This document shows, in pieces, positions 1 through 64,000 of a stretch of 64,000 nucleotides of DNA (within the stretch, counting starts at the first letter, position 1; each line of letters starts with the position of its first letter). The DNA is taken from assembly GCF_014219065.1 (NCBI RefSeq), contig NZ_JACLGO010000011.1, positions 1-64,000 on the forward strand, written 5' to 3'. The notes beneath the pieces were generated by a model. It made no database searches. It was given only the letters and a program-made list of their open reading frames with translations, and had not been told where the DNA came from. A program made the position numbers and the translations under genes. Source of the DNA: Halopseudomonas xiamenensis (lineage in GTDB: Bacteria; Pseudomonadota; Gammaproteobacteria; Pseudomonadales; Pseudomonadaceae).

Positions 1-83
1 CGCTGATGCAGAACCAGACAACCTACCAGCCAAAAACAGCAGAATAAGGGGTTGCCTGGAACCATAGAATCTCCCACGCCAAC

Positions 84-110
84 ACGACCACCACGACCAC
101 CACGACCACC
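84..110. repeat. Three tandem copies of a 9-bp unit
   Basis: Three perfect copies of ACGACCACC lie head to tail. This is a short low-complexity tract in the intergenic region downstream of lipB; no gene covers it convincingly. Confidence 0.8.
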
Positions 111-113
111 CTG

Positions 114-134
114 ACAGGTCCATTTTGGACCTGT
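114..134. repeat. Perfect inverted repeat downstream of lipB
   Basis: ACAGGTCCA and TGGACCTGT form a perfect 9-bp stem around a 3-nt TTT loop. There is no strong U-tract after it on either strand, so it is a possible but unproven terminator for the lipB operon. Confidence 0.55.
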
Positions 135-198
135 AGGAAAACCATACAAGCCCCGCCCCGGGGCGATGAGAGTTGACGGTTACGCTGATGACCAACCC

Positions 199-223
199 AT
201 CGCGGCGAGGCGCCGCTCCTACA
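199..223. repeat. Pseudomonas REP-like element
   Basis: On the minus strand this reads TGTAGGAGCGGCGCC followed by TCGCCGCGAT, which matches the TAGGAGCGGC-type extragenic palindrome familiar from Pseudomonas genomes. It lies in the gap after lipB, a usual place for REP units. Confidence 0.65.
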
Positions 224-263
224 GAGAGCCCACAGAGGGTAGCCAGGTATAGTGGCAGTAGCG

Positions 264-887
264 CTATACCAGCGGATAACCCAGGCGCTGACGAAGTACC
301 TGCTCCAGGCGCCGAGCCACCTCATCGATACTCACCGGCTCTGCTACCAGCTCGCTGAGCTGGGTCATGCGCAGGCCGCTGTAACCACAGGGATTGATGC
401 GCTGGAATGGCTGCATGTCCATATCGACATTCAATGCCAGACCATGGAATGAACAGCCTCGGCGTACGCGCAGCCCCAGCGAGGCGATCTTCGCGCCATC
501 CACGTAGACACCAGGAGCATCCGCCTTCGGTGCCGCTTCCACGCCGTAGGACGCCAGCACCTCGACCAGACTCTGCTCCATGGCCGTAACCAACTCCCGC
601 ACACCGAGCCCCAGCCGCCGCAGATCGAGCATCAGGTAGCCGACCAGTTGACCGGGACCGTGGTAAGTCACCTGGCCGCCACGCTCAACCTGGATCACCG
701 GAATATCCCCCGGCGCCAGCAGGTGCTCGGCCTTGCCGGCCTGCCCCTGGGTGAACACCGGCGGGTGTTGCAACAGCCAGATCTCATCGGCGGTCTCGGC
801 GTCACGCTCGGCGGTCAGGCTGCGCATGGCTTCCAGGGTGGGCTGGTACTCGACCAGCCCCAGCTCCCTGACGATCAGTTGCGGCAT
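264..887 (-). CDS. lipB: Octanoyltransferase LipB
   Basis: Transfers the octanoyl group from octanoyl-ACP to lipoyl domains of 2-oxoacid dehydrogenases and GcvH, the first step of cytoplasmic lipoate synthesis. The signature [12 protein letters not shown] is visible near residues 69-80, the acyl-carrying Cys sits in INPCGYSG (about 167), and the general acid-base Lys in [10 protein letters not shown] (about 133). Length (about 207 aa) is normal. Either GTG at 890 or ATG at 887 could start it; with ATG the ybeD stop and lipB start share one base (TGATG). Last gene of the minus-strand envelope operon; lipA, often its neighbour, is not present in the 263 bp to the left. Confidence 0.97.
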
Positions 888-1162
888 CACAGCACCATGT
901 GCACGTGGCCGGTGGCCTTGAGGTCGGCGTGCAACTGCTGCAACTGCTGCTCACCGGTGGCGGTCATCACCAGGCGCAATGACTGGAAGCGACCATTCTT
1001 GCTGTCCTGTACCACCAGGGTCGCGACATCCAGTTCGGTATCGTGCTGCCTGACCACAGCCAGCAACTGCTCGATGACGCCATCACCGGCGGTGCAGATG
1101 ACCTTGATCGGGTACTGGCAGGGAAACTCGATCTTCGGGGTATCGGGAGTCTTGTCGCTCAT
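887..1162 (-). CDS. ybeD: DUF493 family protein YbeD
   Basis: A 91-residue member of the DUF493/YbeD family, an ACT-like small cytoplasmic protein usually encoded between dacA and lipB; its role is not settled and is thought to be regulatory for lipoate or lipoyl metabolism. The sequence has the typical [10 protein letters not shown] start of the fold and ends GHVHMVL. An in-frame upstream extension to 1246 lies inside the end of dacA and looks spurious, so the ATG at 1162 is chosen. Translationally coupled to lipB. Confidence 0.93.
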
Positions 1163-1172
1163 GCCTGTCGCC

Positions 1173-2363
1173 TCAGTTGAACAGACCGTAGAAGAACAAC
1201 CGGATGCTATCCCACAGACGTCCGAACAGGCCCGCCTGCTCGACATCGGCCAGCGCTACCAGGTCAGCGGTGTGCACCACTTCATCACCCAGCTTGACCT
1301 CAACCTGGCCTACCACGTCGCCTGCAGCCAGCGGTGCCTTGATCACCGGGTTCAGGGTGACCGCCGCCTCGAGCTTGTCAGCCTGCCCCTTGGGCAGTGT
1401 CAGCACCAGGCCATCGGCCAGGCCGGCCTCGACCGAACTGTCCTGGCCAGACCAGACCCGCGCGGTGGAGACCACCTGGCCCGGCTGGTAGAAGCTCTTG
1501 GTCTCGAAGAAACGGAAGCCCCAGGTCAGCAGCTTCTGGGTCTCCGCGGCGCGCGCCTGCTCGCTGACGGTACCCATGACCACCGAGATCAGCCGCATGC
1601 CCTCGCGCTCGGCCGAGGCCACCAGGCAATAGCCGGCTTCATCGGTATGCCCGGTCTTGAGCCCGTCGACCGACTTGTCACGCCATAGCATGAGGTTGCG
1701 GTTGGGTTGGCGAATGCCGTTCCAGACGAACTCCTTTTCCTTGTACAGGGTGTAGTGCTCCGGATCGTCATTGATGATCGCCTTGGCCATGATGGCCATG
1801 TCACGGGCACTGGACACATGGCCCTCAGCCGGCAGGCCGGTGGCGTTCTCGAAATGCGAATTGCGCATGCCCAGGCGCTGTGCGTGGCTGTTCATCAGGT
1901 CGGCGAAGGACTCCTCGCTGCCGGCGATATGCTCGGCCACTGCGACACTGGCGTCGTTACCGGACTGGATGATGATACCGCGCAGCAGATCGATCAGCGG
2001 TACCCGGTTGCCCACCTCGATGAACATCTTCGAGCCGCCCATGCGCCAGGCCTTCTCGCTGATAAGGACTTCGTCCTGTTCCTTCAGCTGGCCACGCAGG
2101 ATCTCCATGCTGGCGATATAGCTGGTCATCATCTTGGTCAGGCTGGCCGGCGGCAGCGGCTCGTCGGCATTGTGCTCGACCAGCACCTTGCCGCTGTTGG
2201 CATCGACCAGCAGATAGCTGGACGCGGCCACTGTCGGTGGTGGCGGCATCAGCGGCGCACTGGCTTGCGGCTGCGGCGCCGGCTGCGGTGTCTGGGCCAG
2301 GGCCGCCGGCGTCAGCAGCACGGCACTGGAAATCAACAGGGTATGGATAATTTTCTTGAACAT
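1173..2363 (-). CDS. dacA: D-alanyl-D-alanine carboxypeptidase (PBP5/6 type)
   Basis: Low-molecular-mass penicillin-binding protein that trims the terminal D-Ala from pentapeptide stems in the periplasm. The three serine-peptidase motifs are present: SLTK (Ser74, Lys77), SGN (134-136) and KTG (236-238). It has a signal peptide ending at ALA (residue 23), a proline-rich linker, a C-terminal beta domain and a terminal amphipathic anchor (FGRLWDSIRLFFYGLFN). The start at 2363 (MFKKIIHT) is chosen because it begins the signal peptide; the longer in-frame form to 2396 adds 11 polar residues. 396 aa, normal length. Confidence 0.96.
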   Translation of the reverse strand: MFKKIIHTLLISSAVLLTPAALAQTPQPAPQPQASAPLMPPPPTVAASSYLLVDANSGKVLVEHNADEPLPPASLTKMMTSYIASMEILRGQLKEQDEVLISEKAWRMGGSKMFIEVGNRVPLIDLLRGIIIQSGNDASVAVAEHIAGSEESFADLMNSHAQRLGMRNSHFENATGLPAEGHVSSARDMAIMAKAIINDDPEHYTLYKEKEFVWNGIRQPNRNLMLWRDKSVDGLKTGHTDEAGYCLVASAEREGMRLISVVMGTVSEQARAAETQKLLTWGFRFFETKSFYQPGQVVSTARVWSGQDSSVEAGLADGLVLTLPKGQADKLEAAVTLNPVIKAPLAAGDVVGQVEVKLGDEVVHTADLVALADVEQAGLFGRLWDSIRLFFYGLFN

Positions 2364-2400
2364 GGTGCTCACTGTATTGATATGTGTATTTCGCAAGGAC

Positions 2401-3303
2401 TCAATTACTGCTGACCAGCGTCGGCGTACCGAGGTTGGCCAGACGCAGGGTTTCCATCAACTGCTGCGCCTGGTCATGATTGTCTACCGGGCCCAGTCGT
2501 ACCCGGTGCAGGGTGCGCGCATCGACCTGTACCGGGCTGACGAACACCGGCGCCTGGACCAGGCCCTGCAATTGCGTACGCAATTGCTCAGCGGCCTGCC
2601 CCGAGGAGAAGGCCCCGACCTGCAGGTAGAGCCCGCCCGCCGCCGGCGCTGCCGGCTGAGCGCTGCTGGTCACCGGCTGCTGCTGGGGCTGCGGCTGGGC
2701 GCGCACCAGGTAGCCCGGGTTATTCTCCTGCTGCCAGACCACCGGATCGATGCCCTCGACCTTGACCCGCGCCGTGCCCGTATCGGCAAAACCCAGCTTG
2801 ACCGCCCCGGCATAGGACAGGTCGATGATGCGGTCCGAGTGGAAAGGCCCGCGGTCGTTGACCCGCACTATGATGCTGCGCTGGTTGTCTACATTGGTGA
2901 CTCGCACATAGGTCGGCAGCGGCAGGGTCTTGTGCGCGGCGGTCATGCCATACAGGTCGTAGGGCTCGCCATTGGCGGTCAACTGGCCATGGAACTTGGT
3001 GCCATACCAGGAGGCCAACCCGGTTTCCCGGTAGTTGCGCCCGTCCTGCATGGGGTTGTAGTTACGTCCCAGCACCCGGTACGGACTGGCCTTGTAGGGG
3101 CCGGTATGCGGGGTGGGTACCGCGTCCGGAATCTGCGAGACATCCCGGAAATAGGCCGGCGCGCCATCCTGCGCCGGCCGCGGCGTACTCACGGTACTGC
3201 TGGCGTCGCCCTGCCGGACTGACGATGATGAGCAGGCCGCCAACATGGCCATCAACAGGCAGATGGCAGCGGCACCCGAAGCACGACGCAGTGGATTGTT
3301 CAT
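2401..3303 (-). CDS. rlpA: Septal-ring lytic transglycosylase RlpA (lipoprotein)
   Basis: Outer-membrane lipoprotein that cleaves denuded (peptide-free) glycan strands during daughter-cell separation in pseudomonads. A lipobox LAAC places the lipidated Cys at residue 24. The double-psi beta-barrel spans about residues 91-183 with the catalytic-site signatures GLASWYG and RVNDRGPF (Asp150), and a C-terminal SPOR domain (about 224-299) binds denuded peptidoglycan. Start at 3303 has the ribosome site GAGGGA and the correct signal peptide. Overlaps the mltB stop by four bases. Confidence 0.96.
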   Translation of the reverse strand: MNNPLRRASGAAAICLLMAMLAACSSSSVRQGDASSTVSTPRPAQDGAPAYFRDVSQIPDAVPTPHTGPYKASPYRVLGRNYNPMQDGRNYRETGLASWYGTKFHGQLTANGEPYDLYGMTAAHKTLPLPTYVRVTNVDNQRSIIVRVNDRGPFHSDRIIDLSYAGAVKLGFADTGTARVKVEGIDPVVWQQENNPGYLVRAQPQPQQQPVTSSAQPAAPAAGGLYLQVGAFSSGQAAEQLRTQLQGLVQAPVFVSPVQVDARTLHRVRLGPVDNHDQAQQLMETLRLANLGTPTLVSSN

Positions 3304-4313
3304 TGGTCCCTCGCTTCCCTTATCAGGTCGGCCAGCTGATGCACGACCATAGCGTACATGACGCTGCGATTGTAGCGGGTAATCACATGCAGGTTGTGCA
3401 GGCCCAGCCAGTATTGCTGATGATCCCCGGCGTCGAACTCGAAGGCCATCACCTCGGTGGCATCGTCCAGCTCCACCTGCGGTGCCCAACCGAGCTTCTT
3501 CAGCTCGGCGACGCTGATCTTGGCTTCCAGGCCACGCTCCAGGGTAAAGCCCTTGGCATAGTCATCACCGGATACCCTGGCCGGCACAGCGACGGTTTCA
3601 CCATGCCGCCACTTGTGCTCGGCGAAGTAGTTGGCCACGCTGCCGATGGCATCCACCGGATTGTTCCAGATGTCGCGCACGCCATCCTCGTCGAAATCCA
3701 CCGCATAGGCCTGGTAGCTGCTGGGGATGAACTGCGGAAAGCCCATGGCACCGGCGTAGGAGCCGGTCAGTGTCAGTGGATCGACCTGCTGCTCACGGGT
3801 CAGCACCAGATAGGACTTGAGCTGGCGCCGGAAGAAGTCTGCCCGCGGCGGGTAGTCGAAGCCCAGGGTGGTCAGTGCATCGATCACCCGGTGGCTGCCC
3901 TTGTTGCCGCCGTAGAAGGTTTCCACGCCGATGATCGCCAGGATCACCTCGGGCTCCACGCCATAGACTTCCTCGGCGCGGGCCAGTGCCTCGGCGTGCT
4001 GCTCCCAGAACGCCACGCCATCGGCTATGCGCTTGTCGGTGATGAATATCTTGCGGTACTCATGCCAGGGCCGCACGCGCTCGGCGGGCCGGGAAATCGC
4101 TTCCAGGATGGCATCCTTGCGCTCGGCCTGCTCCAGCAGTTGCCGTACGTGCTGCGGGTTGAAGCCATACTCGGTACGCATCTCCTCGACGAAGGGCTCC
4201 ACCGCCGGATGCTCCGCGGTATAAGGACCGGCCATCAGCACCGGGCTGACGCCGGCAGTCAGCAGAGCAACCAGCGCATTGCTGCGCAACCAACCTGAAA
4301 CGTGATCAATCAT
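3300..4313 (-). CDS. mltB: Membrane-bound lytic murein transglycosylase B
   Basis: Family 3 lytic transglycosylase that cleaves the MurNAc-GlcNAc bond with formation of 1,6-anhydroMurNAc. The catalytic Glu is in AIIGVETFYGGNKG (Glu131), followed by the family-conserved YAGAMGFPQFIPSS. The N-terminus is a hydrophobic signal segment; I see no lipobox Cys, so this is the soluble or SltB1-like form found next to rodA in Pseudomonas. An upstream ATG at 4361 overlaps rodA; 4313 is preferred because it starts the signal peptide. 337 aa. Confidence 0.93.
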   Translation of the reverse strand: MIDHVSGWLRSNALVALLTAGVSPVLMAGPYTAEHPAVEPFVEEMRTEYGFNPQHVRQLLEQAERKDAILEAISRPAERVRPWHEYRKIFITDKRIADGVAFWEQHAEALARAEEVYGVEPEVILAIIGVETFYGGNKGSHRVIDALTTLGFDYPPRADFFRRQLKSYLVLTREQQVDPLTLTGSYAGAMGFPQFIPSSYQAYAVDFDEDGVRDIWNNPVDAIGSVANYFAEHKWRHGETVAVPARVSGDDYAKGFTLERGLEAKISVAELKKLGWAPQVELDDATEVMAFEFDAGDHQQYWLGLHNLHVITRYNRSVMYAMVVHQLADLIREARDQ

Positions 4314-4342
4314 GAGCAACCCTGATTCTCCAGAAAGACGGT

Positions 4343-5485
4343 TCATCCATGACTCATCCACTTGCGGTGCGTGTGAATGGACATCAGGATGCCGAAACCC
4401 ACCAGCAACGTGGTCAATGAGGTGCCGCCATAGCTGATCATCGGCAAGGGTACGCCGACCACCGGCAGCAGGCCACTGACCATGCCGATATTAACGAAAA
4501 CGTAGACAAAAAACGTCAGCGTGATGCTGCCCGCCAACAATTTGCTGAAACTTTCCTGGGCCTGGTGGGTGATGTACAACCCGCGGGCGATGATCAGCAG
4601 ATAGACCAGCAGCAGCAGTGCCACGCCGACCAGCCCGAACTCCTCGGCCAGCACGGCGATGATGAAGTCGGTATGCCCCTCCGGGAGGAAGTCCAGGTGC
4701 GATTGGGTGCCCTGCAGCCAGCCCTTGCCGAATACCCCGCCGGAACCGATCGCCGCCTTGGACTGGATGATATTCCAGCCCGCTCCCAGGGGATCACTCT
4801 CGGGATTGAGGAAGGTCAGTACGCGCTGCTTCTGGTAACCGTGCATGACGAAGAACCACATGCCCACTGCACCCGGCACCAACGCCAGCAACGCACCGAG
4901 CACATAGCGCCAGCGCAGCCCTGCCAGCAACAGCCCGAAGATACCGGAGGCAGCGATCAGCAGTGTGGTGCCCAGATCCGGCTGTTTGAGGATCAACACC
5001 ACCGGCACGAAGATGATCAGCAGGCAGATGCATACGTGCTTGAAACGGGGTGGCATTTCCCGCCGCCCCAGGTACCAGGCCACGCTCATCGGCATCACCA
5101 GCTTCATGATTTCCGAGGGCTGGAAGGTGATCAATCCCGGAATCCTGATCCAGCGCTGCGCGCCCTTGGCCTCGGTCCCCACCAGCAGTACCGCCAGCAG
5201 CAGCAGCACGGATACCAGATAGGCCGGCGGCAACCAGCGCTCCATGAAACGCGGCTGGAACTGGGCGACGAGCATCATCGCCGCCAGGCCCACGGCGTAA
5301 TGCGCCCCCTGGCGGTAGACCATGGCCATGCTCTTGCTGCTGGCGGAATACAGCACGAAGCCGGCGACGCCAGCCAGGATCAGGATCAGCAGCAGCAGCC
5401 AGGGGTCCAGATGCAGGCGCATCCACAATGGTTCGCGGCGCAGCCCACGGGGATCAGGTGCGGATATGCCCGCCAATGGCTTCAT
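4343..5485 (-). CDS. rodA: Rod-shape SEDS glycosyltransferase RodA
   Basis: Polytopic SEDS peptidoglycan polymerase of the elongasome, working as a pair with PBP2. About ten hydrophobic segments are visible, with the large periplasmic loop holding LDFLPEGHTDFI, whose Asp is the candidate catalytic residue in this family, and the C-terminal signature MISYGGTSL. 380 aa is standard. The start overlaps the end of mrdA by four bases, indicating translational coupling with its partner transpeptidase. Confidence 0.97.
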   Translation of the reverse strand: MKPLAGISAPDPRGLRREPLWMRLHLDPWLLLLILILAGVAGFVLYSASSKSMAMVYRQGAHYAVGLAAMMLVAQFQPRFMERWLPPAYLVSVLLLLAVLLVGTEAKGAQRWIRIPGLITFQPSEIMKLVMPMSVAWYLGRREMPPRFKHVCICLLIIFVPVVLILKQPDLGTTLLIAASGIFGLLLAGLRWRYVLGALLALVPGAVGMWFFVMHGYQKQRVLTFLNPESDPLGAGWNIIQSKAAIGSGGVFGKGWLQGTQSHLDFLPEGHTDFIIAVLAEEFGLVGVALLLLVYLLIIARGLYITHQAQESFSKLLAGSITLTFFVYVFVNIGMVSGLLPVVGVPLPMISYGGTSLTTLLVGFGILMSIHTHRKWMSHG

Positions 5486-7350
5486 GGCTCGCCCTCCTCG
5501 GCGAAGGTTTCCGGCTCGGGATCAGGCAGCAGCCAGGCATCGAACAGGGTCCGCGCCACCGGCGCCGCCACCCGCCCGCCGGACTCGCCGTTCTCGACCA
5601 TCACCGCCACCGCGATCTGCGGATCGTCCACCGGGGCGAAGCCGACGAACAGGGCATGATCTCGATGCCGCTCCTTGAGCGCTTCGGAGTCATAGCGGGC
5701 ACCCTGGGCGATGGCCACCACCTGCGCGGTACCGGTCTTACCAGCCATGCGATAGGGCGCGCCGGCCGCCGCCGCGCGTGAGGTACCACGCTCACCATGC
5801 ATGACGCCCTCCATGGTCTTGATGATGAAATCCCAGTCACCGGGATTCTTCAGTACCACATCCTGCGGCGTATCACTTTCATCCGGCGCTCCCCCTTCGG
5901 CATGCAGCAGCATGCGCGGGCGTTTCCACACCCCACGGTTGGCGATCAGTGCGGTGGAATGCGCCAGCTGCAATGGCGTGGTCAGCATATAGCCCTGGCC
6001 GATGCCGGTGATCAATGTCTCGCCGGGATACCAGGGCTGGCGGCGCGAGGCGCGCTTCCAGTCCCGCGACGGCATCAGGCCGGCGGTTTCCTCGAACATG
6101 TCCAGCGACACCCGCTGCCCCAGGCCGAACTGGCTCATGAATTCATGCAGGCGATCGATGCCCAGCTTGTGCGCCAGGTCATAGAAATAGGTGTCATTGG
6201 AGCGCGCCATGGCCAGCTCCATGTCTACCCAACCATCACCATAGCGGTTCCAGTTACGGTACTTGTGGGTGTTGTTGGGTAGCTGATAGAAGCCCGGATC
6301 GTATACCCGCGCGGTGCGCGTGGTGACACCGTAGTCCAGGCCAGCGAGGGCAACGATCTGCTTGACCGTCGAGCCGGGTGGATACAGGCCGCGCAGCACA
6401 CGGTTGAACAGCGGCTGGTCGAGCGAGTCACGCAGCGCTCCGTAATTGGCATGACTGATGCCGGTGACGAACAGATTCGGGTCGAACCCCGGCTGGCTGA
6501 CGAAGGCCAGCACCCCGCCGGTTTTCGGCTCGATCGCCACCACCGCGCCCCGGCGGTTGCCCAGTGCCTGCTCCGCCACCGCCTGCAGGCGGCTGTCCAG
6601 GTGCAGGGTCAGATCCTTGCCGGACTCGGGCTCGGTACGCTTGAGCACCCGCAGCACCCGGCCACGGGCATTGGTCTCGACCTCTTCATAGCCTACGGTA
6701 CCGTGCAGCAGATCTTCGTAGAAACGCTCGACCCCGGTCTTGCCGATATAGTGCGTACCGGCATAGGCAACCTGGTCGATGCGCTCCATTTCCCGCTCGT
6801 TGATACGCCCGACATAGCCCACCGCATGGGCGAAATGCTCGGCCAGCGGATAATGCCGCACGAAGCTGGCCTGCACCTCGACACCCGGCAGGCGGAACTG
6901 GTTGACGGCGATACGGGCGATCTGGTCCTCGGTCAGGCCGAACATCACCGGTACCGCCTCGAATGGCCGGCGCGCCTGGGTCAGGCGGCGACGCAGTTGC
7001 TCGATATCCTCGTCGCTCAGCTGCAGCAGGGTCTTCACCAGCTCGATGGTGGCATCCAGATCCGGACTGCGCTCACGAGTGATACTCAGACTGAAGCTGG
7101 GCCGGTTCTCGGCCAGGGCGATGCCGTTGCGATCATAGATGCGGCCACGCGAGGGCGGGATCGGCTGCACGTGGACCCGGTTGTTTTCCGACAGCGTGGA
7201 ATGATGTTCGTACTGCACCACCTGCAGCCAGTACATGCGCGCCAGCAGGCCACCGGTGGCCAGCACGATCAGCAGCACGGCAAGGATGATCCTGCGCTGC
7301 ACGATGCCGGCGTCGTTGAGATGGTCCTTGATGCGAATCGGCTTGGCCAT
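5482..7350 (-). CDS. mrdA: Peptidoglycan D,D-transpeptidase PBP2
   Basis: Class B penicillin-binding protein that crosslinks peptidoglycan in the lateral wall. A single N-terminal membrane anchor (about residues 20-43) is followed by the dimerisation/pedestal domain (PPSRGRIYDRNG near 65-76) and the transpeptidase domain with SxxK (Ser327-TV-Lys330), SND (384-386) and KTG (538-540). 622 aa, normal. It heads the rodA-mltB-rlpA run with four-base overlaps, as in Pseudomonas. Confidence 0.97.
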   Translation of the reverse strand: MAKPIRIKDHLNDAGIVQRRIILAVLLIVLATGGLLARMYWLQVVQYEHHSTLSENNRVHVQPIPPSRGRIYDRNGIALAENRPSFSLSITRERSPDLDATIELVKTLLQLSDEDIEQLRRRLTQARRPFEAVPVMFGLTEDQIARIAVNQFRLPGVEVQASFVRHYPLAEHFAHAVGYVGRINEREMERIDQVAYAGTHYIGKTGVERFYEDLLHGTVGYEEVETNARGRVLRVLKRTEPESGKDLTLHLDSRLQAVAEQALGNRRGAVVAIEPKTGGVLAFVSQPGFDPNLFVTGISHANYGALRDSLDQPLFNRVLRGLYPPGSTVKQIVALAGLDYGVTTRTARVYDPGFYQLPNNTHKYRNWNRYGDGWVDMELAMARSNDTYFYDLAHKLGIDRLHEFMSQFGLGQRVSLDMFEETAGLMPSRDWKRASRRQPWYPGETLITGIGQGYMLTTPLQLAHSTALIANRGVWKRPRMLLHAEGGAPDESDTPQDVVLKNPGDWDFIIKTMEGVMHGERGTSRAAAAGAPYRMAGKTGTAQVVAIAQGARYDSEALKERHRDHALFVGFAPVDDPQIAVAVMVENGESGGRVAAPVARTLFDAWLLPDPEPETFAEEGEP

Positions 7351-7353
7351 GTA

Positions 7354-7821
7354 TCACTTGTGGTAGGGGTGGCGGTTCAGAATGGTCCAGGCACGATACA
7401 GCTGTTCGGCGAGCAGGATGCGTACCAGCGGATGCGGCAGGGTCAGCGGCGACAACGACCAGCGCTGGTCGCTGCGCGCAGCCACCTCGCTGGCCAGCCC
7501 TTCCGGGCCGCCGACCATCAGGTTCACCGTGCGCGCGTCCAGTCGCCAGCTTTCCAGCTGCTCGGCCAGCGCTTCGGTCGACCATGGCCGGCCTTCGACC
7601 TCCAGCGTGACGATGCGTTCCCCGGGCTGGGTCGCCGCCAGCATCTGCTCGCCTTCGCGGCGCATCAGCCGGGCTACGTCGGCATTCTTGCCGCGGGTGG
7701 CCAGGGGAACCTCCACCAGCTCCAGCGGCAGATCGGCCGGCATGCGCTTGGCATACTCCTGATAACCCTGCTCCACCCAGCGCGGCATACGCGAGGCCAC
7801 GCTGATCAGGCGAATACGCAA
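7354..7821 (-). CDS. rlmH: 23S rRNA pseudouridine-1915 N3-methyltransferase RlmH
   Basis: SPOUT methyltransferase that modifies helix 69 of 23S rRNA. The trefoil-knot SAM site shows as NLMVGGPEG and the C-terminus ends LNRHPYHK as in the family; 155 aa is exact family length. The start codon is TTG at 7821: the N-terminal MRIRLISV is the conserved family start, and a GGAG ribosome site lies nine bases upstream inside the end of rsfS. Confidence 0.96.
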
Positions 7822-7827
7822 GAACGC

Positions 7828-8190
7828 CTACTCCGCGGTCGGTTGCTGCTGTTGCGCGCGACGCGATTCGGCACTCTGCCAGAGGCGTTCCAGGTCATAG
7901 AACTGGCGGGTGGCCGGTTGCATGATATGCACCACGATGTCGCCCAGGTCCACCAGCACCCATTCACCGGAATCCTTGCCCTCGACGCCCAGTGGCCGGC
8001 ATCCGGCGGCCTTGGCCTTCTCGATGACGTTGTCGGCCAGCGCGCTCACCTGACGGTTGGAGCCGCCGCTGGCGATAATCATGTAATCGGTAACGCCGGT
8101 CAGCTCGCGCACGTCGATGCGTACCACGTCCTTGGCCTTGAGCTCTTCCAGCGCGCCTTCCACGGTCTTGACCAGATCATCAATCTGCAT
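7828..8190 (-). CDS. rsfS: Ribosomal silencing factor RsfS
   Basis: Binds L14 of the 50S subunit and blocks subunit joining when nutrients are short. The conserved core [14 protein letters not shown] and the segment [20 protein letters not shown] are present. 120 aa; the C-terminal tail is Gln-rich. Six bases separate it from the downstream rlmH, a near-universal pairing. Confidence 0.96.
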
Positions 8191-8211
8191 AATGGTGTTC
8201 AGTTCCTCAAA

Positions 8212-8850
8212 TCAGGGCCGGTATAGCCCATTGGTTTCAATATAGCCAAGCACCGAGTCGGGCAGTAAAAAGCGCGGTGAGCGCCCTGCCGAAATCAGTG
8301 AGCGAATATGCGTGGCGGAAATCGCCAGGGGTGTCTGTGCCAGACACAGGATCTCGCCGCAGGTAGCGGTCAGCGCCGAGGCATCGCCGACACTGCGCGC
8401 CGCCAACAGATCCTTGAGCACCTCGGGCAACTCCTGATCCTGCTCCGGCCGCTGCAATACAACCAGGCTGGCCAGCTCCAGCAGCGACTCCCAGCGGTGC
8501 CAGCCGGGCAGCCCACAGAAGGCATCCCAGCCAACGATGAGAAACAACGTGGCCTCGGCACCCAGCTCGGCGCGCAATGCCTCCAGCGTCTCGACCGTAT
8601 AGGACGGGCGCTCGCGGCGCAGCTCGCAGTCATCGACCAGCAACTGGTCATCCGAGGCGGTCGCCAGGCAGACCATCTCCAGTCGCTGCTGGGCAGTCGC
8701 ACCGGGACTGTCCCGGTGCGGCGGCGTGGCGTTGGGGATCAGCCGCAGCTCATCCAGCGCCAGGTATTCACGAACCTCGACGGCGCTGCGCAGGTGTCCG
8801 AAATGAATCGGATCGAAGGTCCCACCCAGCAGCCCCACACGTAATGTCAC
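8212..8850 (-). CDS. nadD: Nicotinate-nucleotide adenylyltransferase
   Basis: Transfers AMP from ATP to nicotinate mononucleotide, giving deamido-NAD. The nucleotidyltransferase signature [12 protein letters not shown] is at residues 9-20, and the second motif [10 protein letters not shown] near the C-terminus is the ISxxxIR signature. The start is a GTG at 8850 whose GTGA overlaps the proA stop, so the two are translationally coupled. 212 aa. Confidence 0.96.
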
Positions 8851-10112
8851 TGACGAATATGCCCGTCGCCATAGACCACGTATTTTTCACTGGTCAGCCC
8901 TTCCAGGCCAACCGGGCCACGGGCATGCAGCTTGTCGGTGGAGATGCCGATCTCGGCACCCAGACCGTACTCGAAGCCATCGGCGAAGCGGGTCGAGGCA
9001 TTGACCATCACCGAGCTGGAGTCCACCTCGGCGAGGAAGCGCCGCGCCCGCGTGAAGTCCTCGGTGACGATGGACTCGGTATGCTGCGAGCTGTAGCGAT
9101 TGATATGCTCCATCGCCTGGTCCATGTCCGTGACCACACGGATCGACAGGATCGGCGCCAGGTATTCGGTGGACCAGTCCTCCTCGGTCGCTGCCAGTGC
9201 CTGGGACAGGATGGCGCGGGTCTGCTCGCAGCCACGCAGCTCGACACCCTTGGCGGCATACAACGCGGCGATGCGCGGCAGGAACTCGGCGGCGATCGCC
9301 TGGTGTACCAGCAAGGTCTCCATGGCATTGCACACGCCATAGCGGTGGGTCTTGGCGTTCAGCGCAATGGCCTCCGCCTTGTCCAGGTCGGCGCGGTCGT
9401 CGACGTAGACGTGGCAGATACCATCCAGGTGCTTGATCACCGGCACCCGCGCATCGCGGCTGATGCGCTCGATCAGGCCCTTGCCGCCACGCGGCACGAT
9501 CACATCGACGTATTCCGGCATGCTGATCAGCGCGCCCACGGCGGCGCGGTCGGTGGTTTCCACCACCTGCACCACTTCCTGGGGCAGCCCGGCGGCATCC
9601 AGCCCCTGGCGGATGCACTCGGCGATCGCCCGGTTGGAATGAATGGATTCCGAGCCGCCACGCAGGATGCAGGCGTTGCCGGCTTTCAGACACAGGCTGG
9701 CGGCCTCGACGGTCACATTCGGCCGCGATTCATAGATGATGCCGATCACCCCCAGCGGTACGCGCATGCGCCCGACCTGGATGCCCGAGGGCAGGTACTT
9801 CATGTCGCGGATGGCACCGATCGGGTCGGGCAGTGCCGCCACCTGGCGCAGACCTTCGACCATGCCCTGCAGGCCCGCCGGCGTCAGCGCCAGGCGATCG
9901 AGCATGGCCTCGTCCAGGCCGTTGTCACGCCCGGCCTGCAGGTCCAGCGCGTTGGCCACGATCAGACTCTGCGCCGCCGCCTCGATGGCATCGGCGGTGG
10001 CCAGCAGCGCCTCGTTCTTGACCGCCGTGGTGGCCCGGGCAATGACGCGCGATGCGGCGCGTGCCTGACGGCCCAGTCCGGTCATGTACTCCACTACCTG
10101 ATCAGCACTCAT
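8847..10112 (-). CDS. proA: Glutamate-5-semialdehyde dehydrogenase (gamma-glutamyl phosphate reductase)
   Basis: Reduces gamma-glutamyl phosphate with NADPH in proline synthesis. It has the aldehyde-dehydrogenase fold: [14 protein letters not shown] at the cofactor site, ILRGGSES, and the catalytic Cys in [16 protein letters not shown] at 10112 ([10 protein letters not shown]) is chosen over the in-frame TTG at 10124; 421 aa matches the family. First gene of the core minus-strand run; the next gene to the right is divergent. Confidence 0.96.
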
Positions 10113-10201
10113 TTCATTCACCAAGCATCTGCGACAACAAGGCCCGCATTATACCGGTCCCTCCGGAGGCTGGACAGGGCGAACCTGCTATCATCGCTGA
10201 T

Positions 10202-10903
10202 ATGTCTGCGACTAATTCTTTCCATCAAGCTCCGAACCCTCTGCCACGAGGGTTCTTCCAACGTGACAGCCGCGAGCTGGCGGTTCGCCTGCTGGGCAAG
10301 GTCATCCGTCATTATCACCAGGGGCACTGGCTGTCGGCACGCATCATCGAGACCGAGGCCTACCTGCGCGAGGAAAAGGGCAGCCACGCCTCGCTCGGCC
10401 TGACCCAATCGCGCCGGGCGCTGTTCATGGCGGCCGGCACCCTGTACATGTACTACGCCCGCGGCGGCGACTCGCTGAACATCAGCGCCGAGGGTGAAGG
10501 CGATGGCGTGCTGATCAAGTCCGGCTATCCGGTGGTCGACGATATCAGCGGCCCGGACAGCCTGGCACTGATGCAGCAGCTAAATCCTGCGGCCAATGGC
10601 CAGCCACGCCCGGCGGCGCGACTGTGCAATGGCCAGACCCTGCTGTGCCGCTCGCTGCACCTGAAGGTGCCGATCTGGAACGCCCAGGTGCCTGACCCGC
10701 AGCAATTGGTCATCGATGACGACGGTTATCGCCCGCAGCAGATCATCCAGACCACCCGCCTGGGCATTCCACTGGGCCGGGACGAGCACCTGCCCTACCG
10801 CTTCGTCGACAGCGCCTATGCGCCCTACTGCACGCGCAACCCGCTGGGCCGGACGCGCCAGGAAGGGCAGGACTACCATCTGCTCGACGACGTACCCGAT
10901 TGA
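10202..10903 (+). CDS. Alkyladenine (3-methyladenine) DNA glycosylase, AAG/Mpg family
   Basis: Excises 3-methyladenine and other alkylated purines. The active-site segment is IIETEAYLREEKGSHAS (the Glu of ETEAY activates water), and the C-terminal CTRNPLGR matches the family's closing motif. 233 aa. Start ATG at 10202 (MSATNSF) is chosen; the open frame extends upstream into proA on the other strand without a credible start. Family assignment is sound, substrate range is inferred. Its stop is immediately followed by the next gene. Confidence 0.9.
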   Translation: MSATNSFHQAPNPLPRGFFQRDSRELAVRLLGKVIRHYHQGHWLSARIIETEAYLREEKGSHASLGLTQSRRALFMAAGTLYMYYARGGDSLNISAEGEGDGVLIKSGYPVVDDISGPDSLALMQQLNPAANGQPRPAARLCNGQTLLCRSLHLKVPIWNAQVPDPQQLVIDDDGYRPQQIIQTTRLGIPLGRDEHLPYRFVDSAYAPYCTRNPLGRTRQEGQDYHLLDDVPD

Positions 10904-12130
10904 ATGGAAAGCCTGCTGAGCGGTGAGCTGATCATCTGGCTGGGCAGTCATACCCGCTGGCTGGGTCTGGCCATCTTTCTCATCGCGCTGACCGAATCAC
11001 TGGCGGTCGCCGGCCTGGTGGTGCCCGGCGTATTGCTGCTGTTCGCCGCCGCGGCACTGGCCGGCAGCGGCAACCTCGGCCTGCTCGCCACCCTCGGCTG
11101 GGCCTTCGGCGGCGCGGTCTGCGGCGATCTGCTCAGCTTCGCCATGGGTCGCTGGTTCCACCAGGACATCCGCCGCCTCGGCATCTTCGCCCGGCACCCG
11201 CAATGGATCGACCGCGGCGAAGCCTTCTTCCGCCACTACGGCATGTCCAGCATCATCCTCGGCCGCTTCATCGGCCCGATCCGTCCGATCATCCCGATGA
11301 TCGCCGGCATGTTCGACATGCCCACCTGGCGCTTCCTGCTGGTCAACATCCTCTCGGCCCTGGCCTGGGCCCCGGTCTATGTGCTGCCCGGTTATCTGGC
11401 CGGCAACGCGGCACGCTGGCCGGTGCCCGAATCCTTCTGGAGCGAGGCGCTGCTGCTGGCCGGCGGACTTGCCGGCTTCGGCTTCGCCCTGCTGATGCTG
11501 CTGCGCAGCCAGCAGCGCTGGAGCAGCCTGGCAGCGGCCGCGCTATGCCTGGTCGCCTGGCTTGGCCTGGTGCTCAGCGCGCCCTGGCTGAACGTGTTGT
11601 ATGGCACCCTGCAGCAATGGCTGGGCGGCAGCGGCCCGACGCTGACGATCCTACGCAGCTGGCTGGCGCCGCTGAGCAACGAGGCATTCCTGTTGCTGAG
11701 CTATCTGCCAGCACTGTTGCTGCTCGCGATATTGCGCCATGGCTGGCAGTTGCTGTTGCTGCTGATCAGCGCGCTGCTATGCCTGGCATTGGGATTGCTG
11801 CCAGAGGCGGGGTCGACCCGACTGGCGCTGCTGTTGTCGCTGATATTCGGGCTGGCCATGCTCGGCAACCGCGACCAGAGCTTCTGGCTGCGCCTGAGCT
11901 GGGGCCTGTACGCCATACCGCTGTGCCTGCTGCCCATCACCGCCTGGTTGATCCTGCCAGTAGCAGCCCCCGTGGTGCTTGCCAGCCTGTTGCAAGCCGC
12001 CTGCGCCAGCCTGCTGGCGATCTGGCTGCTGGAACGCAGCGGCCCCTTGCGCGCCCTGCCCCGGCCGTGGTCGACATTGCTGCCCGGCTGGCCATTACTG
12101 GCAGGACTGGCGCTGCTGCTCGGCCTGTAA
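10904..12130 (+). CDS. DedA family membrane protein with long hydrophobic C-terminal half
   Basis: Residues 1 to about 200 form a DedA/VTT domain: ESLAVAGLVVPG near the first re-entrant segment and the signature LGRFIGPIRPIIPMIAGMF. DedA proteins are lipid-linked membrane transporters or scramblases that support proton-motive force and undecaprenyl-phosphate recycling. Pseudomonads often carry a DedA-PAP2 fusion of similar size, but in the C-terminal half here I cannot find the PAP2 motifs (KxxxxxxRP, PSGH, SRxxxxxHxxxD), only six or so hydrophobic helices. The ATG abuts the TGA of the glycosylase gene. 408 aa. Confidence 0.85.
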   Translation: MESLLSGELIIWLGSHTRWLGLAIFLIALTESLAVAGLVVPGVLLLFAAAALAGSGNLGLLATLGWAFGGAVCGDLLSFAMGRWFHQDIRRLGIFARHPQWIDRGEAFFRHYGMSSIILGRFIGPIRPIIPMIAGMFDMPTWRFLLVNILSALAWAPVYVLPGYLAGNAARWPVPESFWSEALLLAGGLAGFGFALLMLLRSQQRWSSLAAAALCLVAWLGLVLSAPWLNVLYGTLQQWLGGSGPTLTILRSWLAPLSNEAFLLLSYLPALLLLAILRHGWQLLLLLISALLCLALGLLPEAGSTRLALLLSLIFGLAMLGNRDQSFWLRLSWGLYAIPLCLLPITAWLILPVAAPVVLASLLQAACASLLAIWLLERSGPLRALPRPWSTLLPGWPLLAGLALLLGL

Positions 12131-12247
12131 CACAGCCATAGCCCGACGCGGCGGTAGCGGCATTCAGCAAACCAATGACACCACCGGCGCGTTGACCTTT
12201 GCGGCCCGCCCTTGCCAACATGGCTAAGCTGAATCCAGACAATAACT

Positions 12248-12284
12248 CCCTCTCCCCTTGCGGGAGAGGGCTGGGGAGAGGGGG
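12248..12284. repeat. REP-like palindrome (CCCTCTCCCC family)
   Basis: CCCTCTCCCCTTGCGGGAGAG followed by GGCTGGGGAGAGG. Two further copies, in opposite orientations, lie at 21095-21134 and 21238-21278. Extragenic and palindromic, between the DedA gene and the MaoC gene. Confidence 0.8.
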
Positions 12285-12352
12285 AAAGCTTTCTACTCCG
12301 AAAACTCACCCACCCTCAATCACCCCCAACAACAAAACCAACGGAGCACACC

Positions 12353-12808
12353 ATGACCGCCGTACCCGTATCCGAACTGACCTCCTACATCGGCAAAGAC
12401 CTGGGCCATTCCGAGTGGCTGCTGATCGACCAGCAACGCGTCAACCAGTTCGCCGAGTGCACCGGCGACCACCAGTTCATCCACATCGATGAAGAAAAGG
12501 CCAAGCAGACCCCGTTTGGCGGCACCATCGCCCATGGCTTCCTGTCGCTGTCCCTGATCCCGGCCCTGTCGGCTGGCCTGGCGATGCGCCCGGAGGGCCT
12601 GAAGATGGCCGTCAACTACGGCCTGGACAGCGTACGCTTCATCCAGCCAGTGCGCGTCGGCTCCCGCGTACGCATGCAACTGACCGTGATCGACGTGACC
12701 GAGAAGAACCCCGGCCAGTGGCTGGTCAAATCCCGCGCCACCCTGGAAATCGAAGGCATCGACAAGCCGGCGTATATTGCCGAGACGCTGGCGCTGTATT
12801 TCGTCTGA
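12353..12808 (+). CDS. MaoC-like (R)-specific enoyl-CoA hydratase family protein
   Basis: Single hot-dog domain of 151 aa. The hydratase-2 motif is readable as FAECTGDHQFIHIDEEKA with catalytic Asp39 and His44, followed by GGTIAHGFLSLSL. Such proteins hydrate trans-2-enoyl-CoA to (R)-3-hydroxyacyl-CoA (PhaJ-like) or act in related dehydrations; the closest subgroup by look is the NodN-like MaoC proteins of pseudomonads. A GGAG ribosome site precedes the ATG. Substrate not predictable. Confidence 0.88.
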   Translation: MTAVPVSELTSYIGKDLGHSEWLLIDQQRVNQFAECTGDHQFIHIDEEKAKQTPFGGTIAHGFLSLSLIPALSAGLAMRPEGLKMAVNYGLDSVRFIQPVRVGSRVRMQLTVIDVTEKNPGQWLVKSRATLEIEGIDKPAYIAETLALYFV

Positions 12809-12821
12809 CCCGAAACCTGAC

Positions 12822-12856
12822 GGTGTAGCGCCCCGGTCGCGTTCGGGCGCTACGCC
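12822..12856. terminator. Palindromic hairpin between convergent genes (dispersed repeat family)
   Basis: GGTGTAGCGCCC and GGGCGCTACGCC pair over 12 bp with one G-T pair around an 11-nt loop. It lies between the convergent MaoC gene and the outer-membrane protein gene, so it can act as a terminator, and its arms resemble the palindromic repeats at 26492 and 58108. Confidence 0.55.
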
Positions 12857-12865
12857 AACCCAAGC

Positions 12866-13492
12866 CTACAAACGCACCCCGACATTGACCATGGCCGCGG
12901 CAGCCCCCAACAGCACCACGTCCACCCCTACCCGCTGGTAACTGGCCCCGACTGAGGGAATCACTGCCGGAGCCACGCCGAAACGGTTGAGGGGTATCTT
13001 GTCGCGATACTCTCCCCGGTAGCCATACAGCAGCCCCGCCGTGAGCTTGGCATTGAAGGGCGTACCCGCAAACTCGAAACGCTTGCCGGTATAGCCGTAC
13101 CAGGACCGCTCACCAAAGGAGTGCTGAAAGGTCGCGGCTCCCCACAGATAGCTGTCATCCCGATGACGCTCCAGGCCGATCAGGTCCTGATTGTTGTTAT
13201 GGTCTGGCTGGGGATCGAAGTGCGTGGTCCATACGCTCCCCTGCACATACCAGCCTGGCTCCGCCGGTTCCGGTGCTGCCAGCTTGCGCGCCAGCTCCAG
13301 CGGGCGTTGCAATAGCGCCGAACTGTCGGCTGCGCCTTCCCCCTCAACCTCGTCCCCGGCCAGCAGCTCTGCACTGCTGAACAGCAGGGCCAGGCCAAGG
13401 GTGAGATGCCTGCTGAGGAGAGCGACATCGGATGGCAGCCTACGGGTCGAACGATAGCGGGCTGGGTAGTACGGAGCACTGTTGAACAACAT
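12866..13492 (-). CDS. Conserved outer-membrane beta-barrel protein of unknown function
   Basis: 208 aa with an unusually long basic N-terminal stretch (to about residue 30) before a hydrophobic signal segment HLTLGLALLFSSAELLAG. The mature part alternates polar and aromatic residues as in small barrels: WYVQGSVWTTHF, SWYGYTGKRFEF, KLTAGLLYGYRGEYRDKIPL. Resembles a conserved Pseudomonas family sometimes mislabelled as glycerol-3-phosphate transporter and reminiscent of PagP in the YGYRGEY and GVAPAVIPSVG segments; I make no enzyme claim. Start ATG at 13492; a GTG at 13510 is possible. Confidence 0.75.
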   Translation of the reverse strand: MLFNSAPYYPARYRSTRRLPSDVALLSRHLTLGLALLFSSAELLAGDEVEGEGAADSSALLQRPLELARKLAAPEPAEPGWYVQGSVWTTHFDPQPDHNNNQDLIGLERHRDDSYLWGAATFQHSFGERSWYGYTGKRFEFAGTPFNAKLTAGLLYGYRGEYRDKIPLNRFGVAPAVIPSVGASYQRVGVDVVLLGAAAAMVNVGVRL

Positions 13493-13575
13493 GATGAGAC
13501 GAGTTTCCACGATGACAGTAACCTACGCAGCTGACCGGCTGCGCGATGAAAAGTTCGCGAAGCCCGAGTGTCGGG

Positions 13576-14004
13576 CTACTGCCAATCCAGACTGATCAAC
13601 AGCCACTCATTACCGCCAAGCTCCCATTCGCTACGTACCTGATAATAATCGAGCCGCTCTGGAATCAACCCTTGCGCGCCGGTAACCGCGACCTGAGCCG
13701 TACATTGGCCCCGATAGTTGAAACCGGCATCCAGCTGGCACTGACGGTTGAGGACGATGATGTTGACGTTCTTATAACGCAGAAACAAGCCAAGCATCTG
13801 CTGGTGAATGGCCTGCTTGTTGTAATACTGCTGAGCCATGAAGTCGTCATGCAACTGCTTGACCACAGCGCCAGCCTGCTTGTTTTCCAGATTGCCCTGC
13901 AACTGTTTGGCCGCCTCATTCAGGGCGCCTTCGGGTGATGGCAAGCTGCAGGCGGTCAGCATGAGGGTTGCCAGGGCCAAGAGCAGTCCTTTGACGGGGT
14001 GCAT
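13576..14004 (-). CDS. Small lipoprotein of unknown function
   Basis: 142 aa starting MHPVKGLLLALATLMLTAC; the lipobox LTAC gives a lipidated Cys at residue 19. The mature domain (helix-rich start, then strands such as VNIIVLNRQCQLDAGF and EWLLISLDW) has the feel of an NTF2-like fold, which is only an impression. Start chosen at 14004 because an AAGGAGAA ribosome site lies just upstream and it begins the signal peptide. Confidence 0.8.
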   Translation of the reverse strand: MHPVKGLLLALATLMLTACSLPSPEGALNEAAKQLQGNLENKQAGAVVKQLHDDFMAQQYYNKQAIHQQMLGLFLRYKNVNIIVLNRQCQLDAGFNYRGQCTAQVAVTGAQGLIPERLDYYQVRSEWELGGNEWLLISLDWQ

Positions 14005-14082
14005 AAATGCTTCTCCTTGATGTTGATACCGCATCATGGCGTAATGCTATTTCAGAAAACAGTGAATTATTCCCTGCCCGTC

Positions 14083-14104
14083 ATCCTTCGCGAAGGCGAA
14101 GGAT
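14083..14104. repeat. Perfect 9-bp hairpin (TCCTTCGC type)
   Basis: ATCCTTCGC and GCGAAGGAT form a perfect stem around GAAG. It resembles the small extragenic palindromes seen in many proteobacteria (tccttcgc/gcgaagga). Only one copy was noticed in the window. Confidence 0.55.
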
Positions 14105-14295
14105 CCACCGACCGCTCCGACTCAATCGGCACCATGAACCCTCGGCCTCGGCTTTGGCATCCTGCGTCGCCCTATCTCCTGCATCCATGCAGTCAAGACC
14201 GAGGGGTGAACTGAATCCGGTCTTGTCGTCGCACAGGCGCGCGACAACCCCAGGGCCATGATTCGCTGATCCCGTGCGCAACAGCCTGAAAACCA

Positions 14296-14330
14296 CAAAG
14301 CCCCGGCCGATCCGACCGGGGCTTTGTTTT
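14296..14330 (-). terminator. Strong intrinsic terminator after the sulfatase gene
   Basis: CAAAGCCCCGG and CCGGGGCTTTG make an 11-bp perfect stem with a 9-nt loop, flanked by T-rich runs on both sides, so it could work in both directions. It is 14 bp past the sulfatase stop. Confidence 0.85.
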
Positions 14331-14343
14331 GTCTTGCTGTTAC

Positions 14344-16533
14344 TTATTCAGGACAGGCTCCCAGGTTGGCCTGGATGATTGCCAGGTCCTGCGCGTCGGT
14401 CAGGCCGTCATGGTTGAAGTCGTACATGCTGGACTGCCCCCATTCCGAACTGAGCTGCGTGTAGTTGTCGATATCCTGCTGATCGACAACGCCATCGCCA
14501 TTACCATCACCGGGACAGGCCTTGTGCGAACTGAGCAGCAGATCGAGTCGATGTTCCAGTTCATCGAAGTGCTGCTGCTCGGCGGTAGTGAGTCCACCGG
14601 GGCGCTGTCGCAGGTCGTCCCCTTCGCGATCCAGGTCAGGTTCTGGTGCAGCCTGGTCGATACGGTAGAATTCCTCGGTTTCCACCGGCACGCTGCCATC
14701 GGTTGCCGGGTCGTAATCCAGCGCCTGGTTGCGCACCAGCTTGTAGTCATCGTTGCGCATGGCCATGTAGTCGGTGGCACCCATGGTGATCTTGTTCTGC
14801 TCATAGTCGCCGGGGGCATCTTCGTAGATGGCCTGGTTGACCTGCCAGCAGTGATCCACTTCCTTGAGAACGCCATTGGTACCCACGCTGGCCTCCGGTC
14901 CCCACCAGACGCCGCCGTTGTCGGCGCAGACCTGGGCTGACATGGGAGTATGGGAACAGAAGTTGCCATTGAACACGCAAGGCCCGTTCACGGCATCGTT
15001 GGCCAGGATATTCAGCCCACCATGGGTGAAGTTGACTTCACGCACGCTGTCCCGTTCGGGATTGGTCAGGTAGGACAGCATCTCCTCGGCATCCGTACCG
15101 TGGGGCACCACCTGGTCCAGATCCACACCGGCGACATCGGCGAAGAACTGGAACAGGTCAACCGCATTGACCATATGTTCCACATTGCGATCCGGCTGCT
15201 CGACCAGCGGGCCGGAAATGACCAGCGGCACCCAGACGCCGGTCTGATAGGCGGAGCCCTTGGCGCGGGTCAGATCAAAAGGGCCTTTGACCGTGGGAGC
15301 GAAGGAGCCATTGTCCCCCACCACGACCACCATGGTATTGCTGGTCTGGGGGTCGTAATTCAGGCTGCCATCGTCCCCGCGCGTGGCGATACCGGTTTCC
15401 ACCAGCAGGCGCCCCAGCTCGGTGTCCAGCGACTCGATCATGGTATCGGTGATGTTCCTCTGATTGAGCGGTGCATCGGAAGTGCAGTTGGGGGTGAGGA
15501 TGCTGGCCGCTCCGGAGGGAACCAGCTCAGCCGGCGGATGCTGCAGTGGTGTATGGGCTGAACTGAAGCTGAGGGTGGCCATCCACGGCGTGCCATCACT
15601 GCGAGTATTGATCCAGTCAATGGCAGTATCCACTTCTATGGTCGCCCGGTAGCCGCGAGAACGTGGGTCCGTCAGGCTCACATCCTCGGCCTCACCATCC
15701 CGGTTGATCAACAGCTTGGAAACATAGTGAGCATTTTCCAGATCGAAGTTCACGTAGTCCGGCGGTGAAGCCTCACAGGGCTCACTCGGCACCAGTACGC
15801 CGCCCTGGGTCAGGCATCGCAGCCCGGCCGGATCGCCGTGAACCTCCCCGGCCATCTCGGTACAACTGGTGCCGCCGCCGGCCTGGGGAATATAACAGGC
15901 CCCGGCATGGACGCCGCCGGGCGCGCCTACCCCAGGCACAAAGCCGCAGGAATACTGGTCAGTGTCGCCAACACCTCCGGCGGTGGTATCGATCGACGCC
16001 GGCAAGCCGCCCCATCCGTAGAAGGTGTCCCAACCCAGTGCAGTGGGAGCTTCAAAGCCGGCCGGGTTGTTTTCCGGACCGCCGAGGTGGAACTTGCCGA
16101 ACATGGCGTTCTCATAACCGGCGGTGGCCAGGACCTTGGGAATGGTCATCGCATAGGGAGACACATGGGAGTTGGCCAGGTCGTTTGGCCCAATCGCCTG
16201 CAGCACGTTGGTGCGCATCGGGTACAGACCGGTCATGAAGGTCGCCCGGCTGGGCGAGCATTCGGGCATGGCCCAGGCGTTGCGAAAGCGGATACCTCCA
16301 TCGGCGATGGCGTCGATGGATGGCACCGCTGGCGCCTTGGCCCCGCCATAGCCGAAGGACTCCATCTGATCGATACCGACGTCATCCATGATGACGAACA
16401 GGATGTTGGGCGGCTGGTCACCTGCCGGCGGATCATTGGATGATGATGAACTGCTGCCGCTGTCGAGCCAGCAGGATGCCAGCGACATCGAAGCAACCAG
16501 CAACGCACCTTGACGTAAGAGTCTGAACTGCAT
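14344..16533 (-). CDS. Lipoprotein sulfatase (formylglycine type) with C-terminal dockerin-like module
   Basis: 729 aa. A lipobox ending LASC gives a lipidated Cys21. The arylsulfatase/alkaline-phosphatase fold begins PPNILFVIMDDVGID (metal-binding Asp50, Asp51), and the sulfatase signature CSPSRATFMTG puts the Cys to be converted to formylglycine at residue 92. The C-terminus carries two dockerin I/EF-hand calcium loops, DGNGDGVVDQQD and DFNHDGLTDAQD (about 675-729). Substrate (sulfated polysaccharide, aryl or alkyl sulfate) cannot be told. No sulfatase-maturing enzyme gene is in the window. 28 bp downstream of the octaheme cytochrome on the same strand, so likely co-transcribed. Confidence 0.92.
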   Translation of the reverse strand: MQFRLLRQGALLVASMSLASCWLDSGSSSSSSNDPPAGDQPPNILFVIMDDVGIDQMESFGYGGAKAPAVPSIDAIADGGIRFRNAWAMPECSPSRATFMTGLYPMRTNVLQAIGPNDLANSHVSPYAMTIPKVLATAGYENAMFGKFHLGGPENNPAGFEAPTALGWDTFYGWGGLPASIDTTAGGVGDTDQYSCGFVPGVGAPGGVHAGACYIPQAGGGTSCTEMAGEVHGDPAGLRCLTQGGVLVPSEPCEASPPDYVNFDLENAHYVSKLLINRDGEAEDVSLTDPRSRGYRATIEVDTAIDWINTRSDGTPWMATLSFSSAHTPLQHPPAELVPSGAASILTPNCTSDAPLNQRNITDTMIESLDTELGRLLVETGIATRGDDGSLNYDPQTSNTMVVVVGDNGSFAPTVKGPFDLTRAKGSAYQTGVWVPLVISGPLVEQPDRNVEHMVNAVDLFQFFADVAGVDLDQVVPHGTDAEEMLSYLTNPERDSVREVNFTHGGLNILANDAVNGPCVFNGNFCSHTPMSAQVCADNGGVWWGPEASVGTNGVLKEVDHCWQVNQAIYEDAPGDYEQNKITMGATDYMAMRNDDYKLVRNQALDYDPATDGSVPVETEEFYRIDQAAPEPDLDREGDDLRQRPGGLTTAEQQHFDELEHRLDLLLSSHKACPGDGNGDGVVDQQDIDNYTQLSSEWGQSSMYDFNHDGLTDAQDLAIIQANLGACPE

Positions 16534-16561
16534 GGCATATCCCTCTTGCTTTTATATCAGG

Positions 16562-18826
16562 TCAGTGACCCAACTGTCGCAGCAGCGGGTCTTCCGGGTT
16601 TTGTGCAGCCAGCTCCGCCAACAGCGAGTCTGCCTCCACTTGGTTACCTGCCGAACGCAGGTAGCTGATCAATGCCTGCCGTGTCCGGCGGTTGGCCGGG
16701 TGCTCCTCCAGCTGGCTGCGCAGCAGCGCCAATGCGTCTTCCACCTGGCCGCTGCTGTGCAGGGCAACCGCCAGCACATAGCCATATTCGGCCTGTTCCG
16801 GCGCCAGTTCATGGGCACGCTGCAGGGCTTGCAGTGCCGCCCCGCGCTGGCCCTGACGCACCAGCGCCAGGCCGTAGGCATGCTGCAGTGACGGCTCCCG
16901 CGGATACTGCGCGATACTGTCTCGCAGCAGCGCCAATGCCGCCTCGGGATCGCCCAGCGCCTGCTCCTGCCACTGCGCCAGCATGATCCGTGCGGGATGG
17001 AAGGTCGGGTCCTGGCGCAGCGCCTGTTGCAGTGCCGGCTCGACCTCGGCCTGGCGCCCGGTCAACTGATAGATGCCGGCCAGATTGAGTTGGGACTCGG
17101 CCCGCTCCAGCATGCTGTTCTGGCTCTGCTCGTACTCGGCGATCAGTTGCTGCAGCACCTGCGGCTCGACATTGGCCTCGCCAGCCAGTTGCAACAGTTG
17201 CCAGGCCGCCTCCAACCGTACGGCCCGCACCGGATCATCGAGCAAGGCGCTCAACAGGCTGATCTGCTGGTTCGGCGCTGTCAGGGAGCCGAGCAGCCCG
17301 GCGGCGGTGTGGCGCACCTGGGGCGAGGGCGAACTCAGTGCCTCGACCACAGCGCGCTGGGCCGCAGCGGAGGGATAGCTGGGCAGCTCGCTGAGCAAGG
17401 TGGCACGGCGAATATCCGCCAGTTCGCTACGCGCCAGTTGCCGTGCCAGGGCTTGCGCGGCACCCGGCAGCCCCTGCCGCGCGGCATGCAGGTCGCGGGC
17501 GTAACCACCGTCGCGCGGCTGGGCATCGGGGTACCATTGCTGGAACATTGTCACGACCTTGTCCTCGGCCTGCTGATGGCAGCCGAGACAGGCATCGGAG
17601 TGCCCCAGCTGACGCGCCTGCAACGGGTCTGGCGAGGTGAAGCTGTGGTCGTGGCGCAGGTCGTTGACCATGTACAGCTTGCCGGGCATGTGGCAACTGA
17701 CGCACTGGCTACCCGGCGAACCGACCGGATGATGGTGGTGGGAGGGGTGGTCGTAGTTTCTGGCCTGCAGTCCGCTGGCGTCGATCGCACTGCGCGTCGC
17801 CTTGCCGCCCGGATTGTGGCACTGGGTACAGACCGCGTTGGCCGGCGCTCGCAGCTGGGTGCTGTGGGGATTGTGGCAATCCGAGCAGACCACCCCGGCA
17901 GCGTGCATCCGGCTCTGCTGGAAGGAGCCGTACTCGAACACTTCGTCCTGGATCTTGCCGTCCACTTCATAGAGATCGGCGCTGAGGATCACCGGCAGGT
18001 AGTCATCCAGCAGATGATTGCCGTGGGTGTAGCCATTATCCAGCGTCATGCGGCGGCTGTGGCAGCGGGCGCATGTTTCCGGCTGGTTGTCGGCCGCCCC
18101 TACCCGATTCTGCTCGAAGCCCTTGGCTGCACCGGCTTTGGTGCCGGTCTCGCCTCCATTCTCGGCCCACTGCAGATGCCCCGCAGCCGGGCCGTGGCAA
18201 CTCTGGCAGCCCACACCCAGCGCATGCCACTGGCTGGAATAGGTGTTGGTGGCCGGGTCGTAATCACGCTTGAAGCCGGTGGTGTGGCACTCGATGCACA
18301 TGAAGTCGGCGTTCTGCTGCGCCCCACTCCAGTGCAACCGATGGTGGTGATCCACGCCCTCGCCATCGTACAAATGGAACCAGCGCTGCTCGGGCACATC
18401 CCAGGCCGCGCCATGGGATTGCAGACGGCCATCGGTCAGTTGCAGGAAGTATTGCTGCAGGGGTTCGACACCGAAGGTATAGGCAACCGGATAGTCGGTA
18501 GCCTTGCCCTGCGCGTCAGGCGTGTTGATCCAGAAGCCACCATCACGGCGGAAAAAGCGGCTGGTTTCGGTGTCGGTGCTCAGGGACTGCTGGTCGAAAT
18601 TGCCCAGTACGGTGCTCTCGGTGGCCGGTTGCATGGCCAGTTGATGGTGAGAGCCCTGCCAATCGGCGAATTGCTCGGCGTGACAACCCTGGCAACTGGC
18701 CTCATCCACCCAACCTGGGGTTACCGGCAGCGCGGCGGGCGGCGGCAACTGGTCATCGGCCAGCGCTTGCCATACGGCGCCGAATGCAATGACGGGTACC
18801 AGCAGCCACAGACTTCTTCTTATCAT
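16562..18826 (-). CDS. Periplasmic octaheme cytochrome c with HEAT and TPR repeats
   Basis: 754 aa with a signal peptide ending ALA (about 23). Eight CxxCH haem-binding motifs start at residues 45, 177, 207, 252, 314, 333, 375 and 413 and resemble the cytochrome c554/multihaem family (WQGSHHQLAM at 56-65). His-rich segments such as PSHHHHPVG could supply distal ligands. After the haem domain come HEAT-like repeats (about 470-570, RRATLLSEL, VRHTAAGLLGSL, VRLEAAWQLL) and tetratricopeptide repeats (about 590-745). The redox partner or substrate is unknown. First gene of a pair with the sulfatase. Confidence 0.92.
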   Translation of the reverse strand: MIRRSLWLLVPVIAFGAVWQALADDQLPPPAALPVTPGWVDEASCQGCHAEQFADWQGSHHQLAMQPATESTVLGNFDQQSLSTDTETSRFFRRDGGFWINTPDAQGKATDYPVAYTFGVEPLQQYFLQLTDGRLQSHGAAWDVPEQRWFHLYDGEGVDHHHRLHWSGAQQNADFMCIECHTTGFKRDYDPATNTYSSQWHALGVGCQSCHGPAAGHLQWAENGGETGTKAGAAKGFEQNRVGAADNQPETCARCHSRRMTLDNGYTHGNHLLDDYLPVILSADLYEVDGKIQDEVFEYGSFQQSRMHAAGVVCSDCHNPHSTQLRAPANAVCTQCHNPGGKATRSAIDASGLQARNYDHPSHHHHPVGSPGSQCVSCHMPGKLYMVNDLRHDHSFTSPDPLQARQLGHSDACLGCHQQAEDKVVTMFQQWYPDAQPRDGGYARDLHAARQGLPGAAQALARQLARSELADIRRATLLSELPSYPSAAAQRAVVEALSSPSPQVRHTAAGLLGSLTAPNQQISLLSALLDDPVRAVRLEAAWQLLQLAGEANVEPQVLQQLIAEYEQSQNSMLERAESQLNLAGIYQLTGRQAEVEPALQQALRQDPTFHPARIMLAQWQEQALGDPEAALALLRDSIAQYPREPSLQHAYGLALVRQGQRGAALQALQRAHELAPEQAEYGYVLAVALHSSGQVEDALALLRSQLEEHPANRRTRQALISYLRSAGNQVEADSLLAELAAQNPEDPLLRQLGH

Positions 18827-19065
18827 GGCTCATCATGGCTCTTGTTCATTTCATTATTATTGGAAGACTGTGGAAACGAATCGCTTCTCGGGCAATCCAC
18901 TGGCTGTCATCGGCTCAGCAGCAGTGGCTGGTCTTCCCTGGGGAGGCAGTCTAGCCGATAACCCATCTGCCACCAAGCAAAATTAGAGCTTTTACTCGAT
19001 AATTTTATCACACCCTTTGATGCTGCTCACTTGGCGCTCGGCATAGGTGTCTAGCTTTCCCTGCC

Positions 19066-19671
19066 CTACTCGCCCCAGCGCTTGAGCAGATCCTGCTCGA
19101 TACCCAGTTGGTTGAGTATCCGCGCCACGACAAAATCCACCAGGTCGTCGATGGACTGTGGCTGGTGGTAGAAGCCGGGGCTGGCCGGGAGGATGATCGC
19201 GCCCATGCGACTGAGCTTGAGCATGTTTTCCAGGTGGATGGTCGAGTAGGGACTTTCCCTGGGTACCAGGATCAGTTGCCGGCGTTCCTTGAGGGTGACA
19301 TCAGCGGCGCGTTCGATCAGGTTGTTGCTGGCACCGGTGGCGATAGCCGACAGGGTGCCGGTACTGCACGGGCAGACCACCATGGCGGCGGGCGCACCGG
19401 AGCCGGAGGCGACCGGGGACATCCAGTCCTGCTTGCCGAACACGCGGATCTGCCCTGCCCTGGCCTGGTAATGCTCGGTCAGGAAAGCCTCCAGCGCCTG
19501 TGGCTTGGGCGGCAGCTGCAGCTCGGTTTCGGTAGCGACCACCAGTTGCGCGGCCTGGGAGATCAGGAAGAATACCTGCACATCGGCACGCACCAGGCAT
19601 TCCAGCAGGCGCAGGGCATATTGCGAGCCGGACGCGCCGGTAACCGCGAGGGTGACACGCCGCTCAGCCAT
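19066..19671 (-). CDS. ubiX: Flavin prenyltransferase UbiX
   Basis: Makes prenylated FMN, the cofactor of the UbiD decarboxylase in ubiquinone synthesis. N-terminal [18 protein letters not shown] is the FMN-binding signature; [28 protein letters not shown] and [14 protein letters not shown] are the conserved active-site segments. 201 aa. Overlaps the mpl stop by eight bases, the same neighbourhood as in P. aeruginosa. Confidence 0.96.
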
Positions 19672-21025
19672 GCTTCGCCTCCAGCGCCTGCTTCATCTTC
19701 TGGTGAATGCCGCCGAAGCCGCCATTGCTCATGATCACGATACGAGTGCCGGGCTGCGCCTGGGCCACTACCCGGTCAATGATGGCATCGATATCGGTCA
19801 TCACCTGCGCCGGCACCGGGCTGTCCGCCACGACCGGTTCCAGCGACCAGTCCAGCCCTTGCGGCTGATACCAGATCACCTCGCTGGCCTGCCGCACACT
19901 GCCCGGCAGCGCACTCATGTGACTGCCCAGGCGCATGGTGTTGGAGCGCGGCTCAATGATCGCCAGCAGGCGCTCGCTGCCGATACTGGCACGCAGACCG
20001 GCCAGGGTGGTGGCGATGGCCGTGGGGTGGTGGGCGAAGTCGTCATACAGGGTGATGCCGTTGGTTTCGGCAATTTTTTCCATACGCCGCTTGGGGCTGG
20101 CGAAGCCGGCGAGCGCGGCAATACCCTGCTGCGGCGTGACGCCGACATGCCGGGCGGCAGCCAGCGCGCTCAGGGCATTGGCCACGCTGTGGGCGCCGGT
20201 CTGCTGCCACTCAGCCACGCCCTGCAACTGGCCGTCCAGCCAGACTTCAAAGCGCGAGCCATCCTCGGCCAGCAGCCGCGCCTGCCAGTTGCCGCCCTCG
20301 CCGGTGGTCTGGCAGGGCGTCCAGCAGCCCATGTCGATCACCCGTTGCAGCGCTGCTTCCTGCTGCGGATAGATGATCAGGCCGGAAGACGGCACGGTAC
20401 GCACCAGATGGTGGAACTGCCGCTCGATCGCCGCCAGATCGGGGAAGATATCCGCATGGTCGAATTCGAGATTGTTCAGGATCGCGGTGCGCGGACGGTA
20501 GTGGACGAACTTGGAGCGCTTGTCGAAGAAGGCGCTGTCGTATTCATCCGCCTCGACCACGAAGAATGGCGTGTCGCCCAGCCGGGCGGAAATGCCGAAA
20601 TTCTGCGGCACACCGCCGATCAGGAAGCCCGGCGCCATGCCGGCGTCTTCCAGAATCCACGCCAGCAGGCTGGAGGTGGTGGTCTTGCCGTGGGTGCCGG
20701 CCACTGCCAGTACCCAACGATCCTGCAGCACATGCCGGGCCAGCCACTCAGGGCCGGAAACGTAAGGGATGCCCTTGTCCAGCACATACTCAACCGCCGG
20801 ATTACCCCGCGACATGGCATTGCCGATGATCACCAGGTCGGGTGCCGGGTCCAGATGCGCCGGATCGTAGCCTTCCGTCAACTGGATACCCTGGGCCTGC
20901 AGCTGGGTGCTCATGGGGGGATAGACGTTGGCATCGGAGCCACTGACCTGATGCCCCAGATCCCGCGCCAGCAGCGCCAGCGAACCCATGAACGTACCGC
21001 AGATACCGAGAATATGCAGATGCAT
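19664..21025 (-). CDS. mpl: UDP-MurNAc:L-Ala-gamma-D-Glu-meso-DAP ligase Mpl
   Basis: Murein-recycling ligase that joins salvaged tripeptide to UDP-MurNAc. It begins [25 protein letters not shown] (UDP-binding), has the Mur-ligase ATP loop [13 protein letters not shown], then [16 protein letters not shown] and the C-terminal [10 protein letters not shown] motif. 453 aa. The open frame runs on upstream to 21397 through a REP element; the internal ATG at 21025 is the family start. Confidence 0.96.
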
Positions 21026-21094
21026 CGAGCAGTCCTGTAAGCGAAGGATTGAGGGGGTGATACTAGCATGGCGGGTGAGGTGTGGGGGTGGGTT

Positions 21095-21134
21095 CCCCCC
21101 TCTCCCCAGCCCTCTCCCGCGAGGGGAGAGGGGG
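21095..21134. repeat. REP-like palindrome, copy B (inverted)
   Basis: Reverse-complement copy of the element at 21238-21278: CCCCCCTCTCCCCAGCCC then TCTCCCGCGAGGGGAGAGG. With the other copy, about 100 bp away, it forms a BIME-like pair able to fold into a long hairpin. Confidence 0.85.
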
Positions 21135-21237
21135 CTTGATCGTGCAAACCGGCAACATGGATAACAGATCGGACCGATAGCATGGGTTACACAGCAATGT
21201 TGCTTTGGACTCCAAACTGACCCAATGCACAATCTGT

Positions 21238-21278
21238 CTCCCTCTCCCCTCGCGGGAGAGGGCTGGGGAGAGGGGGAG
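21238..21278. repeat. REP-like palindrome, copy C
   Basis: CTCCCTCTCCCCTCGCGGGA then GAGGGCTGGGGAGAGGG, nearly identical to the element at 12248-12284 and inverted relative to 21095-21134. Confidence 0.85.
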
Positions 21279-21443
21279 CGAAGCACCACTTCGGCAACAA
21301 ACGCCACCCAGCGGCCAACCATGCAAAGCTCCCCACATTCCGCTATCATGCGCGCCATTCTTTTGCCCTGAGAGCTGTCGTCATGCAACCGCAACACCGA
21401 TGCGGTTGTCTATCCGACATCAGCCACACACCATGGAGTCAGC

Positions 21444-22703
21444 ATGACCGTCAAGAATGCCTTTTATGCCCAATCAGGCGGGGTAACCGCAGTGATCAAC
21501 GCCTCCGCGGCCGGGGTCATTGAAACTGCCCGCCAACATCCGGACAAGATCGGGAAAGTCTACGCTGGTCGTAATGGCATCATTGGCGCTCTCACCGAAG
21601 ATCTGATCGACACCAGCCTCGAGTCGGCAGAGAACATCGCTGCTCTGCGCCACACACCCTCCGGTGCCTTCGGTTCCTGCCGCTACAAGCTGAAGAGCCT
21701 GGACGCCAACCGTGCCGAATACGAGCGTCTGATCGAGGTGTTCAAGGCGCACGACATCGGTTACTTCTTCTATAACGGCGGCGGCGACTCCGCTGATACC
21801 TGCCTGAAGGTATCCCAGCTGGCCGAGACCATGGGCTATCCGATCCAGGCCATCCATGTGCCCAAGACCGTGGACAACGACCTGCCGATCACCGACTGCT
21901 GCCCCGGCTTCGGCTCGGTGGCCAAGTACGTCGCCACCTCGATCCGCGAAGCCGGCTACGACGTGGCCTCCATGTCCGCCACCTCGACCAAGGTGTTCAT
22001 CCTCGAAGTCATGGGCCGCCATGCCGGCTGGATCACCGCTGCCTGCGGCCTGGCCAGCGAGGCCGAGGGCGAGGCGCCGCATATCCTGCTGTTCCCCGAG
22101 ATCGAGTTCGACGAGGCGGCCTTCCTGGCCCGCGTCGATGAGTGCGTGAAGACCCACGGCTACTGCGTGATCGGCGTCTCCGAAGGCATCAAGAACAAGG
22201 ACGGCAAGTTCCTGTCCGAATCCGGCCTGACCGACGCCTTCGGTCATGCCCAGCTCGGCGGCGTGGCACCGACCATCGCCAACCTGGTACGTGACAAGCT
22301 CGGCTACAAGTACCACTGGGCCGTGGCTGACTACCTGCAGCGCGCCGCACGGCACATTGCCTCCAAAGTGGACGTGGAGCAGGCCTATGCGCTGGGCAAG
22401 GCGGCGGTCGAAATTGCCCTGGACGGCAAGAACGCCATCATGCCGGCCATCCGCCGCCTGGAAGACACGCCCTACCGCTGGGACATCATCGAAGCCCCGC
22501 TGAGCGACGTGGCCAACGTCGAGAAGTTCATGCCGCGCGATTTCATCAGCGAGGACGGCTTCCATATCACCGACGCCTGCCGCGAGTACCTGTCGCCGCT
22601 GATCCAGGGCGAGGACATTCCGCCGTTCAGCAATGGCCTGCCAGCCTATGTGCGCCTGCAGAACCTGCCGGTCGAGCGCAAGCTGGCGCCGTTCAAGGTC
22701 TGA
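21444..22703 (+). CDS. pfp: Pyrophosphate-dependent 6-phosphofructokinase
   Basis: Interconverts fructose-6-phosphate and fructose-1,6-bisphosphate with PPi as phosphoryl donor. PFK-A-fold motifs: AQSGGVTAVINAS (donor loop), NGGGDSADT (112-119) and PKTVDND (140-146). The Lys in PKTVDND and the Asp in GGGDS are the residues that mark PPi rather than ATP use. 419 aa. The gene is followed, 190 bp on, by inorganic pyrophosphatase, the enzyme competing for the same PPi. Most pseudomonads lack phosphofructokinase and use the Entner-Doudoroff route, so this is a notable addition between mpl and ppa. Confidence 0.94.
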   Translation: MTVKNAFYAQSGGVTAVINASAAGVIETARQHPDKIGKVYAGRNGIIGALTEDLIDTSLESAENIAALRHTPSGAFGSCRYKLKSLDANRAEYERLIEVFKAHDIGYFFYNGGGDSADTCLKVSQLAETMGYPIQAIHVPKTVDNDLPITDCCPGFGSVAKYVATSIREAGYDVASMSATSTKVFILEVMGRHAGWITAACGLASEAEGEAPHILLFPEIEFDEAAFLARVDECVKTHGYCVIGVSEGIKNKDGKFLSESGLTDAFGHAQLGGVAPTIANLVRDKLGYKYHWAVADYLQRAARHIASKVDVEQAYALGKAAVEIALDGKNAIMPAIRRLEDTPYRWDIIEAPLSDVANVEKFMPRDFISEDGFHITDACREYLSPLIQGEDIPPFSNGLPAYVRLQNLPVERKLAPFKV

Positions 22704-22710
22704 GCCCGAC

Positions 22711-22749
22711 CGGGCCCGTTCGCCGGTTCCGCGAGAACCGCGGGCGGGC
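22711..22749. other. GC-rich imperfect hairpin after pfp
   Basis: CGGTTC and GAACCG pair around CGCGA at the centre, with further GGCCCG/CGGGCC pairing outside. No U-tract follows, so it may be a weak or Rho-assisted terminator, or an RNA-stabilising structure at the 3' end of pfp. Confidence 0.4.
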
Positions 22750-22785
22750 CAGGCAGCGAAAAGCGGTATACGCCAAAGGTTTAAC

Positions 22786-22814
22786 TTGGTAAAGGCCGCT
22801 CAAGCGCCTATAAT
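22786..22814 (+). promoter_or_regulatory. Sigma-70 promoter of ppa
   Basis: TTGGTA and a perfect TATAAT separated by exactly 17 bp, about 80 bp upstream of the ppa start. A good housekeeping promoter by eye. Confidence 0.75.
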
Positions 22815-22893
22815 CTCCGCCCATATTTTTCATGGCGTCAGCAGCACCGGCAGACGCCGATCCCATTTCACCATGCCCCGCATCAGGTAACCC

Positions 22894-23421
22894 ATGAGCT
22901 ACGACCAGATCCCCGCAGGTAAAGACATCCCCAACGATATCTACGTCGCCATCGAGATCCCGGCCAACCATGCGCCGATCAAGTACGAGATCGACAAGGA
23001 TTCCAATACCCTGTTTGTCGACCGCTTCATGGCAACCCCGATGTTCTACCCGGCCAACTACGGTTTCATTCCGAACACCCTGGCCGATGATGGCGACCCG
23101 CTGGACGTACTGGTAGTGACCCCGCACCCGGTAGCACCAGGCTCGGTCATCCGCTGCCGCCCGGTTGGCGTGCTGCACATGACCGACGACGGCGGCGGCG
23201 ATGCCAAACTGATTGCCGTACCCCATGACAAGCTGAGCGTCCTGTACAAGGATGTGAAGGAACACACCGACCTGCCCGAGCTGCTGATCCAGCAGATCCA
23301 GCACTTCTTCGAGAACTACAAGGATCTGGAAGCCGGCAAGTGGGTCAAGATCGACCGCTGGGGCAACGCTGACGAAGCCCGTGCGGAAATTGTAAAGGCA
23401 GTAGACGCTTACCAAAAATAA
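22894..23421 (+). CDS. ppa: Inorganic pyrophosphatase (family I)
   Basis: Hydrolyses PPi to two phosphates in the cytoplasm. Metal-binding core [10 protein letters not shown], the preceding [10 protein letters not shown] and KYEIDKDS (active-site Lys/Glu) are all present. 175 aa, standard for the hexameric enzyme. It has its own sigma-70-like promoter and a clear terminator, so it is probably a single-gene unit despite lying after pfp. Confidence 0.97.
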
Positions 23422-23438
23422 GCGTTTAGCCCGATAAG

Positions 23439-23465
23439 AAGCCGGCCACAAGCCGGCTTTTTTAT
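23439..23465 (+). terminator. Intrinsic terminator of ppa
   Basis: AAGCCGGC and GCCGGCTT form an 8-bp stem around CACAA, followed by TTTTATT. Lies 18 bp past the ppa stop. Confidence 0.9.
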
Positions 23466-23490
23466 TGCCTGCCACCTGTCGAGCCCACTC

Positions 23491-24381
23491 ATGCTCTGGA
23501 TACCCTTCACCCTCGCCGCCGCCTTCACCCAGGCGCTGCGCAATGCCCAGCAGAAGCAGCTCAGCCGCGAGGTCAATGCCGTCGGCGTGACCCTGGCGCG
23601 GTTCATCTGGGCGCTGCCATTGGCGCTGGGCTATCTCCTCGTGCTGTACGCCGTGGAGCCGGTGGCCGTGCCACAGTTCACTACCCGCTTCATCTTCACT
23701 GTCAGCGCAGCGGCCATCTCGCAGATCCTGGCCACGGCGCTGATGGTGCTGTTGTTCCAGCGGCGCAGCTACACTGCCGGCGTTGGCCTGGCCAAGAGCG
23801 AGGCCCTGCTGGCCGCCGTGCTGGGCTCGATATTCTTCGGCGCGCTGCTCGGCCCAATCGGCTGGTTGGGCATTGCCGTCGGTGCGGCTGCGGTGTGGCT
23901 GCTCAAGGGGCGCAGCAAACCCGGCTCACTGGACCTGACCACCCTGCTGGTGGGGCTGGGCAGCGGTTTGTGCTTTGCCCTGACCACCCTGTGGGTGCGC
24001 GACGCCTGTCATCAGCTGGACCTGCCGTTCCTGCATACCGCCGCCTGGGTGCTGGTATGGACCATCAGCATCCAGGTTGCGGTGCTGGTCGGTTGGCTGT
24101 TGCTGCGTGACCGTCCGACCCTGCTCAAGGTGTGGCAGCGGCCCGCGCTGGTGTTCCGTATCAGCCTGTCCAGCTCCATCGCCTCGCTATGCTGGTTCAC
24201 CGCGGTCAACCTGGAGGAAGTGGCGCTGGTCAAGACGCTGGGCCAGATAGAGGTGTTCTTCACCCTGCTGCTGTCGCAGCACTGGCTGAAGGAGCGGGTA
24301 TCGAGCCGGGAAAGGCTTGGCCTGCTGCTGATCGTCACCAGTGCCGTGCTGGTGGCGGCCCCTTCTCTGATCGGCGGCTGA
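23491..24381 (+). CDS. EamA/DMT-family transporter
   Basis: 296 aa with about ten hydrophobic helices in two related halves, the drug/metabolite transporter layout. Helix-rich segments FTVSAAAISQILATALMVLL, LAAVLGSIFFGALLGPIGWLG and the C-terminal LLLIVTSAVLVAAP fit EamA domains. Probably exports a small metabolite; substrate unknown. No strong ribosome site is seen before the ATG. Confidence 0.85.
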   Translation: MLWIPFTLAAAFTQALRNAQQKQLSREVNAVGVTLARFIWALPLALGYLLVLYAVEPVAVPQFTTRFIFTVSAAAISQILATALMVLLFQRRSYTAGVGLAKSEALLAAVLGSIFFGALLGPIGWLGIAVGAAAVWLLKGRSKPGSLDLTTLLVGLGSGLCFALTTLWVRDACHQLDLPFLHTAAWVLVWTISIQVAVLVGWLLLRDRPTLLKVWQRPALVFRISLSSSIASLCWFTAVNLEEVALVKTLGQIEVFFTLLLSQHWLKERVSSRERLGLLLIVTSAVLVAAPSLIGG

Positions 24382-24500
24382 CCTCATCGCCTTGCCGCCT
24401 CGGCACGTCAATGATGGCGCCGCGCTTGCGTCTTGCATACAATCACTGCCCGCGCCGCGCCAGCAGCGGCTTTCCGTCCATTCTGAAACGTTGCCTGCCC

Positions 24501-25853
24501 ATGTCCCAGACCATCGCTTCCGCGCCAGCTCCGGCCAACTCACGCTCGCGCGTCATGTTCGCCAGCCTGGTCGGCACCACTATCGAGTTCTACGACTTCT
24601 ACGTCTATGCCACTGCGGCCGTACTGGTCTTCCCCTACCTGTTCTTTCCGCCGGGCAACGAGCGGGTGGCGCTGCTGGCATCTTTCGCCATTTTCGGTGC
24701 AGCGATGATCGCGCGCCCGCTCGGCGCGGTGTTCTTCGGGCACCTGGGTGACAAGATCGGGCGCAAGACCACGCTGATCTATGCCCTGCTGACCATGGGT
24801 ATCGCCACCTTCCTGATCGGCCTGCTGCCGACCTACCATGCTATCGGCTGGCTGGCGCCACTGTTGCTGGTGATCATGCGCCTGGCCCAGGGCTTCGCCA
24901 TTGGCGGTGAATGGTCTGGCGCGGCACTGGTCGCCACCGAGAACGCCCCCGTTGGTAAGCGCGCCCTGTTCGGCACCTTCCCGCAGTTGGGTGCACCACT
25001 GGGTTTCATCATCGCCAATGGCCTGTTCCTGATCGTCGCTGCCGCACTGCCGTCGGATAACCCATCACGGCCATCGGACGCCTTCCTCGACTGGGGCTGG
25101 CGTATCCCCTTCCTGTTTTCCGCGGTCATGGTGATCATCGGCCTGTGGATTCGCCTGAACCTGGTGGAAAGCACGGCCTTCTCCAAGGCCGTATCCACCG
25201 GCAAGGTGGTCAAGCTGCCGCTGGGTGAAGTGATACGCCGGAACTGGCGCGAGCTGATCCTCGGCACCTTCTACATGCTGGCCACCTATGTGCTGTTCTA
25301 CCTGATGACCACCTTCTCGCTGAGCTATGGCCGCGCACCGATCGAACCGGCCGCGGACCAGTTGGGCGGGCTGGGCTACAGCTACAACAACTTCGTGCTG
25401 ATGCTGATCTTCGGCGTGGTGTTCTTCGGTATATTCACCCTGCTGTCCGGCCTGCTGGCGGACCGGCTGGGGCGGCGCAAGACGCTGATCCTGGTCACCC
25501 TGGGCATCATCCTGTTCGGCCTGCTGTGGGTGCCGTTGCTATCGGCAGGTTTCGTTGGCGTGATGCTCTGGCTGGTGTTGGGGTTCAGCCTGATGGGCAT
25601 GACCTTCGGTCCGATGGGCGCGCTGCTGCCCGAGCTGTTCCCGACCAACGTGCGCTATACCGGCTCGGGCATTTCCTACAATGTGTCCTCGATCCTCGGC
25701 GCCGCCGTGGCGCCGTTCATCGCGGTCTGGCTGTGGGGTATCGGTGACGGCAGCCCGTTCCTGGTCGGGATCTATCTCGCCTGCATGGCCGTGCTCACGC
25801 TGCTGGCGCTGATCATCGGCAAGGAAACCAGGGACGTCGATATCAACCACTGA
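24501..25853 (+). CDS. MFS metabolite:H+ symporter (MHS family)
   Basis: 450 aa. The N-terminus has the family signature VGTTIEFYDFYVYATAAVLVF, followed by GHLGDKIGRKTTL between helices 2 and 3 (the MFS loop motif), LAQGFAIGGEWSGAAL and LADRLGRRKTLI at the second repeat. These features are those of ShiA/KgtP/ProP-like symporters for organic acids or osmolytes. ATG at 24501 starts the conserved region; the frame extends upstream into the EamA gene with no support. Substrate unknown. Confidence 0.9.
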   Translation: MSQTIASAPAPANSRSRVMFASLVGTTIEFYDFYVYATAAVLVFPYLFFPPGNERVALLASFAIFGAAMIARPLGAVFFGHLGDKIGRKTTLIYALLTMGIATFLIGLLPTYHAIGWLAPLLLVIMRLAQGFAIGGEWSGAALVATENAPVGKRALFGTFPQLGAPLGFIIANGLFLIVAAALPSDNPSRPSDAFLDWGWRIPFLFSAVMVIIGLWIRLNLVESTAFSKAVSTGKVVKLPLGEVIRRNWRELILGTFYMLATYVLFYLMTTFSLSYGRAPIEPAADQLGGLGYSYNNFVLMLIFGVVFFGIFTLLSGLLADRLGRRKTLILVTLGIILFGLLWVPLLSAGFVGVMLWLVLGFSLMGMTFGPMGALLPELFPTNVRYTGSGISYNVSSILGAAVAPFIAVWLWGIGDGSPFLVGIYLACMAVLTLLALIIGKETRDVDINH

Positions 25854-25897
25854 GCTACACTGTCCGGGCAGCGTGGGTCATCGACCAGGAGAAAGTC

Positions 25898-26440
25898 ATG
25901 TTCAGATATTGCAAGACCCTGATGCTGGGCCTGTGGCTGGCGGCTGTCGCCAGTCCGGCCAGCGCACTGGAGGTAGGCGAGCCGGCACCGGACTTCGCCC
26001 TGCCCGGCTCCGATGGGCAGACTCACCGGCTGGCCGACTATCGCGGCAAGCAGGCGGTGGTGCTGGCCTGGTTTCCCAAGGCCTACACCTCCGGCTGTAC
26101 CATCGAATGCAAATCGCTGGCGGAAAATGGCCATCTGATCCGCGAGTATGACGTGGCCTACTTCATGGCCAGTGTCGACCCGCTGGACAAGAACATCGGT
26201 TTCGCCGAATCCACCGGTGCCGACTTTCCGCTATTGAGTGACGAGGACAAGTCGGTAGCCCGCGCCTACGGGGTGCTGCACCCGCTGGGCTTCGCCCGAC
26301 GCCATACGGTGTACATCGGCAAGGATGGCCGGGTGCTGAAGATCGATACCGACGTCAAGCCCGCCACCTCGGCCGAAGACATGGCTGCCACGCTGGGCGA
26401 ACTGGGTGTGGAGCGGCGCGCCGGAACGGAGCCTCGCTAA
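25898..26440 (+). CDS. Secreted peroxiredoxin (BCP/PrxQ type)
   Basis: 180 aa with a cleavable signal peptide (ASPASA near 23). The mature protein begins EVGEPAPDFALPGSDG and has the peroxidatic Cys67 and resolving Cys71 in TSGCTIECKSL, the one-helix PrxQ arrangement. Reduces hydroperoxides with a thiol donor; the signal peptide points to a periplasmic location, less common than the cytoplasmic BCP. Confidence 0.9.
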   Translation: MFRYCKTLMLGLWLAAVASPASALEVGEPAPDFALPGSDGQTHRLADYRGKQAVVLAWFPKAYTSGCTIECKSLAENGHLIREYDVAYFMASVDPLDKNIGFAESTGADFPLLSDEDKSVARAYGVLHPLGFARRHTVYIGKDGRVLKIDTDVKPATSAEDMAATLGELGVERRAGTEPR

Positions 26441-26491
26441 CGGGTTGTCGAGCGCTGCTCGACGACGGCGGTGTCTCCTGCCACTCCGTGA

Positions 26492-26518
26492 GCGTAGCGC
26501 AGGCGCGCTACACCCCGA
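26492..26518. repeat. Dispersed palindromic repeat (GTAGCGC...GCGCTAC)
   Basis: GTAGCGC-AGGC-GCGCTAC hairpin followed by ACCCCGA. The 27-bp segment is identical to the one at 58108-58134, 31.6 kb away, and similar to the palindrome at 12822. It lies between convergent genes (peroxiredoxin and enoyl-CoA hydratase). Confidence 0.85.
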
Positions 26519-26536
26519 AAGGATTGCCGAGCGCTG

Positions 26537-27310
26537 TCAGCCCTTGCCGATCCGGCTGAAGTCCGGCTTGCGTTTCTCCGCGAAGGCGCTGAATGCTTCC
26601 TTGGCTTCCTCGCTGCGCAACTGCGCCGAGAAGATCTTGCTCTCGCGCTCCATATGCTCCAGCACCCGTTCGGTATTGCGCATCAGTCCCTTGGCCAAGG
26701 CCAGGGCGCCGGCTGGCTTCTGTGCTATCCGATCGGCGATGCGCTGGGCTTCAGCATGCAGTTGCTCGCGACCGACCACCTTGTTGGCGATGCCCCAGGT
26801 GCAGGCATCCTCCGCCGAGACCGGCTCGCACAGGGCGAACATCTCGAAAGCCCGCACGTGGCCGATACGCAGCGGCATCAACAGGCTGGAACTGGCCTCC
26901 GGCACCAGCGCCAGGTCGATGAAGGGGGCGATAAGCTGGGCATCCTCGGCCAGTAATACATAGTCGCAATGCAGCAGCATGGTGGTGCCCACCCCCACCG
27001 CCTTGCCCTGCACCGCCGCCATCACCGGCTTGCTGGCGGTGGCCAGGTTGCGCAGAAAGCGCTCGACATGTCGTACGGCAGGCCCCTTGCCCACCGACTG
27101 CGCGGCGAACTCCCCCAGGTCATTGCCGGCGGAAAATATCTCGCCATCGGCCCGCAGCAAGGCAACCCGGATATCTGCCTCGGACTCGGCGCGCTCCAGC
27201 GCATCGGCAAGCGCACCATACATCGCATTGGTCAGTGCGTTCTTCTTGTCCGGCCGGGATACGGTGATGGTCAACACGCCGGCATTCAGCTCAGTGGTCA
27301 CTTCGCTCAT
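26537..27310 (-). CDS. Enoyl-CoA hydratase/isomerase family protein
   Basis: 257 aa crotonase-fold enzyme. Oxyanion-hole segment FSAGNDLGEF and second loop KAVGVGTTMLLHCDYVLLAEDAQL are visible, as are PEASSSLLMPLRIG and the C-terminal trimerisation helices. It hydrates or isomerises an enoyl-CoA; the Asp at the GNDLGEF loop and the lack of one of the two classical catalytic Glu leave isomerase activity (PaaG/Eci-like) open. Start at 27310 has GGAGCAACTG upstream; the longer frame to 27391 lacks support. Confidence 0.88.
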   Translation of the reverse strand: MSEVTTELNAGVLTITVSRPDKKNALTNAMYGALADALERAESEADIRVALLRADGEIFSAGNDLGEFAAQSVGKGPAVRHVERFLRNLATASKPVMAAVQGKAVGVGTTMLLHCDYVLLAEDAQLIAPFIDLALVPEASSSLLMPLRIGHVRAFEMFALCEPVSAEDACTWGIANKVVGREQLHAEAQRIADRIAQKPAGALALAKGLMRNTERVLEHMERESKIFSAQLRSEEAKEAFSAFAEKRKPDFSRIGKG

Positions 27311-27470
27311 CAGTTGCTCCTGATTTCTTGGTCTTGTGAATACCCGTAAAGGACCGAGAGTAGACGCCGGCCAATACCCGAGTCCACCCAATCACTGGCC
27401 CTGTGTCAGCTGTATCGGATTGATGAATGGCGGCCGGACTCTGTAAGGAAGAGCGCAGCACCGACCTCGC

Positions 27471-28004
27471 TCAATCGGCGTCGTCCGGTCCACTTTGGGT
27501 ACGCCACCAAGTGACGGCCTGACGGCTTATCTCGGCCACCGGCAGGGTCGCATCAACGGTCAGCACCGCCGGCTCATCGGAAGGTCGCTCCAGCGTGGCG
27601 AACTGGCTGTCGACCAACTCCACCGACATGAAGTGCCCTCGGCGAGCGGATACCCGTCGCCGCACCTCATCCGGGTCAAGATCCAGAAACACGAAGCCCA
27701 ACCCCGGCACAGCAGCGCGCAGTTGGTCGCGATATCGGCGCTTCAGTGCCGAGCAACTCAGTACCGGCCGCTGCCCGGCCCGCACCGCCGCGGCCAGCTC
27801 TTCACCCAGACGGTCGAGCCAGCCAGCCCGGTCCTCGTCGGTCAGCGGCTGGCCTGAACGCATCTTCTCGATATTCGCCGTACCGTGAAACTGATCCCCT
27901 TCGATATGCACAGCGTCAGCACCTCGGGCAATGGCATCGGCAATAGTGCTCTTGCCGCAGGCGGTCACTCCCATGACCACCAATGCAGTGATCGTCTGCT
28001 GCAT
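27471..28004 (-). CDS. gntK: Gluconokinase
   Basis: Phosphorylates gluconate to 6-phosphogluconate, feeding the Entner-Doudoroff and pentose phosphate routes. P-loop GVTACGKST (residues 12-20), then EGDQFHGTANIEKMRSGQPL and the family segment LSCSALKRRYRDQLR. 177 aa. No gluconate transporter or GntR neighbour is adjacent. Confidence 0.92.
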   Translation of the reverse strand: MQQTITALVVMGVTACGKSTIADAIARGADAVHIEGDQFHGTANIEKMRSGQPLTDEDRAGWLDRLGEELAAAVRAGQRPVLSCSALKRRYRDQLRAAVPGLGFVFLDLDPDEVRRRVSARRGHFMSVELVDSQFATLERPSDEPAVLTVDATLPVAEISRQAVTWWRTQSGPDDAD

Positions 28005-28436
28005 GAAGGCTGTTCCTCCCAGCGTCGTGAATGATTGGCACTGTCAGTCTAGCCAAGACAGCTAATGACCAATCATTCTGCAAATGAATGTTCAGTCACT
28101 ATCCGGGCGATATGTGGAAACCAAGGCTGATTCAATTTGGCAAGGCATAAACGGCAGCAAGCGCTCTGGACCAGAAGAGACATATTATAAAAATGACTCA
28201 CAAACAAAGATTAACCCAAATAAATTTCATTTTGCCACTATATATATTATTGACTCTACGCATAACCAATTTAGGTTACGTCTCGATATTCGCTGCCTAT
28301 ACTGCCCTGCGTTCCCGACCCGGGACGCCATGCCCTTTCGTTACACCCATGGATGTGAATCGCAGCGGATACGCTCGCTGCGGAGCAAAGGATCTGCCTC
28401 GGAAGGCTCAAAACAACAATAACAGGAGTTCAATTC
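28005..28436 (+). other. AT-rich promoter region upstream of the esterase pair
   Basis: 432 bp without a credible gene. The part from about 28080 to 28280 is clearly richer in A and T than its surroundings (for example ATATATATTATTGACT near 28240), a typical upstream regulatory region. I see no convincing operator. A short open frame across it does not look coding. Confidence 0.5.
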
Positions 28437-30428
28437 ATGTATCGCATGACCAGACCAGGCAATCGTTCGATTGTATTGGCCGTTTCCTTGGTACCCTTGC
28501 TGCTGGCCGGCTGTTTCGGCGGCTCTTCTTCCTCCTCGAAACCCAGGGTGCTTACCGGCACTTTTATCGATAGCGCCGTTTCGGGGCTCGATTACCAGGG
28601 TACCGATACCGCCGCCAGCACCACGGATGACCAGGGTCAGTTCCAGTATCGGCAAGGGGAAACCATCAGCTTTTCCATCGGCGACCTGCCGCTGGGCTCC
28701 GCCAATGGTGCAGAGGTACTCACACCGCTGAGTATTACCGAAGGGGCAGCGTCAGCGACGGATCAGCGGGTAACCAACAAGCTCATCCTGTTGCAAAGCC
28801 TCGATGCCGATGGGCAACTGAACAACGGCATCCAGCTGACCGATGCCATCCGCGATGAAGTGTCCCAGCGGGCGGCACAAATCGATTTCGACCAATCACC
28901 CAGTGCTTTTCGCACCAGCCTGGAGCCATTGCTGGAGGCACTGGAGACAACTGGCGCGTTTTCCGATACCGATCCGCGACCACGTACCGTCACGGCCGCC
29001 GCTGCAGCCGTGGAGCATTTCACCCGTGCAACCAGTGTGCGCCATCTGGTGCAGACCACTGGCGGCGAGCTGCGCGGCTTCGAAGCTGACGAGAACACCT
29101 GGCAGTTTCTCGGCATTCCCTATGCCCAACCGCCATTGGGCGATCTGAGATGGCGCGCGCCCCAGCAACCCGAACCCTGGACTGGCGTGCGCGACGCCAT
29201 CGCCTGGAGCGACCAGGCCGCACAGAATCCCGGTCTGGAGCGCTTCGGTGAAGGCGGCATGAGTGAGGATTCGCTCTACCTGAACATCACCGCACCCAAG
29301 GATGCCGATAGCCTGCCGGTGATGGTCTGGTTCCATGGTGGCGGCTTTACTTCGCTGACCAGCAACACCAAGCCCTTCAACAACCCACGTGCACTGGCCA
29401 GCAAGGGCATCGTCCAGGTATCGGTGAATCATCGGCTCGGGCCTTTCGGTTACATAGCCCACCCGGAACTGAGCGCGGAAAGCGGCTATGAAGGCTCCGG
29501 AAACTATGGGCAGATGGACCTGGTTGCAGCGCTGCAGTGGGTGCAGGCCAATATCGAGGCGTTCGGCGGCGACCCGGGCAATGTGACCATCTTTGGCGAG
29601 TCCGGCGGTGGCCGCAAGGTGCTGTCACTGATGTCCTCGCCCCAGGCTGCCGGCCTGTTCCACCGGGCCGTCAGTCAGAGCGGCACCCTGCATCCCGATA
29701 CCCGTACGCTGGAGGCTGCCGAAGCCGTCGGCATGCAACTGCAGCAGCGGCTGCAGGCCAACTCCCTGGAGCAGATGCGTGAGCGCAGCTGGCTGGAAGT
29801 GATGCAGGCCGGTGCGGCACTGGTGCCCTATACCAACATCGACAACCACTACCAGCCCTACAGTGAACGGGAAGCCTTTGAAAGCGCCAGGCAGAACGAT
29901 GTTCCCTTCCTGTTCCTGGTCACCACCAATGATACCGAGGAGCCCATCGCCACCGTGCTCAACGTGTTTCCCTGGATGGCCGAGCTGAATACCGCGCCGC
30001 AGTACGCCATGCATTTCAGCCAGCAGCCCGCCGGCTGGAAGGCTCGCGGCGTCACCGCCTACCACGCGGCGGAACTGGCCTATCTGTTCAACATGCCGGA
30101 AAGCGTCATCACCCACTACCTGCTGGGCCTGGTCATCGACCCGGCCACCGGCCAGTCGCTGGAGATCGGCGACCTGAATGGCAATGGCGTCAGCGGTTCC
30201 CAGGGCGATGCGGAGGATATCTTCGCCTCGGCCGGCTTCGATGAAACCGACGATGCGGTGATCGAGCGGATGATGACCATATGGAGCAATTTTGCCAGGA
30301 CGGGTGATCCGAGCATCGCCGATGAGCTGGAATTCCCGCTGTACGACGCGCAGGCCCAACGCTATGTCGAAATGGGCGCCGAAGCGGAGGTCAAGACCTG
30401 GATCTCGGATGTATTTACCGATGAATGA
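28437..30428 (+). CDS. Type-B carboxylesterase lipoprotein, first of a tandem pair
   Basis: 663 aa. Lipobox LLAGC followed by GGSSSSS marks a lipoprotein. Residues about 35-200 form a beta-rich N-terminal domain (FIDSAVSGLDYQGTD, then ILLQSLDADGQLNNGIQL) also found in the next gene. The alpha/beta-hydrolase domain has MVWFHGGGF (oxyanion hole), nucleophile Ser389 in FGESGGG and candidate His543 in YHAAELAYLF. A calcium-loop-like DLNGNGVSGSQGD is inserted near the C-terminus. Ribosome site AGGAG at the proper distance. Hydrolyses an ester at the cell surface or in the periplasm; substrate unknown. Confidence 0.92.
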   Translation: MYRMTRPGNRSIVLAVSLVPLLLAGCFGGSSSSSKPRVLTGTFIDSAVSGLDYQGTDTAASTTDDQGQFQYRQGETISFSIGDLPLGSANGAEVLTPLSITEGAASATDQRVTNKLILLQSLDADGQLNNGIQLTDAIRDEVSQRAAQIDFDQSPSAFRTSLEPLLEALETTGAFSDTDPRPRTVTAAAAAVEHFTRATSVRHLVQTTGGELRGFEADENTWQFLGIPYAQPPLGDLRWRAPQQPEPWTGVRDAIAWSDQAAQNPGLERFGEGGMSEDSLYLNITAPKDADSLPVMVWFHGGGFTSLTSNTKPFNNPRALASKGIVQVSVNHRLGPFGYIAHPELSAESGYEGSGNYGQMDLVAALQWVQANIEAFGGDPGNVTIFGESGGGRKVLSLMSSPQAAGLFHRAVSQSGTLHPDTRTLEAAEAVGMQLQQRLQANSLEQMRERSWLEVMQAGAALVPYTNIDNHYQPYSEREAFESARQNDVPFLFLVTTNDTEEPIATVLNVFPWMAELNTAPQYAMHFSQQPAGWKARGVTAYHAAELAYLFNMPESVITHYLLGLVIDPATGQSLEIGDLNGNGVSGSQGDAEDIFASAGFDETDDAVIERMMTIWSNFARTGDPSIADELEFPLYDAQAQRYVEMGAEAEVKTWISDVFTDE

Positions 30429-30462
30429 CGTCCTTCCAACAACAATAATCAAAGGAGTTCGC

Positions 30463-32493
30463 ATGAGTACTCAGCGCAGTAGCACCCGCCGTGGTGTTGC
30501 ATTGCTAGGCGTTATCCCGGCCTCGTTGGCTGTTCTGCTGGCAGGCTGCTTCGGTGGCTCGTCATCATCCTCATCCTCCGGTCCCGGAACCCTGACCGGC
30601 ACCTTCGTCGACAGCGCCGTGTCGGGGCTGGACTACCAGGGCAGCCGCACCGCCAGCGGCAGTACCGATGAGGACGGCCAATTCAACTATACCCAGGGGG
30701 AAACCATCAGCTTTTCCATCGGCGCGCTGGAACTGGGGGCCGCCGAGGGCGCGGAGATACTGACGCCGCTGAGCATCACCGACGGCGCCAGCTCGGCGCA
30801 GGACCAGCGGGTGAACAACAAGCTGATCCTGTTGCAGACCCTCGATGCCGATGGCGATCTGAATAATGGCATCCAGCTCACCAGTACCATCAGCGCGGAG
30901 GTGTCCTTGCATGCTCCCGACATTGATTTCGACCAGCCAACCGCTGATTTCCGTGCCAGCCTCCAGCCGTTGGTAACAGCACTGGAAGACGCCGGGGCGT
31001 TCTCCGATACCGATCCCCGCCCTCGTGCCATCACCTCCGCTGCGGATGCCCTCGCACACTTTCAGCGCGCGACCAGCCCGCGGGTAACGGTCAGTACCAC
31101 GGGCGGAGAGTTGCGCGGGTTCGAAGCAACCGAGGATACCTGGCAGTTCTTGGGTATTCCCTATGCCGCGCCGCCGCTCGGTGAGCTGCGCTGGCGCGAA
31201 CCGGAGCCGCCGGAGCCGTGGTCAGGCGTCCGCGACGCCGTTGCCTGGGCGGACCAATCGGCACAGGACATGGCATTGGAAGGCATCAACGAAGGGGGCA
31301 TGAGCGAGGATTCCCTCTACCTCAACGTCACCGCACCCAAGGATGCCGAGGGCCTGCCGGTGATGGTCTGGTTCCATGGCGGTTCCTTTGCCATTCTCTC
31401 GGCCAACTCCAGGCAGTACAACAACCCCGACAGCCTGACCAACAACGGAGTGGTGCTGGTCACGGTAAACCATCGCCTGGGGCCCTTCGGCTATATCGCC
31501 CACCCGCTGCTGAGTGCTGAAAGCGAATATGGCGGCTCCGGCAACTATGGTCAGATGGATCTGGTCATGGCGCTGAAATGGGTGCGGGACAATATCGCCG
31601 AGTTCGGCGGTGATCCTGGTAATGTGACCCTGTTCGGCCAGTCCGGCGGCGGTGGAAAAACTTACTCGCTGATGAATTCTCCCCAGGCGGTCGGGCTGTT
31701 TCACAAGGCCATTGTGCAAAGTGGGGCATCACCACTCGATACCATGGGCGAACCAGGCGACTCTCTGGTTATTTCAGAGAGTATTGGAACCGCCTTGTTT
31801 GACCGAGTAGGGGTAACCAGCCTGGAAGAAGCCCGCGCCCTTCCATGGACAGCCTTCGCCGAGGCGGACAAGACACATGATATTCCGCGTCAGACTTATC
31901 GTCCGAATGTCGATCATTACTACCAACCCAGGACCTACTATCAGAACGTGGTCGATGGCATGCCGAGTGACGTCCCGTTGATGGCGGGCGTGACCTCGGG
32001 CGACTACCCGGACCTGCGTGCGGCTCTGCCCATCTGGCTGGAACAGCGTTCGGACCTCTATCAATCAGATCAGTACATCTACAAGTTCAGCCGGGTACCT
32101 GATGGCTGGGCCGACATGGGTCTGCAAAGCTGCCATGGCTGTGAGCTGCCCTATCTATTCAACCATCCGGAGGGTATGGTGCAGAACTTCCAGCTCGGCC
32201 TGGTGACCACTCCGGACGGCAGCCGACCACAGATTGGCGATCTGAATGGTAACGGTGTCACCGGTAGTCAGGGGGATACGGCGGATGTTTATGCATCCAT
32301 GCAATGGGGCCCCGAGGATGCCACCATTGCACAGCAGATGATGCTGATGTGGACCAACTTCGCCAAGACCGGAAACCCCAGTACCAACGGTTTGGACTGG
32401 CCAGCCTATACCTTGTCCAACGATACTTTTGTCGAGATCGGCCCGGAGACCGAGACGACCATAGAAACCGGACTGGCAGACGCGGTCAGGTAG
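30463..32493 (+). CDS. Type-B carboxylesterase lipoprotein, second of a tandem pair
   Basis: 676 aa paralogue of the preceding gene with the same architecture: lipobox LLAGC, Ser-rich linker, N-terminal beta domain (FVDSAVSGLDYQGSR), hydrolase domain with MVWFHGGSF, nucleophile Ser394 in FGQSGGGGK and His558 in CHGCELPYLF, and the loop DLNGNGVTGSQGD. The two differ most between the nucleophile and the His, where the substrate pocket would be, which suggests divergence of substrate after duplication. AAAGGAG precedes ATG at 30463; the open frame extends upstream into the first gene without support. Confidence 0.92.
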   Translation: MSTQRSSTRRGVALLGVIPASLAVLLAGCFGGSSSSSSSGPGTLTGTFVDSAVSGLDYQGSRTASGSTDEDGQFNYTQGETISFSIGALELGAAEGAEILTPLSITDGASSAQDQRVNNKLILLQTLDADGDLNNGIQLTSTISAEVSLHAPDIDFDQPTADFRASLQPLVTALEDAGAFSDTDPRPRAITSAADALAHFQRATSPRVTVSTTGGELRGFEATEDTWQFLGIPYAAPPLGELRWREPEPPEPWSGVRDAVAWADQSAQDMALEGINEGGMSEDSLYLNVTAPKDAEGLPVMVWFHGGSFAILSANSRQYNNPDSLTNNGVVLVTVNHRLGPFGYIAHPLLSAESEYGGSGNYGQMDLVMALKWVRDNIAEFGGDPGNVTLFGQSGGGGKTYSLMNSPQAVGLFHKAIVQSGASPLDTMGEPGDSLVISESIGTALFDRVGVTSLEEARALPWTAFAEADKTHDIPRQTYRPNVDHYYQPRTYYQNVVDGMPSDVPLMAGVTSGDYPDLRAALPIWLEQRSDLYQSDQYIYKFSRVPDGWADMGLQSCHGCELPYLFNHPEGMVQNFQLGLVTTPDGSRPQIGDLNGNGVTGSQGDTADVYASMQWGPEDATIAQQMMLMWTNFAKTGNPSTNGLDWPAYTLSNDTFVEIGPETETTIETGLADAVR

Positions 32494-32514
32494 TATCAGC
32501 CCTCGACCAAGCGA

Positions 32515-32544
32515 CAAAAAAGGGCAGCTCTCGAGCTGCCCTTT
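32515..32544. terminator. Bidirectional terminator between esterase and permease genes
   Basis: AAAAGGGCAGCTC and GAGCTGCCCTTTT form a near-perfect stem with A/T tracts at both ends, between the stop codons of two convergent genes. Confidence 0.9.
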
Positions 32545-32557
32545 TGCTGCGTCCCTG

Positions 32558-33859
32558 TCAGAAGAACACCGTCAACACGATACTGAAGATCAGCGAGGCC
32601 ACGATACCGATGGGCGCAGCACGGAACAGCAGCTGCGAGAACATGCCCGAGCGAGCTTCCTCACTGGGGCAGGCACCGAGCATCAGGCTGCCACCGGAGG
32701 AAAATGGCGATATGGAAGTCGCCTGGGCACCCGCAACGATGCAGATGAAGATGATCATCGGATCAATTCCCAGGTTGCCGGCAATGGATGGCACGATCGG
32801 AAACAGAGCGGGCGTCACCACACCCAGTGTGCTGGAGAAAATCGACATGAGTGCGGCAACGATGCCAAACGCCACCGGCACCAGGCCTGTCGGAATGTTG
32901 GTACCTATCCAGGACGCCAGCATATCGATAGTTCCCGCCTTGATCGCAATGGAAATCAACATGCCCACACCGCAGATCATGACCAGCGTGCTCCACGGCA
33001 CCGTAGCCATGGCCTTGCGTTCATCACCCAGCTTCAGCAGCAGAGCAATCACCGAGAAGACGCTGGCGATCAGCCCAATATCTATCTTGCTGTTGATGAA
33101 GGTGGCAGTTGCGCTGTCGGGAAAGATCAGATGCGCGATGGGCGCCAGCAATACCAGCACCATCATCAACACAGTCAGCCACAATGTGGTCTTCTGCTGC
33201 TGGTTGAACGGCGTCGGCAGGCTTACCGCCAGGCTCGCACCCTGCATGGCTTTTCTGTGACCGGTGAAAAACACCAGTACGGTGATGACGATCAGCGGGA
33301 TCAGCATGGTACTGGCGAAGATGCCGAAACTGTTGATGAAGGCGACTTCCTCGGTGACACCGGAGTTGACCATCAAGCTGCGAAAGATGATCCCACTCTG
33401 GCTGGATACGAAGTTGGCGCCGCCAAGCGCGCCATAGTTGACCGACATCGCCCCAATAATGAGGCTCATGCGGGTTTTCTCGCAGAGCATCAGGGTAATG
33501 GGTGCCATGAATGCCAGTACCGTGTAGTAACCGGCGCCCATTGCCGCAATCAGCGCCGCCGTGAGGAAAATGGCATAGGGCAGCAAATGTGGCGCGTTTC
33601 GACAACGGTAAAGCAGGTGCTCCGACAGCTTCTCCAGTGTGCCGTTGACAATGGCAAAGCTGTAGAACAGACACACGGCGAAAATGATGAAGAACATTTT
33701 CAGCGGCCACATTTCGATGACTTCGGAAGGGCTCAGGCCCATAACGAAACAGCCGATAATGTAGGCAAATGCAATGGCGAACAGGCCAATATTGATCCTG
33801 GTCTTGTAGCCCAGGGCGATGGCGGCAACGATGGCCGCAACCACAATGAAACTCGTCAT
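32558..33859 (-). CDS. MatC-like dicarboxylate/SLC13-type permease
   Basis: 433 aa with roughly eleven membrane helices. N-terminal helices resemble the MatC (malonate carrier) N-terminal domain, and the duplicated SGG-type segments GGANFVSSQSG and TSISPFSSGGSLMLG fit the ion-transporter superfamily hairpins. Probably imports a carboxylate or dicarboxylate. It lies 28 bp behind the amidohydrolase gene on the same strand, so the two likely serve one pathway under the divergent GntR regulator. Confidence 0.85.
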   Translation of the reverse strand: MTSFIVVAAIVAAIALGYKTRINIGLFAIAFAYIIGCFVMGLSPSEVIEMWPLKMFFIIFAVCLFYSFAIVNGTLEKLSEHLLYRCRNAPHLLPYAIFLTAALIAAMGAGYYTVLAFMAPITLMLCEKTRMSLIIGAMSVNYGALGGANFVSSQSGIIFRSLMVNSGVTEEVAFINSFGIFASTMLIPLIVITVLVFFTGHRKAMQGASLAVSLPTPFNQQQKTTLWLTVLMMVLVLLAPIAHLIFPDSATATFINSKIDIGLIASVFSVIALLLKLGDERKAMATVPWSTLVMICGVGMLISIAIKAGTIDMLASWIGTNIPTGLVPVAFGIVAALMSIFSSTLGVVTPALFPIVPSIAGNLGIDPMIIFICIVAGAQATSISPFSSGGSLMLGACPSEEARSGMFSQLLFRAAPIGIVASLIFSIVLTVFF

Positions 33860-33887
33860 GCTGAAGTACCTTTTTGCACTTGTTTGA

Positions 33888-34709
33888 TCACGCGAACCCG
33901 AACAGCTTGCCGGGGTTGTTCACCAGCACCTGGGTCCGGTGCGCAGGAGTCGGCAGCAGCGCCTCGATGATGGAATACTGCGAGACGTAATTGACCTGCT
34001 CCTCGAACTGGGTATGCGGCCAATCGCTGCCCCAGAGGAATCGATCATGACCACCGCAGGCATCGACCAGAACCTGAAGACTGGCTGCTGCCTGCTCAAG
34101 CGTGAGGTTGTTGCGATAGGTAGCCGAAAGCTTGATCCAGACCTGTTCATTGGCTAGCAGGCCGAGGAATTGCCCATGGCGGTTGTTGGCCGGGTCAATC
34201 AGCCCCTTGGGCAGGCCGAAATGGTCGATCACCACCGCCACGCCGGACTCGAGAATGCTGGGGACGATCAGCGCCAGATCCTCCATCCCCCGCTGGATCT
34301 CGACCGACCAGTGGCGGCGAGCCAACTTCTGGAAGAACTGCTGCCAGCGTGGCAGGGAAAAATCCTCCAGCGCCAGGCCAACCAGATTCAAGCGTACCCC
34401 GACCGTACCAGAGGCCTCCAGTCTATCCAGCTCCGCATCGCTGATCTGCGGGTCGACCACCACCACCGCACGCAGTTGCTCCGGATAGCGGCGCACCGCC
34501 TCGAGCATGAAACTGTTGTCAGTGCCAAGGAAGCTTGGCTGGATCAGCACGCCATGGGACAGGCCACTACCCTTCAGGTGGGCCAGATAGTCTTCCACCA
34601 GCGCATCATAGGAAGGGCTGTAGCGACGGTCAGCCGCCATGGGCAGATCATGACGAAAAATATGGGCATGGGTATCAATCCCGGTTACTGCAAGCGGGGA
34701 GGACTTCAT
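33888..34709 (-). CDS. Amidohydrolase-2 family TIM-barrel hydrolase
   Basis: 273 aa. The N-terminal DTHAHIF carries the HxH metal ligands, VVIDHFGLPKG a conserved His, and RFLWGSDWPHTQFE the closing Asp. This pattern is that of the 2-pyrone-4,6-dicarboxylate lactonase/L-rhamnono-lactonase group, so a lactone or cyclic carboxylate substrate is likely but not proven. Start ATG at 34709 opens the conserved region. Divergent from the GntR gene; followed by the permease. Confidence 0.87.
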   Translation of the reverse strand: MKSSPLAVTGIDTHAHIFRHDLPMAADRRYSPSYDALVEDYLAHLKGSGLSHGVLIQPSFLGTDNSFMLEAVRRYPEQLRAVVVVDPQISDAELDRLEASGTVGVRLNLVGLALEDFSLPRWQQFFQKLARRHWSVEIQRGMEDLALIVPSILESGVAVVIDHFGLPKGLIDPANNRHGQFLGLLANEQVWIKLSATYRNNLTLEQAAASLQVLVDACGGHDRFLWGSDWPHTQFEEQVNYVSQYSIIEALLPTPAHRTQVLVNNPGKLFGFA

Positions 34710-34758
34710 GAAAATACCTTTGTGTTTGTTATGGCGCAGGGCTCGCCTGGAGATATAC

Positions 34759-34770
34759 TCATATATATGA
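34759..34770. promoter_or_regulatory. Candidate operator of the GntR/UTRA regulator
   Basis: Perfect 12-bp palindrome TCATATATATGA centred in the 149-bp divergent region between the amidohydrolase and GntR genes. AT-rich symmetrical sites in such places are usual targets of HutC-type regulators; the assignment is inference from position and symmetry. Confidence 0.45.
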
Positions 34771-34858
34771 CTAGAGGACAATATTAGTGACGCTGCGAGC
34801 TGTCAAATCTTTTCTCCTGCGACCTTGGTGGTAAGATGACGCCTTCGGACACCTGGAT

Positions 34859-35599
34859 ATGCGCATGCCCGCGAGAATGAGACCTGACGAACGCCTGCCG
34901 TTGTACCAGCAGCTGAGCGATGAAATGCTGGCCAGGATTGCCGCCGGAGAATGGTTGCCCGGCACGGCTATTCCAAGCGAGACGGAGCTGACCAGGATCC
35001 ATGGCGTAGCCATTGGCACGGTCAGAAAGGCCGTGGACACCCTGGTCAAGCAGGGAATACTGGAACGCAGCCATGGCCGCGGAACCTTCGTGCGCAGACC
35101 GCAATTTTCCGAATCGTTTTTCCGTTTTTTCCGCCAGGTGAATCCTTCCGGCAGCCAGCCCGTGCCCCAGAGTCGTATTCTCTCCCGGTCGCTTGAGTTG
35201 CCCCCGGAGGCAGTCAGACAAGCTCTCGCTCTGGAACAAGGCGAAGCCGCCGTGTACCTGACACGCGAACGGATCATTCAGCCAGACCGCCTGTTTCGCG
35301 AGCAGATCTGGTTGCCCCAGGCCAGGTTCTTTGCCTTGCTGAACATTGACCCGGGCATGTTCGCCAACATGCTCTACCCCTTCTATGAGGAACAGTGTGG
35401 TCAATTGATCGCCTCCGCCCGGGAAACCCTGACCATCGAGTCGGCCGATACAGACACTGCGGATATCCTGGGTATTACCCCGGGCCAGCCCGTGGTGGCG
35501 ATAGAGCGTATCGCCCTGGGTTATGACAGTACGCCGCTCGAATACCGCCTGTCGCGAGGCGCTGCCGAAGGCTTTCGTTATCAGATCGACCTACGTTGA
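34859..35599 (+). CDS. GntR family regulator with UTRA effector domain (HutC subfamily)
   Basis: 246 aa. The winged helix spans about residues 10-80 (LPLYQQLSDEMLARIAAGEW, then IPSETELTRIHGVAIGTVRK and GRGTFV), followed by a UTRA ligand-binding domain of the chorismate-lyase fold (VYLTRERIIQPDRLFREQIW, then IERIALGYDSTPLEYR). It probably controls the divergent amidohydrolase-permease pair and perhaps the MFS gene that follows 21 bp downstream. ATGs at 34859, 34865 and 34877 are all possible starts. Confidence 0.9.
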   Translation: MRMPARMRPDERLPLYQQLSDEMLARIAAGEWLPGTAIPSETELTRIHGVAIGTVRKAVDTLVKQGILERSHGRGTFVRRPQFSESFFRFFRQVNPSGSQPVPQSRILSRSLELPPEAVRQALALEQGEAAVYLTRERIIQPDRLFREQIWLPQARFFALLNIDPGMFANMLYPFYEEQCGQLIASARETLTIESADTDTADILGITPGQPVVAIERIALGYDSTPLEYRLSRGAAEGFRYQIDLR

Positions 35600-35620
35600 A
35601 CGGGCGCTCATGAACCTTCC

Positions 35621-36802
35621 ATGATCCAACGCTCCGATATTCCCCTGCTGCTGACCGGCAGCATGGCCGCCCTGGCCGGCGTCGGCCTCGCCCGCCTGGC
35701 CTATACACCCTTGATTCCGGTATTGATCCAGCAAGGCTGGTTCGATGCCACCGCCGCTGTCTACCTGGGCGCCGCCAATCTGCTGGGTTATCTGCTCGGC
35801 GCGTTATCGGCGCATTGGCTGTCCGAGCGTTTCCGGCCGCGGGCAGTGCTCGCTGTGTGCTTCACCATCATTGGTCTGAGCTTCATCTGCAGCGCCGCTC
35901 CCGCCAGTTTTGCCTGGTTCTTCATCTGGCGTCTGCTGTCCGGTATAACCGGGGCGATACTCATGGTGGTCGGCCCTTCCCTGGCGCTGACCCGCGCGCC
36001 GATCGAGCGCCGGGCAGTGGTCGGGCCGCTGGTGTTCTGTGGCGTTGGCCTGGGGGCCCTGCTGTCAGCCACACTGCTACCCCTGCTGATGGAATTCAAC
36101 CTGATGTGGAGCTGGCTGGCGCTGGGCAGCCTGGCGCTGATGACCGGTATCGCCTGCGATTACGGGCTGGCGCGTCTGCCACCGGCCGCAGCGCCAACCA
36201 CCACCTCGCCAGCGGGCGCCCCACCGGTGCTGGGCACCACGATAGTACTGGTCATGCTGGCCTATGCCATGGACGCAACCGGCTTCATTCCCCATACCGT
36301 ATTCTGGGTGGACTATCTGGCACGCGAGCAAGCCCTGGGTGCCCAGGCCGCCGCGCTGCAGTGGGCGATATTTGGCGCCGGCGCCATCGTCGGTCCACTG
36401 TTCGCAGGCGTGCTGGTCCATCGTCTCGGATGGCATCGCGGTCTGACCATAGGTTATCTGCTCAAGTCCCTGGCCATTGCACTACCGTTCTTTGCTGTTG
36501 GACTGGCCAGCAACTCGATCTCCTCGTTCATGGTGGGCGCCTTGGTTCCCGGTCTGGTTGCGCTGACCTCCGGGCGCCTGGCCGAACTCGGCGGGCCGGC
36601 CCAGCACAAGCGCCTGTGGGGATACGCGACTGCGGTGTTCGCGGTCATGCAGGCCGTTTCCGGCTATGCCATGTCCGGCCTGTATGCGCTACTGGGTACC
36701 TACCAGCCGTTGTTTGCCCTGGGCGGCGGCTTGCTGGCCGTGGGCATGCTGTGCGTGATGCTCAGCGGACGTTTTCAGCCCGCCAGGAAACTATCGAATT
36801 AA
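35621..36802 (+). CDS. YbfB/YjiJ-type MFS transporter
   Basis: 393 aa with twelve predicted helices. It begins with the family's GVGLARLAYTPLIPVLIQQGW and contains the FIPHTVFWVDYLAR segment of the YbfB/YjiJ (DUF1228) MFS group. Function of the family is not firmly known; export or import of a small organic compound is likely. Follows the GntR gene by 21 bp, probably in one transcript. Confidence 0.88.
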   Translation: MIQRSDIPLLLTGSMAALAGVGLARLAYTPLIPVLIQQGWFDATAAVYLGAANLLGYLLGALSAHWLSERFRPRAVLAVCFTIIGLSFICSAAPASFAWFFIWRLLSGITGAILMVVGPSLALTRAPIERRAVVGPLVFCGVGLGALLSATLLPLLMEFNLMWSWLALGSLALMTGIACDYGLARLPPAAAPTTTSPAGAPPVLGTTIVLVMLAYAMDATGFIPHTVFWVDYLAREQALGAQAAALQWAIFGAGAIVGPLFAGVLVHRLGWHRGLTIGYLLKSLAIALPFFAVGLASNSISSFMVGALVPGLVALTSGRLAELGGPAQHKRLWGYATAVFAVMQAVSGYAMSGLYALLGTYQPLFALGGGLLAVGMLCVMLSGRFQPARKLSN

Positions 36803-36914
36803 TCGATTGGAACAAGGTAAGAATCGCGCTTTATTCATCACTTTGTTTGAACGAGAATAGCCACATCAGCCACCTGAAGGCTCCTGATCAACGCAATTCC
36901 TGGAGAGATAAGTC

Positions 36915-37466
36915 ATGCGCAATTTCCACCTGGCGATCGTCGTCGGCAGCAATAATCGTGAGTCCATCAACCGTCAGTTGGCCCAGGCCCTGGCCAAACT
37001 GCTGCCGGCGCACTTTTCCGTCAGCTATCCGCAGATCGACGACCTGCCGATGTATCACCAGGAGCTGGAAGGCGAGCGCCCTGCCAACGTCAACCGCTTC
37101 ACCGATGAAATCCGCGCTGCCGATGCCGTACTGGTAGTTACCCCGGAGCACAACCGCTCCCTGCCGGCGGTACTGAAGAACGCCATCGACTGGGGCTCCA
37201 AGCCAATGGACAAGAACGTCTGGCGCGACAAGCCGGTCGCCATCACCGGTGCCTCGCCGGGTGCCATGGGCGCGGCCCTGGCGCAACAGCACGTACGCCA
37301 GATCCTCGGTGGCGTGCTCGGCTCGGTGGTACTGGGCGGCGAAGCCTATATCCAGTTCAGCCCTGATCTGCTCACCAGCGAGGGAGAGATCGGCCCGCGC
37401 AGTCGCGACTTCCTGCAGAATTTCATGAATCGCTTCGTTACCCTGGTGGAGAAGCTCGAGGGCTGA
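36915..37466 (+). CDS. NADPH-dependent FMN reductase family protein
   Basis: 183 aa flavodoxin-like oxidoreductase. VVGSNNRESINRQLA is the phosphate-binding loop and TPEHNRSLPAVLKNAIDWGS the family's flavin-contact segment (usually SPEYN). Related to ChrR/AzoR-like quinone and flavin reductases. A GGAGAGATAAGTC ribosome site precedes the ATG. 112 bp separate it from the MFS gene. Confidence 0.88.
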   Translation: MRNFHLAIVVGSNNRESINRQLAQALAKLLPAHFSVSYPQIDDLPMYHQELEGERPANVNRFTDEIRAADAVLVVTPEHNRSLPAVLKNAIDWGSKPMDKNVWRDKPVAITGASPGAMGAALAQQHVRQILGGVLGSVVLGGEAYIQFSPDLLTSEGEIGPRSRDFLQNFMNRFVTLVEKLEG

Positions 37467-37511
37467 TCCTGCCCTACCCTCTCCCGCACCATTGCAAAAC
37501 CAGCAAGGTGC

Positions 37512-37550
37512 AGCAATCCATCCAGGCACCGAGCTGCCTGATGGATTGCT
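37512..37550. terminator. Long hairpin between convergent genes
   Basis: AGCAATCCATC pairs with GATGGATTGCT, and AGGCA with TGCCT inside it, giving about 16 bp of stem with one bulged base. It lies between the convergent FMN reductase and DUF1097 genes. No U-tract follows, so classic intrinsic termination is uncertain. Confidence 0.5.
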
Positions 37551-37623
37551 ACTCCGCTACGTATTCATCAATGCCAATCTCAGCAGTTACCGCCCTGACA
37601 GAGATACCTGCCCTTCCAAGCAT

Positions 37624-38148
37624 CTACGACTCTACTGTTGCCCTCGCTTCCGATGGCGAGCCGCTTTTGTCAACGCCCCAGTGCTTTGCCACCAGACTAG
37701 CCAGAAGCCCCGCCAGGACACCAAGACTCAGCGCAGCCGACAGCTCAATGAACGAAGCGAACTGAGGTGGCAGCGTGGAAGCAAAAAAGCAGACCAACCC
37801 AAGAAAACATGCCAGTAGATTACTAATGGTTGGCAGCAAGCGCATGGATAAAATCACGAAAGTTGCAGCAAGCACAATCAGCGGGAGAGTCAGCTCTCCC
37901 AGATAGGGAGTTACCACACCAGCTACCAGGGCAGCTGCTATGCCAATGGCCAAACCGCTGAGCACACAGGCCAGATTGATCATCCCATCTCGGGGCGTAA
38001 TACCTCGGGTGAAGAAAGCGATCCAACCCAGGAACGTCGCCCATATGGGTACATCAAGTATCAGCAAGCTGATGGTGGCTGCAATACTCGCTACTATTGA
38101 TTCCCCCAAAATAGCTTTGAAGGTGTTTACTCTCAGGGTATTAATCAT
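37624..38148 (-). CDS. DUF1097 family membrane protein
   Basis: 174 aa with five or six hydrophobic helices (SIVASIAATISLLILDVPIW, then LACVLSGLAIGIAAALVAG, LPLIVLAATFVILSMRLLP). Matches the DUF1097 type of small inner-membrane protein, function unknown. It is the last gene of the minus-strand envelope operon of the catabolic island, 33 bp after the RND gene, so it may support that transport system. Confidence 0.8.
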   Translation of the reverse strand: MINTLRVNTFKAILGESIVASIAATISLLILDVPIWATFLGWIAFFTRGITPRDGMINLACVLSGLAIGIAAALVAGVVTPYLGELTLPLIVLAATFVILSMRLLPTISNLLACFLGLVCFFASTLPPQFASFIELSAALSLGVLAGLLASLVAKHWGVDKSGSPSEARATVES

Positions 38149-38181
38149 GATTTTACACCTGGTCTCTGTAGTCAGACAGTC

Positions 38182-40614
38182 TCACACCAGTTGGGCAAAC
38201 CTTGAAACGCCTTGCTCGTCCGATACCCGCTGAGGACTCAGGCTATTTGCCAAACCCAGTAGATTAGCCAGTGCCGGGATGAGGACCAGGGCGCCCAACA
38301 TGTTCCAGATGAACATGAATGCCAGCAGGATGCCCATGTCGGCCTGGAATTTGATCGGTGAGAAAGCCCAGGTCGCCACGGCGATACCCAAGGTGACGCC
38401 GGTCAACACCACAACCTTCCCTGTCGACAGCAAGGCGGTGTAATAGGCATTGGACAAGGTTGCCCCCTGGCGCAGATGAACCAGCGTGATACTCAACACA
38501 TATAGGGCATAGTCCACACCGATTCCTACACCCAAAGCGATCACCGGCAGGGTTGCCACTTTGAGTCCTATACCCAGGAATACCATCAGGGCTTCGCAGA
38601 GAATCGACGTCAGCATCAGCGGCAGAACAGTACATAGCACTGCCCTCCATGACCGGAAGGTGATGAAGCACAGTGCGATGACGGCCGCGTAGACCATGAA
38701 GAGCATTTGCACGTTGGCGCGCTTGACCACGATATTCGTAGCCGCCTCGATACCAGCGTTACCCGCGCCGGACATGAACTGCAGCGTATCGGTGTTGTGC
38801 TCGGCAGCAAACGCCTCGACAGCAGCAACCACCCGGCTAAGGGTTTCTGCCTTGTGATCAGACAGAAAAACGTTGATGGTCATCAGATCGCAGTTCTGGT
38901 TGAAAAGCTCACGTGGTGCCCGAGTAATGATCGCGTTCAGCAGCCCCTGATTGCTGGGAATCCCGTACCAGGCAAGATTGCCTTCGTTCATGCCTGCAGC
39001 AGCAGTCTTGCTGAGCGCCGCGAGTGAACTGCTTGATACCACGCCAGGCAACATCTGCAACTGAGACTCCAGGGCGTCAACCTTGACCAGCGTTTCATAG
39101 TTGGCGCAGTAGTATTGCGGAGCCTTGACCATGACGACATATTTGTCGCTGCTGGCCGCATAGTTGCTTACCATGAAAGCATTGTCCTGGTTGTAACGGG
39201 AATCAGGACGTAACTCAGGCGCACCGGGATCCAGGTCACCGATCTGCAGTTGAAAGCTGGTAACGAAACCGAATACCCCCAGCGCCAAGCCAACCATCAC
39301 AGCTATACGTGCCCATTTACGCTGCGTGAAGTGATCCAGGAATGACCACAGCGGTTGGCGGTTGTGCTCGATATTCTCCAGAGCCCTGGTTTCACGCTCG
39401 GCCTCACGTCGTGATGCAGTTGCACTTACGCCGGTATAGGACAGCAGTATCGGCAGCAAAATCAGGTTGGTGAAGATCAACACCATGACCCCAATGGTGG
39501 CGGCGATCGCCAGCTCCTGGATCACCGGGATATCGATAATCATCAGTACGCCAAAACCGACCGCATCGGCCAACAGCGCCATGAGACCAGTGAGAAACAA
39601 GCGACGGAACGTCAGTCGTGCAGCGATAACCTTGTCGGCGCCACGCCCTATATCCTGCATGATGCCATTCATTTTCTGAGCACCATGGCTCAGACCGATG
39701 GCGAAAATAAGAAAGGGTACCAGGATCGAGTAGGGGTCCAGTTCCAAGCCGAGCAGTGGCAATAGTCCCAGCAGCCAGGCGACGGCAATGCTCGAACATA
39801 GCAGTACCAGCGCGGTGCTGCGCAAACAGCGCGTGTACCAGAAGATAACCAATGCACAGATAACGAAAGTGAATGCAAAGAAGACCTGCATCAGCTTGAG
39901 ACCATCAATCAGATCACCCACTACCTTGGCAAAGCCGGTTATATGGATCTTGATGGTGTCGGTCTCATATCGTTGACGCAGGTCTTCCAACTGGGAAGAT
40001 AGTGCGTGGTAATCGATCGGCGCGGCACCCTTATTGCTCGCGTCCTGCAGAGGCAGCAGGATCACGCTGGAACGCATGTTGGATGCTACCAGATGCCCAA
40101 CTTCTCCCGACCTAGCCACATTCTGGCGCACCTGATCGATACTTTCTGAAGAGCCATCATAATCATCAGGGATAACCGGGCCACCATCAAAACCCTCCTC
40201 CGTGACCCCTATCCAGCGTGTTGCTGGAGTCCACAGGGATTTCATATAAGGGCGATCAATTCCGGGTACCAGAAACAGCTCATCGCTGATATTTTTTACC
40301 GTCTCCAGATATTCGGGGTTGTAGATAGTGCCTTCAGTAGTATGGACGGCAACACGTAATGTGTTGCCTCCCTCGCCGAGCTGATTACGGTATTTGAAAT
40401 AATTCTGGATATAAGGGTGACTAACCGGAATCATCTTTTCGAATGCAGCATTCAGCCGTAGATCACCTGCCTGATATCCGAGAAAAATACTGATGAGCAG
40501 GCAGGCGAGCACCACAATCGCACGATGATTGAATAGAAGACGCTCAACAACACCGCCGGTGCGCTCATCGAACACTGGGTTATCGCTGGCTTGCTTGACT
40601 GAATCACCGTTCAT
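38182..40614 (-). CDS. RND/MMPL family transporter
   Basis: 810 aa in two MMPL-type halves, each with an initial helix, a large periplasmic domain and a block of five helices; RND segments such as FAIGLSHGAQKMNGIMQD and GVGIGVDYALYVLS are evident. Of the HpnN-like two-domain type without a membrane-fusion partner. Members move lipids or hydrophobic molecules between inner and outer membrane. ATG at 40614 (MNGDSVKQ) is chosen; it overlaps the YCF48-like gene by 11 bases, so the two proteins are coupled. Confidence 0.88.
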   Translation of the reverse strand: MNGDSVKQASDNPVFDERTGGVVERLLFNHRAIVVLACLLISIFLGYQAGDLRLNAAFEKMIPVSHPYIQNYFKYRNQLGEGGNTLRVAVHTTEGTIYNPEYLETVKNISDELFLVPGIDRPYMKSLWTPATRWIGVTEEGFDGGPVIPDDYDGSSESIDQVRQNVARSGEVGHLVASNMRSSVILLPLQDASNKGAAPIDYHALSSQLEDLRQRYETDTIKIHITGFAKVVGDLIDGLKLMQVFFAFTFVICALVIFWYTRCLRSTALVLLCSSIAVAWLLGLLPLLGLELDPYSILVPFLIFAIGLSHGAQKMNGIMQDIGRGADKVIAARLTFRRLFLTGLMALLADAVGFGVLMIIDIPVIQELAIAATIGVMVLIFTNLILLPILLSYTGVSATASRREAERETRALENIEHNRQPLWSFLDHFTQRKWARIAVMVGLALGVFGFVTSFQLQIGDLDPGAPELRPDSRYNQDNAFMVSNYAASSDKYVVMVKAPQYYCANYETLVKVDALESQLQMLPGVVSSSSLAALSKTAAAGMNEGNLAWYGIPSNQGLLNAIITRAPRELFNQNCDLMTINVFLSDHKAETLSRVVAAVEAFAAEHNTDTLQFMSGAGNAGIEAATNIVVKRANVQMLFMVYAAVIALCFITFRSWRAVLCTVLPLMLTSILCEALMVFLGIGLKVATLPVIALGVGIGVDYALYVLSITLVHLRQGATLSNAYYTALLSTGKVVVLTGVTLGIAVATWAFSPIKFQADMGILLAFMFIWNMLGALVLIPALANLLGLANSLSPQRVSDEQGVSRFAQLV

Positions 40615-41728
40615 GATTCGGCTCCATTGTATTGTTGGCGCTTGAGGGACGAACCAGACCACGAGTACTGGATAAGACTATCTGGTCATTGGCGAGGGTA
40701 GATATCCCACTGAGATAGATCGGCTGCTCAAGCGTAGTGACCTTGAATGTTTGCCCGCCATCCTGACTGGAGAGAATGCCGCCGGATTCATCTACCAGCA
40801 GGAGCGTCCCATCATTCAGCCTGATTCCCGATGTGAGGTTGGCGGAACGATTGTTAGTCACCGGGCGCCAATGCTGCCCCTTGTCTTCGGAGAGATAGGC
40901 CTTTCCTCTCAGGCCGTAGGCCACGAGATTGCCGGATCCTGCCAACACCCCGAAAAGACTGCCGCTGGCGGGCGATTCGAGAGCGGTAAAATGACCACCC
41001 CGATCAGAGCGCAGCAGAATGCCTTGCTCGCCGGCAATAAACACCGCTCCATTCAGTTCCTCAATGTCATACAAATGAAGTCCCATCGGATTGTCGATCC
41101 GATGCCGGATTGGCCGCCAACTTGCGCCGCCGTCACTGGTGGCAAAAGCCAGGCCGTAGGCACCGACTGCCAGACCTTCGTGCTCATCAAAGAAGTGCAA
41201 GGCGAGAAATGGTTTGTCGGGACCGTCGGCAACCAGGTACTCAGCATCTATCACACGCTGCTCAGTATCTTCGTCAGGGTTGGCTTGATGAGCCTGCTGC
41301 GCCGCCTCAAACTCGATTTTTGCCGCCTGCTCCCCATCCAATTGTTTTTGCCAGGTCAGGCCACCATCTTCTGTATGCAGAATCACTCCCGCGTGACCTA
41401 CTGCCCAGCCTTTGTGCTCATTGGCGAATACCACTCGTGTCAATGTCACACTGACCGGCGTAAGGATCTGCCTCCACGTCTGGCTTTCATCATCGGAGAC
41501 AAGGACGAACCCCCGCTCTCCAACTGCCACCAAGCGTGAGCCAGCACGGGTGATATCCAGCATCAGCGAATGTTGAGCGAGGGGGCTGATCATGGAAGTT
41601 CGCTCGAAGAGCCTGCCCTCATCCGTACCCTTATCTGCATGCGCCGCCATGCTGCAGGCAGTGAGACTGAATGCAAGCAGTGCAGCCAACCTGATGCGAT
41701 ACCGTTGAAGATATATGCTTTTTTTCAT
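40604..41728 (-). CDS. YCF48/BNR-repeat lipoprotein or periplasmic protein
   Basis: 374 aa. A possible lipobox LTAC (Cys25) sits in the N-terminal signal segment. The mature protein is a beta-propeller of YCF48/photosystem-assembly type, with repeated units such as VGERGFVLVSDDESQTW, VGHAGVILHTEDGGLTW and LLVDESGGILSSQDGGQTF. In proteobacteria such proteins are encoded beside RND, DUF1329 and DUF1302 genes; they may scaffold the envelope complex. Overlaps the RND gene start. Confidence 0.85.
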   Translation of the reverse strand: MKKSIYLQRYRIRLAALLAFSLTACSMAAHADKGTDEGRLFERTSMISPLAQHSLMLDITRAGSRLVAVGERGFVLVSDDESQTWRQILTPVSVTLTRVVFANEHKGWAVGHAGVILHTEDGGLTWQKQLDGEQAAKIEFEAAQQAHQANPDEDTEQRVIDAEYLVADGPDKPFLALHFFDEHEGLAVGAYGLAFATSDGGASWRPIRHRIDNPMGLHLYDIEELNGAVFIAGEQGILLRSDRGGHFTALESPASGSLFGVLAGSGNLVAYGLRGKAYLSEDKGQHWRPVTNNRSANLTSGIRLNDGTLLLVDESGGILSSQDGGQTFKVTTLEQPIYLSGISTLANDQIVLSSTRGLVRPSSANNTMEPNHER

Positions 41729-41785
41729 TATTTGACCTTCTGGAAAGTGTGGAAGGCGCGTCGAGCGCACCTTCCACGCCTACCG

Positions 41786-43138
41786 TCAGCGAGCAGAGCC
41801 AGCGGCTACAGCGTTGCCGGTAAAGAAGTTTTCCGATTTGCGAGAGACAACCCTGTAGTTTTCACCATTGAGCCCCTGCACCATGCTGTAGGTATTGGCC
41901 TGCAGGTTATAAATGACCACCGGCTTGACAACGACGGCAGGAATTGCCGGCACTGCGAACGGTAGAGCCTGGCTCACACGCCATAACTTGTCTTCAGCGT
42001 CATAGCCATCAGTGAGCGCAATAGTCCAGCTATCCTCGTCTATGAAAAAGCGACGTTTGGGCACCGCATGCCGTTTGCCCGATGCCAATGTCGCTTCCAC
42101 TTCCCAGACCCGGTGCAGCTCCCAGCGCATTGCCTCAGAGTTCAGCACTCCCTCGGTATAAACCGCTTCCCGTGGCTGTGCATGGAAGCTGTTGAGGTTA
42201 TAGGGAATGTACATTTCCTTTTTTCCGACAAGCTTCCAGTCATAGCGATCTGGATGACCAATAAAGCCATGCACTTCATCAAAGTAGTTGGCGCCTGATG
42301 CAACAAAGTCAGGTGTGTCATAGCCCACCGTTGGAGCTCTGCGCACACGGCGTTGACCCACCAGATACTGCCAGGCGTCTCGCGGCGATGCGGCATTGAT
42401 ACTGTCATGCGTTACCAGCGCTTCGCCGGCCTTGAATGGAGGCTCATTGGTCAGGAAGCGCAGCAGAACATATTTGCCGTGCCAGTCTGCAGCGTTACCG
42501 TCCTGGTAATAGTAGGGGTACTGCCAGTTTTCTACCCCACGACTGGCCAGAGTGCGAGATCCATCCGAGTTGCCAATGATATTCAGATAGCCATGCTCGA
42601 TTGATTCAGCCTCCACTCTCAGCAGGAAGTTCCACAGTACCTCGCTGCCGTTCTGCGGTATCGGGAAAGGGATACCACCGTAACAACCTTCTACTGACAA
42701 CCCCTCATGGGTCAGCTTGCATTGCGTAGCGTTGGTGAAGGTATTGTCATAGACCCATTGCGGCGCCGCAGCCGTTCGATGGCTGGGGTACACCTTCAGA
42801 TAAAAACTATCCGGAAATTGCTGAAGCAGCGCCCTGGTCCCCTCATTCAACTTATCGGCATGCTGATCTGCATTCTCCGCCGTAATGGTGAAAAGTGGTT
42901 CCTCACCGGGGAACAGATTCGCTGGTACATCACCGAACTTGTCGCCCGGAACATCGGCGGTCAAACCGCCAGTCCACTCGGGGATACTGCCATCACTGTT
43001 ACCTGCTCGCTCCGCACCCAGCGGAGTGAGAGTGGATTTGAGCGCATTGGCTTGTTCATCAGAAACACTGGCATGGGCATAATTGATAGCCAAGCTGAGT
43101 GCCAGAAAAGCATGAAGTACAAACTCAGGTTTTTTCAT
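41786..43138 (-). CDS. DUF1329 family outer-membrane-associated protein
   Basis: 450 aa with a signal peptide (INYAHA near 23). Mature start VSDEQANALKSTLTPLGAERAGNSDG and IPEWTGGL are hallmark DUF1329 segments; the fold is related to LolA/LolB lipid carriers. Likely a periplasmic carrier of a hydrophobic molecule. Same operon as the DUF1302 protein (22 bp gap) and the RND transporter. Confidence 0.88.
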   Translation of the reverse strand: MKKPEFVLHAFLALSLAINYAHASVSDEQANALKSTLTPLGAERAGNSDGSIPEWTGGLTADVPGDKFGDVPANLFPGEEPLFTITAENADQHADKLNEGTRALLQQFPDSFYLKVYPSHRTAAAPQWVYDNTFTNATQCKLTHEGLSVEGCYGGIPFPIPQNGSEVLWNFLLRVEAESIEHGYLNIIGNSDGSRTLASRGVENWQYPYYYQDGNAADWHGKYVLLRFLTNEPPFKAGEALVTHDSINAASPRDAWQYLVGQRRVRRAPTVGYDTPDFVASGANYFDEVHGFIGHPDRYDWKLVGKKEMYIPYNLNSFHAQPREAVYTEGVLNSEAMRWELHRVWEVEATLASGKRHAVPKRRFFIDEDSWTIALTDGYDAEDKLWRVSQALPFAVPAIPAVVVKPVVIYNLQANTYSMVQGLNGENYRVVSRKSENFFTGNAVAAGSAR

Positions 43139-43160
43139 CTTGTTCTCCAGAGAGTTTGGG

Positions 43161-44804
43161 TCAGAAGGTGCGCTGAATCGAGAAAGCGATGAAATCCCGA
43201 TCCTTCAACGTCTGCTTGTAGGTATATTCATTTGTCTCATCAATGATTGGCGCACCAGCACCGAAGAAGTTGGTATAACTGAGTGAGGCATACCAGAGCT
43301 TCTGGTAATCAGCCTTGAGTCCGATAGTGACGTCACCACCACGCTCCGGACTGAAGGCAAGCGGTGTCACCGAAGAACGACCGTAGGGTGTATAGCCGAC
43401 AGTAATCGGAACCTGCACGTCTACCTGGGGGAAGACCTGGAAGTACTGAGGCTCGAAGGTAAAACGCATGCTGTATGCATCACGGGTGGCGTTGGGGTCG
43501 ATCTGTTCCTTGTTTTCCTTCACCCGCAGCCGGCGGTTGAAAGCCAGTTCGCCGACAAATGACGCCGCATCCCAGTAGTTATTGCCACTGAACAGATTGA
43601 TCATCGATACCTGGGCATGCAGCGAATCACCAATCGGGTAGGCTGGGTTGGAGTTGTTGTCAGCCCCCATACCGGCGATAACCACGCCTCCCGTCGCCGT
43701 CAGCGGAGTATCCACCCGCATGGACAATTCACCAGCAACGTTGGCCTCCCCGATCAGCGTACTGAAACTGGCTCCGTAGACCTTCACCTCCTCAGCGTAA
43801 ACGTTTACATAACTGTCATCGTTCCCCGGAATCAACGCGGCAGGGCGGAAATAGAAAATGGGGGATTTATCATGAAATCTGGCGGCATACAGCCCGAGCT
43901 CCCAATCCTGCAGGTTGAACTTGATCTGCGCACCAAACTGGCCTGAGTCACGTGCATCGATATCCTTGCCGCGCATCAGACGACCGGTAGGAAAATAAAC
44001 GCTCTCGGCGCCCTCACCGACAAAGTCACCTACGTTGAAGTAGCTGCCCGAACCGGGAAGCCGGTTCTCATTCCATTCAAATTGATAGTAGGCTCCTACC
44101 ATCACATTATTGCCGAGCTGCCAGTTGAACGAGACCTGCTCGGTCGGCATGAGGATCTCCTTGAACTGCGAGCCGGGCACAGATTGAAGCTTGATCAGGT
44201 CGACAGTCGATTGAGCGCCGGCAATCCCGTTGGCTCCGAAGAACAGGCTTTCACCATATATTTCGGTGAACTGGCCCAGGCGGCCAAACAGTCGACTTGA
44301 GCCGATATCAACACCTCCGTAAACGAAGAAGTCCAGAAGCTCCCCCTTACGCCCATGCAGTTTCTCGGTGTCCTTGGTGAACCTGTTATGACGCACACTG
44401 ACCTGGTTGGCAGTGATCGGCGAATCATGGTCTGTTGACTCGTTGTAGACGGTGTCATACCAGGCAGCACCGCTGACACGCGCGCCGACGTCCCCATATC
44501 GGATATCCAGCTCAGTCATCAAGTCCAGTCGATTGGAGATCAGGCCTGAGCTGAAGTTACGGTCACCATCGTCAAGGTTGAAGTTCGGGTTCGAGGTACC
44601 CGGCCCGACGACGATATTGTCGTCGTACCCCTTTACCCGGAACGCATTACTGTACTTCACGGTGGTGTCCAGCCTGGTCGTCAGGCCTTCGACTCCCGTA
44701 TCAAACTGAAATGCCTGGGCATTGAGCGACGCGGATAGAGCAAGTGCGGCGCCGATGGCACTGAGCGTAAAGGGCGGCAGATTTCGCCTGTGATTTTGCT
44801 GCAT
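43161..44804 (-). CDS. DUF1302 family outer-membrane beta-barrel protein
   Basis: 547 aa with a long signal peptide (cleavage near ALNAQA/F, residues 30-32). The mature chain begins FQFDTGVEGLTTRLDTTVKYSNAFRV and ends with an aromatic C-terminal residue (SIQRTF), as expected for BamA-inserted barrels; repeated beta-strand patterns fill the rest. DUF1302 proteins accompany DUF1329 and RND genes and are candidate outer-membrane channels for hydrophobic substrates. ATG at 44804 is chosen; the upstream in-frame extension to 44861 adds polar residues. Confidence 0.88.
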   Translation of the reverse strand: MQQNHRRNLPPFTLSAIGAALALSASLNAQAFQFDTGVEGLTTRLDTTVKYSNAFRVKGYDDNIVVGPGTSNPNFNLDDGDRNFSSGLISNRLDLMTELDIRYGDVGARVSGAAWYDTVYNESTDHDSPITANQVSVRHNRFTKDTEKLHGRKGELLDFFVYGGVDIGSSRLFGRLGQFTEIYGESLFFGANGIAGAQSTVDLIKLQSVPGSQFKEILMPTEQVSFNWQLGNNVMVGAYYQFEWNENRLPGSGSYFNVGDFVGEGAESVYFPTGRLMRGKDIDARDSGQFGAQIKFNLQDWELGLYAARFHDKSPIFYFRPAALIPGNDDSYVNVYAEEVKVYGASFSTLIGEANVAGELSMRVDTPLTATGGVVIAGMGADNNSNPAYPIGDSLHAQVSMINLFSGNNYWDAASFVGELAFNRRLRVKENKEQIDPNATRDAYSMRFTFEPQYFQVFPQVDVQVPITVGYTPYGRSSVTPLAFSPERGGDVTIGLKADYQKLWYASLSYTNFFGAGAPIIDETNEYTYKQTLKDRDFIAFSIQRTF

Positions 44805-44903
44805 GGTAGTGGTCTCTCTGTTTTTATATTTATTCAAAGTGGTTCTCATCGAACCCGGCACATCAGCGGCGCTGATGTGCCATCCTGCTTCTGGGCATCA
44901 GCG

Positions 44904-45317
44904 TCATCCACTGGCCTCTGTTAACGCATCCAGGCCGGCTTGAGCGATCTGGGCATCGAAGGCTGACTTGACCCCGCTCACCGCAATCCCCCCAACGACA
45001 TCACCCTGGTAGATGATCGGCAGACCGCCGGTCATGGGAACGACGTTCGCAAGAGAACTGGTGCCAGCGATTCCACTCGACAACATGTCTTCAAAAAAAC
45101 TGGTAGGCCGACGAAACAACGCGGAACAACGCGCCTTGTCGATGGCAATCTGAACCGAAGATCGGGAAGCATCGGGCAGACGACGAAAGGCAATCAGGAA
45201 GCCGCCCTGGTCGACAACAGCAATGGAAACGGACCAGCCATTACTCCTCGCCTCCAGCGCAGCTCTATCAAGCATTTCCTCTGCATCACTCAAGTCGAGT
45301 TCGGGCTTCATACGCAT
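44904..45317 (-). CDS. GlcG/HbpS family protein
   Basis: 137 aa single-domain protein of the GlcG/HbpS (DUF336) family: RSNGWSVSIAVVDQGGFLIAFRR at the N-terminal half and PMTGGLPIIYQGDVVGGIAVSG near the end. HbpS binds haem in Streptomyces; in degradation clusters the role is unclear. ATG at 45317 is preceded by GAGGAG seven bases upstream. First gene of the minus operon that leads to DUF1302-DUF1329-YCF48-RND-DUF1097. Confidence 0.9.
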   Translation of the reverse strand: MRMKPELDLSDAEEMLDRAALEARSNGWSVSIAVVDQGGFLIAFRRLPDASRSSVQIAIDKARCSALFRRPTSFFEDMLSSGIAGTSSLANVVPMTGGLPIIYQGDVVGGIAVSGVKSAFDAQIAQAGLDALTEASG

Positions 45318-45662
45318 GATCGATCTCCTCACTGCGGGATGCACACCCGCTACGCATCAATTCAATTTATTGCATATTTATCAAATTTGTGCACAAACGG
45401 TACTCAGCCTTTGAAGCCAAGTCAAGCACCAAAATTCTTCGTAATCGTCATTCATTCTGGACTACTGATAACTTGGCGAGGGCTAGCGCTCTGTATCACT
45501 TTCGGAGTACGCATATTGCACAAGAACATGCACAATTTGATCTTGTCGAGTTATCCAGATTGGCATAGGCTGACCTCCAGCATCACCATCGCTTGGGTGA
45601 ATCTGTGCAAGCTGGCGTTCCAGCTATTGCATTGCGATGTGGTTAAAAAAGGAGAGTCTGCT
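45318..45662. other. Divergent control region of the first catabolic operon pair
   Basis: 345 bp between the GlcG-like gene (minus) and the CoA-transferase gene (plus). It holds the palindrome at 45386-45397 and further GCACAA half-site-like stretches around 45516-45535. The coding frame of the CoA-transferase stays open through it but the sequence has no relation to the family. Confidence 0.6.
45386..45397. promoter_or_regulatory. Candidate FadR-type operator 1
   Basis: Perfect palindrome TTTGTGCACAAA, 69 bp upstream of the GlcG-like start. The core TTGT..ACAA fits the TNGT...ACNA pattern of FadR/FCD GntR regulators, and an identical 12-mer lies in the other divergent promoter at 50690. Confidence 0.65.
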
Positions 45663-46886
45663 ATGTCCGGTGCCTTGGCACATATCCGGGTACTTGATCT
45701 TTCGCGCATTCTGGCTGGCCCTTGGGCAGGACAGATTCTGGCTGATCTGGGGGCTGACGTGATCAAGGTCGAACGCCGTGGCGTAGGGGATGACACCCGA
45801 CACTGGGGGCCACCCTACCTACGCGATGAATCCGGCATGGATACCTCGGAATCTGCCTATTTCATGTGCGCAAACCGAAATAAGCGGTCATTAACCATCG
45901 ACTTCACCCAGCCCGAAGGGCAACGCCTTGTTCGGGAGCTGGCAGCACAATCAGATGTAGTGCTGGAAAATTTCAAGGTGGGTGGCTTGGCCGCTTACGG
46001 CCTGGACTACGCCAGCCTGCGCGAAGTCAATCCGCAACTGATCTACTGTTCCATTACTGGCTTTGGCCAGGAAGGCCCCTACGCTCAGCGTGCCGGTTAT
46101 GACTTCATGATCCAGGGTCTGGGGGGATTGATGAGCCTCACCGGGCGCAGCGCCAATGAGGCAGGTGCGGGTCCGATCAAGGCTGGCGTTGCTCTGACCG
46201 ACATATTGACCGGCCTCTATGCTGGCAACGCTGTTCTTGCGGCATTGGCATACCGCGACCAGACTGGCGAGGGTCAGTATATTGATCTGGCCTTGCTCGA
46301 TGTTCAGGTTGCCTGTCTGGCCAACCAGGCGCAGAACTATCTGACTACCGGAACTCCGCCGCAACGTCTCGGCAATGCCCATCCTAATATCGTCCCGTAT
46401 CAGGACTTTCCGACTGCCGATGGCAACTTCATTCTGACGGTGGGTAATGATGGTCAGTTTCGCCGGTTCAGCGAGGCTGCCGGATGCCCCGAATGGGCGG
46501 ATGATCCGCGCTTTTCCACCAACCAGGGGCGTGTGGCCAATCGTGCCGAGCTGATCCCACTGATCCGTCAGGCTACGGTTTTCAAGACGACTGCACAATG
46601 GATCAGTACATTGGAGCAGGTCGGCGTACCCTGTGGGCCGATAAATGATCTGGCGCAGGTTTTTGCCGATCCGCAGGTTCAGGCTCGTGGTCTGCGGATT
46701 GATCTGCCGCACCCCTTGGCCGGGAGCGCACCTCAAGTAGCCAACCCAATCCGCCTGTCCGCTACGCCCGTTCAGTATCGAAATGCTCCACCGTTGCTTG
46801 GGGAGCACACGGAAGAAGTGTTGGGCGATGTGCTTGGCCTCACTGCCGAGATGATTGACCGGCTGCGTCGGCAACATGTCATCTAA
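45663..46886 (+). CDS. CaiB/BaiF class III CoA-transferase
   Basis: 407 aa. Typical N-terminus VLDLSRILAGPWAGQILADLGADVIKVER and YCSITGFGQEGPYAQRAGYD; the likely nucleophilic Asp (180) is in GVALTDILTG, matching the formyl-CoA transferase Asp. Moves CoA between carboxylic acids, so it could activate the substrate or an intermediate of the island's pathway. ATG at 45663 with AAAAAAGGAG upstream; the 108-residue upstream extension is not family-like. First gene of the plus operon continuing into the cupin and M15-like genes. Confidence 0.93.
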   Translation: MSGALAHIRVLDLSRILAGPWAGQILADLGADVIKVERRGVGDDTRHWGPPYLRDESGMDTSESAYFMCANRNKRSLTIDFTQPEGQRLVRELAAQSDVVLENFKVGGLAAYGLDYASLREVNPQLIYCSITGFGQEGPYAQRAGYDFMIQGLGGLMSLTGRSANEAGAGPIKAGVALTDILTGLYAGNAVLAALAYRDQTGEGQYIDLALLDVQVACLANQAQNYLTTGTPPQRLGNAHPNIVPYQDFPTADGNFILTVGNDGQFRRFSEAAGCPEWADDPRFSTNQGRVANRAELIPLIRQATVFKTTAQWISTLEQVGVPCGPINDLAQVFADPQVQARGLRIDLPHPLAGSAPQVANPIRLSATPVQYRNAPPLLGEHTEEVLGDVLGLTAEMIDRLRRQHVI

Positions 46887-46993
46887 AAAGCCTCACTTGC
46901 CTTGGCAAAATCGCGGGCTGCCCATACAGCACCCGAGGTAGCCTCCATACCAACTGCAGATGATCAAGAAAATAATAACAGGAGTGACATACC

Positions 46994-47527
46994 ATGAAGA
47001 TCAGACGACTGGTAACCGGGCATGACGCATCCGGACATGCCATTTTTCTTTCCGATGAAACAGCACCCCGAGAACATGACTTTGGTGATATTCCAGGTCA
47101 TGGCATCGCGCAAGTGTGGATAACAGATACTTCATCAGGCAGCCCAACAACCACAGCAGATCCTACGCTGCGCCATGCTTCCATCCTTCCCGGGCCGGGT
47201 CAGACATCTTTACTGGTGGTCAGCCTGCCTCCAGATGATGTCATGACCGCACCTCTGAACCCGATACGCGCCTACTCCGAGTTGGCGGAAAAGCTACCCG
47301 GCCTGTTCGAGTGTTTTGAAGCTGACAATCCGGGCATGCACAAGACCCCTACTCTCGACTACGCAGTGCTGCTTGAAGGTGAGCTCTGGCTGGAGCTTGA
47401 TAATGGTCAGGAGAAGCGCCTGGCCCCGGGAGATGTAGTGATTCAGAACGGAACCCGGCATGCCTGGCGTAACAAGTCAGACAGGGTAGCCAAAGCTGTA
47501 TTTTTCATGGTTGGTGTAGAGCAATAG
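46994..47527 (+). CDS. Cupin domain protein
   Basis: 177 aa. The C-terminal half is a single cupin barrel: DYAVLLEGELWLELDNGQ and APGDVVIQNGTRHAWRN, which retains Glu and His positions of the two cupin motifs. The N-terminal half (RRLVTGHDASGHAIFLSDE) is as in the cupin proteins found in aromatic and terpenoid degradation clusters. Enzyme or binding role unknown. 107 bp after the CoA-transferase gene and three bases before the next frame. Confidence 0.85.
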   Translation: MKIRRLVTGHDASGHAIFLSDETAPREHDFGDIPGHGIAQVWITDTSSGSPTTTADPTLRHASILPGPGQTSLLVVSLPPDDVMTAPLNPIRAYSELAEKLPGLFECFEADNPGMHKTPTLDYAVLLEGELWLELDNGQEKRLAPGDVVIQNGTRHAWRNKSDRVAKAVFFMVGVEQ

Positions 47528-47551
47528 AGCATGTGTAAAGGCTATGAAAGT

Positions 47552-48226
47552 ATGGACAAACCCGTCACCGTCAGAGAGCTGGAAGAGTTGGGGCGGGTAC
47601 GGCTGTCGAAGCACTTCTTCATGCGGGACTTCCTTTTTTCTGAAATCAGTCAGATAGAAAGCATTGCCAATATTCCGGAATTTCCCGATAAGGCAGTTGC
47701 GGCAGGCCACGAGCTATGTGAACAGTTGCTGGAACCGCTGCAGGAACGATTCGGACGCATCTGTATTCGCTCGGCCTACCGCTCACCTGCCGTCAACGCC
47801 AAGGGCGCTGACAATAACCGTCAGTACAGTTGTGCCGATAATGAACAGAACCATGCCTCTCATATCTGGGATTATCCTGACTCACAAGGGTACGCCGGAG
47901 CAACAGCCTGTATCGTTGTACCTGCATTACTCCCCTGGTACAGCCAACATGGAGATTGGACTCCGTTGGCATGGTGGATTCACGATCACCTACCTTACAC
48001 AAGCCAGTTCTGGTTTCCCCAACTCGCCGCATTCAATCTGCGCTGGAGTGCCAACCCGAATACCTTGAAAAGTATTGGTAGCAAGGTTGTGAACCCGTAC
48101 ACTGGCAATACAGCTCCACTGGTGACAGATGGCATCGCATCACTGCCCCCGCATGAACGGGCACAACTGGTTAATCGATGGCTGGCGAGTCTCGAAATCA
48201 ACCCCGCACCGTATCGCAGAGACTGA
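47552..48226 (+). CDS. Hypothetical protein with peptidase M15-like features
   Basis: 224 aa from ATG at 47552 (MDKPVTVREL); ATG at 47531 is also possible. The central part LSKHFFMRDFL, then RICIRSAYRSPAVNAKG, then NHASHIWDY recalls the D-Ala-D-Ala carboxypeptidase M15A/Hedgehog fold (SxYRSPxxN and SxH), but the expected GxAxD that should supply the second zinc ligand reads GATAC here. I would therefore not call it an active peptidase. Its 3' end overlaps the convergent FMN-reductase gene by 29 bp. No signal peptide seen. Role in the catabolic operon unknown. Confidence 0.7.
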   Translation: MDKPVTVRELEELGRVRLSKHFFMRDFLFSEISQIESIANIPEFPDKAVAAGHELCEQLLEPLQERFGRICIRSAYRSPAVNAKGADNNRQYSCADNEQNHASHIWDYPDSQGYAGATACIVVPALLPWYSQHGDWTPLAWWIHDHLPYTSQFWFPQLAAFNLRWSANPNTLKSIGSKVVNPYTGNTAPLVTDGIASLPPHERAQLVNRWLASLEINPAPYRRD

Positions 48227-48752
48227 CAATGCCTGCGGCCAGAAACTGGCGAGCAGGCTCATCAATCAGTCGGCCATCCTTTATCTTTCCGGCCACGGCA
48301 CCAACGACAATCTGCGGGTATCTGACCAGCTTCGCCTGAACGGCCCAGAGCGTTTCATTCAGTTGCTGCTGCGCTCGGACACCACCGGTAAAGGCAGGCG
48401 ACGCAGTCATGACCAGCACAGGCTTATTCTTGAGAACAGAGTTTCCATGGGGGCGTGACAGCCAGTCCAGGGTATTCTTGATCACCCCTGACATACCGTG
48501 ATTGTACTCAGGCGACGCAATCAACACGCCATCGGCGTTTGCCACCATTTGCCTCAACAGAGAAACGGAAACCGGAGTGGAACTTTCCGTCAGATCAAGG
48601 TCTTCGTTATATAGCGGGATATCATGCAGCGATGGAATTTCCATCACTGCGTGGGCGGGCAACAGCTCTTCAGCCACAGTGCGCAGAACGACATCGTTGC
48701 TCGATGCTTTACGCAGGCTGCCACACAAACCCAGCAAGTGGACGGTTTGCAT
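48198..48752 (-). CDS. NADPH-dependent FMN reductase
   Basis: 184 aa flavodoxin-fold reductase. Phosphate-binding loop GLCGSLRKASSNDVVLR and the signature SPEYNHGMSGVIKNTLDWLSRP are fully conserved. Possible source of reduced flavin or a quinone reductase for the ring-hydroxylating steps; the flavin monooxygenase in the cluster is of the single-component NAD(P)H type and should not need it. Last gene of the DUF1185-dehydrogenase minus operon. Confidence 0.92.
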   Translation of the reverse strand: MQTVHLLGLCGSLRKASSNDVVLRTVAEELLPAHAVMEIPSLHDIPLYNEDLDLTESSTPVSVSLLRQMVANADGVLIASPEYNHGMSGVIKNTLDWLSRPHGNSVLKNKPVLVMTASPAFTGGVRAQQQLNETLWAVQAKLVRYPQIVVGAVAGKIKDGRLIDEPARQFLAAGIVSLCDTVRG

Positions 48753-48822
48753 TCCCCTCTCCTCATGCAGAAAAACATCACAATACTGAGCAAGGCAGGT
48801 GCCTCGCTCAGTTCAGTTCAGT

Positions 48823-49938
48823 TCAAGGACGTATGACGTAGTTGCTGAACCCACCACTGCGGTTCTCGATCCCGCTGATTGCTTCGTTTATCTGATCGAG
48901 TGGGAAAACCTGGTGCTCAAAGAACGAAATATCCAGCACACCGGATTCGACCATATCTGCCATCGCCTGACCCTGGCCACTGGTGAACCAGGCCGAGCCG
49001 CTGATATGCAGATCATTATCCATGATCCAGTGCAGATCCAACGGCACATCACCAGCAATGGCACCAATGTTCACCAAATGCCCGCTCCGATGCAGCGCAC
49101 GCACGGAGTCGACAAGGTTATCCGCTGGTGCACCAGGCCCCATGCAGTCAATTACCGCATCCACGCCCTCACCTGCGGTGATTTGCTCAACCCACTCCGA
49201 GGTCAAGCCGTCATCGAGGGAGTGGATTTCAATGCGGCCTGGCGCCGCCAGATCCTTCACTCGCTGGAAGAGCGTTTGGTTGCGCGCAGTCCCCAGTATC
49301 TTACGCGCGCCCATGGCCAAGGCCAGCGCCACCGCGCCCAGACCCAGGGTGCCACTGATACCGTTGATCAGCACGGTGCTGGTCGGACCAACATTGGCTT
49401 TGAGCAGCGCTCGATAAGCGGTCCCCAGGTAACCCAGGCGTGCAGCGGTTTCGAAACTCATGCTGTCCGGAATCTTCACCAGGCTGTATTGCGGCGCTGG
49501 CATGTATTCACACAGGCCGCCGTACGGGTAATCTTCGAACATACGCGGGCTGCGAGGCGTAAAACCGAAATAGCCATTGAAGGTATAGGCCGAACAGCCC
49601 GTGGTGTTGCCTGACCGGCAGGAACGGCAGGAACCGCAGTAACGCGCCGGATTGACATATACCCGATCACCGGGCTTGAAGTCATAGACCTGGTCACCAA
49701 CCTGCTCGACAACACCGGCAGGATCCAGACCAAATATCGCTGGCAGCTTTGGCAATGGCAGATGGGGAAACCAGGTTGTCCAATTAGTCAGAATATTGTG
49801 CAGGTTCGGGACGATACCACAGGCCTCAACCTTGACCAGAACCTCGGTAGGCCGAATGGCTGGTACGGGTATCTGTTCAAGCTCCATCGGTTGTCCGCAC
49901 TCATGCATTCTGGCGGCGCGCATCATTTTTTTTGTCAT
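48823..49938 (-). CDS. MDR-superfamily alcohol dehydrogenase-like protein
   Basis: 371 aa. GroES-like domain with structural-zinc Cys quartet in CGSCRSCRSGNTTGC, Rossmann domain with GISGTLGLGAVALALAMGA. The first catalytic Cys is kept (VEACGIV), but where zinc dehydrogenases have GHExxG this protein has GLDPAG, so the catalytic zinc site looks altered. Probably an NAD(P)H-dependent oxidoreductase of the pathway. ATG at 49938 has AGAAAGGAAAG upstream; the longer frame to 50136 overlaps the neighbouring gene. Operon with DUF1185 and the FMN reductase. Confidence 0.87.
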   Translation of the reverse strand: MTKKMMRAARMHECGQPMELEQIPVPAIRPTEVLVKVEACGIVPNLHNILTNWTTWFPHLPLPKLPAIFGLDPAGVVEQVGDQVYDFKPGDRVYVNPARYCGSCRSCRSGNTTGCSAYTFNGYFGFTPRSPRMFEDYPYGGLCEYMPAPQYSLVKIPDSMSFETAARLGYLGTAYRALLKANVGPTSTVLINGISGTLGLGAVALALAMGARKILGTARNQTLFQRVKDLAAPGRIEIHSLDDGLTSEWVEQITAGEGVDAVIDCMGPGAPADNLVDSVRALHRSGHLVNIGAIAGDVPLDLHWIMDNDLHISGSAWFTSGQGQAMADMVESGVLDISFFEHQVFPLDQINEAISGIENRSGGFSNYVIRP

Positions 49939-50017
49939 GGGTTTCTTTCCTTTCTTATTGTCAGATTTTTCATCTAGCGGGCCAGCCGGCCCACCGTCTC
50001 TGCAACTGTTCGCTTCG

Positions 50018-50599
50018 TTACCGCAACCCGTCGTCACCCTTAACGTCGGCAGCAGCCAGACCACCAAGGCGAGCGTGAATGCGACCACCCGTAGCCATAG
50101 CCAGACCGAAGGCGATCTCATCACGGCGCGGACCATCCCATAGCGTCATTTCCGCCACGCCGAAATGGCTGCGAACGTAAGCCGCATGAATATGCCCCAG
50201 CGGAACCATTATCCGTGTACCAGGACCACCTATGCCCTTAGCGGAAGGAACAATAGCCTTTGGCTCGCCGAGCGCTTCGCGCATGGCCCAGCCCCCGGCC
50301 TCATGCCAAACGGCGCCATGCTCAAGCTCGCCATCCTCACCCACGATGGCGGCCTTGCCATAGGCCTCAATCTTGTCCAGACCACCCAACGCCTTGATCA
50401 ACCTGCCAGCAAGATCAGCGCCCAGCCCACGTAGTTCCTGCATGAAGGCATTCAGATCTTCTACGTAGCGCCCCGCATAAGGGTTTTCCACAATGGCCAT
50501 CGCAACCGCAACCCTCAACGGCTCGGCAGCCACCGGGCCACGCTCATGGAGGATATCTTCAACATCCAGCTTAAATTTACGAACCTTAACCAGTGACAT
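50018..50599 (-). CDS. DUF1185 (amino acid synthesis family) protein
   Basis: 193 aa, Pfam AA_synth/DUF1185 type: KFKLDVEDILHERGP at the start, VAMAIVENPYAGRYVEDL, GELEHGAVWHEAGGWAMREALG and IMVPLGHIHAAYVRSHF. Despite the family name no reaction is established; members sit in catabolic clusters. Good ribosome site (GGAGAAGC). Divergent from the FAH gene with the operator in between; leads the minus operon. Confidence 0.9.
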   Translation of the reverse strand: MSLVKVRKFKLDVEDILHERGPVAAEPLRVAVAMAIVENPYAGRYVEDLNAFMQELRGLGADLAGRLIKALGGLDKIEAYGKAAIVGEDGELEHGAVWHEAGGWAMREALGEPKAIVPSAKGIGGPGTRIMVPLGHIHAAYVRSHFGVAEMTLWDGPRRDEIAFGLAMATGGRIHARLGGLAAADVKGDDGLR

Positions 50600-50688
50600 G
50601 TTTATGCTTCTCCAGGCTTCTTCGCGAGATATTAGTTCATAGGGCTTCCCTAGTATGCATTTTATGAGTTATGGTGCAAGAACATTAT

Positions 50689-50702
50689 TTTTGTGCACAA
50701 AA
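50689..50702. promoter_or_regulatory. Candidate FadR-type operator 2
   Basis: Perfect palindrome TTTTGTGCACAAAA, ending 12 bp before the FAH-family start and just ahead of its ribosome site, where a bound repressor would block transcription. Its 12-bp core is identical to operator 1 at 45386, 5.3 kb away. Confidence 0.7.
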
Positions 50703-50714
50703 TGGAGAACAAGA

Positions 50715-51566
50715 ATGAAGCTCGTATCTTATCAATATCGTGGTCAAGCCAGTTACGGGGCCGTTGCAGGTGATCGGATTATCGATCTGGCTCAACGATT
50801 CCCTACTGCTCCCGATCTGAAAACGCTGCTGGCTGACGACAGCCTCTTGGCTCAAGCCCACGACTGCGTTCTGGATGCCAGCGGCGATATTGCTTTGTCT
50901 GAGGTGCAGCTTGAACCGGTCATCCCGGCACCAGGCAAAATCATCTGCGTCGGAATCAACTATGTCGCTCACGCCGAGGAAGCCGGGCGCAAGGTGGGAA
51001 AATATCCGGTCATATTCCAGCGTTTCGCTGAAACACTGTTGGCAGCAGGCGCGCCCCTTGCACGTCCCAAAGTGTCTTCCGAATTCGACTTCGAGGCCGA
51101 GCTCGCCGTAGTGATCGGCAAAGGCGGTTCACATATTGCCCCAGAAGATGCCATGTCCCATGTGGCTGGCTACACCTGCTTCAATGATGCCAGCGTACGG
51201 GACTGGCAGTTCCACACCCACCAGTACGGCATGGGCAAGACTTTCCGTGGCACAGGTTCGCTCGGCCCTTGGCTGGTCACTGCCGATGAGATTGCCGACT
51301 ATAGAGAGCTGGAAATTCGGGGCTTGCTCAATGGTGAGCAAATGCAGCATGGCCGCCTTTCCGAGCTGGCCTTCGATATTCCCCACCTCATCTCCTACGT
51401 TTCCCAGGCGCTCGACTGGAACCCAGGTGACATTCTCGCCACAGGAACACCCAGCGGCATTGGCTTCAAGCGCAACCCACCGATCTTTCTCAAACCAGGT
51501 GACGTTTTCGAAGTAGTCATCTCGCAGATTGGCACCCTGGCCAACCCTGTGGTTGACGAAGCCTGA
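50715..51566 (+). CDS. Fumarylacetoacetate hydrolase family protein
   Basis: 283 aa FAH-fold enzyme. IICVGINYVAHAEEAG starts the domain; metal ligands are recognised in SSEFDFEAELAVVIG (Glu, Glu) and CFNDASVRDWQ (Asp); IISYV and ILATGTPSGIGF close it. Such enzymes hydrolyse, decarboxylate or hydrate acylpyruvates and 2-hydroxydienoates at the end of ring-cleavage pathways. ATG at 50715 follows GGAGAACAAG. First of four plus-strand genes ending with the monooxygenase. Confidence 0.94.
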   Translation: MKLVSYQYRGQASYGAVAGDRIIDLAQRFPTAPDLKTLLADDSLLAQAHDCVLDASGDIALSEVQLEPVIPAPGKIICVGINYVAHAEEAGRKVGKYPVIFQRFAETLLAAGAPLARPKVSSEFDFEAELAVVIGKGGSHIAPEDAMSHVAGYTCFNDASVRDWQFHTHQYGMGKTFRGTGSLGPWLVTADEIADYRELEIRGLLNGEQMQHGRLSELAFDIPHLISYVSQALDWNPGDILATGTPSGIGFKRNPPIFLKPGDVFEVVISQIGTLANPVVDEA

Positions 51567-51602
51567 ACCGATAATCGACCTTCAAACAAGAGATACATAG
51601 AC

Positions 51603-52160
51603 ATGGCTACATTGCCCAGAATCAACTTTACCCACACAGGCACCTTCTGCTCCGACCTGGACAATATGGTCGAGTTCTATTGCCAGAAGCTCGGCTTCGT
51701 GGTCAGCGACAAAGGGGTCGCATCAACCGGCCACCGCCTGTTTTTCCTGACCCAGAATCCGGAAGTTCATCACCAGCTGGTGCTGTTCGATGGCAAACCA
51801 GACGATCTGGCATTCAACCCGATCAACCAGCTTTCCTTCCTGCTTGACTCGCTGGAAGACCTGAAAAGCTATTACGCCTTTGCCAAAGCCAACGGCATTG
51901 AAGGTATCGATCAGGTTGATCACGGTAATGCTTGGTCCATGTATTTCAAGGACCCGGAAGGCAACCCTATCGAGATGTACGTAGACGCCCCGTTTTATAC
52001 CAACCAGCCCTGTCGTGAGCCGTTGGATCTGAATCAGAGCGCCGAAGAGATACTGAGCCGTACCGAGGCTATATGCCGGCGCCGACCCGGGTTTCAGACT
52101 CGCGATGAGTGGATACAGGCAACCCGTGAGCGCATCGCCGAGCAACGCGTCTCCTGGTAA
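51603..52160 (+). CDS. VOC family protein, possible single-domain extradiol dioxygenase
   Basis: 185 aa glyoxalase/bleomycin-resistance/dioxygenase fold. Candidate metal ligands are His11 (NFTHTGTF), His57 (VHHQLVLF) and Glu124 (PIEMYV), the spacing of type I extradiol dioxygenases, with the C-terminal DPEGNPIEMYVDAPFY. A C-terminal helical tail follows. In this operon, between an FAH-type hydrolase and an MhpA-like hydroxylase, ring cleavage of a catechol is the natural guess; isomerase or lyase activity is also possible in the superfamily. Confidence 0.88.
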   Translation: MATLPRINFTHTGTFCSDLDNMVEFYCQKLGFVVSDKGVASTGHRLFFLTQNPEVHHQLVLFDGKPDDLAFNPINQLSFLLDSLEDLKSYYAFAKANGIEGIDQVDHGNAWSMYFKDPEGNPIEMYVDAPFYTNQPCREPLDLNQSAEEILSRTEAICRRRPGFQTRDEWIQATRERIAEQRVSW

Positions 52161-52210
52161 TCTCCATCCGTGCGGCTCGCAAGGGCCGCACTCCAGCTCG
52201 GAAATGAGCC

Positions 52211-53641
52211 ATGAACAAGAATCTCATTGCAGGAAACTGGTGCGAGGGGCGTAGCGTTCGGGAGAATATCAACCCCTCCGACCTGTCCGATATCGTCGGA
52301 ATCTATGCCCAGGCCGATGCTGAGGATACACAGCGCGCCATTGAGGCAGCCACCCGGGCCCAGCCGATATGGGCCGCGTACAGCAGCCAACAACGCGCTG
52401 ACGCACTCGACCGGATCGGTACGGAAATACTCCAGCGCCAGACGGAACTCGGCGAGTTGCTGGCACGTGAAGAAGGCAAGGTCCTGCCCGAAGCGATAGC
52501 AGAGGTAAGCCGCGCCGGGCATATTTTCAAATTCTTCGCTGGCGAGGCCATGAGGGTTACCGGAGAGCACTTGGATTCTGTTCGCTCCGGGATCGAAGTT
52601 GACATTCTGCGCCAACCCGTTGGCGTCGTCGGCATCATTACGCCGTGGAATTTCCCGATTGCCATACCCGCCTGGAAAATTGCTCCAGCCCTGGCCTATG
52701 GCAATAGTGTGGTGTTCAAGCCAGCAGATCTGGTACCCGGCTCAGCCTGGGCGCTGGCTGATATCATTCATCGCAGCAGCTTGCCCGACGGCACCTTTAA
52801 CCTGTTGATGGGTAGAGGAAGCGTAGTTGGCCAGACAATGCTGGAATCGCCCAAGGTTCGGGCAATCAGCTTCACAGGCTCAGCGGATACCGGCCAGCGC
52901 ATCATGCAGTCTGCCGGTACGCGGATGGCTAAGTTGCAGATGGAAATGGGTGGCAAGAATCCGCTGGTAGTGCTGAATGATGCCGAGCTGGATCGAGCCG
53001 TGGAGTGTGCCGTACACGGTGCTTTTTTCTCCACTGGCCAGCGTTGTACCGCATCATCACGCTTCATAGTGGAAAAAGGCATTTATCCTCACTTTGTGCA
53101 AGCCGTAGTCACGCGCCTCGAACAGCTGCGGGTAGGCCATGCGCTGGAGGCCGGTATTGATATCGGGCCAGTTGCCGACGCATCGCAGTATGAGCAGGAT
53201 CTCAACTATGTAGACATAGGCAAGGCCGAAGGCGCATTTCTTGCCTCGGGTGGCGTCCCATTGAAACGGGAGACAGAGGGCTTTTATATGAGCCCGGCGC
53301 TCTTTACTGACTGCGACCCGCACATGCGGATCGCCCAGGAAGAAATTTTCGGTCCCGTAGCCTGCGTCATCCCGGCCGACAATTATGAGCAAGCCCTGGA
53401 GTTCGCCAATGCCACGCCCTTCGGTCTGTCTGCAGGCATCTGCACCACATCTCTGAAACATGCCACTCATTATAAGCGGCACGTGCAAAGCGGCATGGTC
53501 ATGGTGAACACCCCCACCGCCGGCGTGGATTATCACGTGCCATTCGGCGGTACCAAAGCATCAAGCTTTGGACCGAGGGAACAGGGCCATCACGCCATCG
53601 AGTTTTTCACCACAACGAAAACCGCCTACACACAAGCGTAA
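52211..53641 (+). CDS. NAD(P)-dependent aldehyde dehydrogenase
   Basis: 476 aa. All core motifs are present: TPWNFPIAIPAWKIAP (with the catalytic Asn), FTGSADTGQRI cofactor loop, MEMGGKNP (general base Glu), GQRCTASSR (catalytic Cys) and EEIFGPVACV. Closest in look to semialdehyde dehydrogenases (alpha-ketoglutarate semialdehyde, vanillin or benzaldehyde type). Would oxidise an aldehyde or a ring-cleavage semialdehyde of the pathway. Confidence 0.94.
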   Translation: MNKNLIAGNWCEGRSVRENINPSDLSDIVGIYAQADAEDTQRAIEAATRAQPIWAAYSSQQRADALDRIGTEILQRQTELGELLAREEGKVLPEAIAEVSRAGHIFKFFAGEAMRVTGEHLDSVRSGIEVDILRQPVGVVGIITPWNFPIAIPAWKIAPALAYGNSVVFKPADLVPGSAWALADIIHRSSLPDGTFNLLMGRGSVVGQTMLESPKVRAISFTGSADTGQRIMQSAGTRMAKLQMEMGGKNPLVVLNDAELDRAVECAVHGAFFSTGQRCTASSRFIVEKGIYPHFVQAVVTRLEQLRVGHALEAGIDIGPVADASQYEQDLNYVDIGKAEGAFLASGGVPLKRETEGFYMSPALFTDCDPHMRIAQEEIFGPVACVIPADNYEQALEFANATPFGLSAGICTTSLKHATHYKRHVQSGMVMVNTPTAGVDYHVPFGGTKASSFGPREQGHHAIEFFTTTKTAYTQA

Positions 53642-53680
53642 GTATTGACGCAACCAAGAACAAGAAGACTGGAGACAAAT

Positions 53681-55243
53681 ATGGATTACGACCTGATCAT
53701 TGTCGGCATGGGCCCCGTAGGTGCCACAGCCGCCAACCTCGCCGGTCAATGGGGCCTGAAAACGTTGGCGCTCGATAAGAGCGATGTGGTCTTTGAAAAC
53801 CCCAGAGCAATGGGGTTCGATCAGGAAGTCATGCGCACGTTCGATAATATCGGCATCGCAGATACTATCGCTTCCCATGTCATGCCTTACCGCGCGTCCC
53901 ATTATCTGAACGCACAGGCTCGGCTGATCCGTCATATCGATGCAGCCAAGCCGCCCCACCTGCTGGGCTGGGCGCCCAATTATGTATTCACTCAACCGCC
54001 AGTGGAAAAGGCCATTCGCGCCAATCTCGGCCAGTTCCCCCACGTAGATGTTCTGCTCGGCACCGAGGTGATTGATGTACAGCAACAGGGGGCTGCAGTA
54101 TCAGTGCAGATACGCAGCAAGGACGGTGAAACCCGCGACCTGAGCTGTGCCTATGTTCTGGCCTGTGATGGCGGAACCAGCCCGATTCGGACCCAACTGG
54201 GACTGCAGATGGAGGACCTCGCGTTTGACGAGCCCTGGCTGGTAGTCGATGTCCTGCTCAAGGAGGGTGCCGGTGAATCACTTCCGACCACCAACGTGCA
54301 GTACTGCGAAACCGCACGACCTTCCACTTTTGTCATCGGGCCCGGCCGTCATCGACGCTGGGAGTTCATGATAAACCCCGGTGAGACCCCAACAGACATC
54401 TCCCGCCCAGAGGCTATTCAACACTTGATCTCCCGTTGGCTGCCAGCGGCGGACTATGACATCTGGCGCGCCTCAACTTACCGTTTCCACGCCCTGGTAC
54501 TGCAGCAATGGCAACGGGGTCGGGTGTTCTTCCTGGGCGACGCAGCGCATATGACTCCGCCCTTTCTCGCCCAGGGCATGTGTCAGGGCATCCGTGACGC
54601 GGTCAATCTGCTCTGGAAAATCGCCATGGTTCATCGCGGTAATGCGGCATCCACCCTTCTCGATAGCTACCAGAAGGAGCGAGCACCCCATGTGCGGCGT
54701 ACTACTGAGGTCGCTAAGGAGCTGGGACAGATCATTTGCGAAAGAGACCCGACAAGCGCCGCAGAACGTGATCACCGATTGCTGCAGGGGATGAATACAG
54801 CGCGGAGCTATACCGTACGCCAAGCCCTTATTCCGGGACTGCAGGATGGCCTTATTGCAGACAGCGGACCAGCCGGAGAATTGTTCCCCCAGCCGCAGGT
54901 AACCAACAGCGATGGGAAGGTGGATCTGCTTGACCGTTTCACTGGCCAAACCTTCCGTCTGGTGATTGCCAGTGCCTTCCCCGATAGTCGAGAGCTGTTG
55001 CACAACCTTCAGCACAATCTGAATGGCCATGACCTGCCGATCACCGTTGTGCAACTGACAGATTCCACACCCCTGGCACCGGAGCAGTTTCGGGAACATC
55101 ATGGACTGCTGAAGCAATGGATGACGGAAAGGGGCTGTCAGGTATTACTGGTGCGGCCGGATCACTACCTGTACGGCGGCGCCGAATCGCTGCAAGATGC
55201 CATTTTGCTGCTTGAGCGCCTTCTCGGAGATCTGCACAACTGA
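53681..55243 (+). CDS. FAD-dependent aromatic monooxygenase, MhpA-like
   Basis: 520 aa. FAD-binding GxGxxG at VGMGPVGATAANLAG (9-14), the DG motif LACDGGTSPIR (Asp163) and the GD motif FFLGDAAHMTPPFLAQGMCQ (Asp287) define a group A flavoprotein hydroxylase; whole-length resemblance is to 3-(3-hydroxyphenyl)propionate hydroxylase, including a C-terminal thioredoxin-like domain. Adds a hydroxyl to a phenolic ring using NAD(P)H and O2. ATG at 53681 with GGAGACAAAT upstream. Last gene of the plus operon. Confidence 0.93.
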   Translation: MDYDLIIVGMGPVGATAANLAGQWGLKTLALDKSDVVFENPRAMGFDQEVMRTFDNIGIADTIASHVMPYRASHYLNAQARLIRHIDAAKPPHLLGWAPNYVFTQPPVEKAIRANLGQFPHVDVLLGTEVIDVQQQGAAVSVQIRSKDGETRDLSCAYVLACDGGTSPIRTQLGLQMEDLAFDEPWLVVDVLLKEGAGESLPTTNVQYCETARPSTFVIGPGRHRRWEFMINPGETPTDISRPEAIQHLISRWLPAADYDIWRASTYRFHALVLQQWQRGRVFFLGDAAHMTPPFLAQGMCQGIRDAVNLLWKIAMVHRGNAASTLLDSYQKERAPHVRRTTEVAKELGQIICERDPTSAAERDHRLLQGMNTARSYTVRQALIPGLQDGLIADSGPAGELFPQPQVTNSDGKVDLLDRFTGQTFRLVIASAFPDSRELLHNLQHNLNGHDLPITVVQLTDSTPLAPEQFREHHGLLKQWMTERGCQVLLVRPDHYLYGGAESLQDAILLLERLLGDLHN

Positions 55244-55257
55244 CGTGAGAACAGAGT

Positions 55258-55285
55258 CCGACGATGCTCTTGCGGGCATCGTCGG
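55258..55285. terminator. Hairpin between convergent monooxygenase and GntR genes
   Basis: CCGACGATGC and GCATCGTCGG form a perfect 10-bp stem with an 8-nt loop. Located 15 bp past the monooxygenase stop and 6 bp before the GntR stop. No long U-tract. Confidence 0.65.
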
Positions 55286-55290
55286 CTCAG

Positions 55291-55977
55291 TCATTGCAGA
55301 GTGGTATTGTGCTGACGAAGTACCGCGGCCACATTGGTCAGTGTTTTACCGATATGCATCCTCAATAACCCGACAGCTTTGTCAATGTCACGTGAGAAAG
55401 CGATATCCATCAACTGCTTGTGCTCGTCACCCTTGTGACGTGCAACAGTGCGATGCAGCGCAGAAAAGCGGCGATAGCGTTCTGCCTGATTGAACAGTGA
55501 ATCAACCATGCGCAGCAGTTGAGGAGAGGGACACGCAGAAAACAAGGCGAAGTGGAACGCCTTGTGTCTAGCCGACCATTCATCATCCAGCGCTACAAAG
55601 GCACCTTCAAGCTTCTTTTCAACCAGCCCCAGACGATGGTACGCGCCAAGAACCTCAGCCTCCCAGGCATCGTCACCATAGCGAATAGCGTCGGCCAGCG
55701 CTTCGCCCTCCAGCAACTGGCGCAAGCGGGTAATCTCCTGAAAGTTCTCCAGCGAAAGCCCGGCAACTCGAAAGCCCTTGTTCTCGCTTGATTCAACTAT
55801 GCCTTCCTGCGTCAATCTGTTCAGCGCTTCACGAATAGGCGAACTGCTCAGACCATAGCGTTGCGACAACTCCGCAACCTTCAATTTTTCACCGGGAGGC
55901 AACTCGCAACAGATGATCGCCTGCTTCATTTGCTGCAGGGCGACTTCGATCAATGAGCGGCTAGCTACGTTTGACAT
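55291..55977 (-). CDS. GntR family regulator with FCD domain (FadR subfamily)
   Basis: 228 aa. N-terminal winged helix (LPPGEKLKVAELSQRYGLSSSPIREALNRL read in parts, residues 25-55) followed by an all-helical FCD domain with metal/ligand His positions (RHKAFHFALFSAC, then HKQLMDIAF, RMHIGKTL). Members repress catabolic operons and release DNA on binding an acid intermediate. Encoded beside the island, so it is the natural regulator for the TTTGTGCACAAA sites; a related site lies 35 bp upstream of its own start. Confidence 0.92.
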   Translation of the reverse strand: MSNVASRSLIEVALQQMKQAIICCELPPGEKLKVAELSQRYGLSSSPIREALNRLTQEGIVESSENKGFRVAGLSLENFQEITRLRQLLEGEALADAIRYGDDAWEAEVLGAYHRLGLVEKKLEGAFVALDDEWSARHKAFHFALFSACPSPQLLRMVDSLFNQAERYRRFSALHRTVARHKGDEHKQLMDIAFSRDIDKAVGLLRMHIGKTLTNVAAVLRQHNTTLQ

Positions 55978-56011
55978 TCAGGTATGCCTAATTTAATTGC
56001 AATGAATGAAA

Positions 56012-56026
56012 TTTTATGCGCAAAAA
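56012..56026. promoter_or_regulatory. Candidate operator 3, upstream of the FadR-type gene
   Basis: TTTTATGCGCAAAA matches operator 2 at 12 of 14 positions and is an imperfect palindrome. Its place 35 bp before the GntR start suggests autoregulation. A further TTTATGCAATTT stretch follows at about 56031. Confidence 0.5.
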
Positions 56027-56089
56027 TTATTTTATGCAATTTCATTCTACCCTCAGGCATGAAATCACCTTGTTGTTTACAATACATAT

Positions 56090-56105
56090 GAATATCCATA
56101 TATTC
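56090..56105 (+). promoter_or_regulatory. Candidate ArsR operator
   Basis: GAATATCCATATATTC has 6-bp inverted arms (GAATAT/ATATTC), 31 bp before the arsR start, with a repeat of CATATATC a little downstream. AT-rich dyads like this are typical of ArsR autoregulation; assignment is by position. Confidence 0.5.
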
Positions 56106-56136
56106 GGTTTTCCATATATCCAAGTGAGCAGTTCCC

Positions 56137-56484
56137 ATGCTGTCCCCCACCACTGTTTTCAAATGCCTGGCTGACGACACCCGCCTACGCACCATGCTGC
56201 TGATCGCCGAGGAAGGCGAACTCTGCGTATGCGAGCTGACCTGTGCCCTTGACGAAAGCCAGCCGAAGATTTCCCGCCACCTATCGCAACTGCGTAACTG
56301 CGGCCTGCTGGAAGACCGGCGCCAGGGGCAGTGGGTCTATTACCGCCTGCAGCCAGGTCTGCCGGGCTGGGTAGTTGGGGTCATTCAGGTCACCCTGGAT
56401 GCCAATCGCCACTGGTTGGAAGCCGACCATAAGCGCCTGGAACAAATGGGCGACCGCCCCGAACGCGCAACTCTCTGCTGTTGA
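56137..56484 (+). CDS. arsR: ArsR family arsenic-responsive repressor
   Basis: 115 aa winged-helix repressor. The arsenite-binding ELCVCEL motif (two Cys) precedes the recognition helix QPKISRHLSQL; the wing has GQWVYYRLQPGLP. Controls the arsC-acr3 genes that follow. A terminal CC pair is a common extra thiol feature in this family. Starts the arsenic operon. Confidence 0.95.
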   Translation: MLSPTTVFKCLADDTRLRTMLLIAEEGELCVCELTCALDESQPKISRHLSQLRNCGLLEDRRQGQWVYYRLQPGLPGWVVGVIQVTLDANRHWLEADHKRLEQMGDRPERATLCC

Positions 56485-56501
56485 ATATGAAGGATCACTC
56501 T

Positions 56502-56978
56502 ATGAAAGTGCTTTTTCTCTGCACCGCCAATAGCTGCCGCAGCATTCTCTCGGAAGCCGTGTTCAATGCCATGGCGCCTGCCGGCTTCAAGGCCTTTAGC
56601 GCGGGCAGTTTTCCCAGTGGCCAGGTTCATCCACTGAGTCTGAAGACGCTGGAGCGGGCCGGTATTACCACCGATGGTCTGTACAGCAAGTCCAATGACG
56701 CCCACCAAACTCTGGCTCCCGATGTTGTCATTACCGTCTGCGACAAAGCCGCCGGTGAAGCCTGCCCGGTGTTCTTCGGCCCGGCAACCAAGGCCCACTG
56801 GGGGCTGGCCGACCCGTCTGAACTGGATGGCAGCAGCGAACAGCTCGATGCCGCCTTCGATCAGACCGTGGCGATTATTCGTACACGGGTCAGAGCTTTC
56901 CTCGCCCTGCCCTTCAAGCAGTTGAGCCCGGAGCAACTAAAGACTGAGCTGACAGTTATCGGCTGTCTGGGAGACTGA
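56502..56978 (+). CDS. arsC: Arsenate reductase, low-MW phosphatase type
   Basis: 158 aa. Catalytic loop [16 protein letters not shown] (first Cys of CxxxxxR type), then [18 protein letters not shown] with the two further redox Cys of thioredoxin-coupled ArsC, and [11 protein letters not shown] with the Asp. Reduces arsenate to arsenite for export by the next gene. ATG at 56502 (MKVLFLC) is the conserved start, with AAGGA upstream; ATG at 56487 is possible. Confidence 0.94.
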
Positions 56979-56980
56979 GC

Positions 56981-58039
<1,059 letters not shown>

Positions 58040-58041
58040 AC

Positions 58042-58113
58042 ATGCAGGATATGTCATTACCCAATCTGCAGCAGGGTCAATCAACGCTCGATCTGAGGCA
58101 TGGTCAGGCGTAG
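58042..58113 (+). pseudogene. Possible truncated arsH-like remnant
   Basis: A 23-codon frame starts two bases after acr3 with an AGGAG ribosome site and reads MQDMSLPNLQQGQ, then ends with TAG inside the dispersed palindromic repeat at 58108. A start with LPN is reminiscent of ArsH N-termini, and arsH commonly follows acr3. I infer that the original fourth gene was lost, with the repeat at the junction. A genuine micro-ORF cannot be excluded. Confidence 0.4.
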
Positions 58114-58134
58114 CGCAGGCGCGCTACACCCCGA
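58108..58134. repeat. Dispersed palindromic repeat, second copy
   Basis: 27 bp identical to 26492-26518 (GTAGCGC-AGGC-GCGCTAC hairpin then ACCCCGA). It lies between acr3 and the convergent phhB. Confidence 0.85.
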
Positions 58135-58140
58135 TGTGCA

Positions 58141-58485
58141 TCAGCCAGCCGGAGCCAACTGATCGGTACGCGCCGCCATGATGAAGTCATTGCGGTGCAG
58201 CCCGCCGATCTTGTGCGTCCACCAGGCCACCCCGACCTTGCCGTATTCCAGCAGCAGGGCCGGGTGATGGCCCTCGGCCTCGGCCAGCTCTGCCACCCTG
58301 TTGGTAAAGGCCAGCGCGGCGGCAAAATCCTTGAAGTGGAACTCGCGCCACAACTGCTCTACCCCCTCCACTTCCCGCACCTGCCAGTCGGGAATCTGCG
58401 GCTGCAGCTCCCGGCGCTCCTGCCCAGTCACCTTTGGCGCGTCCGCCCGGCAGGCATCGCAATGCTGCTCTGTCAGCTTGGTCAT
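58141..58485 (-). CDS. phhB: Pterin-4a-carbinolamine dehydratase
   Basis: 114 aa. Recycles the pterin cofactor of phenylalanine hydroxylase. [19 protein letters not shown] contains the family's paired His and the closing [31 protein letters not shown] precedes it. The N-terminus has a CDAC pair. phhA is not nearby, so it may also serve as a general pterin dehydratase. Confidence 0.94.
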
Positions 58486-58651
58486 TCTCTGTCTCCATAA
58501 CGTGTTCTCACTCCCTCCAGATTAGATCATCTCGCCTCAGGCAACCTACCGGCACTACGTCGGCTTTTGGCCGCAGCGACTGGAGCAGCGCGCATTCATG
58601 GCCAACACTGTAGGGAGTACCCTTCCCGCGACCCGACATGGAGCAAGCAAG

Positions 58652-59119
58652 ATGACCGCCAACGCAGCCTCTGGCCAATCCGGCATCGACACTCTCACCG
58701 GTGCCCGCGATCTCAGCCATTTCGAGCGCCGCAGCTACAGCGGCGACCAGGCCGAGCAGGCCGCCTTCGAACGCATGGTCGAGCTGAGCAAGCAGGTCGC
58801 CCGGCATCTGCGCGCCGAGGGACCTGGCGTGGTTGCGGTGATTGCCGGCCATGTGTGCTGGGTATCACCGCTGTTCACCGCCGCCGAACCGCTGGTCTCG
58901 GCCCTGGGGCCGGACCTGGAGCGCACCGAGTTCACCTATGCCTTCTTCCCCTCCCATACCGATGATCTCACCGCGGAGGAGCTGGAGGACATTGCCGATG
59001 CGATCCAGCTGTGGCTGGATAACCGGGATTTTCGTCAGTTGGATCAGGATATACTGGACAAGGCATTACCGATCATCATCGAGCGCTGGACTGATGATGA
59101 TTGCCGGCATCTGATCTGA
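58652..59119 (+). CDS. Conserved hypothetical protein
   Basis: 155 aa, acidic C-terminal half (LTAEELEDIADAIQLWLDNRDF), no signal peptide or membrane segment. The central GVVAVIAGHVCWVSPLFTAAEPL looks like a buried beta-strand/helix pair. I do not recognise a domain. ATG at 58652 is chosen because GGAGCAAGCAAG precedes it; the frame extends to an ATG at 58598 without a good ribosome site. Confidence 0.7.
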   Translation: MTANAASGQSGIDTLTGARDLSHFERRSYSGDQAEQAAFERMVELSKQVARHLRAEGPGVVAVIAGHVCWVSPLFTAAEPLVSALGPDLERTEFTYAFFPSHTDDLTAEELEDIADAIQLWLDNRDFRQLDQDILDKALPIIIERWTDDDCRHLI

Positions 59120-59165
59120 GGCAGACTACCAGTGCGCAGGTATGCGCCACATTGCCAACATTAAA

Positions 59166-59184
59166 ATAAATGCAAATCATTATC
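59166..59184 (+). promoter_or_regulatory. Fur box upstream of the TonB receptor
   Basis: ATAAATGCAAATCATTATC matches the 19-bp Fur consensus at 14 positions, with a perfect right half AATCATTATC. It is 71 bp before the receptor start, so iron repression is expected. Confidence 0.75.
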
Positions 59185-59254
59185 GATATCTGTATCATTC
59201 CTTCCCCTCGATACACCCACAGCCCGCCTCCGCCGCGGGACGGAAGGAATATCA

Positions 59255-61489
59255 ATGAGCCACTCTGCACACCAGTCTCGTCATCCACGCCACCTTGCCC
59301 TGCTCTCGCTGCCCCTGTCCATCACCCTGGCGCTACCGGCGCTGGCAGCCGAAAGTGACCCGCCCGGCGCGGAAACCGGTGTGGTTCTGCAGCCCATGTA
59401 TATCGAGGGCGCGCTGGGCAATGCCCTGGGTGAAACCGAGGGTTACCGCGCCACCCACAGCAGCGTGGCCACCAAGACCAGCATGCCGCTGTTGGAAACC
59501 TCCCAGAGCGTATCGGTGGTCACCCGCCAGCAGATGGACGACCAGGGCGCGCAAAGCGTGGCCCAGGCCCTGCGCTATACACCAGGACTGATGAGTGCGC
59601 CCTATGGCGCGACCAGCCGCTATGACTACGTGGCCATGCGCGGCATCACCGACGGTGCGGTGGACAACCTCTATCTCGACGGCCAGAAACTGCTGGGCGA
59701 CAGCGGCACCTACAGTACGCTGCAGGTCGATCCCTGGTTCGTCGAACGCATCGATATCCTCAAGGGGCCATCCTCGGTGCTCTACGGTCGCAGCCTGCCG
59801 GGTGGGCTGGTGGCCATGACCAGCAAGAAACCGGGCTATGATCAGCACCGTCAATTGCAGCTGTCCTATGGCAGCCATGACTACAAGCAGGCGGCCTTCG
59901 ACATCGGCGCCCCGCTGGATGAAGCGCGGACGCTGAACTATCGGATGGTCGGTGTGGTACGGGATGCGGCCAACCAGGTGGACGACATCAAGAGCGAGCG
60001 TTTCGCATTGATGCCCTCGCTGAGCATCGACTTCACCCAGGATACCCGCCTGACCCTGCTGGCGATGCTGCAGCATGACCCGGAGGGCGGTTACCACGGA
60101 GGCCTGCCGGCGGAAGGCTCGGTCACCTCGCGCAATAGTCAGCGCATCTCCCGCAGCTTCTTCGAGGGCGACAAGGATTACGAGAAGTTCGAGCGCCACC
60201 AGTACATGCTCGGCTATCAGCTGGAGCACCGCTTCAATGACGTGGTGTCCGCCCGGCAGAACTTCCAGTACCTGGACTCGACCGTCGAATCCGGCCAGGT
60301 CTACCAATATGGCTACGTTTCCGGGACCGACGGATTAGACCGCTACTACACGGGCGCTGATGAGACGGTGCATGCCTGGAGTGTGGACAACCAATTGCAG
60401 TTCGAATTCGAGACCGGGGCACTGTCTCACACCCTGGTCACCGGCCTGGACTACCAGCGCCGCAAGACCAAGGTCAGTTACGACGCCGGTAACAATCTGC
60501 CACCCATAAACCCGTTTACCGGTGCAATCAGCCCGGCAGCACCGGTGTTTTACCACCAGTATGACGAGGCCCGCACGCTGAAGCAGACCGGCCTGTATAT
60601 CCAGGACCTGATCAGCCTGGACAACTGGCGGCTATCGCTGGGCGCACGCCAGGACTGGGTCGATGTCGGCTTCGACCAGACCCGTTCGATGTATGGCGAC
60701 CAGGGCGCCGATGCGCGTATCCGTCACTTCTCCGGGCGCGTCGGCCTGCTGTACGCCTTCGACAATGGCCTGTCACCCTATGCCAGCTTTTCCCAGTCAT
60801 TCAACCCTAATGCCACGGCTGCCTATAACTACGACGAGGACGATGAACTATACAGTCTCGCCCTGCTGAAGCCGACCGAAGGCGAGCAGACCGAAATCGG
60901 CCTGAAGTTCCAGCCGCAGGGCACCCAGGACCTGTATACCATCGCCCTGTTCGACCTGACCCAGTCGAATCTGGCCAACAAGGATTCCGGTGAATTCTTC
61001 TACCGCGCGGTTGGCGAGATCACCTCGCGCGGCGTCGAGCTGGAAGCCCGCTTCAAGCCCATCGAGCCGGTCAACGTGCTGGCCAGCTACACTTGGATGG
61101 ACGTGGAGTACTCGAAGGACTTCACCGGCGCCGCCGAGGTCAACAACCGTGGCAATACACCCAACGCGGTGGCACGCAACATGGCGGCGCTATGGGCCGA
61201 CTACAGCTTCGCTGGCGGCCCGCTGGCCGGGCTGCAGCTCGGGGCCGGGGCGCGCTATTTCGGCAAGAGCTGGGCGGATGCGGAAAATACCCTGCGCATC
61301 CCCTCGCATACCCTGTTCGATGCCTCGATCGCCTATGACCTTGCTCAGCTTGGCATGCATGGGCTCGGCCTGCGGGTCAACCTGAACAACCTGACCGACG
61401 AGACCTACGTGGCCGCCTGCAACAGCCTGACCCAGTGTTACTACGGCGATGAGCGCAACGTCATGGCCACCCTCACCTACGACTTCTGA
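59255..61489 (+). CDS. TonB-dependent siderophore receptor
   Basis: 744 aa outer-membrane receptor. Signal peptide ending LPALAA, plug domain with LLETSQSVSVVTRQQMDDQG and GITDGAVDNLYLDGQKLLGDSG, EREID-like VERIDILKGPSSVLYGRSLPGGLVA, and a 22-strand barrel ending in VMATLTYDF with terminal Phe. The FhuA/FoxA-like layout (no extra N-terminal signalling domain, C-terminal CNSLTQCYYGDERN) suggests a hydroxamate siderophore such as ferrioxamine or ferrichrome; ligand unproven. Preceded by a Fur box; no cognate periplasmic or regulatory gene is adjacent. Confidence 0.94.
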   Translation: MSHSAHQSRHPRHLALLSLPLSITLALPALAAESDPPGAETGVVLQPMYIEGALGNALGETEGYRATHSSVATKTSMPLLETSQSVSVVTRQQMDDQGAQSVAQALRYTPGLMSAPYGATSRYDYVAMRGITDGAVDNLYLDGQKLLGDSGTYSTLQVDPWFVERIDILKGPSSVLYGRSLPGGLVAMTSKKPGYDQHRQLQLSYGSHDYKQAAFDIGAPLDEARTLNYRMVGVVRDAANQVDDIKSERFALMPSLSIDFTQDTRLTLLAMLQHDPEGGYHGGLPAEGSVTSRNSQRISRSFFEGDKDYEKFERHQYMLGYQLEHRFNDVVSARQNFQYLDSTVESGQVYQYGYVSGTDGLDRYYTGADETVHAWSVDNQLQFEFETGALSHTLVTGLDYQRRKTKVSYDAGNNLPPINPFTGAISPAAPVFYHQYDEARTLKQTGLYIQDLISLDNWRLSLGARQDWVDVGFDQTRSMYGDQGADARIRHFSGRVGLLYAFDNGLSPYASFSQSFNPNATAAYNYDEDDELYSLALLKPTEGEQTEIGLKFQPQGTQDLYTIALFDLTQSNLANKDSGEFFYRAVGEITSRGVELEARFKPIEPVNVLASYTWMDVEYSKDFTGAAEVNNRGNTPNAVARNMAALWADYSFAGGPLAGLQLGAGARYFGKSWADAENTLRIPSHTLFDASIAYDLAQLGMHGLGLRVNLNNLTDETYVAACNSLTQCYYGDERNVMATLTYDF

Positions 61490-61554
61490 CCAGTCTGTTG
61501 GCGCAAGCTGCAGGCACGAAGGGCACGCCTGCGTCGAACGGCCCTGTAACGGAC

Positions 61555-61589
61555 AATCCCGCAGCTACCGGCCCGGTAGGCTGCGGGAT
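61555..61589. terminator. Terminator between convergent receptor and barrel genes
   Basis: ATCCCGCAGC pairs with GCTGCGGGAT, with TACCGG/CCGGTA inside it, giving a stable stem (one bulged G) between two convergent stop codons. A short T-run (CGTCGTTT) follows on the plus strand. Confidence 0.75.
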
Positions 61590-61612
61590 CGTCGTTTCAG
61601 CACCCTGCGGAT

Positions 61613-62365
61613 TTAGAACACCATCCCGAGCTTGACGCCGAACTCGTTGCTTTCCAGTTCGGTGTTGGCGGCCAAGGTGTTGCGGTTCTTCAATTCATAG
61701 TTGGTCTGGGTGTAGTAGAGACCGGCAGTGACCGGCACACCGAAACCGCGATCCCAGAGGAAGTTCAACTCCGCGTAGGGGTTGTACTTGTTCTTCAGGT
61801 CGGCCGTCTCGCTACCAACGCCCTCGAGCTTGACCTTGCCTTCACCTTCGATGCTGTAGCGCGTACCCACTTCCAGACGGGTGGTCAGGGTATCGCCCTG
61901 GTGATGCCAGCCAATGGCAGCCTTGGCGAAGGGACTCTTGTTGCTCAGCTCGACATCACCACCACTGCGATCCATCTCGAAGCGGCTCCAGTCATAGCCA
62001 GCACCGATCAGCAGGTCAAAATTGCTGTTGTCGGTCAGCGGCATGCGCACGCCGAGATCGAGGTCCGCCCGTGCATCCTTGATCTTGTTATCGCTGCTCT
62101 CTTCGCCGTAACGGGCATCCGCACCGAGCTGGAAGATCATGCCCGGGCCGCCGGTCATCTTGTTACCGTAGTTGTAGAAGATACCAGCCTTGCCGACGTT
62201 CTCGTCGCGACCATCGACATCATCGTTGTCCGAGTTCATCTCATAGTTATTGTAGGCAGCGATGATACCCAGGTTAGATACCGGTCCTTCCGCAGCCATG
62301 GCATACATGGGGCTCAGTATCAAACCCACAGTCGAAGCCTTGATCAGAGTCGTGCTAAGGCGCAT
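61613..62365 (-). CDS. Small outer-membrane beta-barrel protein
   Basis: 250 aa with a signal peptide (MYAMAA near 24). The mature chain alternates aromatic/hydrophobic strands and Asp/Asn-rich loops (NSDNDDVDGRDEN) and ends GVKLGMVF with the terminal Phe of barrel proteins. Probably a 10-12-stranded barrel; no named family recognised. The acidic loops may bind cations. Convergent with the TonB receptor. Confidence 0.78.
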   Translation of the reverse strand: MRLSTTLIKASTVGLILSPMYAMAAEGPVSNLGIIAAYNNYEMNSDNDDVDGRDENVGKAGIFYNYGNKMTGGPGMIFQLGADARYGEESSDNKIKDARADLDLGVRMPLTDNSNFDLLIGAGYDWSRFEMDRSGGDVELSNKSPFAKAAIGWHHQGDTLTTRLEVGTRYSIEGEGKVKLEGVGSETADLKNKYNPYAELNFLWDRGFGVPVTAGLYYTQTNYELKNRNTLAANTELESNEFGVKLGMVF

Positions 62366-62551
62366 AAGGAATTCCTCTTTGGTTTTTGCCTGAATACCGT
62401 CGGACAGAGGCGATTGCCAATAGTTCGACTTTTTTGCATCAGCTCAAGCGGTTAGGCTTGGAAGTTCAAGCCGTCTGATATACTGCCGGGCCGCTGGTCG
62501 CCTGGCTTTGCGCGATCCAGCACCCGATCAGTGCAGGGGTTTGAATTTTTC

Positions 62552-63358
62552 ATGGCCGACCGTTACTTCGATCAGTTGGGCAGTCATTTCGCCCGCAAGA
62601 TCTACTCCAGTCCCAAGGGCGCAATCCGTCTGGCGGTGCTGACCCGCGACCTGCAGGAATGGCTGCCGGAGATCGACGCCGCAGGCCAGCCGCTGCGAGT
62701 GCTGGATGTCGGTGCCGGGCTGGGACATATCAGCGAATGGTTGCTGCAGCGCGGCCACAGCCTGACGGTGTGCGATCCATCCGCGGAAATGCTCGACGCC
62801 GCCAGCAGCCGGCTGAATGACCTGCCACGGGCAGCCGGCCAGACCCTGGAGTACCTGCAGCTGCCGTTGCAGCAACTGCCCGAGCGCGGCCAGCATCATG
62901 ATCTGGTCATCTGCCATGCGGTGCTGGAGTGGCTGGCCGACCCGGCCGCCGCCCTGCATTGCCTGCGCCAGCTGGTGCATGACGGCGGCGCCGTGTCGCT
63001 GGCCTTCTACAACCGCGACGCACTGATCTACAAGAACCTGATCAAGGGCCAGTTCCGCAAGTTGCAGCGCAACCAGCTGGCCGGTGAAGGCAAGCGCAGC
63101 CTGACACCACAGCAGCCGCTGGACCCGCGCCAGGTCCGGCAGTGGATCAGCGACGCCGGCTTCACCGGCCTGCATGAAACCGGGGTGCGGGTATTCCATG
63201 ACTACATGCCGGAACCCTTCAAATCCGAGGCCGATACCGCCCAGGTAGTGGAGCAGGAACTGCTGTACAGCCGCCATCCGGCCTACCGGCACCTGGGACG
63301 CTATCTGCATTGCTGGCTCAGGCCGGCATCCAGCGATCCCGCCGCCACAGCCAGATGA
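62552..63358 (+). CDS. cmoM: tRNA 5-carboxymethoxyuridine methyltransferase CmoM
   Basis: 268 aa SAM-dependent methyltransferase. VLDVGAGLGHISEWLLQRGH is the SAM-binding loop; MADRYFDQLGSHFARKIYSSPKG is the CmoM (SmtA-like) N-terminus, and LAFYNRDALIYKNLIKGQF a family-specific segment. Methylates cmo5U34 in tRNA to mcmo5U. ATG at 62552 is the conserved start. The 3' end overlaps the convergent MATE gene by 41 bp. Confidence 0.9.
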   Translation: MADRYFDQLGSHFARKIYSSPKGAIRLAVLTRDLQEWLPEIDAAGQPLRVLDVGAGLGHISEWLLQRGHSLTVCDPSAEMLDAASSRLNDLPRAAGQTLEYLQLPLQQLPERGQHHDLVICHAVLEWLADPAAALHCLRQLVHDGGAVSLAFYNRDALIYKNLIKGQFRKLQRNQLAGEGKRSLTPQQPLDPRQVRQWISDAGFTGLHETGVRVFHDYMPEPFKSEADTAQVVEQELLYSRHPAYRHLGRYLHCWLRPASSDPAATAR

Positions 63359-64000
63359 ACCAGCCGCCAAGTAGCGCGCCGCGCGCCAGCATGAACAGAT
63401 AGAAACCCAGCCAGACACCATGATTGCCGCTGTCGCGCAGCAGCCAGGCCGCCGGCAGGTAGATCAGCACCACCGCCAGCAGCATGGCGTTGCGCATCGC
63501 CCGGGCGCGGGTGGCACCGATGAACAGCCCATCGAGCAGATAGCTCCACACCGCCACCAGCGGCATCCAGGCCATCCACGGCAGGTAGGCGAAGGCCACC
63601 TGGCGGATCGACTCGACGCTGGTCAGCAGGCTGATGATCTGCCCGCCGAACAGGTTGAACGCCAGCACGAAGCCGATGCCCACCAGCAACGACCAGGCGG
63701 TGCTGACCACCAGCACCCGCTTGAGCGCCAGTCGGTTGCGCTGGCCCAGGGCGTGGCCGCCCAGCGCCTCGACCGCATGCGCCAGTCCATCCAGGCCGTG
63801 GGAGGTGAGCAGCAGGAAGTTCAGCAGCACGGCGTTGGCAGCGACCACCGAGTCACCGAGACGGGCGCCCTGCAACACCAGCAGGTAGAACACCGCCTCC
63901 AGCGCCAGGGTACGGATCAGGATATCGCGGTTGACCTTGATCAGCGGCGCCGCGCCACGCAGCCACAGCGCATCGCGCCAGGGCATCAGGCCGGGATAGC
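63318..64000 (-). CDS. MATE family (DinF-like) efflux transporter, 5' end outside window
   Basis: The visible part covers about 226 residues of the C-terminal half, with six helices: ALEAVFYLLVLQGARLGDSV, LLNFLLLTSHGLDGLAHAVE and the like, the DinF/MATE pattern of six-helix bundles. The frame stays open to the window edge (codons before the internal Met at 63986 continue), so the start lies to the right. Probable Na+ or H+-driven exporter; substrate unknown. Confidence 0.9.
   Translation of the reverse strand, partial: YPGLMPWRDALWLRGAAPLIKVNRDILIRTLALEAVFYLLVLQGARLGDSVVAANAVLLNFLLLTSHGLDGLAHAVEALGGHALGQRNRLALKRVLVVSTAWSLLVGIGFVLAFNLFGGQIISLLTSVESIRQVAFAYLPWMAWMPLVAVWSYLLDGLFIGATRARAMRNAMLLAVVLIYLPAAWLLRDSGNHGVWLGFYLFMLARGALLGGWFIWLWRRDRWMPA

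Follow-up and report, generated by a model that had tools for sequence, protein, structure and literature searches.

A gene island of Halopseudomonas xiamenensis that probably encodes hcd-type degradation of 7-hydroxycoumarin

Plants use hydroxycoumarins for defence and to gather iron, and 7-hydroxycoumarin is a plant defence compound. The question raised by the locus described here is which compound its enzymes and transporter act on. It lies in a stretch of 64,000 nucleotides of Halopseudomonas xiamenensis (contig NZ_JACLGO010000011.1, positions 1 to 64,000; referred to as the window), in which the first-pass annotation had described an uncharacterised catabolic island for the import, hydroxylation, ring cleavage and oxidation of a hydrophobic phenolic or terpenoid-like compound. 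Judged from its sequence, the locus is probably a catabolic island of the hcd type, with 7-hydroxycoumarin or a closely related compound as its substrate.

Family searches, together with coordinates with corrected starts, found all 17 island genes where they had been placed before, and they were grouped into operons by strand and spacing only. The minus operon at 37624-45317 begins with a gene that had been called GlcG-like and is indeed present at that place, although its family is HbpS-like (PF03928, 44904-45317), and continues with genes for a DUF1302 protein (43161-44804), a DUF1329 protein (41786-43138), a YCF48-like protein (40604-41728), an MMPL/HAE3-like RND transporter (38182-40614) and a DUF1097 membrane protein (37624-38148, identified with Pfam). 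The plus operon at 45663-48226 encodes a class III, GcdG-like CoA-transferase (45663-46886, from family and model searches), a cupin (46994-47527) and a 226-aa M15-like protein (47546-48226). A further minus operon (48198-50599) encodes an FMN reductase (48198-48752), a 371-aa MDR reductase (48823-49938) and a DUF1185 protein (PF06684, 50018-50599), and a plus operon (50715-55243) encodes an FAH-family hydrolase (50715-51566), a single-domain VOC protein (51603-52160), an aldehyde dehydrogenase (ALDH, 52211-53641) and an MhpA-like FAD hydroxylase (53681-55243); a gene for a GntR/FCD regulator follows on the minus strand (55291-55977).

Pseudomonas mandelii 7HK4 degrades 7-hydroxycoumarin by means of seven genes, hcdABC and hcdDEFG (PMC6222606, PMC7913881), and family searches, set against the published descriptions, found the hcd gene families in the island (7 of 7, at family level). 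The FAD hydroxylase would correspond to HcdA, the VOC protein to HcdB, the FAH protein to HcdC, the DUF1185 protein to HcdD, the MDR protein to HcdE, the cupin to HcdF and the FMN reductase to HcdG, a likeness that lies in family, size and clustering and that was set by the published descriptions, not by the Hcd sequences. The sizes agree, with 30.5 kDa for the FAH protein against 31.2 kDa for HcdC and 40.2 kDa for the MDR protein against about 40 kDa for HcdE; one line of the 2018 hcd paper gives HcdA, HcdB and HcdC as 62, 31 and 20 kDa, against the 31.2 kDa that this paper itself reports for HcdC. The catabolic half of the island, previously regarded as uncharacterised, corresponds to this published cluster (PMC6222606, PMC7913881), and the earlier proposal that a hydrophobic phenolic compound is hydroxylated, cleaved in extradiol fashion and hydrolysed is supported. 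New are a shared putative operator, an MDR protein without the catalytic-zinc ligands, a VOC protein with Gln in place of His and a possible end of the pathway in pyruvate and 3-oxoadipate. In comparison with the published seven-gene set, the ALDH, CoA-transferase, M15-like and transporter genes are additional here, the cupin gene is shifted to the adjacent operon, apart from the other hcdDEFG-type genes, and the placement of the ALDH and CoA-transferase genes also differs. These differences in placement count against the hcd identity, and so does another result: the island hydroxylase scores over the cut-off for NCBIfam NF004829, a 3-(3-hydroxyphenyl)propionate hydroxylase subfamily, whereas the hcd paper likened HcdA to a UbiH-type hydroxylase and described the Hcd proteins as without substantial homology to the Mhp enzymes (PMC6222606, PMC7913881).

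A search for conserved synteny showed that other genera also carry the gene set and that its genes are co-conserved; hcd-type sets were found in Pseudomonas and the Burkholderiales, with a cousin in Rhodococcus. The catabolic cluster is accompanied by the DUF1302/DUF1329/YCF48/RND transporter in three Pseudomonas records and in a genome of the same family (G183), and the transporter set is present in 5 of 5 Pseudomonas-type clusters (the window, L011-L013 and G183). In L013 and G183 the hcdDEFG homologs lie within about 3 kb, as in 7HK4 (PMC6222606, PMC7913881), divergent from the FAH-VOC-hydroxylase genes, and in L011 and L012 the hcdDEFG-type group is extended by a thiolase and an ALDH. The transporter appears to be non-essential to the pathway, because it is absent from four Burkholderiales loci (L014-L017) within the flanks fetched.

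A site search located the palindrome TTTGTGCACAAA in the gap between the transporter and CoA-transferase operons (45386-45397) and in the divergent catabolic promoter gap (50690-50701), and a variant, TTTATGCGCAAA, ahead of the gene for the FCD regulator (56013-56024). The two exact TTTGTGCACAAA sites in the window compare with none in 100 shuffles, and three of the four places at which TTTRTGCRYAAA occurs in the genome are within the island; when up to two mismatches were allowed, the island alone held 3 sites, no excess over shuffles (mean 1.1, largest 3). Across 12 homologous loci, 26 of 30 palindrome sites (two mismatches or fewer) fall in the 400 bases upstream of a gene homologous to one of the island. 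Because the palindrome occurs at similar places in the relatives, both halves of the island look like one regulon, in which the transporter and the catabolic pathway look as if they share a putative operator, and the recurrence of the gene set in other genera, together with the common palindrome, is more than chance. The concern of the first-pass annotation that the genes might not be co-conserved is answered, at the level of sequence, by this co-conservation and by the palindrome shared between the halves. From its family and the placement of the sites in relatives, the FCD protein is the candidate binder of the palindrome, and it would control the whole island, probably as a repressor, through the TTTRTGCRYAAA sites.

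The transporter genes have the same order as those of AmeABCD of Castellaniella defragrans, namely DUF1302, DUF1329, COG4447/YCF48 and an HAE3-type RND protein, as given in an excerpt of the source (PMC6394551). AmeABCD is described in that excerpt as linked to monoterpenes, whereas the island set lies beside aromatic genes and has additional HbpS-like and DUF1097 genes. Against TIGR00921 (HAE3) the RND protein scored 149.5 bits, below the cut-off of 351.9. In four relatives the homologs of the AmeB-, AmeC- and AmeD-like proteins are 76-81%, 48-56% and 76-80% identical, respectively; HbpS-like homologs precede DUF1302 in P. benzenivorans (64%) and P. sp. JM0905a (59%), and a homolog of the DUF1097 protein (60%) is confined to the cluster of P. 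benzenivorans. The import proposed earlier is not supported; AmeABCD, the closest studied transporter, behaves as an efflux system according to the same excerpt (PMC6394551). The Ame-type set may move the hydrophobic substrate or its toxic intermediates across the envelope. Cassettes of the DUF1302/DUF1329/RND kind are common but poorly understood, and their role becomes testable now that this one is tied to one putative regulon and a likely compound class.

The terpenoid-like substrate suggested before was rejected, because no monoterpene enzyme family was recognised among the 17 island proteins. It is also very improbable that an Ame-type monoterpene or hydrocarbon pump merely lies next to a separate phenol pathway: the abundance of DUF1302 genes in this genome, with 13 matches, speaks for such a juxtaposition, but the island copy, which is AmeA-like, is 68-83% identical to the hcd-linked copies, compared with 44% for its best own paralog (7 fetched of 12), and palindromes precede both halves. 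Least probable of all, to the point of being hardly credible, is that coumarin is degraded by a xenA/mhp-type route, which a survey of coumarin-degrading bacteria from 2026 counted, in the part of the text available (PMC13181038). It would share with the island the MhpA-type hydroxylase and coumarin chemistry, but no OYE/XenA, MhpB, MhpC, MhpE or MhpF family was found among the 17 proteins; MhpC-type hydrolase, aldolase and acylating acetaldehyde dehydrogenase families had no match there, so that the Mhp lower pathway was rejected, as the first-pass annotation had anticipated. The loci described here point instead to a second, hcd-type gene set for coumarin degradation, traceable by its palindrome.

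Another resorcinol-type plant compound, such as an isoflavone, flavonoid or chromone, degraded as by the ifc and fde clusters, is an unlikely substrate, but one with some evidence behind it. The ifc isoflavone cluster of Variovorax V35 has the same three enzyme kinds as the island, a FAD hydroxylase, a VOC dioxygenase for ring cleavage and cupins, and homologs of all seven catabolic types, with an FCD regulator, occur in a looser cousin of the island on a Variovorax plasmid from a legume root (L023), a second plasmid of this kind also yielding matches. However, the ifc descriptions in the excerpted source name no DUF1185 protein, MDR reductase or FAH hydrolase (PMC11069340), whereas the hcd papers have all three.

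If the island degrades 7-hydroxycoumarin, we infer by analogy that its enzymes act like their P. mandelii counterparts, of which HcdE, HcdA and HcdB have demonstrated reactions, the cleavage product being consumed with HcdC present (PMC6222606, PMC7913881). The MDR protein would use NADPH to reduce the lactone C=C of 7-hydroxycoumarin, the dihydrocoumarin ring would open to give 3-(2,4-dihydroxyphenyl)propionate, and this would be hydroxylated by the MhpA-like flavoenzyme, ring-cleaved by the VOC enzyme and, as its cleavage product, hydrolysed by the FAH protein. In 12 of 12 aligned proteins the MDR positions that we take to be those of the catalytic-zinc ligands Cys, His, Glu and Cys are Val43, Leu71, Asp72 and Tyr170, while the four Cys presumed to hold the structural zinc are retained; the loss of the catalytic-zinc ligands fits a C=C reductase role.

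The VOC protein is a probable extradiol dioxygenase by family and fold (best match 9u42, with Z 12.7 and an rmsd of 4.2 across 144 residues). His11 and Glu124 are retained, but the expected second iron-ligand His aligns with Gln76, a residue shared by 15 of 15 aligned homologs; of the XylE (1mpy) residues, His153, His199, His246, Tyr255 and Glu265 are conserved, whereas Gln76 takes the place of His214. We suggest, tentatively, that the VOC enzyme of hcd-type clusters might be an extradiol dioxygenase that binds its iron through His-Gln-Glu and not through two His and one Glu.

The FAH protein, presumably of the same superfamily as MhpD, is likely to be the pathway hydrolase. It may cleave the 2,4,6-trioxo acid to yield pyruvate plus 3-oxoadipate, a proposal less likely than the His-Gln-Glu iron site, and such an end would give a role to the island CoA-transferase and to the thiolase of L011 and L012; it also offers a specific alternative account of how the published hcd pathway ends. 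Assignment of that thiolase as a 3-oxoadipyl-CoA thiolase was rejected, since its pcaF scores of 401 and 398 lie below the cut-off of 597, so that a role devoted to 3-oxoadipate is disfavoured; the model that fits it best is acetyl-CoA acetyltransferase NF004206 (709 bits in L011, over the cut-off, and 658 in L012, under it). Elsewhere, the genome carries a pcaF of its own. Glutarate as a product, prompted by the GcdG-like CoA-transferase, was also set aside and survives only as an idea: the homologous gene adjoins gcdH in 7 of 7 congener loci fetched (of the 18 congeners searched, 13 had a match) and in 3 of 3 Pseudomonas genomes, so that the island copy may merely be carried along. In favour of glutarate, Trinickia (L014) and Paraburkholderia (L016) each have gcdH paired with a CoA-transferase gene at 2-3 kb from the gene for the FCD regulator.

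The island is horizontally acquired. In the congener G006, matches to 36915-37468 and 58160-58475 of the window are only 11 bp apart, and the intervening block of about 20.7 kb (37469-58159, GC 0.549), which holds the catabolic island and arsenic (ars) genes, is inserted relative to that genome; congener G003 likewise lacks it. The stretches searched at either end of the insert share no exact direct repeat of at least nine bases.

The 226-aa gene that had been called M15-like is in its place, but its sole M15 signal (PF08291, E 0.028) is below the cut-off. Among the related clusters, only that of P. sp. JM0905a encodes a homolog of its product (77-78%), the remaining homologs being on unrelated plasmids, and its predicted structure has a mean pLDDT of 36.8.

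Pfam and NCBIfam scans recovered every family that the first-pass annotation had named in the island (37624-55977), in the order and on the strands it had given. Corrected start positions put the beginning of the CoA-transferase near 45663 and give the MDR protein the span 48823-49938 (minus strand). The gene described as GlcG-like is present but its name was not kept, the family being PF03928 (HbpS-like), and the M15-like assignment is a weak one (E 0.028, under the cut-off). Homologs of the M15-like protein (47546-48226) occur on unrelated plasmids of Pseudomonas, Nostoc, Sinorhizobium, Rhizobium, Aeromonas, Acinetobacter and Shinella.

The closest described system is the 7-hydroxycoumarin gene set of Pseudomonas mandelii 7HK4. 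According to two reports, HcdA acts there as an FAD ipso-hydroxylase of class A and HcdB as an extradiol dioxygenase of type I; HcdC is an FAH protein of 31.2 kDa, and HcdD belongs to the family once called DUF1185. HcdE, an MDR protein of the alcohol-dehydrogenase type with a mass of ~40 kDa, reduces the double bond of the coumarin; HcdF is a cupin and HcdG an FMN reductase. 7-Hydroxycoumarin induced hcdABC, hcdR, hp4, hcdD and hcdE ~1000-fold in RT-qPCR (PMC6222606, PMC7913881). All seven Hcd families are found in the island, the likeness being one of family, size and clustering and not a match of sequence. The transporter genes resemble another system, AmeABCD of Castellaniella defragrans, which has the same order DUF1302-DUF1329-YCF48-RND and whose deletion reduced monoterpene tolerance (PMC6394551). 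We regard this region as a probable hydroxycoumarin island of the hcd type that was gained by horizontal transfer and shares one putative regulon with its Ame-type transporter. A partial literature search found no published account of the two joined.

Two of the enzymes were examined at the level of residues. In Sulfolobus alcohol dehydrogenase the catalytic zinc is bound by Cys, His, Glu and Cys; at these positions all 12 aligned MDR proteins have Val43, Leu71, Asp72 and Tyr170, and the same 12 retain Cys101, Cys104, Cys107 and Cys115. On sequence, this pattern would suit a C=C reductase more than an alcohol dehydrogenase. The predicted model of the VOC protein (51603..52160, plus strand) has the VOC fold with a mean pLDDT of 87.7, although many non-dioxygenase VOC proteins score almost equally. 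A profile of eight members places His11, His56/57, His107, Tyr114 and Glu124 on His153, His199, His246, Tyr255 and Glu265 of XylE (1mpy), in an alignment that is distant, the profile E-value to 1mpy being 1.2e-5. Gln76, invariant in 15 of 15 homologs, aligns in this profile on XylE His214, an iron ligand.

A hydroxylase match at E 1e-60 or better was found in one of 36 congeners searched (G032, 35% identity), and at 1e-100 in three of 390 genomes sampled from the order, namely its own, G183 of the same family (63%) and G367 (43%). Six short peptide patterns of the hydroxylase, a search that detects only close relatives, were run once against a collection of 84,980 genomes and matched 12 loci, nine at 53% identity or above. 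In Pseudomonas benzenivorans (L011), P. sp. JM0905a (L012) and P. reidholzensis (L013, which lacks the ALDH), the catabolic genes are 60-89% identical and DUF1302, DUF1329, YCF48 and RND 55-83%; in G183 the values are 51-80% and 48-76%. Within the stretches seen of these four, an HbpS-like gene precedes DUF1302 in two and DUF1097 follows the transporter genes in one. The island DUF1302 is 68-83% identical to the copies beside hcd-type genes and 44% to its best own paralog among seven of 12 compared. The four Burkholderiales loci (L014-L017) carry homologs of cupin, MDR, DUF1185, FAH, VOC, hydroxylase and FCD, the FAH of L015 and the VOC of L015 and L017 being just 39-44% alike; ALDH is found in two of them, and no FMN reductase or transporter homologs in their flanks. 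The two Streptomyces loci (L018, L019) have little of the cluster, and a Rhodococcus opacus plasmid groups MDR, cupin, FCD, FAH, DUF1185, VOC and ALDH. An MCP chemotaxis receptor adjoins the FCD gene in the three Pseudomonas loci (L011:12655-14580, L012:12489-14405, L013:11619-13202); none was found in the island. The genome under study (4.3 Mb) has 13 DUF1302 matches, which may be a sign of many hydrophobic-compound cassettes.

The putative regulon is suggested by a palindrome. The window has two exact copies of TTTGTGCACAAA, one in each divergent promoter gap (45386 and 50690), and none turned up in 100 shuffles; the variant TTTATGCGCAAA is found at 56013, ahead of the FCD gene (55291..55977, minus strand). 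With up to three mismatches allowed, the whole window shows no excess (12 observed, 17.8 expected), and with up to two, the three sites of the island alone do not exceed the shuffles (mean 1.1, largest 3), so the case is made by the exact sites and the relatives. Genome-wide, TTTRTGCRYAAA has six matches when both strands are counted; they fall at four places, of which three are in the island, and the reversed control pattern has two matches. Twelve loci, which come from ten genomes or records, contain 30 sites at up to two mismatches; 26 of these lie outside the island-gene homologs and no more than 400 bases upstream of one. When the extension locus L065 is set aside, the ten sets contain 28 sites, against a summed shuffle average of 5.3. 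Spacing is nearly constant in the four Pseudomonas-type relatives (27-33 bases before FAH, 36-39 before FCD). The count of 30 sites excludes L067, which overlaps L012, L061 (G367, one site) and five loci with no site: L019, L027 and the looser cousins L025, L026 and L028, which have hydroxylase, FAH and VOC genes and IclR regulators. As L027 has an FCD gene yet no site, the palindrome is not universal.

The stretches 37469-55977 and 55978-58153 both have a GC content of 0.549, lower than that of the left (0.623) and right (0.621) flanks. As GC has already dropped to 0.596 and 0.580 within 28-36 kb, the left border is not marked by GC content alone. In the congener G006, matches to 36915-37468 and 58160-58475 are separated by 11 bp, with collinear outer matches (33127-36784, 59308-61492, 61615-63998) and some length differences between them; in G003, which also lacks the block, a gap of ~0.67 kb filled by other sequence separates the matches to 32907-36750 and 58154-59119. 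Because both lack it, the ~20.7 kb would most simply have been gained by insertion, loss in both congeners being the less simple alternative. The inserted block also holds arsenic genes (56138-58039): an ArsR-like ORF recognized by eye, an LMWPc-type gene and ACR3. A third congener, G002, has a similar arsenic set in a different context.

FAH-family acylpyruvases cleave next to a 2-oxo group; by such cleavage the island FAH protein (50715..51566, plus strand) would yield pyruvate and 3-oxoadipate, and the latter would provide a use for the dicarboxylate-type CoA-transferase of the island and the thiolase of L011 and L012. Against this reading, those thiolases best match acetyl-CoA acetyltransferase, and the CoA-transferase most resembles the gcdG found next to gcdH in all seven congener loci compared. 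The last step of the published hcd pathway is itself hypothetical, and the study did not identify its products (PMC6222606). The gcdH of the present genome lies elsewhere (G000:C39:6804-7967) and, unlike that of the seven congener loci, has no gcdG neighbour. The gcdG-like CoA-transferase of this genome is the one in the island (45663-46886), the next copies being 54% and 41% alike, and in each of two congeners the corresponding gene contains one in-frame stop (G018:C15:242120-243298, G010:C6:42488-43663).
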